From an uncultured Arenicella sp. (GTDB taxonomy: Bacteria > Pseudomonadota > Gammaproteobacteria > Arenicellales > Arenicellaceae): a stretch of DNA of 41,806 nucleotides. The notes beneath the pieces are model-generated. The model did not search any database. It was not told where the DNA came from and saw only the letters and a program-made list of their open reading frames with translations. The translations under genes and the position numbers were made by a program. This document shows, piece by piece, positions 1-41,806 of the stretch; positions within the stretch are counted from its first letter, which is position 1; each line of letters opens with the position of its first letter. The stretch lies in the NCBI GenBank assembly GCA_937973905.1, contig CALJJR010000108.1, forward strand, positions 1-41,806. Direction: 5' to 3'.

Positions 1-1152
1 TATTTTGCTGGCCCGCGTTCTTTCACCGGCGAAGACGTCGTAGAACTTCATGGACATGGAGGGCCGGTAATTCTTGATACCCTGATGGCCGAACTGATAG
101 CACTGGGAGCAAGGCAGGCAAGGGCTGGCGAGTTTAGCGAGCGCGCTTTTCTGAATGACAAAATAGACCTCGTACAAGCAGAGGCTATCGCCGATCTCAT
201 CGATAGCACTACCGCGGCGGCAGCACGAGGCGCAGCCAAGTCTATGCAAGGTGCTTTTTCCAAGCATATAAACGAGCTGCAAGCTGAGCTTATCGAGTTA
301 CGAGTTTACGTGGAAGCGGCAATCGATTTTCCTGAAGAAGAAATAGACTTTTTAGCAGATGATGGAATCCGTAGCCGCATCGATGCGGTGATAGAAAAGT
401 TGCACGCAACATTGCGTCAAGCAGGCCAGGGTGCAATTTTGAGGAATGGTTTGACTGTGGTCTTAGCGGGTAAACCTAATGCCGGAAAATCGAGTTTGTT
501 GAATGCTTTAGCTGGCGAGCAAACCGCGATTGTGACCGATGTGCCAGGCACAACTCGGGATGTTATTCGTCAAACCATAAGCCTTGATGGTCTACCGGTG
601 CACCTGGTTGATACTGCCGGGCTGAGAGATGCAACGGATCAAGTGGAGCAAATAGGTGTGCAGCGAGCGCTAGAGGCTATAGAGCTTGCTGATCATGTAT
701 TGTATTTAGTTGACTCGTCTGCTGAAGATTCGTTAACGGATGAGCTGATAAAAAACGATGTATTGAAACAAGTGAAAAGCAGTCTGGTATTTAACAAGAT
801 CGATCTATTGGATGACGTCACCAGAATCCAGCAAGAGCACCCAAAAGCATTGATGATTTCAGTCCAGACTGGCGCGGGTATCGACGATCTAAGCACTTAT
901 CTAAAAACCATAGCAGGCTTTCAAAGCGAAACGGAGACCACCTATACCGCGCGTCGTCGGCATCTTGTTGCTTTGGAGAATGCCTTGTCTTGTGTAACCA
1001 ATGGCAAGGAACAGCTTATAGTGAACAATGCTGGAGAGCTGTTGGCTGATGATCTGCGCCAAGCGCAGGAATTTTTAAGCCAGATCACTGGAGAGTTCAG
1101 TGCCGATGACTTACTCGGCGAAATTTTTGCCGGCTTTTGTATCGGTAAATAA
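1..1152 (+). CDS. mnmE: tRNA modification GTPase MnmE (5' end outside window)
   Basis: MnmE works with MnmG to add the carboxymethylaminomethyl group at uridine 34 of certain tRNAs. The reading frame is open from base 1, and the first codons read as the family's N-terminal FxGPRSFTGEDVVELHGHGG-type block, so the gene begins upstream and the first internal ATG at 85 is not the start. A G-domain is visible: P-loop GKPNAGKSS near 470-495, the TTRDV switch near 550, and DTAGLRD at 610-630. The protein ends in CIGK, the conserved C-terminal motif whose Cys is essential in the family. 384 codons are present of a usual length of about 450. A 73-base gap separates it from the next gene. Identification is secure. 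Confidence 0.97.
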   Translation, partial: YFAGPRSFTGEDVVELHGHGGPVILDTLMAELIALGARQARAGEFSERAFLNDKIDLVQAEAIADLIDSTTAAAARGAAKSMQGAFSKHINELQAELIELRVYVEAAIDFPEEEIDFLADDGIRSRIDAVIEKLHATLRQAGQGAILRNGLTVVLAGKPNAGKSSLLNALAGEQTAIVTDVPGTTRDVIRQTISLDGLPVHLVDTAGLRDATDQVEQIGVQRALEAIELADHVLYLVDSSAEDSLTDELIKNDVLKQVKSSLVFNKIDLLDDVTRIQQEHPKALMISVQTGAGIDDLSTYLKTIAGFQSETETTYTARRRHLVALENALSCVTNGKEQLIVNNAGELLADDLRQAQEFLSQITGEFSADDLLGEIFAGFCIGK

Positions 1153-1225
1153 CTTGCGGTAAAGCGTGCAGATAACTAAAGTGTCGAAGCTTCATCGCGT
1201 AGGATTTTTTGTAAAAGCATAAAGT

Positions 1226-2404
1226 ATGTCTGCACGTATTATTTTAATCATAGTTTTCACGCTGGGGCTGGTGGCTTTTGGCTGGTGGTGGCTGAACGGG
1301 GGTATTGACGATTCTAAGGACCAAGATAATGCTTCCGATACCACCGCTCAAGACGGCTTAGTCAAGAATAACGCTGAGCAACCAAACCCTAACCGGAACA
1401 CTGATGCTGACGCGACAGAAACATCGGAAGACAATCCCTACGACGATGCCGTCATAAAGTCGCAAATAATGCAGGTAGCAGATTTATATGCGGATGCTTC
1501 TCGCTACCCGCATTTTTCACAGCCAATCCTTAACCCAGAAGAGTTTGAGGAGCCTGAGCCTTTTGATGAAACAGAAGTGGATACGCCGTTCCCTCAAGAA
1601 GGCGATGAAGAGCCGATCAGGCTGCAGTTAGCGACCGAGAGATATCAGTATTTTACAGGCGATACCATTCGAGCTCGTTTGCGAGTTTTAAATGCTGAAC
1701 CGGGCGAGTTTATTAGTGCATTTGGTAACTTAGCTGGAGACCAAGGTGATGCCGGTCTTGCAATTGAGTTTCAAGCAAGTGAGAACCCTGCGGAGTTGTT
1801 TGCAGACTTCGATACCAAACTGGTTTCAGCGGCGGCGATGTCACCGGAAATGTTGTTGAAGGTACAGGTCCAAGTCAACGAAACTCCGTTATTCACAACC
1901 TTGGGGTTTCGCTATCAAGCCGCCGAAGCGCGGTTGGTCGCCGTGCCTTGGGCACGGCCCGAAGGAGCGTTTTTAGAAATCGCTCTACAGTATGAAGTCG
2001 CAGTGAGTGGCTACTACTTTAGCCAAGCCGTATTGGCGGATCTGCAGACTGGGCAGCCCCTAGTTCAATTGCAAGGCGAGGGTCGCTTGCAACAAGGGAA
2101 CGACATTCTAACTTTGCGCGCGCATGTGCAGGCACTCAAAGCGGTAGGTTCGGAAGGGCCTTATTTGTTAAGGACCATTCGCAGCTACCGTGGTGCCGAG
2201 GTAGGCGAGAGTTTTGACAAACCGGCGGCAAATTTAACGCAAAGTTACGAGATTCCCGGCTATTCGTTTGACCGATACGAGGATAGCCAGTATGTTGACC
2301 CGCTAGCGCAGGAGCGAGCCGAGTTCTTGCGCGAGTTGGGCGGCGTGGAGAGCATAGAAAGTACTGAAAACACTCCGGACAGCGCCACGACAGAAGAAAA
2401 CTAA
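1226..2404 (+). CDS. Membrane-anchored acidic protein of unknown function
   Basis: I do not recognise this 392-residue protein. It starts with one hydrophobic segment (about residues 4-24, IILIIVFTLGLVAFGWWW) and no obvious cleavage site, so it is probably anchored in the inner membrane with its body in the periplasm. Residues 27-120 are low in complexity, rich in Asp, Glu, Asn and Pro, and look like a disordered linker. From about residue 125 the pattern alternates as in beta-sandwich domains (RLQLATERYQYFTGDTIRARLRV), followed by a Tyr/Asp-rich tail (YSFDRYEDSQYVDP) and an acidic end. It follows mnmE in the same direction with a 73-base gap. Function is left open. Confidence 0.8.
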   Translation: MSARIILIIVFTLGLVAFGWWWLNGGIDDSKDQDNASDTTAQDGLVKNNAEQPNPNRNTDADATETSEDNPYDDAVIKSQIMQVADLYADASRYPHFSQPILNPEEFEEPEPFDETEVDTPFPQEGDEEPIRLQLATERYQYFTGDTIRARLRVLNAEPGEFISAFGNLAGDQGDAGLAIEFQASENPAELFADFDTKLVSAAAMSPEMLLKVQVQVNETPLFTTLGFRYQAAEARLVAVPWARPEGAFLEIALQYEVAVSGYYFSQAVLADLQTGQPLVQLQGEGRLQQGNDILTLRAHVQALKAVGSEGPYLLRTIRSYRGAEVGESFDKPAANLTQSYEIPGYSFDRYEDSQYVDPLAQERAEFLRELGGVESIESTENTPDSATTEEN

Positions 2405-2456
2405 TTAGAGGTCGAAAACGACCCATTTTTAACTACTGAAAATAAGGAGAACAACA

Positions 2457-3497
2457 ATGCGAGCAAAACTTTTACTGGCGATTGTCGCAGTCTTAGCTTG
2501 TGCCAACGTGCAGGCAAAACTGGCGGGTAAGAATGTCGTCTTAGTGCATGGTTTTCAACCAAGCCAATTGCAGAGCCAACCTAACATCGCTGAGCAACAA
2601 TCTGATGCGAATGCGTATTGGAGCGCCTACTGGGGTAGCCGCGCAGAAGCTAACATCTACTGGTCTTCAACTGAACGCATAGCTGGCGGCATTAAAGACA
2701 GCGTGCGTAACCAAATCTTAGCCCTGGAAGCGCAAGGAACATGCAGCGCTGGTTGTGTTTTCGTGACTCATTCCACAGGTGATTTGGTAATTAGAGATGC
2801 GCTTACCAGACTCAACCAATGGGGTGTAAATCCAAATCAGTTTAGAGTATTAGCGGTGCTGGATTTCGCTGGTGCCGGTGGCGGCACAGAGCTGGCAGAC
2901 ATCGCTGTCTCGATAGCCCAGGGAAGCGGTTTCATCAATAGCGTTCAAAAAGGCGCGATTAGTTTATTTTTAGGTTTCTCACCAACGCCAGACAGAATCG
3001 GGGTGCTCAATGATCTACGACCTGGCACGGCACGACAAATAGCCACCGCGAACAACAGTTACCCCCGGCTTAGATTTGTAGGTACGGGCAGCGAATTTTT
3101 GAGCGCAACTAAGCCATTTATCTCTGGCGGTGACGACAGTGTGGTACCGCTGCATAGCGCTTGTGGAGCACCCAGCAGAGCGTCGTATGATTCATGCAGT
3201 CGTTCCGTTCAGGTGAATGGGGTTTTGCGTAGTGTCTCCGCCGCCCCATCGTCACTACGTTTCAATCACTTTGCAATTTTAATGGGTGAAGGTACCAACC
3301 ACAGCGAAGCCATTAGCAGTTCTCGCAGTGGGAACTTTACTACCGTGACGAATAACGCCAGTTTGGGCGGTTTAGCGGTCGATTTCGCCACCCGCACATC
3401 ACGTAAATGGTGGGCGTTCTGGCGAAAAGTACGCCATGTACGAAATGGCGACCGTAAAAGCATGTCGGCAAACGTATACGACACCTTGAACAACTGA
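2457..3497 (+). CDS. Secreted lipase-like alpha/beta hydrolase
   Basis: This is probably an exported esterase or lipase. The N-terminus is a classic signal peptide (MRAKLLLAIVAVLACANVQA, cleavage after AQA or nearby). An oxyanion-hole strand KNVVLVHGF follows. The nucleophile elbow is THSTGD with Ser106; Asp226 or Asp227 in GGDDSVVPLHS and His271 in FNHFAIL complete a plausible catalytic triad. Four Cys in two spaced pairs suggest disulfides in the periplasm or outside the cell. The elbow reads HSTG rather than GxSxG, which occurs in some lipase families. A good ribosome site, AAGGAG, lies at about 2443-2448 before the ATG, and a strong terminator follows. Substrate cannot be read from sequence. 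Confidence 0.85.
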   Translation: MRAKLLLAIVAVLACANVQAKLAGKNVVLVHGFQPSQLQSQPNIAEQQSDANAYWSAYWGSRAEANIYWSSTERIAGGIKDSVRNQILALEAQGTCSAGCVFVTHSTGDLVIRDALTRLNQWGVNPNQFRVLAVLDFAGAGGGTELADIAVSIAQGSGFINSVQKGAISLFLGFSPTPDRIGVLNDLRPGTARQIATANNSYPRLRFVGTGSEFLSATKPFISGGDDSVVPLHSACGAPSRASYDSCSRSVQVNGVLRSVSAAPSSLRFNHFAILMGEGTNHSEAISSSRSGNFTTVTNNASLGGLAVDFATRTSRKWWAFWRKVRHVRNGDRKSMSANVYDTLNN

Positions 3498-3518
3498 TTG
3501 ATATAATCATTAAGAGTT

Positions 3519-3546
3519 AAAGAGCCTCTTAGGAGGCTCTTTTTTT
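3519..3546 (+). terminator. Rho-independent terminator after the lipase-like gene
   Basis: The arm AGAGCCTC (3521-3528) pairs perfectly with GAGGCTCT (3533-3540) around a TTAG loop, and the stem can extend by two A-T pairs. It is followed directly by a run of T. It lies 22 bases after the stop of the hydrolase and ends that transcription unit. Confidence 0.9.
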
Positions 3547-3595
3547 GCCTCATTGCCACCCAGCCAGAACGTAACGACTGCGATTTAAGTACCTG

Positions 3596-4972
3596 ATGGA
3601 TACAAAGCCACCATTAAAGAAATTAAAGCAGAACGCTCTGCAACGACGACTGTCGGTGGCGATTGCGGGGGCCAGTAGTGGCGCACGAATTCTTGGTGCC
3701 CATGCGGGCAGTGTGTTTAAGAATACAAAAGATAAAGCTGCAATACGTAGAGAGTCGATTGCGAAAGAGGCAGAAAACTTCACGGCTAAACTTGGCGAAT
3801 TAAAAGGCGCTTACGTCAAAATAGGCCAAATAATGGCGATGTACGGCGACCATTTGTTACCACCAGAAGTCACAAGCGCATTGCGTGAACTCGAGCATCA
3901 AACGGTGGCCATGGATTGGTCGACGATCCACGCAGCATTACAGCAAGAACTCGGCGATCGATTAGCCGACTTGGCAATCGAAAAAACAGCCATAGCGGCG
4001 GCTTCATTGTCGCAAGTACACCGGGCAACTCTCGCGGGTGCCGAGCGCTCACTGTGCGTCAAGGTGCAGTATCCAGGTGTAGCCGCCACAATCGAAAGTG
4101 ACTTTGCGACAGTCTTACAGATGCTCAAGTTTGCTCGTTGGGTGCCAAATGGAAAGGAGTTTGAAGACTGGTTGCAAGACATCAAATCAATGTTGGTAGA
4201 AGAGGTTGATTATATTCGCGAAGCAGAGATGACCGCACGGGTGGCGAAGCTAGTGGATGGAGATCCGCGGTATATCGTGCCGAGTATTGTTAAGGAATAT
4301 TCGACCAGTTCTGTGCTTACCATGGACTATATTGATGGTGCAGTGGTTACCGAAAAACGCGTCACTCGCCTGTCACAAGCGCGTCGCAACGCTTTAGCCA
4401 TCGCCATGTTAGAAAACTTCTTTGTAGAAGTTTTTGAATGGGGATTGATGCAGACTGACCCCAACTTTGGGAACTATCGAATTCAGTTTCGTAGCGATAG
4501 GGGTCATCCAGACAAGCTCGTTCTACTAGATTTCGGAGCAGTTAGAGAGCTATCCCAATCTTTTCAAAAAGCATTGCAACGTACAATCTTGGCAGCACAC
4601 TTGGCCGATCGGGATGGGGTAATTCAGGGAGCCACTGAACTAGGGTGTTTAAAGAGTGATTCTGCAAAGACAGTACAGGACTCATTCGCAGATTTCTGCA
4701 TATTGTTGATGGAACCTTTCAAAACAGATCATACAGCCACACCCAGTTTTGCACTTACCAAGCGCGGCGAATATAACTGGCAAGGCTCCAAGCTACTAAA
4801 GCGCGTCGGTAAGGTTGGTGCCAAGGCGATTATTACCGAGGGTTTTACCTCACCGCCCAAGGAGTTCGCATTAATAGCTCGTAAACTATCGGGTGTGTTC
4901 ACGTTTATTACTGCTTTAGAAGCGGAATTTAACGCGTCGCCAATCATCGAAAAATACCTGCCCACCAAATAA
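3596..4972 (+). CDS. ABC1/UbiB-family atypical kinase (COQ8-like)
   Basis: A 458-residue ABC1 (AarF/UbiB) family protein. In this family the members support ubiquinone synthesis or lipid homeostasis as ATPases rather than ordinary protein kinases. Visible motifs are KIGQ at 75-78, the Ala-rich loop AAASLSQ at 134-140, VKVQYPG at 155-161 with Lys156, EEVDYIREAE near 202-211, the catalytic loop QTDPNFGNY at 286-294 and the metal-binding DFG at 312-314. The loop has QTDPN, as in the eukaryotic COQ8/ADCK3 type, rather than the HADPHPGN typical of bacterial UbiB. No C-terminal transmembrane pair like that of E. coli UbiB is evident. The gene stands alone after a terminator, so a role in ubiquinone synthesis is plausible but unproven. 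Confidence 0.9.
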   Translation: MDTKPPLKKLKQNALQRRLSVAIAGASSGARILGAHAGSVFKNTKDKAAIRRESIAKEAENFTAKLGELKGAYVKIGQIMAMYGDHLLPPEVTSALRELEHQTVAMDWSTIHAALQQELGDRLADLAIEKTAIAAASLSQVHRATLAGAERSLCVKVQYPGVAATIESDFATVLQMLKFARWVPNGKEFEDWLQDIKSMLVEEVDYIREAEMTARVAKLVDGDPRYIVPSIVKEYSTSSVLTMDYIDGAVVTEKRVTRLSQARRNALAIAMLENFFVEVFEWGLMQTDPNFGNYRIQFRSDRGHPDKLVLLDFGAVRELSQSFQKALQRTILAAHLADRDGVIQGATELGCLKSDSAKTVQDSFADFCILLMEPFKTDHTATPSFALTKRGEYNWQGSKLLKRVGKVGAKAIITEGFTSPPKEFALIARKLSGVFTFITALEAEFNASPIIEKYLPTK

Positions 4973-5048
4973 GCCCTGCCGAGTTCGTAATTGTTACAAC
5001 TCCGCTAAGCTGATTTATTTGCGCGCAAGGCTCAGTAAACTCCGAGCT

Positions 5049-5648
5049 ATGCCAAGGTTTACTGCATCATTTTTTACAGAACGCCATCGTTGGTTTTCGG
5101 CGTGTTGTTTGGCGGTGGTCGCACACATTAGCGTATTTACTCTAGTGGGTTTACCGCAAGCAGTAGAGACTAAAACCAAACCTAATCTCAGTATCACATT
5201 AACGTCATCTGCTGAGCCACTTGAAGAAACCGTCGCTGAGACTGAAGAGCCCCAAACCATTTCTGAGAACCTAACGGCGCCAAAACCACAATTGAGTTCT
5301 GCAGTTGAACCAACCAGCGAGCCGGCGGCAGAAGAGCAAGCGCCTGCCGCGATAAGCATTGAGTCAATCGACTCTTTTGTGGCTATTGAAACTGAGCAAT
5401 ATTTGCAAAAGTCACCAGGCGTTTTACCAGATTTCGAGGCAACCTTCGCCCCACAGTTTGAGGAGCGAGCCGAAGATTTGCGCGTGTATAAAAATCCTTA
5501 TGGAGAGGTTCATGTAGAGGCTCGGCTCGGCAACCAAACGCTTTGTTATCAGGGAAATAGCACCGCACCGGATGATGATTGGGGTTTTAATCTGGTGATG
5601 TTCTATGCTTGTACTAACAAACATGGAATTACTTTGAATTTGAAATGA
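5049..5648 (+). CDS. TonB-like anchored protein of unknown function
   Basis: The protein has a short basic N-terminus, one hydrophobic segment (about residues 14-33, WFSACCLAVVAHISVFTLVG), then an acidic stretch rich in Glu, Pro, Thr and Ser, and a small C-terminal domain of about 80 residues with two Cys (LCYQG and FYACTNK). The layout resembles TonB or other periplasm-spanning anchors, but I see no TonB C-terminal motif. The frame is open further upstream to a TTG at 5019; I chose the ATG at 5049 because the hydrophobic segment then sits at a normal distance from the start, though neither start has a convincing ribosome site. Its stop overlaps the next start (ATGA), so it is cotranslated with the cupin. 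Confidence 0.65.
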   Translation: MPRFTASFFTERHRWFSACCLAVVAHISVFTLVGLPQAVETKTKPNLSITLTSSAEPLEETVAETEEPQTISENLTAPKPQLSSAVEPTSEPAAEEQAPAAISIESIDSFVAIETEQYLQKSPGVLPDFEATFAPQFEERAEDLRVYKNPYGEVHVEARLGNQTLCYQGNSTAPDDDWGFNLVMFYACTNKHGITLNLK

Positions 5649-6004
5649 ACAATCACGTAGAAGAATACTTTTTTAAAGAAGGCTGCTTTATTGAAGAGTG
5701 GTTAAACTCCGAGGATGATGCTGAGCTATCCGTCGCTCAAGTTCGCGTTGAACCCGGCGTGACAACACATTTGCACAGCCTCACCGAAACGGTAGAGCGG
5801 TACGTAATTCTACATGGCTCTGCGCGTGTTACGGTCGGTGAGGAACAATGGCATGTCACGGCCAAAGACGTGGTTACGATACCCGCCGGTACGCCACAAC
5901 GTATCCAAAACTTGGAGCAAACTGATCTCGTCTTCTTGGCAATTTGTACACCGCGCTTTCAACCAGAGAATTATCACGATTTGTCCAACGCCTTCGGGAG
6001 TTAA
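5645..6004 (+). CDS. Small single-domain cupin protein
   Basis: A 119-residue one-domain cupin. The first cupin motif is present with metal ligands in THLHSLTETVERYVILHG (His, His, Glu), and the second motif reads TIPAGTPQRIQN, where Arg stands at the usual His position and PQxIxN is the common variant. Such proteins bind a metal and act as isomerases, dioxygenases or sugar-binding sensors; the substrate cannot be named. It overlaps the upstream gene by four bases (ATGA) and is followed by an 88-base gap before mnmG. Family assignment is firm; function is not. Confidence 0.88.
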   Translation: MNNHVEEYFFKEGCFIEEWLNSEDDAELSVAQVRVEPGVTTHLHSLTETVERYVILHGSARVTVGEEQWHVTAKDVVTIPAGTPQRIQNLEQTDLVFLAICTPRFQPENYHDLSNAFGS

Positions 6005-6092
6005 AAACTCTCGCCATCTGGATGGCGGCCAGGGAGTGAAAGCGATAGAATTCGCGTTTTAGCGCTTAGCGCAGATTATTCTAGCAACCACT

Positions 6093-7973
6093 ATGTTTCA
6101 CAGTGAAACGTTCGACGTAATTGTTATCGGAGGCGGCCACGCCGGTACCGAGGCGGCCCTTGCCAGTGCCCGCCTTGGTGTGCGGACTCTGTTGTTAACA
6201 CATAATATCGAAACCATTGGCCAGATGAGTTGTAACCCTGCCATTGGTGGGATTGGCAAAGGCCATATCGTTAAAGAAATTGACGCCATGGGTGGGGTGA
6301 TGGCTGAAGCCATCGATAAAGGTGGTATTCAGTTTCGTACGCTCAACGCTCGCAAAGGCCCAGCGGTACGAGCGACGCGCGCACAAGCTGACCGAGTGCT
6401 GTACAAGGCGGCTGTGCGTGAAGCGGTTGAAAACCAAGAAAATCTATCTTTGTTTCAACAATCTGCCGACGATCTAATTGTGGAAAATGATCGTGTGGTC
6501 GGTGTCGTCACGCAGATGGGTTTGAAGTTTCGATCTCGAACTGTGGTACTTACCACCGGAACGTTTCTCGGCGGGATTATCCACATCGGTATGGAAAACT
6601 TTCAAGGTGGACGAGCTGGTGACCCGCCTTCAAATGCTTTGGCGACGCGTCTGCGCGAGCTGCCGTTTCACGTGGAACGGCTAAAGACCGGTACGCCTGC
6701 AAGATTGGACGCACGTACCATCGATTTTAGTCAGCTCGAGGCGCAGCCTGGCGACACGCCAGTACCAGTGTTCTCATTCTTAGGTTCGGCTGAAGATCAT
6801 CCTCAGCAAGTGAATTGCTACATAACCCACACTAATAAGAAAACCCATGACTTAATACGTGAGGGTCTTGATCGTTCACCACTTTACAGTGGTGTTATTG
6901 AGGGGGTGGGGCCGCGGTATTGCCCGTCGATCGAAGATAAGATAATGCGCTTTGTCGATAAAGACTCGCATCAAATCTTCGTTGAACCTGAAGGTTTAAA
7001 GACACATGAGGTTTATCCAAATGGAATATCCACCTCCTTGCCTTACGATGTTCAGCATCGATTTATTCAATCTATCGTAGGTTTTGAAAACGCACAGATA
7101 GTTCGCCCTGGCTATGCCATCGAGTACGACTTTTTTGATCCTAGAGGGTTGAAGCCAACGCTAGAGACAAAACATGTCGATGGCCTCTACTTTGCTGGCC
7201 AGATTAATGGCACCACTGGTTATGAAGAAGCCGCCGGACAAGGCCTGTTAGCAGGTCTAAATGCGGCGCGTCAAGCTCGTGAAAAGGAAGGTTGGTACCC
7301 AACCCGGGATCAAGCTTACATTGGCGTATTGGTGGACGATCTGATTACCATGGGCACTAAAGAACCCTATCGAATGTTCACTTCAAGGGCTGAATACCGT
7401 CTGCTCTTAAGAGAAGATAATGCAGATTTACGTTTGACTGAAATAGCGCGTGACCTAGGCCTGGTCGATGATCGAAGATGGGCGGCCTTCAGTGCCAAGC
7501 GAGAAGCAATAGAGTTAGAAAAGCAGCGCTTGAATGCTACGTGGTTGCGACCTGGCAGTGTGCCTGATGAGGTGGCAACTGAGGTCGTTGGTAATACCTT
7601 AAAAAAGGAAGCCAATTTGATGGAATTGTTGCGCCGACCTGAAGTTAGTTACGAGAAATTGATGACTTTACCTGGTGCTGGTGATGCGGTCTCTAGCCCT
7701 ACGGTTGCAGAGCAGCTGGAGATTCAGGCGAAATACCACGGCTATATAGAGCGTCAGCAGGCTGAAATAGAAAAACAAAAACGCAATGAGACAACGGAAC
7801 TCCCTTTAGATTTGGACTACGCTCTGGTGCGAGGTTTGTCGAACGAAGTTATGCAAAAGTTGAACGAGCACAAGCCAGCCACCATTGGGCAAGCTGCGCG
7901 CATTTCGGGCGTGACTGCGGCGGCGATCTCTTTACTATTGATTTACTTAAAGAAACACGGCAAAGCGGCTTAA
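6093..7973 (+). CDS. mnmG: tRNA uridine 34 carboxymethylaminomethyl synthase, FAD subunit MnmG
   Basis: MnmG (GidA) binds FAD and NADH and, with MnmE, modifies U34 of tRNAs. The N-terminus has the dinucleotide-binding [10 protein letters not shown], followed by the family signatures [40 protein letters not shown] and [19 protein letters not shown]. At 626 residues it is near the usual length of about 630. The ATG at 6093 has no clear Shine-Dalgarno sequence but matches the expected N-terminus. The gene is followed by rsmG after 121 bases, the classic gidA-gidB order. A candidate parS site lies inside the coding sequence at 6664-6679. Confidence 0.98.
6664..6679. other. Candidate parS (ParB-binding) site inside mnmG
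   Basis: The 16-mer CGTTTCACGTGGAACG contains the full 14-base core GTTYCACGTGRAAC of chromosomal parS sites, differing from the usual T...A flanks only at the outermost bases. It is nearly palindromic. It encodes FHVER in a stretch just before the conserved RLKTGTP motif, so the codons are not obviously forced. Chromosomal parS sites often lie near gid and par genes. I saw no second site with the CACGTG core in the window. The ParB gene is at 29563. Binding is inferred from sequence only. Confidence 0.7.
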
Positions 7974-8051
7974 GCCTGTTCCAATCAAAAAAATGGCGAA
8001 ATTATGGTGTTTACACAAACACTCGCCTCGCGCATGGGTGTTTGTTGTCGA

Positions 8052-8063
8052 TTGCCCTATAAT
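8052..8063 (+). promoter_or_regulatory. Possible -10 element upstream of rsmG
   Basis: The mnmG-rsmG gap holds a perfect TATAAT at 8058-8063, 32 bases before the rsmG ATG. No good -35 hexamer sits 16-18 bases upstream. A short inverted repeat, GTGTTT / AAACAC (8007-8022), lies further upstream. This may be a weak or activator-dependent promoter; evidence is thin. Confidence 0.3.
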
Positions 8064-8094
8064 CTCCCTCCCGTTTTGGTGATTTTGATCAGCT

Positions 8095-8757
8095 ATGAGC
8101 GAAGCACAGCAGGTACAAGAAGACGTTCAAGAAATGTTTGAAGAACGAATAATGCAGGGGTTGGATGCGATGGACGTATCCTATGGGGAACGCGCTATCA
8201 CTAAGCTGGTCGAGTTCATGGAACTCTTGCGCGAATGGAATCAAACTCACAACTTGACTGCGGTCGACGATCTTGACGAAATGGTCGGAGTGCATATCCT
8301 CGATAGCGCTAGCATTAAGCCGTATATGAAAGGCGCCAGTTTGCTGGACGTTGGTAGTGGCGCCGGTTTGCCAGGCATGGTGTTGGCGATCTTATCCCCC
8401 GCTTTAGAGGTGACATCGATCGAAACTCGCGGCAAGAAAGCTCAGTTTCAAATGTATGCGGCTAATAAGCTCGGGCTGGACAATTTCACCGTCGAAAACA
8501 GTCGTGTTGAAGAGTTTGATCCCAAAGAAAAGTTTGCCATGGTGGTGGCTAGAGCTTACGCAGACCTAGAAACCTTGGTAGACAGTTCCAAACAGGCCAT
8601 AGCATCAAATGGACGATGGTTGGCGATGAAGGGCGCAGTAACCAAGGAAGAGCTTAAACCAATAAAAAAAATGAACCTTAAATACGATACCTTCGCATTG
8701 AAGGTGCCAGAATTAGACGCGCAAAGAAATTTGGTTGTAATCCACCCAGCTCGTTAG
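8095..8757 (+). CDS. rsmG: 16S rRNA (guanine527-N7)-methyltransferase RsmG
   Basis: RsmG (GidB) methylates N7 of G527 in 16S rRNA using S-adenosylmethionine. The protein shows LLREWNQTHNLTAV at about residues 44-57 and the SAM-binding glycine loop DVGSGAGLPG at 85-94, both family hallmarks. At 220 residues its length is normal. It begins with an extra charged N-terminal stretch. It follows mnmG as is common, but the expected next neighbours parA and parB are displaced by about 20 kb of pigment-cluster DNA. No ribosome site is evident before the ATG. Confidence 0.97.
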   Translation: MSEAQQVQEDVQEMFEERIMQGLDAMDVSYGERAITKLVEFMELLREWNQTHNLTAVDDLDEMVGVHILDSASIKPYMKGASLLDVGSGAGLPGMVLAILSPALEVTSIETRGKKAQFQMYAANKLGLDNFTVENSRVEEFDPKEKFAMVVARAYADLETLVDSSKQAIASNGRWLAMKGAVTKEELKPIKKMNLKYDTFALKVPELDAQRNLVVIHPAR

Positions 8758-8843
8758 CTTTTTCTTTAGCGATCGTGATCTAATTCTGGCTTGCTTGCAG
8801 CGGTGCTGCGGGCCAGTTGATAACACCGCTCATCTTCCAGGTT

Positions 8844-10034
8844 ATGGAAATACACTTAATCGACTATCAATCCACTAGTGCTGCGGGCCGCAATTTTGCT
8901 GAGCTCCAACAGTCAATCGATACGCACCAGAGTGGTCTGCGGAAAAACGATTTTCCTGATATAGATATAGACACTTGGATAGGCCGAGTAGACGGTTTAG
9001 AAGACGTCGAACTTGGCGAGTGGCAGAGTCGAAATAATGCGCTCGCTTGGATGGGTCTCCAACAGGGGTCGATCTTGTCAAATCTGGAACGGTTGAAACA
9101 CCAATATTCCGCAGCACGAATTGGGGTTGTGATGGGCTCCAGCACGTCGAGCATTGATCGTACTGAGACTGCTTATACTGACCTCGATGACGATGGAAAT
9201 CTTCGCGTGGAGTTTATCCAAGCCAAGGTTCACAATCCTGGAGCGCCATCATTATTTGTCGCCCAGCATACTGGCGTAACGGGACCATCGCTGACGATCA
9301 ATACAGCTTGCTCGTCATCGGCGAAAGTTTTTGCCACCGGTGCGCGATGGTTGCAAGCCGGTATCGTAGATGCGGTTTTGGTAGGCGGAGTTGATACCCT
9401 CTGTGGCAGCGTTCTGTATGGTTTCCATTCTCTACAACTTGTGTCCACCGAGCAGTGCGCGCCGTTTGATCAAGCGCGCGATGGTATTAATCTGGGAGAA
9501 GCTGCGGGTTATGCGATTCTGGTCCGAGCGGACCATGATATGACGGCTTTAGAGGCACCGGGCATAGCGCTTGTCGGTTACGGCGAAAGCTCAGATGCGC
9601 ACCATATGTCGCATCCGCATCCAGACGGTTTGGGTGCGAGACTTGCCATGCAACAGGCTATGCAGATGGCCGAGCTTGAACCTAAGCAAATAGATTACGT
9701 CAACCTGCACGGCACCGCCAGCCGTGCCAATGATTTGATTGAAGGAAAGTTGATTGAAAGCTTGTTCCCAAAATCAACCAGAGTTTCTTCAACCAAGGCT
9801 TGGATGGGGCACACCTTAGGTGCCGCTGGTATTACCGAGGCATTGCTTGCCGTGGATGCATTGCAACGCGGTGTCATCCCCGGGAGTAAAAACTTACAAG
9901 AACTTGATGAACAATTAGATATCACGATACAGGCGGAAAACGATAAACGTAAATGTCATTACGTCTTGTCGAACTCCTTCGGGTTTGGCGGTAACAACAG
10001 TTGTTTAGCTTTTAAAAACATCGCAACGTCGTGA
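8844..10034 (+). CDS. Beta-ketoacyl synthase (FabF-like, aryl-polyene/xanthomonadin cluster)
   Basis: This condensing enzyme extends the polyene chain from malonyl-ACP. The Cys-His-His triad of active ketosynthases is complete: Cys156 in NTACSSSAK, His289 in NLHGTAS and His323 in WMGHTLG. The C-terminal NSFGFGGNN motif is also present. I chose the ATG at 8844; an in-frame TTG at 8817 would add nine residues with no better ribosome site. The next gene starts with GTG overlapping this stop, so the two are translationally coupled. This pairing fits a ketosynthase with its chain-length factor, as in ApeO-ApeC of aryl polyene clusters. First gene of the long plus-strand biosynthetic operon. Confidence 0.92.
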   Translation: MEIHLIDYQSTSAAGRNFAELQQSIDTHQSGLRKNDFPDIDIDTWIGRVDGLEDVELGEWQSRNNALAWMGLQQGSILSNLERLKHQYSAARIGVVMGSSTSSIDRTETAYTDLDDDGNLRVEFIQAKVHNPGAPSLFVAQHTGVTGPSLTINTACSSSAKVFATGARWLQAGIVDAVLVGGVDTLCGSVLYGFHSLQLVSTEQCAPFDQARDGINLGEAAGYAILVRADHDMTALEAPGIALVGYGESSDAHHMSHPHPDGLGARLAMQQAMQMAELEPKQIDYVNLHGTASRANDLIEGKLIESLFPKSTRVSSTKAWMGHTLGAAGITEALLAVDALQRGVIPGSKNLQELDEQLDITIQAENDKRKCHYVLSNSFGFGGNNSCLAFKNIATS

Positions 10035-10834
10035 TAAGTACCAATCTAAATTTCAAAGTGCTTGGCGTGGGTGCATGGGGGTTGAGCTTCCGTAATGGAG
10101 CCGATCTGCGAAACGTTCTGGCGGGCCAGGAACTGGAAGATGACGGAGCTAAAGGTCCTAAACCAGAAATCATACCTGCCAATGAAAGACGGCGCGCGCC
10201 CTTATCAGTCAGACTTGCGGTGGAGAGCTCTTGGCAGGCGGTGCAAGGCAGTGGTGTCGACGTGCAAGATCTGGCATGTGTTTTTGTCTCAGGTCTTGGC
10301 GATACTCAGCTCACTGACTATATGTGCACGGCTTTGGCCAAGGAAACCAAAGCGCTCTCGCCCACTAAGTTTCATAACTCAGTGCATAATGCAGCAGCAG
10401 GTTATTGGACGATCAGCACCGGTTGTATGCAAGCGGCGAATTCGATTGCGGCTTTTCAGGAATCCGCTTCGGCGACGTTGTTAGAAGCGGTGATTCAGGC
10501 ACAAGCAGATGCCAAGCCATTGCTACTAACGTTCTATGATGCACCGGTATCAACTAAATTAAGATCCATGTTAAAAAACGAGCATGCGTTTTCCTTGTCT
10601 ATTGTGATTGCGCCCTGCGATGTACAGGACGCAGGTGCAATCAATGTAAGCGTGGAACGTACAACCGCAGACTGGCCCGCGTTATCCGGGACTCCGGAGC
10701 TGCAAGCTTGTTATGCCAATAACCCGGCTGCCCGTATTCTCGCCTTAGCTGCATTAACCGACGCCCCTGATGGTACTATTAGCCGCCTTCCGCTCAGTGC
10801 AGAGACGGCGCTAAGATTGCAGAAGGTTAGTTGA
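10031..10834 (+). CDS. Chain-length-factor-like ketosynthase homologue (ketoacyl-synt_2 type)
   Basis: A 267-residue protein resembling only the N-terminal half of a ketosynthase, as in the beta-ketoacyl synthase-like family PF13723 found in aryl polyene clusters (ApeC-like). The diagnostic stretch is SPTKFHNSVHNAAAGYW at about residues 107-123. No ketosynthase active-site Cys in a TACSS context and no HGT or GHT histidine motif can be seen, so it is likely a non-catalytic partner that sets chain length. The GTG start at 10031 overlaps the upstream TGA (GTGA), which suggests equimolar synthesis with the ketosynthase. Confidence 0.85.
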   Translation: MISTNLNFKVLGVGAWGLSFRNGADLRNVLAGQELEDDGAKGPKPEIIPANERRRAPLSVRLAVESSWQAVQGSGVDVQDLACVFVSGLGDTQLTDYMCTALAKETKALSPTKFHNSVHNAAAGYWTISTGCMQAANSIAAFQESASATLLEAVIQAQADAKPLLLTFYDAPVSTKLRSMLKNEHAFSLSIVIAPCDVQDAGAINVSVERTTADWPALSGTPELQACYANNPAARILALAALTDAPDGTISRLPLSAETALRLQKVS

Positions 10835-10868
10835 ACAAAAATATCGAATAGGTTCGAGCAATATTGAA

Positions 10869-12446
10869 ATGCAAAAGGTGATTGAAAAAGACGTAGTGAT
10901 TGCAGGTGGTGGTTTGGCCGGTCTCACCTTGGCGCATCAGCTGAAAAACTCAACGCCTGAACTCGATATCTTGGTGCTTGAGAAAAATCGTTTTCCGATT
11001 CCGGAGAAAACTGCCAAGGTGGGTGAATCTACTGTAGAAATTGGTTCACGCTATCTAAATCACACCCTAGGTTTAAAGGAGCATTTCAACGATCGGCACT
11101 TACGGAAACACGGGTTACGCTGTTTTTTTGGTACGCCGCAACAAGATTTTTCTGACTATGATGAGCTGGGCGTAAGCCAACTGTTTGGAATTCCAACCTA
11201 TCAGATCGATCGTGGTGCCATCGAAAATCATTTGCAATCGATTGTGAAGGACCAAGGCGTCGAGGTCTGGGACGGTGTTGAAACCTCAGATTTAGCAGTT
11301 AGCAGAAGCGAAAAAACAATCTCCGTAGCCCAAGCAGAGGGAGAGAAACAAAGGGTAAGCGGCAAGTGGATGATTGATGCCGCTGGCCGGCGAGCCCTTA
11401 TGAAAGATTCATTGGGGCTTGCGCAAGATAATGATCATAAGGGTAACGCCCTATGGTTCCGAGTAGACCGCCAGATCAAAATCGACGAGTGGTCAAATGA
11501 CCAAGAGTGGCAAGCACGAACCGAGCAATCGAATACTCGCTGGTTAAGCACCAATCATCTGATGGGGCCCGGCTATTGGGTGTGGATCATTCCGCTCGAC
11601 AATGGTGCGACGAGTATCGGTATCGTCATGGACGATGAAGCGTTTGCAAGCCACGACTTTAGCACCCTTGATAGCACTTTATTTTGGCTCGAAAAACATC
11701 ACCCACAGTGCGCTGATGCGATTGCCGGTGCCGACATCCTCGACTATGTCGTTATCAACGATTACTCACATAGCTGCAAACAAATGTTCTCCGAGCAAGG
11801 CTGGGGAGTAACTGGCGAATCAGGCGTGTTCGCCGACCCGTTTTACTCACCAGGCAGCGACTTCATCGCCCTTAACAATACCTTCTTACATGACCTAATC
11901 GGGCGCTGGCGCCAAGGTCAAGACATTCGCTTTCACAGTCGTTTATATCAAAGTATGAATCAGTCGTTCTTCGATAGCACCTTATCCTTGTACACCGGTG
12001 AATACGGCGGCTTCGGTGATCGTCGTATGATGTCCTTAAAGCTCGTTTGGGATTACGCTTACTATTGGGGCGTGTTAAGTCTCTTGTTCTTTAAGTCAGC
12101 TATCACTGATCCAGACCTAATGCGGCAGCTCAATCCCGTGCTTCGAGAAGCACAGTCTTTGAACCAGTCAGTGCAGGCAGCATTTCGAAAACGTGCGGCG
12201 CAGCGCTTAGTGTTGCCCGCAGAAGGCATATTTATGAACCAATATAATGTGCCGTGTTTGCGCCATTTCAATAAGGTGTTGGATGATCAGAATTTAGGTG
12301 CGCAGAGCGCTCTGCCGGACAACGTAGTTTTACTTGCTCGCTTGAGCCAGTATGTTCAAGCAATGCTGGACGATAATGCCAAGCTTGTCATTTGTGACGA
12401 TGAGCGTGAGCTATTAGGTGACTACCGTCACTGCGTATTGGCTTAA
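10869..12446 (+). CDS. Flavin-dependent halogenase homologue
   Basis: A 525-residue FAD enzyme of the tryptophan-halogenase superfamily. The FAD-binding GGGLAG is at residues 13-18 and VGEST at 51-55. A Lys in the KxGxxxFFG context (Lys80) matches the position of the catalytic Lys that forms the haloamine in pyrrole/phenol-type halogenases. The halogenase signature WxWxIP is intact as WVWIIP at 237-242, and the second motif FxDPxxSxG is seen as FADPFYSPG at 321-329. Xanthomonadins are brominated aryl polyenes and their clusters carry halogenase-like genes, so ring or chain halogenation of the product is a reasonable role. The long C-terminal part could contact a carrier-bound substrate. A separate flavin reductase is not seen here. 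Confidence 0.88.
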   Translation: MQKVIEKDVVIAGGGLAGLTLAHQLKNSTPELDILVLEKNRFPIPEKTAKVGESTVEIGSRYLNHTLGLKEHFNDRHLRKHGLRCFFGTPQQDFSDYDELGVSQLFGIPTYQIDRGAIENHLQSIVKDQGVEVWDGVETSDLAVSRSEKTISVAQAEGEKQRVSGKWMIDAAGRRALMKDSLGLAQDNDHKGNALWFRVDRQIKIDEWSNDQEWQARTEQSNTRWLSTNHLMGPGYWVWIIPLDNGATSIGIVMDDEAFASHDFSTLDSTLFWLEKHHPQCADAIAGADILDYVVINDYSHSCKQMFSEQGWGVTGESGVFADPFYSPGSDFIALNNTFLHDLIGRWRQGQDIRFHSRLYQSMNQSFFDSTLSLYTGEYGGFGDRRMMSLKLVWDYAYYWGVLSLLFFKSAITDPDLMRQLNPVLREAQSLNQSVQAAFRKRAAQRLVLPAEGIFMNQYNVPCLRHFNKVLDDQNLGAQSALPDNVVLLARLSQYVQAMLDDNAKLVICDDERELLGDYRHCVLA

Positions 12447-12461
12447 ACGAAGATACCTGCT

Positions 12462-13016
12462 TTGCTGCTAGTCTTTATCGCAATCGCTGCAGCGACCGCC
12501 GTTTACCCATTTATTATTTACTCAAACCTGCAGGCATGGGGACCAGCGACCCTGGCCCTGGGGTTGTTCGTTTTGTTGTTGGCACGGGTTCTAGTCCGCG
12601 GGTCATTTAGGCAGCCCGAGCAATATCTTCAGTTAATCCTAGTTGGTGGTTTATGTATGCTCGCCGCTTTGTTGCAAAGCGAAGACCTATTGCGCTATTA
12701 CCCAGTAGCCATGAGTCTGGCATTTGCGGCGTTTTTCGCTTCGTCTCTTGCTGCGGAAACGTCATTGATCGAGCGATTTGCCAGCATGCGTGGGCAATCA
12801 GATTTTGCGCCACATCAACGATCATACATGCGCCGTTTGACCATCGTTTGGGCGGTATTGCTTGCTGTTAATGCAACCATTGCTGCTTACACTGCCTGTT
12901 GTATGTCGCTAAAATCATGGACTCTCTACAACGGTTTGATCTCGTATCTTATTCTAGGCATTTTCAGCCTGGCTGAATTGATCGTACGTTATTACTACAA
13001 GAAAAAGCACGACTAA
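12462..13016 (+). CDS. Small polytopic membrane protein of the pigment cluster
   Basis: A 184-residue hydrophobic protein with about five membrane segments (roughly residues 1-20, 25-42, 52-68, 76-92 and 122-145, with a last one near 155-175). It resembles the uncharacterised membrane proteins of the COG4648 type that accompany ketosynthases in aryl polyene and xanthomonadin-like clusters. The only plausible start is TTG at 12462, since an in-frame stop lies at 12444-12446 with no ATG between. It sits 15 bases after the halogenase gene within the operon. A role in localising the synthase or handling the lipid product is a guess. Confidence 0.72.
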   Translation: MLLVFIAIAAATAVYPFIIYSNLQAWGPATLALGLFVLLLARVLVRGSFRQPEQYLQLILVGGLCMLAALLQSEDLLRYYPVAMSLAFAAFFASSLAAETSLIERFASMRGQSDFAPHQRSYMRRLTIVWAVLLAVNATIAAYTACCMSLKSWTLYNGLISYLILGIFSLAELIVRYYYKKKHD

Positions 13017-13030
13017 AGTCGCGCATCTGC

Positions 13031-13432
13031 ATGCTGTCAACTGAGTCAATAAATAGCCAATTGCAAAATTTAGACCAACAACTGGGTTGGCCGAATATTG
13101 TTTCAGTGCAGCATGTGGAGATGGCCTATGAGCTGCAGTTGTCGATCCCCAGCAACCTTGAAGTGTTTGCCGGCCATTTTCCTGAAGAGCCAGTGCTGCC
13201 GGGAATCTTACAAGTTCACTGGGCGGTGGCCCTTGCGGAGATTTGTTTTGATCGAACTTTAGGTGATGGCTTCAATGCTATGAAGGGTATCAAGTTCAAT
13301 AGTATGGTAGTGCCGAGTTCAGAATTACGACTAAGTTTGAAATTGCAAAATAGTAGATTGGCCTTTAGCTATTGGCAGCGTGATATCAAATATTCCAACG
13401 GCTCCTTGGTATTCAATGAGGAATCACCATGA
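13031..13432 (+). CDS. Hotdog-fold 3-hydroxyacyl-ACP dehydratase (FabZ/ApeI-like)
   Basis: A 133-residue single hotdog domain. The helix motif GHFPEEPVLPGILQVHW at 48-64 matches the FabA/FabZ catalytic region, with His49 as the likely catalytic base. It corresponds to the ApeI-type dehydratase, which removes water from the 3-hydroxyacyl intermediate to leave a double bond in the growing polyene. Its stop overlaps the start of the glycosyltransferase (ATGA), so it is cotranslated with it. A second dehydratase lies at 15163, matching the paired dehydratases of aryl polyene systems. Confidence 0.87.
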   Translation: MLSTESINSQLQNLDQQLGWPNIVSVQHVEMAYELQLSIPSNLEVFAGHFPEEPVLPGILQVHWAVALAEICFDRTLGDGFNAMKGIKFNSMVVPSSELRLSLKLQNSRLAFSYWQRDIKYSNGSLVFNEESP

Positions 13433-14184
13433 GTCTTTGTTTAGTCATACCACACTACAATCACAGCGCCTCGTTTGTTGACTTTTTGCCACGCCTGCGC
13501 GCTTTGAACGTGCCGTGCATCGTAGTGGACGATGGAAGCGATGCAGATGAATTGGCTGCGCTCAAGGCCGCGCTGGTCGACGCAGCGGATATCGAGGTAA
13601 TGCAGCACGCCAGTAATCGCGGTAAAGGTGCAGCGATGGTCACGGGCTCGGAACGAGCACTAGCCCGAGGTTTTACCCATATGTTACAAATTGATGCCGA
13701 CGGCCAGCACGATACCAACGACATCGCTAAATTTAGGGCGATGAGCGAACAACATCCGCACTCGATCATTTCTGGTGCACCCACCTTTGATGATTCGGCA
13801 CCGAAAGCGAGAGTTTATGGTCGTAAAGTAACGGATTTTTGGGTCGCTCTAGAAACGTGGACTCTGACCATCGAAGACAGCCTGTGTGGCTTTCGAATCT
13901 ATCCCCTAGCAGAGTTTAAACAAGTGGAACGCCGCTTCGGTATTGCTCCGCACATGGACTTTGATACCGATGTATTAGTCAAATCAGTATGGCTTGATGT
14001 GCCTATTCGATTTATCAAAACCGCGGTCATTTATCGCCCCGGGAACAATTCTCATTTTCACTATTTGCGCGACAATCTTCGTCTGATTGCCTTACACACT
14101 CGGCTTATGTGTGGAATGCTAATTCGTGCCCCGTGGTGGTTGGTAAGAGGCGGAGCAAGACGGATTGCTAGTTTGAGTCGATGA
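13429..14184 (+). CDS. Family 2 glycosyltransferase
   Basis: A 251-residue GT-A fold enzyme. LVIPHYNH opens the protein, VVDDGSD at about 31-37 and IDADGQHD near 87-94 are the nucleotide-sugar and metal-binding Asp motifs. It resembles dolichyl-phosphate-mannose-synthase-like glycosyltransferases. The C-terminus carries one moderately hydrophobic stretch, suggesting membrane association. Between a dehydratase and an acyltransferase, with four-base overlaps on both sides, it probably adds a sugar to the lipid headgroup that carries the polyene. The sugar donor cannot be told. Confidence 0.88.
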   Translation: MSLCLVIPHYNHSASFVDFLPRLRALNVPCIVVDDGSDADELAALKAALVDAADIEVMQHASNRGKGAAMVTGSERALARGFTHMLQIDADGQHDTNDIAKFRAMSEQHPHSIISGAPTFDDSAPKARVYGRKVTDFWVALETWTLTIEDSLCGFRIYPLAEFKQVERRFGIAPHMDFDTDVLVKSVWLDVPIRFIKTAVIYRPGNNSHFHYLRDNLRLIALHTRLMCGMLIRAPWWLVRGGARRIASLSR

Positions 14185-15158
14185 CCGAATCTACTAAGCC
14201 TGAAGCCCTATCCGGCCATTGGTCGAGCATTAAAGAAGCTGGAACCTTGTTTGGTTTGCAGTTCTTAAGTTTTATTCACCGCGTTTTTGGTCGTCGAGCA
14301 GTTTCAGTTTTACTGTTACCCACGGTGGCGTATTTTTTGCTCTTTAGGCCTGCGTCTCGGCGCTGTTCACTGGAGTACTTGAATCGTCACTTTGAGAGTT
14401 TTCCATCACAATGGAAAAAGCCACCTAATTTATTAAACGCTGCTCGACACTTCTCTGAATTTGCCGAGTCAGTCGTGGATAAGCTGCTGTCATGGTGTGT
14501 TGAGATAGACGCAGATAAGTTCGTGCTAGCCGATGCTGATCAGGTGGAAAACCTGTTGCAAGATAAACGCGGCAGTTTGATCATCGGTTCGCACTTTGGC
14601 AATCTGGAGTATTGCCGCGGATTCATGCACCGTTATAAAGATAAGGTGATCAATATCTTAGTGCATGACAAACACTCGGCAAACTACAACACCATTATGC
14701 AGCAGCTAAACTCCGAGTCTCGTCTGAATGTGTTTCAAGTCAGTGATTTCGACATTCAAACCATGCTGCAAATCAAACAAAAAATAGATGCGGGAGAATG
14801 GATTTTTATTGCCGGTGATAGAACCCCGTTAACCGGTCAACAACGCACGGTACCGGTAAAGTTCTTGGGTGCCACAGCGTACTTTCCGATTGGCCCCTAC
14901 TTGCTTGCTCAAGGCCTGGCGTGCCCGGTCAGACTTATGTTTTCCCATCGCAATTATCATGGTGATGATGAGCGCGTGTTTTTCGAAGTGGTGGACTTTG
15001 CTGAACGGGTCAAACTAGATCGAAAACAGCGCGTGGAACAATTGCAAGATTATGCTCAAGCGTTTGCTGATCAACTCGCTAAGCAATGTGAGCGTTCCCC
15101 GTATCAATGGTTTAATTTTTACCCATTTTGGGCACCACAAAGGGAGCAGCCGGTTTAA
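14181..15158 (+). CDS. LpxL-like lysophospholipid/lipid acyltransferase
   Basis: A 325-residue protein of the lipid A acyltransferase (LpxL/HtrB) family. The catalytic HxxxxE box is GSHFGNLEY with His138 and Glu143, and GDRTPLTGQQRTVPVKFLG follows as in that family. A hydrophobic N-terminal segment near residues 40-55 would anchor it to the inner membrane. It overlaps the glycosyltransferase by four bases (ATGA). In aryl polyene clusters such enzymes are thought to transfer the finished polyene, or another acyl chain, to a glycolipid carrier. The exact acceptor is unknown. Confidence 0.85.
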   Translation: MTESTKPEALSGHWSSIKEAGTLFGLQFLSFIHRVFGRRAVSVLLLPTVAYFLLFRPASRRCSLEYLNRHFESFPSQWKKPPNLLNAARHFSEFAESVVDKLLSWCVEIDADKFVLADADQVENLLQDKRGSLIIGSHFGNLEYCRGFMHRYKDKVINILVHDKHSANYNTIMQQLNSESRLNVFQVSDFDIQTMLQIKQKIDAGEWIFIAGDRTPLTGQQRTVPVKFLGATAYFPIGPYLLAQGLACPVRLMFSHRNYHGDDERVFFEVVDFAERVKLDRKQRVEQLQDYAQAFADQLAKQCERSPYQWFNFYPFWAPQREQPV

Positions 15159-15162
15159 GTCG

Positions 15163-15615
15163 ATGTTCGAACAAGAAATTTTAGAACTGCTGCCCCATCG
15201 CCCACCGATGTTGCTTATTAATGAGATTGTTTCCTTGTCGCAGAGCCAATCTGAGGCTTTAGTCGCGCTCAAAGATCAGCCACCGTTCTCCAGCGGATCT
15301 GAAGCAGTGCCAGCATGGGTGGGTCTTGAATACATGGGCCAAACTGCGGCCTTGATTGCTGGATACCAGCAACGAGAGGGCTACTGCGAACCACATCTTG
15401 GTTTCCTACTCGGATGCCGTAATTACACGACGAATGTCAGCCAATTTGAGCTGGGAGTGCCTCTACTCATTTCTGCTGAGCAAGCAACTGTAGTAGGCGA
15501 GAGTCTGGCGACATTTAAATGTACAATTGCGAACTTTGAAACTCGAACACACTACGCGCAAGCGCTACTTTCTGTATTCCGTCAGCCTCTGCGCGAGATA
15601 ACTTCTCAAGTTTAA
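15163..15615 (+). CDS. Second hotdog dehydratase (ApeP-like)
   Basis: A 150-residue hotdog protein beginning MFEQEILELLPHRPPMLLINEIV, whose LPHRPPMLLI block is typical of FabZ-like and ApeP-type dehydratases. The frame is open back to 15052, inside the previous gene, but the ATG at 15163 lies five bases after the upstream stop and gives the expected N-terminus. ApeP and ApeI form a dehydratase pair in the aryl polyene pathway; this gene with that at 13031 gives the same pair here. Ends nine bases before the second ketosynthase. Confidence 0.85.
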   Translation: MFEQEILELLPHRPPMLLINEIVSLSQSQSEALVALKDQPPFSSGSEAVPAWVGLEYMGQTAALIAGYQQREGYCEPHLGFLLGCRNYTTNVSQFELGVPLLISAEQATVVGESLATFKCTIANFETRTHYAQALLSVFRQPLREITSQV

Positions 15616-15624
15616 GCTTTTCCT

Positions 15625-16875
15625 ATGACAGCAACATCCTCAGTGCACGGCATGCGCCGTGTTGTCATCACTGGTGTGGGTAGCGTATCTGCCTTGGGCC
15701 AAGACTGGCAATCCGTTAAGAGCAATATGCTCGCAGGCCGCAGTGCGGTACGTCGCATGGACGAGTGGGATATTTATCCGGAGATGAAAACCCGATTGGC
15801 TGCGCCAGTCGATGATTTTGTGCTACCTGATACTTACCGCGCAAAGCAAAAACGCAGCATGGGTCGAGTTGCTCAGTTAGCGATTGTTGCTACACAAAGT
15901 GCTCTCGAAGAGGCTAACTTGGTTGGCCACGATGTGATCAAGAGTGGACGCATGGGCGTCAGCTACGGTTCTGCTACGGGCAGCAGCGCGGCTGCGTTAG
16001 AGTTCTTTAGTTTGTTGGAACAGCGCTCCATGAGCCGTATTAACACGACCACCTATATTCGCATGATGAGCCACACCGCCGCGGTTAATATCGGTGTGTT
16101 GTTCGGCACGCAGGGGCGGGTTTACACCACCACCAGCGCTTGTACCGCAGGCAGTCAAGGCATTGGATACGCCTATGAAGCGATTAAGTCGGGTCAACAA
16201 GATGCCATGATCGCCGGTGGTGCTGAAGAACTATGTGCTACTCAAGCGGCGGTCTTCGACACGATTTTGGCGGCCAGCCTGACTTCGGACCCAGCACAAA
16301 GTCCTCGTCCATTTGATTCGAATCGCGATGGTTTGGTACTCGGCGAAGGCGCGACTACTTTGATTTTGGAATCGCTGGAACATGCTGAACAACGGGGTGC
16401 CACAGTGTTGGCGGAAGTGATTGGTTTTGGTACTAATAGCGACGGTGGTCATTTGGTGCGCCCGAAACAAGAAACAATGGAAGAGGTGATGCGTTTAGCG
16501 CTCGCTGATGCGCAGTTGACACCGGAGGCGGTGGGCTTTGTTTCAGCCCATGCCACTGCAACTCGACAGGGCGATATAACCGAATCTGCGGCTACTCACG
16601 CAGTACTGGGCCGCAAGCCGGTTCATTCATTGAAAAGCTACACTGGGCACAGCTTGGGTGCCTGTGGAGGTTTCGAATTATGGGCCGCAATAAATATGAT
16701 GCAAGAAGGTAGTTTCGCGCCAACCTTAAATTTGCACGAAGTTGAGCCCGAATGCGCGGACCTCGACTACTTGCAGGGGTCTTTTCGAGCGCTTGAAACC
16801 GACGTTATCATGAGTAACAACTTCGCGTTTGGTGGGATCAATACATCTCTGTTGGTTAAACGCTGGAGCGAGTAG
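15625..16875 (+). CDS. Second beta-ketoacyl synthase (FabF family)
   Basis: A 416-residue FabF-type condensing enzyme with VVITGVGSVSALG at the start. The triad is Cys173 in TTSACTAGSQG, His309 in SAHATATRQGD (HAT where HGT is usual) and His342 in YTGHSLGACG, and the end has NNFAFGGIN. It is more like standard FabF than the ketosynthase at 8844 and corresponds to the ApeR-type ketosynthase of aryl polyene clusters, which may make the first condensation on the aryl starter. Last gene of the plus-strand operon; the next gene is convergent after a 37-base gap in which I see no terminator. Confidence 0.93.
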   Translation: MTATSSVHGMRRVVITGVGSVSALGQDWQSVKSNMLAGRSAVRRMDEWDIYPEMKTRLAAPVDDFVLPDTYRAKQKRSMGRVAQLAIVATQSALEEANLVGHDVIKSGRMGVSYGSATGSSAAALEFFSLLEQRSMSRINTTTYIRMMSHTAAVNIGVLFGTQGRVYTTTSACTAGSQGIGYAYEAIKSGQQDAMIAGGAEELCATQAAVFDTILAASLTSDPAQSPRPFDSNRDGLVLGEGATTLILESLEHAEQRGATVLAEVIGFGTNSDGGHLVRPKQETMEEVMRLALADAQLTPEAVGFVSAHATATRQGDITESAATHAVLGRKPVHSLKSYTGHSLGACGGFELWAAINMMQEGSFAPTLNLHEVEPECADLDYLQGSFRALETDVIMSNNFAFGGINTSLLVKRWSE

Positions 16876-16912
16876 TGAGCAGCGCATTGTTGCTTTGATT
16901 AGAGATTCGCTC

Positions 16913-17779
16913 CTAGATGCTTAACTCGGCTCTCTCGACCGCCAGCCGCTCGTTGCGGTCATTCCATCTTTGACCGATCGTTTTGCGCATTATCCCCTCA
17001 ACAGTTCTGGTAACCACAATATTCCGGAGAAGCTGTAGCCTAGAGCTTAAATCAGTAGGCAAGGAACGCAGTGTCATCGAAAATCCGATGTCTTCGTAGA
17101 CGATGAAGTGCCAAAAACCCGAAGGTATAAACAGCGCCTGGCCATGTTCAATATGTGCCACATATCCCTTCGCATGCGCCAGTGCCGGGTACTGTTCGAG
17201 ATCTGGGTTGGTGAAGTCGATACTGTGTAAAGCACTGAAGCTGTAGGGCACCCGATACAAGAATCGACTTTGGTCTGGAGCAAACAGCAAGACGGTTTTA
17301 GGGCCACCAAAATGACACAGAATTAGATTGGCAAGATCGATATCAAAATGCATTTGCACACGAGTGTCTTTACCGCCCATAAACAACACGGGCAGACGTT
17401 TAAAGAACTCCATACCCAATTCAGGATACTCAAAGTCCTGCAGTAATTCGGGCGCGTTCTGCAAAATATTGTAGAAGAATATCCTTAGATCATTTTCTCC
17501 AGATTTCAACATGTTCAGATATTTAGATAACTCCAAATGTTGTTCTGCTGCATGTTGGTGTTGTTTGCCCTGTGCAGGTTTGCTTGAATAGACAGGCACT
17601 TCTAAGTGGCCAAACTCAGATTGCAAAAACTCAATAGACCATTTCTGAGTAGCAGGCCACTGCGCCATCAATGAGTTGAGAATGACAGGCTGAGCGGGGT
17701 GTAAATACCGCTCCATAAATTCATTTGGGTCGATGGCATCAATCGCTGGAACTGGCGAGATAGAGAGGTTTTCGAACAA
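16913..17779 (-). CDS. JmjC/cupin_8 domain protein, probable 2-oxoglutarate/Fe(II) oxygenase
   Basis: A 288-residue protein of the cupin_8 (FIH-like) group. Probable iron ligands are His144 and Asp146 in MHFDID and His224 in IPSGFWHFI, a full 2-His-1-carboxylate set. Phe-rich strands and FGGPKTVLLFAPDQ between them fit the double-stranded beta-helix. Such enzymes hydroxylate proteins or small molecules. It lies between the two halves of the pigment cluster but is transcribed toward the biosynthetic operon, so a tailoring role is possible but not shown. The start is ATG at 17779. Confidence 0.82.
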   Translation of the reverse strand: MFENLSISPVPAIDAIDPNEFMERYLHPAQPVILNSLMAQWPATQKWSIEFLQSEFGHLEVPVYSSKPAQGKQHQHAAEQHLELSKYLNMLKSGENDLRIFFYNILQNAPELLQDFEYPELGMEFFKRLPVLFMGGKDTRVQMHFDIDLANLILCHFGGPKTVLLFAPDQSRFLYRVPYSFSALHSIDFTNPDLEQYPALAHAKGYVAHIEHGQALFIPSGFWHFIVYEDIGFSMTLRSLPTDLSSRLQLLRNIVVTRTVEGIMRKTIGQRWNDRNERLAVERAELSI

Positions 17780-17943
17780 AGCGTTGAATGAGTGGTGAGC
17801 GAAAAAGCCTGATATCAGATTCTAGCATCCATCGCCCCCTTGATGGCTCAATGCATTTAAATAGGTGTCACTCAGCGGATTGCAGATGGTTCGCGGCAAG
17901 ACTTATACTGGGCCTTTATCAACAAGAAAAAGAAAGGCTTTAC

Positions 17944-18696
17944 ATGTGTAAGTGGCTGGCAAAAACAAGTTTGGTGGTTCTCGCTTTGGTGTGTGGGTGC
18001 GCGAATGCATTCGCACAAAGCGCCCTACAGCAAGAGATTAACGAATACGTCGATATCTTCTCTGGCAACAATTTTGCCGCGCAACGCAGTGCCATAGAAC
18101 CGCTGGGTTGGTCAGGGATTAGCAGTCCGGAGCTTTATGACGTGATAGCGGCCAAACTGGAGGCCTTAAAGGATGCGGATTCAAAAATAGATAAGGAACG
18201 CGCTTCTTGGTTTGCCAAGGCATTGGCCTTATCCGGCAACAATAAGTATCAGCCGGTGTTACAAGATATTGCCGACAATGCCAGCGCGAAAAAACTTCGC
18301 AAACATGCCAAGACGGCGCTTGAACGACTCCCTCGCTATGCACGTTGGAATCCAATCATTGCCGCCGGCCTAAAAAACAGTCAAGGCAACCTAGCTGAAC
18401 AGCGCATTCGTAACATGCTTGCCGATAACGACGCAGAGTTGTTTCGACTCGGCGCTAAGCGCGTCTATCATGCTCACGCCAGCAATAAAGAATTGGTTGC
18501 ACTGGTTAAGTCTAGACTCGTAGCAGATTACGCTTCGGTGAATGATTCAGATCATGTGGATGCGATGGCTTGGGCAATAAAGGTGTTGGCACAATCTGGG
18601 GATAGCGATCACAAACCATTATTGGCGGAGATAGCACAGTCAGCGAGCAACAAAAAGATTCGTAAATACGCCAAAAAGTACACTGACTATCTTTAG
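17944..18696 (+). CDS. Secreted HEAT-repeat-like protein
   Basis: The frame is open from 17788, but the ATG at 17944 is preferred: it has a ribosome site (AAGAAAGG, about 17928-17935) and starts a clean signal peptide MCKWLAKTSLVVLALVCGCA with likely cleavage after AFA. The mature protein is all alpha-helical in pattern with two clear repeats of about 43 residues. The first reads SWFAKALALSGNNKYQPVL...KKLRKHAK and the last AWAIKVLAQSGDSDHKPLL...KKIRKYAK, as in HEAT-like scaffolds. No catalytic residues are evident. It probably acts in the periplasm as a binding or assembly protein. No known family name could be given. Confidence 0.75.
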   Translation: MCKWLAKTSLVVLALVCGCANAFAQSALQQEINEYVDIFSGNNFAAQRSAIEPLGWSGISSPELYDVIAAKLEALKDADSKIDKERASWFAKALALSGNNKYQPVLQDIADNASAKKLRKHAKTALERLPRYARWNPIIAAGLKNSQGNLAEQRIRNMLADNDAELFRLGAKRVYHAHASNKELVALVKSRLVADYASVNDSDHVDAMAWAIKVLAQSGDSDHKPLLAEIAQSASNKKIRKYAKKYTDYL

Positions 18697-18742
18697 GAAT
18701 CAGTCTTCACATCAACCTCTGTCTAGATAATAGGAATAGCAA

Positions 18743-19123
18743 ATGTTCAGTCACATCATGATCGGTAGCAATGATATCGAGAAATCAAAATCCTTTTACG
18801 ACGCGATACTTGGCGCAATAGGTTATGACCCTGGGGTTATAGATGAAAAAGGTCGAGTTTTTTACTTCACCAAAAAAGGCGTGTTCGCCTTGTCCAAACC
18901 GATTGATGGTGAGCCTGCATGTAACGGCAATGGCAGTACCATTGGTTTTTCCGCACGCACACCGGAGATAGTGGATGCCTGGCATGCTGCTGGGCTAGAG
19001 AACGGCGGAACTACGTGTGAAGATCCTCCGGGCATTCGTGAAGGAGCTGGTAAAAAGCTCTATCTCGCCTATTTGCGCGATCCCTCTGGCAATAAAATTT
19101 GTGCCCTTCATAGCATGGCCTAA
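18743..19123 (+). CDS. VOC-family glyoxalase-like protein
   Basis: A 126-residue vicinal-oxygen-chelate domain protein. MFSHIMIGSNDIEKSKSFYD opens with the first metal-ligand His4 and the DxxxSxxFY pattern; YLRDPSGNKICALH near the end supplies the typical DPxGN motif and the final strand. Single-domain VOC proteins include glyoxalases, dioxygenases and drug-binding proteins, and the substrate cannot be told here. A ribosome site (AGGAAT) lies about ten bases before the ATG. It follows the HEAT-like gene by 46 bases, probably as an operon. Confidence 0.88.
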   Translation: MFSHIMIGSNDIEKSKSFYDAILGAIGYDPGVIDEKGRVFYFTKKGVFALSKPIDGEPACNGNGSTIGFSARTPEIVDAWHAAGLENGGTTCEDPPGIREGAGKKLYLAYLRDPSGNKICALHSMA

Positions 19124-19149
19124 GCAGCTTATTGGATTTTTGTTAGTGC

Positions 19150-19175
19150 GCGATCATCGATCGATCGTCTTTTTC
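19150..19175 (+). terminator. Possible weak terminator after the VOC gene
   Basis: CGATC (19151-19155) can pair with GATCG (19163-19167) around a seven-base loop, followed by TCTTTTT. The stem is short and the region is simply a run of GATC repeats, so this may not be functional. Confidence 0.3.
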
Positions 19176-19203
19176 CGCTGTTCCGAGATACTCATATTTT
19201 TAA

Positions 19204-19541
19204 CTAAATGCGTGCAGCGATGATTCGGCGCTTTTGGTTGAAGGCCGAGCGGCTAGCAACGCCGCCTACCATTTGCGCGAGCGAACGAGACATAGTCGGT
19301 TCTGCGACACGACTAAACGAAAGCCGTTTTTCACTGCGTCTAGCATCGCGATGTTGGCCCATAGCGAGCATGCGACCATCGTAAAAGTACTCAATCAATG
19401 TGCTCCAAGCTTTGTGCCAACTTTCAATGGCAGCTCAGTATTCACCTACCATCAAGCCAGGTTTTTTGTGATTGTCCTAAACAAGCACTTCAAGGCCTCG
19501 TTGGTGCAGCTACAATGATCGCTGTTCTCTGCATCAGACAT
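19204..19541 (-). pseudogene. Probable decayed gene downstream of the ketoreductase
   Basis: The 421-base stretch 19124-19544 has no intact gene, but on the minus strand it holds what looks like one gene's remains. Three bases after the ketoreductase stop, an ATG at 19541 opens a 29-codon frame (MSDAENSDHC...) that stops at 19452. Further on, a stop-free frame from 19434 to 19204 reads ...SWHKAWSTLIEYFYDGRM and ends with a normal stop. The coupled start and the structured C-terminal part suggest a former gene of this operon with a large internal deletion plus frameshifts. The Trp/Tyr-rich C-terminal fragment reminds me of FAD-dependent oxidoreductase/halogenase-type proteins, but this is only an impression. 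It could also be non-coding. Confidence 0.4.
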
Positions 19542-19544
19542 TCT

Positions 19545-20273
19545 CTAGCACATTCCGCCGTTAACGCTTAGAACTTGGCGAGTGATGTAGCTGGCCTGGT
19601 CTGAGACTAAGAACTTAACAGCATTGGCGACTTCATCTGCCTGACCAAAGCGGTTCATCGGTATCATCTTTTTGGCTTCATCGGCATGAATGTCCGCCGT
19701 CATATCAGTTTCGATCACACCCGGAGCGACGCAGTTAACAGTAATTTTTCTTTTTGCTAGCTCTACTGCCAGGGCTTTGGTGGCGCCGATAATTCCCGCC
19801 TTGGCGGCACTGTAATTAACCTGACCGCGATTTCCAATCAAACCAGACACCGAAGACAAGGTGACAATGCGGCCGCCCTTTCTGAGCCGAATCATTGGCA
19901 TGACCAGCGGATGCAGTACATTGTAAAAGCCATCCAAATTCGTATGTAAGACGCGATCCCACTGCTCATCTTGCAGCGCGGGGAAGGCATTGTCGGCGGC
20001 TACGCCTGCATTGCAAACCACGCCAAAAAACGCGCCATTGTTGGCAACGTCCTCCTCAAGTATGGTGCGAGTTGCCACACGATCAGCAATATCAAACTGC
20101 AGCAGTTGAGCATTCGCTCCCAACTCGCGAACTTGGTCAGCAACGACTTCAGCCGCATCTTTATTTGAGTGATAATGCACAGCAATAGATCGACCGGGCT
20201 CGGCCAAAGCGGTAGCAATGGCCGCACCAATGCCTCGACTTGCTCCGGTAACGAGTATTCTTTGTTGCGTCAT
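19545..20273 (-). CDS. 3-oxoacyl-ACP reductase (FabG-like, SDR family)
   Basis: A 242-residue short-chain dehydrogenase. The NADPH-binding TGASRGIG is at 9-16, NAG at 88-90, and the catalytic Ser (SSVSG, 140-144), Tyr154 and Lys158 (YSAAK) are all present. It reduces the 3-oxoacyl-ACP intermediate before dehydration, matching ApeQ/XanG in aryl polyene and xanthomonadin clusters. Its ATG is two bases after the MMPL stop, so it is cotranscribed and probably coupled. It is the last intact gene of the minus-strand operon. Confidence 0.93.
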   Translation of the reverse strand: MTQQRILVTGASRGIGAAIATALAEPGRSIAVHYHSNKDAAEVVADQVRELGANAQLLQFDIADRVATRTILEEDVANNGAFFGVVCNAGVAADNAFPALQDEQWDRVLHTNLDGFYNVLHPLVMPMIRLRKGGRIVTLSSVSGLIGNRGQVNYSAAKAGIIGATKALAVELAKRKITVNCVAPGVIETDMTADIHADEAKKMIPMNRFGQADEVANAVKFLVSDQASYITRQVLSVNGGMC

Positions 20274-20275
20274 AA

Positions 20276-22576
20276 TTAGTTGTGGTTTTCTTGTAGTGTG
20301 TCTTGCGGGTTGGACAAAATCATCGCACCGATTAAATTGAATAAGTTGCCAATTAATAGCGTAAATCCGAAACTGCTGACGATAGGTATTTCACTCATCG
20401 CCAACAAGCCAAACGAAAGCAGGCTGGTTAGGGCCGATAACACGATGGCTTGCATCGTTATATTTCGGTGGCGAGTCATTTCACGGCTAAAGATCGCATA
20501 GTCCATACCAAATCCCAAAACCAGAAACAGTGCCATTACATGGAACAAATTTATTCCAACACCAAAGACCATGCACAAGCTAACAAAGCCTGCGATGGAG
20601 CCAATCGGAATCAGCAATGACGATAGCGCGCTAAAAGATCGATACCGAATTACTAAAATAATCGCAATGAGCCCAATAGCAATTAGCAAATAGGCAGCGG
20701 CTGCTGAACGTTGCTTTTGCAATTCGGCAGACGTGCGCGCAAGCGTATTAACGTACTCCACACCTGGCAAGGTAGCTGTGACATCGGACACGGCATCGGC
20801 GTTTAGGCCCTTGCGGATTAGGATAAAGCTGACCACACTCCCTTGTTCAGATTCAAACCAAGAAGGCGGAAGAAAACGGTTTAGCAAGGATTGCAGTTGC
20901 ACTGGGCTTAATCGTTCGTCTCGAGCATTTTTGTAAGCAAGCATTGCGGATTCAACTAAATTGCGATCAACCCCCAGATTATCAGCCAGAAGCTCTGCGG
21001 CTCCCTCCGCTGCATAAAGTTTATTCATGGCAAGGTAGTTCTGCCTTTGCTCAGCTTCGTTTATGAGCATAAGCGGAATGCCTCGGAAGTCAGTCGCCTT
21101 GAATTGGGTTTCTGCACGCACGGCAGCAGTAAATGCAGACACCCTAGAGTAGACTTCTTCACGGCTGTTACCGGCAACAATGACATAGCGGCCCGGTTCA
21201 AAATCTGTCGCAACTGCAGCGACTTTTTGTTCGCTCTCTACGAGTCTAGGGTCGGCATTAAAAAATACTCTAGGGTCATCATTAAAGTTCTCCGCCTGTT
21301 GGGATCCGTATAGCCCTACCAGAGCGAGTACCAAGACTATTAACGACCATGCTTTCGCCGAGACAGTCTGTAGCGCATTGCTTAACCGTTTTGCAGACCA
21401 AGCGAGTGAATTGCTCACCCTTCGATCTGTGAGCGTGAAGTAGTGCCCGACCACCACCACCGTTATCCAGGCCATCAATAGTCCGCTGCACGAAAACACC
21501 GCTACTTTTTGCAACGCGGGTAATCCTGCTAATCCCAGAGCCGCATATCCGATCACTGATGTGCACAGACTCAATGCCAGAGCGCCAAACAAGTTTGCGC
21601 CTATGGTTCGCTCTTTGCTGCCACTTTGATGCACTAGATAATGCAGCGCATAGTCTATTGCTATGCCAATCAAACTGGCGCCGAACACAATGGTTAAGAT
21701 GTGCAAAGAGCCGAATATCAGATGCGTTACCGCTGCGGCAAAAATCACGCCGCTTGCCACCGAGATTAGGGGTAATCCTAGCGCTCGCAGTGAACCAAAA
21801 GTGAGCCACAGCAACATGACGATGCCAATTGTCGAGATGCTACTGATCAAGCTGATATCGCGTTTCGCAGATTGTGCCGCATCGGCTGCGAAGAAGAAGA
21901 CGCCAGAAGTATCAATCGACACTTCAGTGGTCGATTTAATGTTAGTGAAAATTGAATCGAGTTGTTGCGAAAGTGTTTCTTGTGCGCGAATGTCCATTGC
22001 ACCGCGCGCAATACTGAGGCCTATCAACCTCCAACTTTCATCTTCCGCCCGCTGTTGAAAAAAATTTAACAGCGCCGAACTGTGCCACCCAAGAGGGTCG
22101 TCGGCAAAACTTAAAATACGCGGTTCGCCGATCAACGTCAGCATCTGCGACTTTGCCTGCTCCGCAATTTGCTCAGCGTTGAAGTCAATCAAATCTTGAT
22201 GCTGAGACTCGGTTAAAAAATTGAATCGAAAAGGCGATAGCTGTACCTGCAAGGTATCGAATATTTCGTCGCTATCGGGGTGAATTTCTAGATTAGGTAG
22301 CCCCGTGAGTGCTTCTCGCAAGAGCTCTTCAGCTCTATCCAAATTAAATTCATCTGTCGAGCTAAGGAGAATTAGTACACGATTTTCGATATTCGATTGC
22401 AATGACTTAATTGCATCTGCAGATTCGACGCTATTGATTGTGGTTGGGGTGACATCGGCGAGATTGGTATCAATTTGTACAGGTTTTGAACCCACGAACA
22501 TGGCCACTGCTATCGCTAACCAAAGCGCTAACCAACACCACTTTAGCCAAGCACTGTGGGACTCAGTGCTGTGCAT
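20276..22576 (-). CDS. MMPL/RND-family exporter
   Basis: A 766-residue inner-membrane transporter of the RND/MMPL superfamily. It has the duplicated plan: a first membrane helix (about 10-28), a large periplasmic domain, a helix bundle near 235-400, a second periplasmic domain, and a second bundle near 625-760. The conserved Asp motifs of helices 4 and 10 appear as GIAIDYALHY and GFGMDYAIF. It corresponds to the XanF/ApeM exporters that are thought to move aryl polyene lipids across the inner membrane. It overlaps the LolA-like gene by 14 bases. Confidence 0.92.
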   Translation of the reverse strand: MHSTESHSAWLKWCWLALWLAIAVAMFVGSKPVQIDTNLADVTPTTINSVESADAIKSLQSNIENRVLILLSSTDEFNLDRAEELLREALTGLPNLEIHPDSDEIFDTLQVQLSPFRFNFLTESQHQDLIDFNAEQIAEQAKSQMLTLIGEPRILSFADDPLGWHSSALLNFFQQRAEDESWRLIGLSIARGAMDIRAQETLSQQLDSIFTNIKSTTEVSIDTSGVFFFAADAAQSAKRDISLISSISTIGIVMLLWLTFGSLRALGLPLISVASGVIFAAAVTHLIFGSLHILTIVFGASLIGIAIDYALHYLVHQSGSKERTIGANLFGALALSLCTSVIGYAALGLAGLPALQKVAVFSCSGLLMAWITVVVVGHYFTLTDRRVSNSLAWSAKRLSNALQTVSAKAWSLIVLVLALVGLYGSQQAENFNDDPRVFFNADPRLVESEQKVAAVATDFEPGRYVIVAGNSREEVYSRVSAFTAAVRAETQFKATDFRGIPLMLINEAEQRQNYLAMNKLYAAEGAAELLADNLGVDRNLVESAMLAYKNARDERLSPVQLQSLLNRFLPPSWFESEQGSVVSFILIRKGLNADAVSDVTATLPGVEYVNTLARTSAELQKQRSAAAAYLLIAIGLIAIILVIRYRSFSALSSLLIPIGSIAGFVSLCMVFGVGINLFHVMALFLVLGFGMDYAIFSREMTRHRNITMQAIVLSALTSLLSFGLLAMSEIPIVSSFGFTLLIGNLFNLIGAMILSNPQDTLQENHN

Positions 22577-23291
22577 CGTCGTTATTGTTGGACTCTTGAC
22601 CTAGACGGCCTTGATAGAGCAACACGCAGTTGTCTTTGGCGGTGAGGAACGCGTTCAAACACGCGTCGCTACCTAGGTCTTTCTCTATCGAGCTGAGTGC
22701 TGATATTTCGAGCTGAGTCTCGGTGCCACGCCGGTCAATGATCTTAATCGTTTGCATTTGTCGTTCTGAATTCAGTTGCAAATGCACAAACTGTAGAGCA
22801 CGTTTAAAGCGCTTACTTTTGGGCGCGAGCCGAATGCTGTGCGTGTTTTCTCCAGCGCTCGACTTTTCGATGTGTACGCTAAAGTCTTTTTCTATGGTCT
22901 CTAGATTGCCATCGAGCATGGCGAGCATAATAGTGCTGACAAGCTTGCTGGCTCGTGCAGATAATCGCTTGATCTCACTGCCAGCTACGAGGAGAGTCGA
23001 GCCGTCATTGGCGACTACAAGGGCCTCCTGCACCGGTTGAGCGGTTAACCATATTAAACCGGCTTCACAGTCATGGAAGAATCGCCCTCCTGACTCTAAA
23101 TTTGCTGGGAGCCCAGCAATCCTTTTTTGTTGGCTGAAAAGTCCAGTAGTGATACAGCTAGCAGGTTTGGGCAGAACAACCTTGCTTGTGTTGGTCTCAA
23201 CCGCTTGAGCAGCTTTCACAGACCAACCCATTCGGTTTTCGTAAATGAAGGCACCAACTATGAGTGCTAAGTAGACGCTGGTCTTGCTCAT
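22563..23291 (-). CDS. LolA-like periplasmic carrier protein
   Basis: A 242-residue exported protein with an N-terminal hydrophobic segment (residues 4-18) followed by a region of alternating beta-strand pattern. In position and size it matches the LolA-like outer-membrane lipoprotein carriers (ApeL-like) that sit beside the MMPL exporter in aryl polyene clusters; sequence likeness visible by eye is limited (FFHDCEAGLIWLTAQPV fits the strand carrying the FxW motif of LolA-like proteins). Two Cys pairs may form disulfides. It probably ferries the lipid through the periplasm. Starts within the thioesterase stop (four-base overlap) and ends inside the exporter gene. Confidence 0.72.
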   Translation of the reverse strand: MSKTSVYLALIVGAFIYENRMGWSVKAAQAVETNTSKVVLPKPASCITTGLFSQQKRIAGLPANLESGGRFFHDCEAGLIWLTAQPVQEALVVANDGSTLLVAGSEIKRLSARASKLVSTIMLAMLDGNLETIEKDFSVHIEKSSAGENTHSIRLAPKSKRFKRALQFVHLQLNSERQMQTIKIIDRRGTETQLEISALSSIEKDLGSDACLNAFLTAKDNCVLLYQGRLGQESNNNDDAQH

Positions 23292-23722
23292 TTCGATGAG
23301 TATTTTTTGATCGCGGTATCGACAGCTGTGAGCATTTCTTGCGGGGCTTGGAACAAAGTGATATTGCCGGGCATTTGCACTGCAATTTGAGTGGTTTGCG
23401 CCTTGGTTAATCGTTGCCCAGTGTCTCGGTCATGGATAGCATAGTTAATCACCAGTTTATCTCGCCATTCTTTAAGCGCAGCTGAAACGACGATATCTTG
23501 TTCAAAGATGATCGGCTGGACGTATTTGACCTGCAAATCGATCACCGGATAAAAATACCCTGATGATTCCATTTTGGAATAAGGGTAAGCGATCATATCC
23601 AATAGCTGGCAGCGTGCGATCTCAAAGTATTTGGGGTAGTTCCCGTGCCAAACAAGGCGAAATGAGTCCACATCGTAGAACGGGACTTTCATCTCAAAAC
23701 TCGTGCTTAACACGGTGCTCAT
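23288..23722 (-). CDS. Acyl-CoA/ACP thioesterase (4HBT hotdog family)
   Basis: A 144-residue hotdog thioesterase. FYDVDSFRLVWHGNYPKYFE covers residues 15-34 and matches the 4-hydroxybenzoyl-CoA thioesterase/YbgC signature, with Asp17 as the likely catalytic residue. In aryl polyene clusters a thioesterase of this kind (ApeK-like) is thought to release or proofread the acyl chain on the carrier. It overlaps the LolA-like gene by four bases and lies 25 bases after the ACP gene. Confidence 0.87.
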   Translation of the reverse strand: MSTVLSTSFEMKVPFYDVDSFRLVWHGNYPKYFEIARCQLLDMIAYPYSKMESSGYFYPVIDLQVKYVQPIIFEQDIVVSAALKEWRDKLVINYAIHDRDTGQRLTKAQTTQIAVQMPGNITLFQAPQEMLTAVDTAIKKYSSK

Positions 23723-23747
23723 CCGGCCTGCTTATGCTGCGAAGTGC

Positions 23748-23993
23748 TTATCTCAGCACATCAATGGCGTCTACGACGTCGCCCAGTGTTCGAACATTTT
23801 TAAAGTGTTCGGCATCGATGTCGCGGTTGATATAGCGCTTGAGCTCGAGCATCAAGTCCAATGTATCTATGCTATCAATGTCGAGGTCGTCGTAAAGTTG
23901 CGCACTCTCAACCAAGGAATTATCTTCCACTTCAAAAAGTTCAATCATAACTTTTCGCGTATGTTCTAGAATCTCTGGGCGACTTGGAAACAT
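23748..23993 (-). CDS. Acyl carrier protein (first of two)
   Basis: An 81-residue acyl carrier protein. The phosphopantetheine-attachment Ser is Ser41 in DIDSIDTLDL, with acidic helix II after it. The paired second ACP is at 26150. Two carriers are typical of aryl polyene (ApeE and ApeF) and related systems: one may carry the aryl starter and the other the growing chain. Sits between the acyltransferase and thioesterase genes in the minus-strand operon. Confidence 0.92.
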   Translation of the reverse strand: MFPSRPEILEHTRKVMIELFEVEDNSLVESAQLYDDLDIDSIDTLDLMLELKRYINRDIDAEHFKNVRTLGDVVDAIDVLR

Positions 23994-24025
23994 AAAAGGT
24001 ATTTGAGGGCGGCTGGGTTACTAAA

Positions 24026-24817
24026 TTATAACGCAGGTGGCGCGGCTGCAACGATTTCTGTCACTTCTATTAAATAGTAACGTCGTAACCACTCAGTCAG
24101 ACGACGGTACTGTAGTGGGCGCGCTAGCGAAACATCGATCGTATCTGAGAGTTTCAAAACGGCGTTAAATTTAACCGTGATACATGATTTGGTGTCTGGT
24201 AATTGATACCAAGATTCTCCTTTTTGCAGAGCACGGGGTTGGCAGCAAATGATGACCGGTAAAATCGGACTGTTAGCAAAAACGGCGATATTCGCAGCTC
24301 CACGTTTGAAATCCAACTGAGTATCGTACTGATTGCGAGTCCCTTCCGGAAATATCAAAACGTTCTCGCCGTTTCTAAGTTTGGTTGCGGCGATCTCTAC
24401 CAGGTTCTCGTCGTCATTGGCTATGTAGCCAGCAAGCCTGACAGGGATGCGCGTAAATGGATTACGACAGAGCGCACTTTTCACCACGCAACATAGATTC
24501 GGTACATAAGCCAAAATGAACAGCGCATCGATCAACATGGTGTGATTTGAAATTACCAAGTGGCCTTTGGCTGGTTTTTCATTAAGCCCCGATAGCTCAT
24601 ATCTCATGAGGCCTAGAAACTGCATAAAGTTGACGTAAAACAAGCACAGGCGCTGAATCGCATTGCGTGCGCGCCGTTGTTTTTCTGCGGCCTGCATCGG
24701 TGTTACGGCGAGCGCCAAAACATAGGCACCGGGTAAAAAAGCGCCCAAAGCAAAGACAATATAGCTGAGGCCAGCCGCTAAGATGCGCCAGTAATGGTTA
24801 GCCGAAAGAAGTCTCAA
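24026..24817 (-). CDS. PlsC-type 1-acylglycerol-3-phosphate acyltransferase
   Basis: A 263-residue member of the PlsC family. The catalytic NHxxxxD box is NHTMLID at 91-97 (His92, Asp97) and the acceptor-binding FPEGTR is at 156-161. One or two N-terminal hydrophobic segments (about 14-38) anchor it. In Xanthomonas an acyltransferase of this type (XanK) is needed to attach the polyene to its lipid. Here it probably loads the aryl polyene onto a glycerolipid acceptor. It starts 43 bases after the chorismatase. Confidence 0.88.
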   Translation of the reverse strand: MRLLSANHYWRILAAGLSYIVFALGAFLPGAYVLALAVTPMQAAEKQRRARNAIQRLCLFYVNFMQFLGLMRYELSGLNEKPAKGHLVISNHTMLIDALFILAYVPNLCCVVKSALCRNPFTRIPVRLAGYIANDDENLVEIAATKLRNGENVLIFPEGTRNQYDTQLDFKRGAANIAVFANSPILPVIICCQPRALQKGESWYQLPDTKSCITVKFNAVLKLSDTIDVSLARPLQYRRLTEWLRRYYLIEVTEIVAAAPPAL

Positions 24818-24860
24818 AGTCAGCGAGTGGCGTTAATTAGTCGCAGTTACCGTAATCAGG

Positions 24861-25817
24861 CTAAGCATTGCTGCTAACGCAGAAAGCTTCAATTTCGACT
24901 AATAACTCTTGGCGACAAATGTCGGCTTCAGCAAGCACCAATTCACAATCTGGGTAACTCTGGTGCACCAGCTCGCGACAAAGATCAACCTGGTTGGCGT
25001 CACGCAAGTAAACTCTGAGAGTTTGAATCTGTTGCGCTTTGAAGCCGGTTTCTTCTAACAAGTAGAAAATATTGTCATTGGTCGTATGCAATTGCAGCGC
25101 AAGATCCCCCTCATGAACGGTTCGGTGACCGAGAATGCTGGCCGTACCGGAAATAAAGCAGTAGTCATTATCACCTGCGCTGATGGTACTAGCGCGCGCA
25201 AACGATGGGCTACTTGGGCCATATTGTCGAGGATATTTGAATGCATCGACTTGGCGAGGATTGGCGTGGTGGGTGGCTGCGTGCACGCTACTAAGCGCGC
25301 AGACGGCCAATCCGTTTTGATGGTGGCCAACCGCTGAAGCCGCTGGAAAAAGGTGGCTTTCGATATTGTGCTTGTTAAATGCAGCGAGGCGCCCGTTGCA
25401 AAAGCGTTTGTAATTTTCGCTATCGCCTTTGCCGTCGTTAATAGCGGGGACATAATTCCAAAATCGAACGAGGTTGGGCGCCGGGGATTTGCTGATGGTG
25501 GTGAGCAACTCCTTGTATGCGGTTTCCGCAACTAAATCGTAATCGTCTTGCGGCCCCAGCGGCAGGTTCACCGTGGTGAATTGAAAAAAACGATCTCGTC
25601 GCCAATGGCAGGCCCCGTCTACCCCAGATTCAACAGGTCCTTGTGCGGATTTCCATAGCTCGGTGGCATTATGACCGGGTAATTCTGCTACATGAATCGT
25701 GGGTGCAGAACTCTGCGCGGCGTTGCCAAATCGCAGAATTGCTAAAGCATCATCATTGTTTTGCAGCTGGTCAATGGGATCTGTGGATAGAAAATTGCGG
25801 AGCATTTTAGATAGCAA
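24861..25817 (-). CDS. Chorismatase of the FkbO/Hyg5/XanB2 family (hydroxybenzoate synthase)
   Basis: A 318-residue enzyme recognised by several conserved blocks of the chorismatase family: VRFWNYVPAIN at 117-127, NYKRFCNGR at 135-143, FPAASAVG at 157-164, the block at 186-209 starting NPRQVDAFKYPRQYGPS, and ISGTASILGH at 222-231. Hyg5 and XanB2 turn chorismate into 3-hydroxybenzoate (XanB2 also makes 4-hydroxybenzoate); FkbO hydrolyses it to a dihydroxycyclohexadiene acid. In Xanthomonas XanB2 supplies the aromatic starter for xanthomonadin, and that role fits here. Which subtype it belongs to cannot be settled by eye. First gene of the minus-strand operon, with its own long upstream region. 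Confidence 0.88.
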   Translation of the reverse strand: MLSKMLRNFLSTDPIDQLQNNDDALAILRFGNAAQSSAPTIHVAELPGHNATELWKSAQGPVESGVDGACHWRRDRFFQFTTVNLPLGPQDDYDLVAETAYKELLTTISKSPAPNLVRFWNYVPAINDGKGDSENYKRFCNGRLAAFNKHNIESHLFPAASAVGHHQNGLAVCALSSVHAATHHANPRQVDAFKYPRQYGPSSPSFARASTISAGDNDYCFISGTASILGHRTVHEGDLALQLHTTNDNIFYLLEETGFKAQQIQTLRVYLRDANQVDLCRELVHQSYPDCELVLAEADICRQELLVEIEAFCVSSNA

Positions 25818-26149
25818 ACGGTTTTCTTGAAGAACTTAACTCGCCAAACGTAACAAGCTTAGCTAAGCGCGGGTTCTCATCATGTCAACCTGCGTTATGG
25901 CTGACTAATTACCGAATGTTGTAACCTCTTTATTTGGTTATCTGTTTATTGAGCCGATGAATTCTAGTCGTTTAAGAGTTGCTCACTCCAGAAAGGTCAA
26001 AGCGGCTTTTCCATGGCCGGCAAATTAACCGATATCTAGACTCTGCCCACCTCGTCTCTGACCAGACAAGCAACTTGGGCCGATAAATTCTTTATGTTTA
26101 TTAAGCGGATAGTTTAAACTTTAGGTTTACAAAAATAAAGGAGCCTGCA
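25818..26149. promoter_or_regulatory. Divergent control region between the chorismatase operon and the ACP-ligase genes
   Basis: This 332-base gap has no gene and must hold promoters in both directions. On the minus strand there is a perfect TTGACA (25883-25888 on the plus strand as TGTCAA). Seventeen bases on, the -10 position is poor and overlaps a perfect 12-base palindrome, GCTTAGCTAAGC (25857-25868), so a regulator may bind there. On the plus side, AGTTTAAACT (26111-26120) is another palindrome, and a strong ribosome site AAAGGAG (26137-26143) precedes the GTG start at 26150. I could not name a plus-strand promoter with confidence. Confidence 0.45.
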
Positions 26150-26416
26150 GTGAGCACGCAATCCCCAGCCGAAGCCCAAATGGCTGAATTATTGGTCGAA
26201 GTCTTGAATCTTGAAGACATCGAAGCAACTGAAATTGAACCTGAAGAACGTTTGTTTGGAGACGGTCTAGGTTTGGATTCTATTGACGCACTAGAGATCG
26301 CTTTGGCTATTGCTCAGGAGCATGGTGTTGAGATGAAAGCTGAGGATGAGACGACCAAGGAGGCGTTTGCCAGTCTGCGCACTTTGACCGCTTTTGTTGA
26401 GCAGCACAAGGCTTGA
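26150..26416 (+). CDS. Acyl carrier protein (second of two)
   Basis: An 88-residue acyl carrier protein with Ser44 in GLGLDSIDALEI as the phosphopantetheine site and an acidic body. The start is GTG at 26150, selected by the ribosome site AAAGGAG seven bases upstream; no ATG fits. It lies 74 bases before the AMP-dependent ligase and may be the carrier that receives the activated hydroxybenzoyl group. Its partner ACP is at 23748 on the other strand. Confidence 0.92.
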   Translation: MSTQSPAEAQMAELLVEVLNLEDIEATEIEPEERLFGDGLGLDSIDALEIALAIAQEHGVEMKAEDETTKEAFASLRTLTAFVEQHKA

Positions 26417-26490
26417 GGTTTAATAAATAGCAGCATTTTGTTATCCAAGTTTCACCCAAATTTCTGTTTGCACAGCGTTAGCGATCCCAG

Positions 26491-27873
26491 ATGAAGGCTA
26501 GCCCATTGCTGGCACGCTCTGCGAACGCTCCGATTGTCTGGTTGCATGCAGAAATCCCGCCACTTGGTCTAGCGGCTGGGCCTATCTCCGGGCGCCAATT
26601 TCTCCGCCAAGTAACACAACTGGCTTCGGTTCTGCCAGACAAAAAATTCGCGATTAATCTCTGTGCCAATCGGTATTTGTTTTTATTGTCACTGTGCGCT
26701 TCGATAGTCCGTGGTCAAACCAGTTTATTGCCGCCTAATAAGCGTCGCACGGCGCAGCTCCAGCTCGCACAAGATTACCAAGATCCTTATCTACTGCACG
26801 ACGGCGTAGATGAACTCGCTGATTTGCCAAAATTTAACTTGTTTGAGCAGGCTTTAGATTTTTCCGCGGAACTTCCTACTGAGCATTTTTCACCGCCTGA
26901 AATTGATGCAGAATTTCCGGCTCTGATCAGTTTTACTTCTGGCTCAACTGGTCGCTCTAAGCCGAACATAAAATCTTGGCGAACGCTGCGAGAAAGTACT
27001 GCGATCAATGCGCGCTATATGGTGCCGAAGGTTGATCAGACGTATTACCATTTGGCCACAGTTCCAGGTCAACATATGTGGGGACTGGAAACGTCGGTCA
27101 TTATGGCCTTGTTTGCCAATGTGTGTGTCTCTGATTCACAGCCGTTCTTTCCGGCCGATATTGTCGATCACCTTCAGCAATTGCCACGGCCGCGAGCTTT
27201 GATAACGACGCCATTGCATTTGCGAAGCTTACGCGAAACCCAGGGAGCGTCGCTAGAATTGGATAACGTGCTCTGTGCAACGGCGCCCCTATCGAAGGCA
27301 CTTGCTCAGGAAATAGAGCATAGATTCGGCACGACTCTGCGCGAGGTCTATGGATGCAGCGAGGTCGGTTCGATGTCGGTACGACAAACGGCTCGCGATG
27401 AACTGTGGCAAGCTTTTGAGGGTCTGAATTTTTCGCAACAGGCTGCAAAGACGATTGTGACAGCGAACCATCTTCCGGAATCAACCACTCTGTCCGATGC
27501 ACTAGAGCCAGTGGACAATGGCTATTTTCGTCTGCAAGGGCGTCAAAGTGATTTGATTAAGATTGCGGGGAAGCGCGGCTCGCTTGCAGAGGTCAATCAA
27601 GCCATTTTGGACTATCCCGGTGTTCAAGATGGTGTTGCTTTTATGCCGCCTCAAGATAAGGCCGTACCGCGGCTCACGGCGCTGGTAGTATGGGGAGAAG
27701 GCAATGATACCGCTGACCAGCAGAAAGACGGGCTACGCGATCATCTTCGCCAGCGACTAGATACCGCATTTGTACCGCGTCCGATCTTGTCAGTACCCAG
27801 CTTACCGAGAGAAGAAAACGGCAAGATAACGCAGACAAGGCTGTTGTCCTACTACGACTCTATTCATAATTAG
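26491..27873 (+). CDS. AMP-dependent acyl/aryl ligase (starter-unit activation)
   Basis: A 460-residue member of the ANL adenylating superfamily. Core motifs are TSGSTGRSKP at 149-158, YGCSEVG at 287-293, GRQSDLIKIAGKR near 346-358, and the catalytic Lys in NGKITQ close to the C-terminus (about Lys445). It is shorter than typical acyl-CoA ligases but like the XanA2 and ApeH ligases of aryl polyene clusters. It would adenylate the hydroxybenzoate and transfer it to the holo-ACP encoded just upstream. It ends 14 bases inside the convergent phosphopantetheinyl transferase gene. Confidence 0.88.
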   Translation: MKASPLLARSANAPIVWLHAEIPPLGLAAGPISGRQFLRQVTQLASVLPDKKFAINLCANRYLFLLSLCASIVRGQTSLLPPNKRRTAQLQLAQDYQDPYLLHDGVDELADLPKFNLFEQALDFSAELPTEHFSPPEIDAEFPALISFTSGSTGRSKPNIKSWRTLRESTAINARYMVPKVDQTYYHLATVPGQHMWGLETSVIMALFANVCVSDSQPFFPADIVDHLQQLPRPRALITTPLHLRSLRETQGASLELDNVLCATAPLSKALAQEIEHRFGTTLREVYGCSEVGSMSVRQTARDELWQAFEGLNFSQQAAKTIVTANHLPESTTLSDALEPVDNGYFRLQGRQSDLIKIAGKRGSLAEVNQAILDYPGVQDGVAFMPPQDKAVPRLTALVVWGEGNDTADQQKDGLRDHLRQRLDTAFVPRPILSVPSLPREENGKITQTRLLSYYDSIHN

Positions 27874-28597
27874 TCATTTCTGCTTTAAAGGATTGCCAAT
27901 TTATAGGGAGGGTCTCTTGCTGATTGATAGCTGCACAATTGCCCTCGAAGCTGGCACGGTGAACAGTCACTTCAGCTGGCAAGGTCTGATCCGTACAGAC
28001 AGAAATCATCATATTGTTTGCCAGCTTGCTGCTGAATACATCAGCTTGAGCAGAGCTAACCTGATTCAGCTCGAGGTTTTTCAAGCGCGAATTTAGGATT
28101 GGAATACACCGCTGTTTAAACCAAGCTTCTTTTTGCGTCCAAAGCGTGATCATCGCTATACGAGCTTCCGACTCCTCGAGTTGCTCGAGTTGGTCAAGCT
28201 GCCGAGTATTGCAAAAACCAGCCGCTATATTGATAGAACGTTGGCTGTCGATACCTTCAACGTCAAGGCCAATCGCACTCTCTGACATCGCCAGCGCAAG
28301 AGTGTTTTGACAATGTGAAATGCTGAATGAGGGAAGCGCTAGTTGAGCGTGTTTACCGACTAATTTTGGCGGTAAATCTTGTTGTTCAATGATTTCCCAC
28401 TCTGTCGCTTTTACCGTGAAAGTTGGGACAAGGAGTTTCTGGAGCAAGAGTCGGCCCCAAAAAAACGACCAAACCCGCTTCCCTTTAAGTCTTGCCAGAC
28501 GTTGCCGTTGATTGGCATGAAGGTGCTCATTGAGTGCTTCTATATCGAAATCGAGTGTGTTGTCGAAAGATACAATATGCAGGCTGGTTGGTGGCAT
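27860..28597 (-). CDS. 4'-phosphopantetheinyl transferase (Sfp type)
   Basis: A 245-residue Sfp-like transferase. The conserved motifs FSISHCQN, GLDVEGIDS (Mg-binding acidic residues) and WTQKEAWFK (Lys and Glu of the KEAxxK signature) are in the right order. It would convert the two ACPs of the cluster, and perhaps other carriers, to their holo forms. The gene is convergent with the ligase and overlaps it by 14 bases. The 182-base gap to parA must hold promoters for both this gene and parA; I could not identify one. Confidence 0.88.
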   Translation of the reverse strand: MPPTSLHIVSFDNTLDFDIEALNEHLHANQRQRLARLKGKRVWSFFWGRLLLQKLLVPTFTVKATEWEIIEQQDLPPKLVGKHAQLALPSFSISHCQNTLALAMSESAIGLDVEGIDSQRSINIAAGFCNTRQLDQLEQLEESEARIAMITLWTQKEAWFKQRCIPILNSRLKNLELNQVSSAQADVFSSKLANNMMISVCTDQTLPAEVTVHRASFEGNCAAINQQETLPINWQSFKAEMTNYE

Positions 28598-28779
28598 TGT
28601 ATTGAGTGTCGCAGTGAGTGGAACTGACTATTCTTAAAGTGTGGTTCGGGAAATTATGGTGAAGTTAATCAAACTCTGTGGCATGGGCGAAAATTTGATA
28701 CCCTTACGCCTCGACGAACTGTCATTCTAGCGCATCGTCGACGGCAATCTTCGATTCAACTTTTCGCATATAAATAATC

Positions 28780-29562
28780 ATGGCCCGAGTCATTTCCATC
28801 ACCAATCAAAAAGGTGGTGTTGGTAAAACCACAACCAGTATCAATCTTGCAGCTGCTCTGGTTAAGAGGGGGCAACGATTATTATTAATCGACATGGACC
28901 CTCAGGGTAATGCGACAGTAGGTTGTGGCGTAGAACCGGATGAAATTGAGAGTACGATTTACGATTTATTGTTATTGGAATCGAGCGCCCGCGATGCGGT
29001 AGTAAAAACCGAGAGTGGCATTGACCTTATTACTGCCAATGGCGATCTGGCTGGCGCGCAAGTTGAGTTGCTCAACGAAATTGGTCGTGAATTGCGCTTA
29101 CAAAAAGCGTTGGCCGAGGTGCAAGATGAGTATGACTATATTTTTATCGACTGCCCGCCGGCACTCAATGTACTCACTATCAACGCTCTAGTCGCCTCGG
29201 ACTCGGTACTGATTCCGATGCAATGTGAGTATTTTGCTCTTGAAGGTCTGAGCGCCCTAATCTCTACCATTCGTAAAATTCGAGAAACACTCAACCCGCG
29301 TTTGAGCATCGAGGGTTTGCTGCGCACGCTCTTTGACGGCAGAAATACTTTGGCCAACGAGGTGAGCAAACAACTACAAACCCATTTTGGCGACAAAGTA
29401 TATCAAACTGTCATACCGCGAAATGTTCGACTGGCCGAAGCGCCCAGCTATGGTGAGCCGGCCATTTCTTATGACCCCAGCTCAAAGGGAGCAAAAGCCT
29501 ACCTTGCTCTAGCCGATGAAATATTGTTATTAGCCAAGAACCGACTTGCTGCGACTGCGTAA
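28780..29562 (+). CDS. parA: Chromosome-partitioning ATPase ParA (Soj)
   Basis: A 260-residue ParA/Soj ATPase. The deviant Walker A motif KGGVGKTT is at residues 11-18 and LLIDMDPQGNAT follows, as in chromosomal ParA proteins. It works with ParB to move origin regions apart. Its stop is directly followed by the parB ATG, so the two form an operon. Normally it is close to rsmG; here about 20 kb separate them. Confidence 0.97.
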   Translation: MARVISITNQKGGVGKTTTSINLAAALVKRGQRLLLIDMDPQGNATVGCGVEPDEIESTIYDLLLLESSARDAVVKTESGIDLITANGDLAGAQVELLNEIGRELRLQKALAEVQDEYDYIFIDCPPALNVLTINALVASDSVLIPMQCEYFALEGLSALISTIRKIRETLNPRLSIEGLLRTLFDGRNTLANEVSKQLQTHFGDKVYQTVIPRNVRLAEAPSYGEPAISYDPSSKGAKAYLALADEILLLAKNRLAATA

Positions 29563-30417
29563 ATGAGTAAAAAGAAAAAAAGATTAGGCCGTGGGTTGGA
29601 TGCCCTCTTAAGCGGTACAGCACCGGTCAGTGAAGCGGCCGCTACGGTTGACAATACTAATTCGCTGCCCATCGAGCACTTGCAGCCAGGTGAATACCAG
29701 CCGCGAACTCGCATGGATGAGCAGTCCCTGCAGGAATTGGCGGCATCGATTAAAGCGCAAGGAATTATTCAGCCCATTCTTGTTAGACCCATTGCGGGCG
29801 GCAGATACGAAATTATTGCTGGTGAACGTCGTTGGCGCGCGGCGCAAATTGCGCAACTGGCGGATGTACCTGTGCTGGTGCGAGACATCCCGGATGAAGC
29901 TACGCTCGCAGTTGCGCTGATCGAAAACATTCAACGGGAAAACCTCAATCCTGTTGAAGAAGCAGTCGGCTTAAAGCGTTTGATGAATGAGTTTGAGCTC
30001 ACCCATGAAGAGATCGCAAAAGGCGTCGGCCGTTCACGCACGGCTGTTACCAACCTGCTCCGTCTTCTCGGTTTGAGTCACGGTGCTAAACAGTTACTCG
30101 AACATGGCAAAATCGAGATGGGCCACGCTCGAGCTTTACTTGGCCTACCGGTTGAACAGCAAGACTTTGCCGCAGCACAAGTCTACGGCAAAAAACTGTC
30201 AGTGCGTCAAACTGAAGCCCTAGTTCGGTCTATTGTTCAGCCGAAAAAGAAAGCCGCAAAAACCAATAAGAGCACGGATATTCTTAGTTTGGAAGAGTCG
30301 CTTTCAGAAACCCTTGGCACTACTGTTAAGGTTGAAGACAAAAACGGCAAAGGTAAGATCGTTATCGATTATCAAAATCTCGATATTCTCGATGGCATTA
30401 TTGCCCATATTAAATAG
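29563..30417 (+). CDS. parB: Chromosome-partitioning protein ParB
   Basis: A 284-residue ParB/Spo0J protein that binds parS, hydrolyses CTP and spreads along DNA. It begins SKKKKRLGRGLDALLSG, then shows the CTP-binding GERRWRAAQIA and ENIQRENLNPVEEA blocks and a helix-turn-helix region (THEEIAKGVGRSRTAVTN) near residues 147-164. It directly follows parA with no gap. A candidate parS is at 6664-6679. A 7-base inverted repeat TAGCTCA/TGAGCTA spans the stop at 30415-30445 but lacks a T run, so it is not called a terminator. Confidence 0.97.
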   Translation: MSKKKKRLGRGLDALLSGTAPVSEAAATVDNTNSLPIEHLQPGEYQPRTRMDEQSLQELAASIKAQGIIQPILVRPIAGGRYEIIAGERRWRAAQIAQLADVPVLVRDIPDEATLAVALIENIQRENLNPVEEAVGLKRLMNEFELTHEEIAKGVGRSRTAVTNLLRLLGLSHGAKQLLEHGKIEMGHARALLGLPVEQQDFAAAQVYGKKLSVRQTEALVRSIVQPKKKAAKTNKSTDILSLEESLSETLGTTVKVEDKNGKGKIVIDYQNLDILDGIIAHIK

Positions 30418-30499
30418 CTCAATTCCGCCGTTATAGGATGAGCTAAACCAACCATTTGGCTATTTGACAGTTGCGTGGCAATGAGAGGATAGTAATAGC

Positions 30500-31180
30500 G
30501 TGATAGCCACGCACAATACTATGACTCAAACTGCTTCAAGCACATTAATAATTGACGACCACCAGCTGTTTGCTGATGGTCTGGAACTTTTGTTAACTCA
30601 ACTGCCCGATGCAAATCCGGTTGATAAGTTCAATGATGCTCAACAGGTATTGGAAAACCCGGCTGTTTGGCAAAACGCAAACCTGATTATTATTGACCTG
30701 CACATGCCAGGCCTCAATGGCTTTGCTTTTTTACAAGCGATGCAAGACCGCGACGGGCACCCGCCGATTGCGGTTATTTCCGGCGCCGAGTCGCGTGCCG
30801 AGATAGACCGCGCGCTGGGATTAGGGGCCATGGGTTTTATACCTAAGGATTGTTCTGCCGAAGAAATGCTCACCGGTGTCAACACGGTGTTAAAAGGCGG
30901 CCGCTATCTGCCACCTCAATGGGTGGGTAAGGTGGATTGGCCAGTGCAGGATCAAGCGCTCAACAAGCCCAGATATCATAGCGATGGCGAAACTATTGGC
31001 CCGCGACAGATTGAAGTCCTAAAACTGTTGCAACAAGGCTTGCGTAATAAACAGATTGCACTGGTGCTGGGCGTTAGTGTTTCAACGGTAAAAAGCCATA
31101 CACAACTTATTTATCGATGTTTGCATGTAGGCAATCGCACGGCCGCGATTCGTGCCGCCACAGAGCTCGGCTTACTCTAA
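30500..31180 (+). CDS. LuxR-type (NarL-family) response regulator
   Basis: A 226-residue response regulator. The receiver domain has IIDDH at 17-21, the phosphoacceptor Asp66 in IIIDLHMPG and Lys116 in FIPKD. The C-terminal LuxR helix-turn-helix lies at about 165-225 (IGPRQIEVLKLLQQGLRNKQIA, STVKSHTQLIYRCL). I chose the GTG at 30500 because GAGAGGA (30483-30489) sits ten bases upstream; an in-frame ATG at 30521 has none. The hybrid kinase gene is convergent and overlaps by four bases, so the two may form a signalling pair. Confidence 0.88.
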   Translation: MIATHNTMTQTASSTLIIDDHQLFADGLELLLTQLPDANPVDKFNDAQQVLENPAVWQNANLIIIDLHMPGLNGFAFLQAMQDRDGHPPIAVISGAESRAEIDRALGLGAMGFIPKDCSAEEMLTGVNTVLKGGRYLPPQWVGKVDWPVQDQALNKPRYHSDGETIGPRQIEVLKLLQQGLRNKQIALVLGVSVSTVKSHTQLIYRCLHVGNRTAAIRAATELGLL

Positions 31181-32916
31181 CTTTTCTCTAAGGCTTCTTG
31201 CGCAAGCAACTCTTGTATTGCCGTTCTTAGGGTAATCCCGTCTACCGGTTTGTACACAACTTTAGCACCTGACTCGCTCGCTTGAGCAACTCGAACGGGT
31301 GCGGTATCGCCAGTAACTAGAATGGTTATCAAGCCTTCTCCGTATAATCCACGAAACTCATCAATGATCTCTAAACCGCTCTCATGATCTCGGAGACGAA
31401 AATCAGCGATAAGCACTTTGGGCACAAACGAATTCTTAGTCATCAGGGCTACCGCAGACTCTCGATTAGGTGCGGCCAATACTTGGCAATTCCATTGCGA
31501 AAGAAGCGTACTCATTCCCTCCAGAATATCGGCTTCGTCATCGATAACTAGTACACGCAGACCAAATAAGTTTTGCGTTGTAGGATCCACAGACTCCATT
31601 TGTAAATCTGCGCCAGCGGCCATTTTCAAAAAGACGGTTGTGCCACGGTCTAACTCACTCTCTATCTTGATGTCGATGTCAGCCAAGCTGCAGAGTCGCT
31701 TGACGATTGCCAGGCCCAGCCCGAGGCCTTTTTGTCGATTTCGTTCGGGGTTGTTGAGTTGAATAAATTCATCAAAGATTGAGTTAAGTTTATCGCTGGG
31801 AATACCAATCCCGGTGTCGCTGAGCGTAAGCACGACTTCATGACTGTTTTGCGTTGCATCAAAGGTGATCTTGCCCTCGTTTGAGTACTTGACTGCGTTG
31901 TCTAGCAAATTGCGTAACACTCTCTCCAAAATCATCTGATCCGCGTGCACAAAAATATCCGTAGACAGCTGGTTTTCTATACCTAAATTAGTTTTCACTG
32001 CTGCTTGCTCGGCGATAAGCGGATCTATAATTGCTCGCAGTGAAATATGTTGAGGCTCGTTCTCTATGGCACCAGCATCGAGGCGCGATATATCCAGCAA
32101 TCCATGCAACATTTTGTTCAGCCCTTGCATGGACTGGCGCACTTTCTGCAGGATCTTTTGGTTCTTTTGTTCTTTTTGTAGCGGCGTCAGAATATCTAAA
32201 AATAGATTTGCCGCATGGATGGGCTGGCGCAGGTCATGGCTTGCGGATGCAAGAAATTTACTTTTTGCGAGGGTAGCGACTTCCGCAGTCTCTTTTTCCA
32301 CCTTCAGCTGGTCTATGAGTCGAAGATTTTCAAAACTAGAGCGAGAATTTTCCTCAAACAGGGCTTGCAGGTTGAAAGAAACGTAGCTGAGCATACAGAT
32401 GTAGAACACCATCAACGCGATGATGATGTAAGAGAGTTCATCCCCCTCATAGATCAACCTAGCAGCGAATGGCAGCGTGATGCCGATTGCGAATGCAATG
32501 AATGAGCGGCTGTAAGCTATGGTGACGGCTAATGCCCCAGAAACGTAACCAGCATATAGGCAGACGAACACTACAATCATTGTTGTGTTATCAGCTCGGT
32601 AAAACAGGAGCGGTGCCAATCCCCAACTTGAGGCCACTAGCCAAGTACCAAATACAATGTTGTTTAGCTGGCCGTGCTTAGCTGAAGTGGAGGCGTGAGA
32701 GCCAGCGTTCTTATGTGAATGCCATGAATACAGTGATGCGAGCTGGGCGATAGCCGCCCACAGCAAAATAGGGCCCCAAGGAAACGCTTGGCTAAGAATC
32801 AAGATCGACGCGCACACAACACCGAACTCGGCGAGCAAAGAAATATTTCGATTACCAGCCAGAGCTAGGCTGCGCTCTTTTAATAGATAGTCTTGAAACG
32901 TTGTATTCGGTGCCAT
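31177..32916 (-). CDS. Hybrid sensor histidine kinase with C-terminal receiver
   Basis: A 579-residue membrane kinase. Residues about 30-185 hold around six hydrophobic segments with no obvious sensor domain. The H-box is ASASHDLRQPIH with His227, the N-box is RNLLDNAVKYS near 335-345, DTGIGIP is at 367-373 and GLGLGLAI at 397-404. The C-terminal receiver starts VLVIDDEADI at 455, with phosphoacceptor Asp505 in LIADFRLRD and Lys556. It could phosphorylate its own receiver or the neighbouring LuxR-type regulator. The stimulus is unknown. Confidence 0.9.
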   Translation of the reverse strand: MAPNTTFQDYLLKERSLALAGNRNISLLAEFGVVCASILILSQAFPWGPILLWAAIAQLASLYSWHSHKNAGSHASTSAKHGQLNNIVFGTWLVASSWGLAPLLFYRADNTTMIVVFVCLYAGYVSGALAVTIAYSRSFIAFAIGITLPFAARLIYEGDELSYIIIALMVFYICMLSYVSFNLQALFEENSRSSFENLRLIDQLKVEKETAEVATLAKSKFLASASHDLRQPIHAANLFLDILTPLQKEQKNQKILQKVRQSMQGLNKMLHGLLDISRLDAGAIENEPQHISLRAIIDPLIAEQAAVKTNLGIENQLSTDIFVHADQMILERVLRNLLDNAVKYSNEGKITFDATQNSHEVVLTLSDTGIGIPSDKLNSIFDEFIQLNNPERNRQKGLGLGLAIVKRLCSLADIDIKIESELDRGTTVFLKMAAGADLQMESVDPTTQNLFGLRVLVIDDEADILEGMSTLLSQWNCQVLAAPNRESAVALMTKNSFVPKVLIADFRLRDHESGLEIIDEFRGLYGEGLITILVTGDTAPVRVAQASESGAKVVYKPVDGITLRTAIQELLAQEALEKS

Positions 32917-33103
32917 GGCGAGCGTTTTTGTCGAGAAGACTCAACTTTTAGTTGTTATTAGACTGCCAATTTATACATTGTATCCTAAACCTCGTTAGGT
33001 CATGTCAGTGAGAGCTCAGGCGCTAAAGTTATAACCCCTGATGTAATTGAATTATTGTATTTATGAGGCTAAATAAAGAGTCCAGAAAAGCCCTTTGCAA
33101 GCA

Positions 33104-33132
33104 TTGCGAAACCGTGTTTGAGCCTTTATACT
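33104..33132 (+). promoter_or_regulatory. Probable sigma70-like promoter of the atp operon
   Basis: TTGCGA (33104-33109) and TATACT (33127-33132) are separated by 17 bases, 83 bases before the atpI start. The -10 matches five of six consensus bases and the -35 four of six. The 298-base gap upstream of atpI also holds a weaker pair, TTGAAT (33047-33052) and TAAATA (33070-33075), also 17 bases apart. No other gene is seen in the gap. Confidence 0.6.
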
Positions 33133-33214
33133 CCGCGAGCAGAAAAAATGACCCCTCCAGCAGCGATGGTGGGCGTTTTTTCAGCCAACAAATCAGAGCA
33201 TTTTAGGGTCAGTT

Positions 33215-33637
33215 ATGAACCAAGAAGCGACAAGAGTTGTGAGTGAAGCTCAAACTCAAGCGCAACCGGGAGACCTGCTAAATCTTGCTCTGTTGCAGCT
33301 CACAGGCACCGTCGTATTCAGCCTGGTTATGTATTTCTGTTTTGATCTTCGCGAAGCTATATCAGCTCTCTTAGGAGGCTCGATAGCCATGCTTGCCAGC
33401 TTGTATTCAGCTTGGCAGCTTTACCGCGGCGGACAAAACCAACAACCGGGCGAAATGTTGGTGCGCTTTTATATAAGCGTGGTGCTAAAAATCGCATTCA
33501 GCTTGGCAATGATGGCGATTTGCATCATCTTCATGAAAGTATCAATGCTGCCTTTTATAATCGCGTACCTTGTCGCGGCAGTAGTGATCAATTGGTTGGT
33601 GTTGTTGTTACCAGAAAAGCAACACTCGAAACTCTAA
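33215..33637 (+). CDS. atpI: ATP synthase protein I (AtpI)
   Basis: A 140-residue membrane protein with four hydrophobic segments (about residues 22-44, 47-70, 85-105 and 110-133). AtpI helps assemble the c-ring of F-type ATP synthase. Sequence in this family is poorly conserved, so the call rests on size, topology and position as the first gene of the operon. It is followed by atpB after 26 bases. The ATG has only a weak upstream ribosome site. Confidence 0.88.
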   Translation: MNQEATRVVSEAQTQAQPGDLLNLALLQLTGTVVFSLVMYFCFDLREAISALLGGSIAMLASLYSAWQLYRGGQNQQPGEMLVRFYISVVLKIAFSLAMMAICIIFMKVSMLPFIIAYLVAAVVINWLVLLLPEKQHSKL

Positions 33638-33657
33638 GAACGCAAAACACAGTCTGA

Positions 33658-34515
<858 letters not shown>

Positions 34516-34551
34516 TTTAACAATTAAACTTTTTACTCAAGCTAAAAATAG

Positions 34552-34836
<285 letters not shown>

Positions 34837-34868
34837 GCCTCATTTTGCGATAAATCGAGGAACGAAAG

Positions 34869-35348
34869 ATGAATATTAATGCGACCCTAATTGGTCAAAC
34901 TCTGTCTTTCTTCCTGTTTGTCTGGTTCTGTAAAAAATACGTATGGCCACCAATGGTGAACGCCATGCAAGAACGACAGAATCAGATCGCTGATGGTTTA
35001 GCGGCAGCGGAGAAAGGCCAGCAAGCTCAGGAAGTTGCAGAGAAAGAAGCAGCACAGTTGATTAGCGAAGCGAAATCACAAGCTGCCGAGATCATTGCGA
35101 GTGCTGAAAAGCGTGGCAGTTCGGTTGTCGAAGAAGCAAAAACTGCGGCTACTTCAGAAAAAGAGCGGATCATTGCATCGGCTCAAGCGGAAGTAGAGCA
35201 AGACGTACATACTGCACGCGAAGGTTTGCGTACCCAGGTGTCGTCAATAGCGGTAGCAGCTGCCAGTAAAATTGTTGATAAAGAAATTGACGAGTCCGCA
35301 CATGCGGGTTTGATCGAAGATCTAGTCCAACAGTTGAAAGCTGGTTAA
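34869..35348 (+). CDS. atpF: ATP synthase F0 subunit b
   Basis: A 159-residue protein with one N-terminal membrane helix (about residues 5-25, [21 protein letters not shown]) and a long charged alpha-helical coiled-coil stalk rich in Ala, Glu and Lys. It forms the peripheral stalk that links F0 to the delta subunit of F1. A ribosome site GAGGAA lies nine bases before the ATG. Length is normal. Confidence 0.97.
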
Positions 35349-35357
35349 ACCAATCTT

Positions 35358-35370
35358 CCTGAGTATCAGG
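35358..35370 (+). repeat. Short hairpin in the atpF-atpH gap
   Basis: CCTGA and TCAGG form a five-base stem around GTA. It lies nine bases after the atpF stop, without a T run. It is the smallest of several intercistronic hairpins in this operon. Confidence 0.4.
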
Positions 35371-35415
35371 CAGCGACCTTTATATAAGGCAAAACTGGAA
35401 TAGAAAGGTAGAAAA

Positions 35416-35952
35416 GTGGCAGATAACGCATCCCTCGCCAGACCTTATGCCAAAGCAGTATTCAGCTTGGCAGACGAATCTGGTGCGCATGAGGCTTGGA
35501 GTTCAGTTTTATCTCAACTGAGCAATGTGAGCCAAGATGGTGATTTTGCAAGCTTGATTAGTGACCCCAGAATTGACGGAGCGCAGCTAACTAAATTGCT
35601 GGCAGAACTCGCCGGTGAAAATGCGCCAGCGGGTACTGAAAACTTCATTAATCTGTTGGTGACTAATGGGCGCGTCGATGCGCTCGCAGACATTGAGCAA
35701 CAGTTCACCGAGTTAGTAGCCAAGGCCAAAGCGCAAGTTAATGCCCAAGTCATCTCGGCGATGGCTCTCAGTGAGGAGCAGAAAACATCGATTTCTGCAG
35801 CATTGGAAGCTCGTTTGGGCCTTAAGGTGAATCTTGAAGAAACCGTCGACGCGGATCTAATCGGCGGTGCTGTAATCAAAGCCGGCGATCTCGTGATTGA
35901 TGGGTCTGCCAAAGGCCGCTTAGAGAAGTTAACCAGCGTATTGATGCGCTAA
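35416..35952 (+). CDS. atpH: ATP synthase F1 subunit delta
   Basis: A 178-residue delta (OSCP-type) subunit that connects the b stalk to the top of the alpha-beta ring. It begins LARPYAKAVFSLA, typical of the family, and ends DGSAKGRLEKL before the final helix. The start is GTG at 35416 with AGAAAGGT just upstream. Length is normal. The gap to atpA (72 bases) contains two overlapping hairpins. Confidence 0.96.
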   Translation: MADNASLARPYAKAVFSLADESGAHEAWSSVLSQLSNVSQDGDFASLISDPRIDGAQLTKLLAELAGENAPAGTENFINLLVTNGRVDALADIEQQFTELVAKAKAQVNAQVISAMALSEEQKTSISAALEARLGLKVNLEETVDADLIGGAVIKAGDLVIDGSAKGRLEKLTSVLMR

Positions 35953-35959
35953 ACCAAAT

Positions 35960-35988
35960 ACCAGAAGCTCTGGTCGGCGAAGCTGACC
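35960..35988 (+). repeat. Overlapping alternative hairpins in the atpH-atpA gap
   Basis: ACCAGA and TCTGGT (35960-35974) form a six-base stem around AGC. GGTCGGC and GCTGACC (35972-35988) form a seven-base stem (one G-U pair) around GAA. They share bases 35972-35974, so they exclude each other in part. A seven-codon frame (35989-36012) follows, its stop overlapping the atpA ribosome site GAGGA. Confidence 0.45.
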
Positions 35989-36024
35989 ATGAATAAAGCG
36001 ATTAAAAGTTGAGGACTTAAAGTC

Positions 36025-37566
36025 ATGACAACGCAACTAAACCCATCTGAAATCAGCAATCTGATTAAAGATCGGATTAAAAATTTTGAAGCGTCTGCGG
36101 AATCTCGCACCGAAGGTACGGTTGTTAGCCTTACCGACGGTATTGCGCGTATCCACGGTTTAACCGAAGCGATGCAAGGTGAAATGTTGGAATTCCCGGG
36201 CGACGTTTTCGGTCTGGCACTGAATCTTGAGCAAGATTCAGTCGGCGCCGTAGTGCTGGGTGATTACAAACACATTTCCGAAGGCGATACGGTCAAATGT
36301 ACTGGCCGCATTTTGGAAGTACCGGTTGGTCGCGAACTCTTAGGCCGCGTTGTTGATTCATTGGGTAGACCGATTGATGGCAAAGGCGCGATTGAAACCA
36401 GCGAAACTTCGCCAATTGAAAAAATTGCGCCTGGTGTTATCGAACGTCAAGGTGTTGATCAGCCGCTTGAAACTGGTTTTAAATCTATTGATGCGATGGT
36501 GCCAATTGGCCGCGGTCAACGTGAGCTGATTATTGGTGACCGTCAAACCGGTAAAACTGCCGTCGCCATCGATGCGATCATCAATCAGAAAGGCAAAGAC
36601 GTTAAATGTATCTACGTCGCGATTGGTCAAAAGGCGTCCTCTGTAGCGGCGGTAGTCCGCAAGTTAGAAGAACATGGCGCGATGGAATTTACGACCGTGG
36701 TTGCCTCGAACGCATCCGATTCGGCAGCGCTGCAATACATCGCTCCTTACTCTGGTTGCACCATGGGTGAGTTCTTCCGCGACAATGGCGAAGATGCTTT
36801 GATAATCTATGATGATCTTTCTAAACAAGCCGTTGCTTATCGTGAAGTATCTCTGCTATTACGCCGCCCACCAGGCCGCGAAGCTTATCCCGGCGACGTA
36901 TTCTATTTGCACTCTCGTTTGCTCGAGCGTTCTTCTCGAATCAATGCAGACGAAGTTGAACGCCGTACTGGTGTTAAAGGCAAGACAGGTTCATTAACTG
37001 CGCTGCCAATTATCGAAACGCAAGCCGGTGACGTTTCTGCTTTCGTACCAACCAACGTAATTTCGATTACTGACGGTCAGATCTTTATGGAGACCGATTT
37101 GTTCAACTCAGGTATCCGTCCAGCGGTTGATCCTGGTTTGTCGGTATCTCGAGTGGGTGGTAATGCGCAAACCAATATCATTAAAAAGTTGGGTGGCGGT
37201 GTACGTCTAGCGTTGGCTCAATACCGTGAGTTAGCGGCATTCTCGCAGTTCGCATCTGATTTGGATGAAGCCACGCGATCTCAGTTGGCCCGCGGTGAGC
37301 GTGTAACTGAGTTGATGAAGCAAGCCCAGTACGCGCCAATGTCAACCGCGCAAATCGCTGCGTCTTTGTTCGCCGCCAACGAAGGTTATTTCGATGACGT
37401 TGATAAAGATCAGGTTGTTGCTTGTGAAGCAGCAATGCAAGCGCATCTGAAAGCTAACTTTGGTGACATGTTAGACAGCATTAACGCAGAACCAAAATTG
37501 TCTGATGAAGTGGTTGAAAAGCTTCATGCGGCGCTTAAAGACTTCAAAGCAAACGGGTCTTTCTAG
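36025..37566 (+). CDS. atpA: ATP synthase F1 subunit alpha
   Basis: A 513-residue non-catalytic nucleotide-binding subunit. Walker A is GDRQTGKT at 171-178, and the family blocks [31 protein letters not shown] and [10 protein letters not shown] are present. A ribosome site GAGGA lies nine bases before the ATG. Length equals that of the E. coli protein. Confidence 0.98.
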
Positions 37567-37588
37567 TCGTTCAATTTGCTGCAAGCGT

Positions 37589-37604
37589 GGGCGGTTAACC
37601 GCCC
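37589..37604. repeat. Perfect 16-base palindrome in the atpA-atpG gap
   Basis: GGGCGGTTAACCGCCC is a perfect palindrome and as RNA would form a GC-rich six-base stem with a TTAA loop, 22 bases after the atpA stop. No T run follows, so it is not a terminator. It may stabilise or process the transcript. Confidence 0.6.
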
Positions 37605-37651
37605 GAGGCTTAAGGCTGATTACGAAATTCAACTTATAACGAATAGGCATT

Positions 37652-38518
37652 ATGGCAGTCGGAAAAGAAATTCGAGACCAGATCTCCAGCGTTAAAAGTA
37701 CGCAGAAAATCACCAAAGCCATGGAAATGGTGGCGGCGAGTAAGATGCGTAAAGCGCAGGACCGTATGAATGCAGCGCGCCCTTATGCGCAAAAAATTCG
37801 TTCGGTGGTCGCGCACATTGCAAATGCAAATTTGGAATATAAGCACCCCTTTACGCTTGAGCGAGACATCAAGCGCGTGGGTTATATCGTTGTTAGTTCA
37901 GACCGCGGACTTTGCGGCGGTTTGAATATGAACGTGTTTCGCAAAACGGTTTCTGAGCTGGCTGATTGGGATGCCAAAGGTGTTGAAATCGACATCGCGA
38001 CAATTGGCTCAAAGGGTCTGGCGTATTTTCGTCGTGCTGGCGGTAACGTTGTGTCTGAAGCCTCGCACTACGGTGACCAACCGAATCTGAGTGATTTGCT
38101 GGGCGCCATAACGTCCATGTTGACTGCTTACGAAAACGGCACCATCGACCGCTTATATGTTGTTTCAAACGAATTTGTGAACACGATGACGCAATCGCCA
38201 GAGTCTGTGCAGTTGCTACCGATTGTTTCTGATGAACAAGCGGCCGCTGAAGTACCCGATTTGTTCGATTACATCTATGAACCTGAAGCCAAGCCAATTC
38301 TAGATACAGTGTTGAAGCGCTATATCGAGTCACAGATATATCAGGCAGTAGTAGAAAACATTGCGTGTGAACAATCAGCCCGGATGGTGGCGATGAAATC
38401 GGCCAGTGACAATGCTGGTGATTTAATTTCTGAACTTGAGTTGGTGTACAACAAAGCGCGACAAGCTGCGATTACCCAAGAGATTTCAGAGATTGTGAGT
38501 GGCGCTGCGGCAGTATAG
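37652..38518 (+). CDS. atpG: ATP synthase F1 subunit gamma
   Basis: A 288-residue central rotor shaft protein. The N-terminal helix reads [20 protein letters not shown], followed by [10 protein letters not shown], and the C-terminal helix ends [19 protein letters not shown]; these terminal helices form the coiled coil inside the alpha-beta ring. Length is as in E. coli. A perfect palindrome precedes the gene and a hairpin follows it. Confidence 0.98.
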
Positions 38519-38546
38519 GCAACAGCAGTCGAACAGAAAATTTAAG

Positions 38547-38577
38547 GTTGTTGCGAGTTAAGCCTTTTCGTAACAAC
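38547..38577 (+). repeat. Hairpin in the atpG-atpD gap
   Basis: GTTGTTGCGA (38547-38556) pairs with TCGTAACAAC (38568-38577) over ten bases with one G-U pair and an 11-base loop. It lies 28 bases after the atpG stop. No T run follows, so a transcript-processing or stability role is more likely than termination. Confidence 0.55.
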
Positions 38578-38589
38578 AAACTGATTTAA

Positions 38590-39996
<1,407 letters not shown>

Positions 39997-40048
39997 CCAG
40001 CGTCTGATTGAATATACGGCCACGCCATCGTAACGAGTACACAGCAAT

Positions 40049-40468
40049 ATGAGCACAATGCAAGTAGAAGTAGTGAGCGCCGAGCACGAAATTTTTTCGG
40101 GCGAAGCAGCTATGCTGATTGCAACCGCTGAAGCGGGTGAGTTGGGTATTTATCCTCAACACACGCCGCTGCTTACCAATCTGAAGCCAGGCGATGTCCG
40201 GATTCAGTTAGAGAATGGTGAAGAGCAGGTAATATATGTGTCAGGCGGCATTCTTGAAGTAACGCCTAAGAAAATTACGGTGTTGTCCGACACGGCAATT
40301 CGTGCCGACGACCTTGATGAGGCCGCTGCACTCGAAGCACAACGCAAAGCAGAACAAGCTCTTAAAGACAGCAATGCTGATATCGACTTTGCTCGTGCCA
40401 AAGCAGAACTAGCGCAAGCGGCGGCTCAATTGCAAGCGCTTAAAAAAATGGTCAAACGTCCGCGCTAG
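40049..40468 (+). CDS. atpC: ATP synthase F1 subunit epsilon
   Basis: A 139-residue subunit with an N-terminal beta-sandwich ([30 protein letters not shown]) and a C-terminal helical hairpin rich in Ala, Lys and Glu. It regulates ATP hydrolysis by the complex. Last gene of the operon, 52 bases after atpD, and followed by a strong terminator. Confidence 0.97.
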
Positions 40469-40490
40469 GAATTTGCGGTGGTCCAATTTA

Positions 40491-40522
40491 AAAGCCCGAT
40501 GCTTAATAGCTCGGGCTTTTTT
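40491..40522 (+). terminator. Rho-independent terminator of the atp operon
   Basis: AAAGCCCGA (40491-40499) pairs with TCGGGCTTT (40511-40519); GCT and AGC inside the loop can pair as well. A run of T follows (40517-40522). It begins 22 bases after the atpC stop. Confidence 0.93.
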
Positions 40523-40607
40523 GTATTCAACGGCACATCGTTGTGGTCAGATTACTTTGTAATTGTGTAACAAGCGGCAAATTGAAATTCCTCAGTTTCC
40601 CCTTATC

Positions 40608-40616
40608 TGTTATAAA
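40608..40616 (+). promoter_or_regulatory. Possible extended -10 promoter of lemA
   Basis: TGTTATAAA carries the TGn extension directly before TATAAA, 32 bases upstream of the lemA ATG. No good -35 is seen 17 bases upstream, which is common for extended -10 promoters. It lies after the atp terminator and before lemA, where a new promoter is needed. Confidence 0.45.
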
Positions 40617-40648
40617 GGCTGCAACAAAAACACCAAAGGGCTATTGCA

Positions 40649-41236
40649 ATGGGAACTGGCACTATTCTGTTAATCATTTTTGTCGGCATTATTTTGTTCG
40701 GCATCTCTCTTTTCAACCGTTTGGTTGCTGGGCGTAACGGGTATAAAAATGCCTTCGCACAGATCGATGTACAACTGACGCGCCGTCACGATTTGATTCC
40801 AAATCTTGTTGAGACCGCCAAGGGCTACATGGCGCATGAAAAGGAAACTTTAGAAGCGGTTATTAACGCCCGTAATGCGGCTGTGAGTGGTTTGAGCGCA
40901 GCAAAAGCTGACCCCACTAATCCAGATGCGATGAAACAACTTGGTGAAGCTGAACAGGGCTTGAGTGGCGCACTCGGACGACTATTTGCGTTGTCAGAGT
41001 CTTACCCCGATTTGAAAGCGAATGAAAATATGATGCAGCTTTCGGAAGAACTGACCACTACCGAAAATAAAGTTTCATTTGCCCGTCAGGCATATAACGA
41101 CGCTGTAATGATGTACAACAATCTGCGTGAACAATTTCCGAGTAGCTTCATAGCGAATTGGTTCAGCTTTCAAGCTGCAGAATTACTTGAGCTTGAAGAT
41201 GAAGCGATGAAGCAAGTACCAAAAGTTGAGTTCTAA
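40649..41236 (+). CDS. lemA: LemA family protein
   Basis: A 195-residue protein with an N-terminal membrane helix (about residues 4-24, GTILLIIFVGIILFGISLFN) and the LemA signature AQIDVQLTRRHDLIPNLVETAKGY near 37-60, followed by long helices. LemA proteins are membrane-anchored helical bundles of unclear function, often next to a membrane metalloprotease, as here: the M48 gene starts 12 bases after the stop. Confidence 0.94.
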   Translation: MGTGTILLIIFVGIILFGISLFNRLVAGRNGYKNAFAQIDVQLTRRHDLIPNLVETAKGYMAHEKETLEAVINARNAAVSGLSAAKADPTNPDAMKQLGEAEQGLSGALGRLFALSESYPDLKANENMMQLSEELTTTENKVSFARQAYNDAVMMYNNLREQFPSSFIANWFSFQAAELLELEDEAMKQVPKVEF

Positions 41237-41248
41237 AGAAATCACTCG

Positions 41249-41806
41249 ATGAATTTTTTCGAGCATCAGGAGAAAGCGCGCAAGCAATCTCGCTGGATAA
41301 TTTTGGCCTTCATCGGCGTGGCTCTGCTTATTATTGCTGCAGTTGATTTGATCGTTCTGGCATTGTTTGCCCTACAAGGGCCGCTCATATCTGGAACTGC
41401 TGCAATTACGCATGCCGGCATTGAGAATATTCTCAATCCGCAATTGTGGGCCGCGAACGCAGATATTCTAATGGGTTCCAGCGCGGCAACGGGTGGCGTC
41501 ATTGGTCTTGCTAGCTTGGGTAAAATTGCCGCGCTTCGCAGTGGCGGTGGCAAAGTGGCCAGGGATATGGGCGGCGTACTTATTACGCCAGATGTCAAAG
41601 ACCCACTACGCCGGCGCTTATACAATGTTGTTGAGGAGATTGCGCTCGCCTCTGGCGTGCCCGTACCTGAAGTGTTCGTGATGGAAAATGAGCCAGCGAT
41701 CAACGCTTTTGCCGCTGGTTATAGCCCCGCTGATGCCGCCATCGCAGTGACGCAGGGGACTCTGGAAAAATTAAATCGCAGTGAGTTGCAGGGCGTGGTT
41801 GCTCAT
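41249..41806 (+). CDS. Membrane M48-family metalloprotease (3' end outside window)
   Basis: The first 186 codons of a reading frame starting at ATG 41249 and open to the window end. It has two hydrophobic segments (about residues 16-42 and 75-93), then NVVEEIALASGVPVPEVFVM and NAFAAGYSPADAAIAVTQG, which are the blocks preceding the catalytic helix in M48 (HtpX/Ste24-like) proteases. The last residues seen are LQGVVAH, which should be the start of the zinc-binding HExxH. Placement after lemA matches the usual LemA-M48 pair. The zinc motif itself cannot be confirmed from this window. Confidence 0.88.
   Translation, partial: MNFFEHQEKARKQSRWIILAFIGVALLIIAAVDLIVLALFALQGPLISGTAAITHAGIENILNPQLWAANADILMGSSAATGGVIGLASLGKIAALRSGGGKVARDMGGVLITPDVKDPLRRRLYNVVEEIALASGVPVPEVFVMENEPAINAFAAGYSPADAAIAVTQGTLEKLNRSELQGVVAH

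Follow-up and report, generated by a model that had tools for sequence, protein, structure and literature searches.

An aryl-polyene-type gene cluster between rsmG and parA in an uncultured Arenicella, and its differing chromosomal sites within the genus

Introduction

We consider it likely that an aryl-polyene cluster, patchily distributed in the genus Arenicella, has changed both chromosomal site and lineage and has, in the genome studied here (G000), come to lie in the mnmG-rsmG-parAB run, possibly by non-homologous break repair, with the gene for an MltA-interacting protein (MipA) missing and with gene dosage an improbable reason for the placement. Aryl polyenes are bacterial pigments of wide occurrence, and the location of a cluster within a genus is often assumed to be fixed. 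The stretch of DNA analysed, 41,806 nucleotides long, is referred to below as the window.

Gene content of the cluster

Judged from its sequence, the block at 8844-28597 is a complete-looking xanthomonadin/aryl-polyene type II polyketide cluster (table 1). An earlier sequence-only reading had proposed this cluster type, and the gene set and motifs agree with published clusters; profile matches place every gene that it named at the coordinates it gave. Genes for an IspA/COG4648-like protein, a family-2 glycosyltransferase, a cupin, a HEAT-repeat protein and a glyoxalase-like protein, which it had not listed, are also present, and the last three are atypical for a cluster core.

Table 1. Features of the cluster and its flanks in the window.
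Feature	Coordinates	Strand	Matches and remarks
rsmG	8095..8757	+	Intact, left host flank; TIGR00138 153.9 bits (cut-off 99.5)
Left junction	8758..8843	.	86 bp
KS1, ApeR/PRK09185-type ketosynthase	8844..10034	+	NF006618 461.7 bits (cut-off 407)
Half-size CLF-like protein, ApeC/Lysobacter ORF16 type, 267 aa	10031..10834	+	PF13723 94.1 (cut-off 25); PDB 7f28_A, 6qsp_B
FAD-dependent halogenase homologue	10869..12446	+	PF04820 55.2 bits (cut-off 21); PDB halogenases PltA, CmlS
IspA/COG4648-like membrane protein, putatively ApeG-like	12462..13016	+	PF04279 and TIGR00997 below cut-offs; order conserved in relatives
ApeI-like dehydratase	13031..13432	+	PF22818 43.7 (cut-off 28.5); PDB 6qsr_A
Glycosyltransferase family 2	13429..14184	+	PF00535
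LpxL-like acyltransferase	14181..15158	+	PF03279
ApeP-like dehydratase	15052..15615	+	PF22817 43.1 (cut-off 27); PDB 6qsr_B; start uncertain, overlaps LpxL-like frame
KS2, ApeO/PRK09116-type ketosynthase	15625..16875	+	NF006587 623.9 bits (cut-off 470); PDB 7f27_A
Cupin_8 cupin-like protein	16913..17779	-	Cargo; PF13621
HEAT-repeat protein	17788..18696	+	Cargo; PF13646 29.1 (cut-off 27.7)
Glyoxalase-like protein	18743..19123	+	Cargo; PF00903
Ketoreductase (KR), ApeQ/FabG type	19545..20273	-	TIGR01831 393.2 (cut-off 338.85)
MMPL-family exporter	20276..22576	-	PF03176
LolA-like carrier	22563..23291	-	PF03548 above cut-off; NF053544 (flexirubin LolA2) below cut-off
4HBT thioesterase	23288..23722	-	PF13279
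Acyl carrier protein (ACP) 1	23748..23993	-	PF00550; NF003757 83.2 (cut-off 65)
PlsC-type acyltransferase	24026..24817	-	PF01553
FkbO/Hyg5/XanB2-family chorismatase, aryl starter	24861..25817	-	PF21168 105.3 (cut-off 27); TIGR04444 195.7 (cut-off 325)
ACP 2	26150..26416	+	NF006617 104.9 (cut-off 70)
AMP-dependent aryl ligase	26491..27873	+	PF00501 57.3 (cut-off 29.9)
4'-Phosphopantetheinyl transferase (PPTase), edge gene	27860..28597	-	PF01648 34.1 (cut-off 25)
Right junction	28598..28779	.	182 bp, divergent, PPTase/parA
parA and parB	28780..30417	+	Intact, right host flank; PF13614, PF02195, PF17762

Several arrangements are those of aryl polyene clusters: KS1 is followed directly by the half-size CLF-like subunit, an ApeO-type ketosynthase is accompanied by a KR and an ApeI/ApeP dehydratase pair, and an aryl ligase, ACP, PPTase and MMPL/LolA-type export genes are all found. 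The chorismatase agrees with the XanB2 type at family level only (PF21168 and PDB 5ag3/FkbO, TIGR04444 being below its cut-off), with further structural matches to PDB 5a3k and 4bps FkbO. The core genes fall into four blocks that alternate in strand. On inspection by eye, the characteristic motifs are intact (TACSSS in KS1, SACTAG in KS2, DSID in ACP, WxWxIP in the halogenase and SFTSGSTGRSKP in the ligase). KS1 most likely starts at the ATG at 8844 rather than at the TTG at 8817, because, in an alignment with relatives, the protein read from 8844 (MEIHLIDYQSTSAAG) begins where theirs do.

By homology, the chorismatase is predicted to make a hydroxybenzoate starter, 3-HBA or 4-HBA, which the ligase would load onto ACP. 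KS2, its CLF-like partner, the KR and the ApeI/ApeP pair would then extend the polyene chain, acyltransferases would join the polyene to lipid, and the MMPL and LolA proteins would carry the product to the outer envelope, where the pigment, putatively a yellow aryl polyene with or without bromine, may protect against light and oxidants.

Three known systems offer a comparison. The xanthomonadin-like arc loci of Azoarcus sp. BH72 (PMC3949708) are alike in the chorismatase ArcB, the AMP ligase ArcT and the halogenase ArcA, as well as in KR, dehydratases, glycosyltransferase, acyltransferases, LolA, exporter and ACP, but they are spread over two unlinked loci where G000 has one. Azoarcus also has arcC, which encodes an MltA-interacting protein, and a dialkylresorcinol cluster, whereas MipA was not found in G000 and its block holds no dar genes. 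The yellow-pigment cluster of Lysobacter enzymogenes (PMC3691225) has a ketosynthase adjoining a half-size CLF-like protein (ORF17/ORF16), ACP, KR, two dehydratases and a LolA-type carrier, but it lacks the halogenase gene, of which the window has a homologue. The E. coli CFT073 ape cluster (PMC8253772) shares the ApeC/O/R ketosynthases, the ApeI/P dehydratases, two ACPs, an RND exporter and a COG4648 protein. However, its proposed source of 4-HBA is ubiquinone synthesis, while the window has its own chorismatase; it includes a methyltransferase, ApeB, for which the window block has no match; and its genes run in one direction.

The rsmG-parA site

The gap between rsmG and parA was surveyed in 100 genomes, G000 and 99 relatives (limits of 1e-10 for rsmG and 1e-50 for parA). 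Both genes were matched in 88 genomes and lay on one contig in 86; G080 and G097, with the two genes on separate contigs, were excluded from the count of gaps. Between match ends the gap is 7-583 bp (median 38) in all 85 other genomes and 20,025 bp in G000. The claim that rsmG and parA are usually neighbours therefore holds (85/85), and a search for relatives without the cluster in which rsmG is not beside parA, the refuting condition named by that reading, left it standing. The sequence-only reading had further called the place of the cluster unusual. This stands for the rsmG/parA site, which is specific to G000 among the genomes compared, and is not supported for proximity to the origin as a special feature (see below). 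Among the papers listed on rsmG/parA, on the origin and on cluster transfer or synteny, none deals with this arrangement, which does not prove its absence from print.

Sites of the cluster within the genus

KS2 is present in eight of the 17 other genus members (G004, G005, G007, G008, G012, G013, G015 and G017), at 66-72% identity to that of G000; the closest KS2 outside the genus is that of G018 (67%). Core gene order is identical in relatives as far as contigs reach, the loci of G005, G008 and G017 being in pieces. The cluster lies at an ahcY|MipA-glyoxalase site in G004, G005, G012, G015 and G017 (G017 by the left flank only) and, going by differing MipA-side neighbours, at three other places in G013, G007 and G008, whose MipA-side flanks have no homologous gene common to the three; the sites of G007, G008 and G017 are each based on one flank. 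With G000 included, five different sites are seen across the nine cluster-bearing genomes of the genus.

Compared with G000, the eight relatives have the cluster at other chromosomal sites, with MipA present and with different cargo between KS2 and KR. A cupin homologue occurs at seven of the nine other cluster loci examined, the exceptions being G007 and the short G008 piece; the glyoxalase-like protein has no homologue in the G004, G012 and G003 stretches compared. The edge PPTase has weak matches (26-28%) in G012 and G013 and was not found in G004, G015 or G005. A contig-collection search with KS1 returned three distant loci only, with best segments at 38-41%.

The MipA gene accompanies the cluster in all eight other cluster-bearing genus members and is found in none of the nine without KS2. 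It has no match in G000 at 1e-3; as this genome is 88.75% complete, the gene may simply be missing from the assembly. Homologues also occur in G021 and G023, both without a KS2 match. An MltA-interacting protein gene beside the cluster is usual and not defining.

Relocation, acquisition or assembly

Cluster and host trees reject each other, and the conflict is plain for G007, which is sister to G012 in the host tree and to G008 in the cluster tree. (The p-AU values, near 1e-70, are to be taken only as 'rejected'; the cluster tree was rooted on G018 by choice and the paralogous KS1 piece of G008 was left out; the cluster alignment has only part of the sequence for G008, G017 and G018, and the host alignment for G005, G017, G013 and G018.) The host topology is still rejected by the cluster data when G007, G008 and G012 are left out. 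The tree conflict, the patchy presence and the number of sites all favour acquisition from another strain of the genus or family, with the cluster going straight in between rsmG and parA, a reading to which we give nearly an even chance. Against it, rejection of the cluster topology by the host data in the reduced set is marginal (p-AU 0.049, p-KH 0.051), no insertion signature is seen, and composition is like that of the flanks. Foreign composition was indeed rejected on these grounds: coding GC is 0.487 in the block and 0.483 in the flanking genes used, and codon frequencies correlate at 0.90. The placement of G000 itself is weak (support of 70 in the cluster tree, and of 82 or 87 in host trees with differing sisters), so that acquisition and relocation within the chromosome are both compatible with the trees.

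Relocation is a more tentative possibility. The cluster would have come from elsewhere near the origin, for example from the ahcY site, by inversions or transposition that kept KS1 origin-proximal. Consistent with this, the ahcY neighbourhood of G000 is split, with ahcY and TPR-MBL-cysI on separate contigs (C222 and C130) and beside new neighbours; hppA-ppa adjoins sdaA-TPR in G000 and lies to the right of lemA in G004, G012, G003, G008 and G013 (sdaA, M3, gloB and GST were named by eye); and the orientation of the cluster relative to dnaA is preserved. However, in G008, which some host trees make a near relative, ahcY adjoins glyox2 and the cluster is elsewhere, and the M3 gene adjoins TPR, with sdaA missing. 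In this lineage, then, the cluster may never have been at the ahcY site. Moreover, by our reasoning, no single inversion yields both the rsmG-KS1 and the PPTase-parA junction; this holds for one origin-spanning inversion as well, which was considered.

The assembly is a draft of 231 contigs and the window is one entire contig, so cluster and flanks from different strains might have been joined by the assembler. Such a chimera is improbable: it needs two false joins, both between intact genes, while the genome has a single KS2 match at 1e-80, two other contigs show independently that the ahcY neighbourhood is broken up, and composition is uniform.

Junctions and mobility

At the left junction, 12 nt of rsmG (8706-8717) recur inverted at 8779-8790, and 12 nt from the start of KS1 (8878-8889) recur in direct orientation at 8803-8814. 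These copies of both flanks may perhaps stem from break repair, although 7 of 5000 random positions do equally well and the test was made after the copies were seen. The left gap resembles the G008 gap between rsmG and parA as well, aligning with a score of 31 (300 shuffles: 95% at 24, maximum 31); if it is old intergenic sequence, the copies may be chance. The right gap, compared with the rsmG-parA gaps of seven relatives, scores within shuffle range. Promoter and terminator scans of both junctions were at or below shuffle level, apart from two terminator-like sites on the left (0.9 expected): the first is on the minus strand within rsmG, and the second lies upstream of that gene. The five ahcY-site genomes (G004, G012, G015, G017 and G005) have a motif upstream of KS1 that is absent from the window; this means little, because the stretches searched in G007, G008 and G018 lack it too.

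The 40 window proteins scanned include no integrase or transposase, no tRNA was found, and the left and right gaps have no words of at least 7 bp in common in either orientation. An integrative element or genomic island was rejected accordingly. Plasmid origin was rejected as well, since the halogenase had two matches, at 38-39% identity, among 72,556 plasmid records at 1e-30. With no mobility gene, tRNA or common border word, any mechanism of movement is a proposal. The cluster has probably taken up new sites several times within the genus, and moved to another lineage in at least one case; in G000 it probably entered the mnmG-rsmG-parAB run, possibly via non-homologous break repair, the MipA gene found at its edge elsewhere being missing.

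Distance from the origin

The cluster lies ~12-32 kb from dnaA in G000, and the sequence-only reading had suggested that such placement could raise copy number. That suggestion did not survive comparison with the relatives that have long contigs, G004, G012 and G015, whose clusters are likewise origin-proximal: they lie on the other arm, 34-70 kb from dnaA, with KS1 at the origin-proximal end as in G000. By our arithmetic, given an arm length of ~1.7 Mb (half of 3.38 Mb), moving the midpoint by ~20-35 kb would alter dosage by no more than a few per cent. Since the distance from the origin has hardly changed, we regard selection for gene dosage as very improbable.

Implications

The cluster itself is ordinary and of a known kind; its differing chromosomal sites among species of the genus are the notable part. 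It is conceivable, if doubtful, that it is a site-hopping unit without mobility genes, placed at no fewer than five (at least five) sites in the genus by replication-template switching and partly by exchange between species, whose hop in G000 cut the mnmG-rsmG-parAB transcription unit and newly coupled or uncoupled pigment synthesis and chromosome partition genes. If so, the first pigment operon would stand behind rsmG without its usual divergent MipA intergenic region, and parAB would be left to a new divergent promoter. A cluster of ~20 kb or larger, with conserved core order, this range of sites and junction copies at one of them, offers a tractable case for asking how biosynthetic clusters change place when no mobility genes are visible, and whether breaking the rsmG-parAB run is costly.

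A pigment cluster of ordinary content

The block between rsmG and parA had been read from the sequence alone as a pigment cluster of the xanthomonadin/aryl polyene type, and its gene set and motifs bear this out. Reading rightward, it encodes the ketosynthase KS1 (PRK09185 type), a 267-aa chain-length-factor-like (CLF-like) protein, an FAD halogenase homologue, an IspA/COG4648-like membrane protein, ApeI, a glycosyltransferase, an LpxL-like acyltransferase, ApeP and the ketosynthase KS2 (PRK09116 type). Leftward genes for KR, MMPL, LolA, a thioesterase, ACP1, PlsC and a chorismatase come next, and the right end holds ACP2 and a ligase (rightward), then a phosphopantetheinyl transferase (leftward). 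Structural relatives in the PDB include 7f27 for KS2, 7f28 and 6qsp for the CLF-like protein, 6qsr chains A and B for the two dehydratases, and 5ag3 together with FkbO for the chorismatase; 6qsp and 6qsr are structures from the Xenorhabdus ape pathway. The active-site motifs of the block's enzymes are in place, and its parts are alike in kind to those of the Azoarcus arc loci, the Lysobacter cluster and the E. coli ape cluster. The cluster is ordinary and looks complete, and its product is therefore most likely an aryl polyene of the outer envelope, brominated or not, primed by 3- or 4-hydroxybenzoate.

Positions of the features discussed
Feature	Sequence	Positions	Direction
Two long ORFs (392 and 346 aa), mnmE to mnmG	window	1226-3497	
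Degenerate parS-like copy inside mnmG	window	6664	
Cluster block	window	8844-28597	
KS1	window	8844-10034	rightward
CLF-like protein	window	10031-10834	rightward
KS2	window	15625-16875	rightward
KS2-KR interval	window	16913-19123	
Two parS-like sites	C105 (L051)	6068, 6124	
hppA and ppa with M3-sdaA-TPR	C130 (L040)	367-8473	

In the CLF-like protein, the cysteine of the KS-like ST(G/D)C motif is retained in nine relatives, five of which have S, E or K in place of the glutamine two positions further along. The KS2-KR interval is a variable cargo spot, with cupin, HEAT and glyoxalase genes in the window and several kb of different genes in G004. A second FAD halogenase-like gene occupies this spot in G004, G005, G007, G008, G013, G015 and G018 (same family, other genus); none was found in G012 or in the G000 block, the part of G000 searched. 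In the clusters of G090 and G084 (L056, L057) there are two genes of the KS2 type, facing each other; their identities to the window KS2 are 62-64% and 51-52%.

Cluster position and the origin region

Among 100 genomes (G000 and 99 relatives), rsmG and parA were both matched in 88 and shared a contig in 86, with a gap of 7-583 bp in all 85 others versus 20,025 bp in G000. The placement is unusual in that no other genome in the comparison has the cluster at this address, but its site differs from one member of the genus to another.

Within the 86-bp left gap, 12 nt repeat the rsmG end in inverted orientation and another 12 nt repeat sequence from the KS1 start directly; two such matches arose at 7 of 5000 random window positions and in 0 of 5000 gap shuffles. 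Template-switch repair could, as a post hoc account, be their source. Against this, aligning the left gap to the one between rsmG and parA in G008 gives a score equal to the maximum of 300 shuffles, so that it may be old intergenic sequence. As RNA, the junction region folds better than shuffles (z -2.7).

The draft genome comprises 3.38 Mb in 231 contigs, the window being the whole of C108. From left to right it carries mnmE, five further genes, mnmG and rsmG; the 20 kb block follows, and beyond it lie parA, parB, genes for a response regulator and a hybrid histidine kinase, the atp operon and lemA. Within that operon, atpE, F, H, G, D and C were assigned from order and matches to relatives. 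The two ORFs between mnmE and mnmG lack a Pfam match and are kept in several genus members (42-70%). Contig C105, which carries dnaA, shares 141 bases with the window start in reverse orientation. Joined on this overlap and on the matching dnaA-to-mnmE order in G004, G012 and G003, the contigs place dnaA ~3-4.5 kb to the left of the window and ~12-32 kb away from the block. Closeness to the origin had been noted as something that could raise copy number; in the three relatives that allow the measurement, the cluster's distance from the origin is hardly different. The parS-like sites on C105 lie ~1.4 kb from dnaA, similarly placed pairs occur in G004, G012 and G003, and the copy in mnmG is the window's only one.

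In other families, 23 genomes have a KS2 homologue, 22 of them with an rsmG match; the two are on separate contigs in 19 and share one in three, ~56 kb (G371:C94), ~79 kb (G024:C8) and ~108 kb (G347:C1) apart. The cluster contig of G018 (C33) carries genes placed ~7 kb left of dnaA in G004. Judging from these four genomes, such clusters perhaps tend to be origin-proximal.

Cluster sites within the genus

KS2 is present in 8 of the 17 other genus members (E 1e-80). The interval from ahcY to the MipA-glyoxalase genes (the ahcY site) holds the cluster in G004, G012, G015 and G005 (there spread over three contigs), and the left flank in G017 is consistent with it. Seven of the nine KS2-less members were examined at this site (G001, G002, G003, G006, G009, G010 and G011), and in all seven ahcY adjoins glyoxalase or a TPR gene. 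G013 has other genes on the cluster's MipA side, and the far end adjoins genes that G004 has ~36-50 kb right of dnaA. The MipA-side neighbours of G007 and G008 differ again, the flanks of these three sharing no homologous gene; ahcY adjoins glyoxalase in G008, and the two genes end two contigs in G007. Five cluster sites are thus seen in nine genomes, with G007, G008 and G017 placed from a single flank.

MipA occurs in all eight other cluster-bearing members; the nine KS2-less members and G000 gave no match. Outside the genus, G021 and G023 have homologues, both without a KS2 match. In relatives MipA stands divergent beside KS1, the position that the rsmG end occupies in G000.

On contig C222 of G000, the neighbours of ahcY are a gloB-like gene and GST; on C130, TPR-MBL-cysI adjoins sdaA, M3 peptidase, ppa and hppA (several names assigned by eye); the M3 gene adjoins TPR in G008 too, without sdaA. 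The hppA-ppa pair lies right of lemA in G004, G012, G003, G008 and G013, and its position beside M3-sdaA-TPR in G000 means that the origin region of this genome carries more than one rearrangement.

Ancestry of the cluster

The window KS2 is 66-72% identical to those of genus members, 67% to that of G018 and at most 64% to all others. In a tree rooted on outside clusters, all genus clusters but that of G008, which is misplaced there, separate from G018 with support 100. Once the set is corrected, the cluster tree (15 genes) and the host tree (18 genes) each reject the other. The conflict is plain for G007, whose partner is G012 in the host tree and G008 in the cluster tree (support 100 in both). 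When G007, G008 and G012 are taken out, the host topology is still rejected by the cluster data, and rejection of the cluster topology by the host data reaches only p-AU 0.049. Exchange of the cluster inside the genus is thus supported in general; for G000 in particular it may have occurred.
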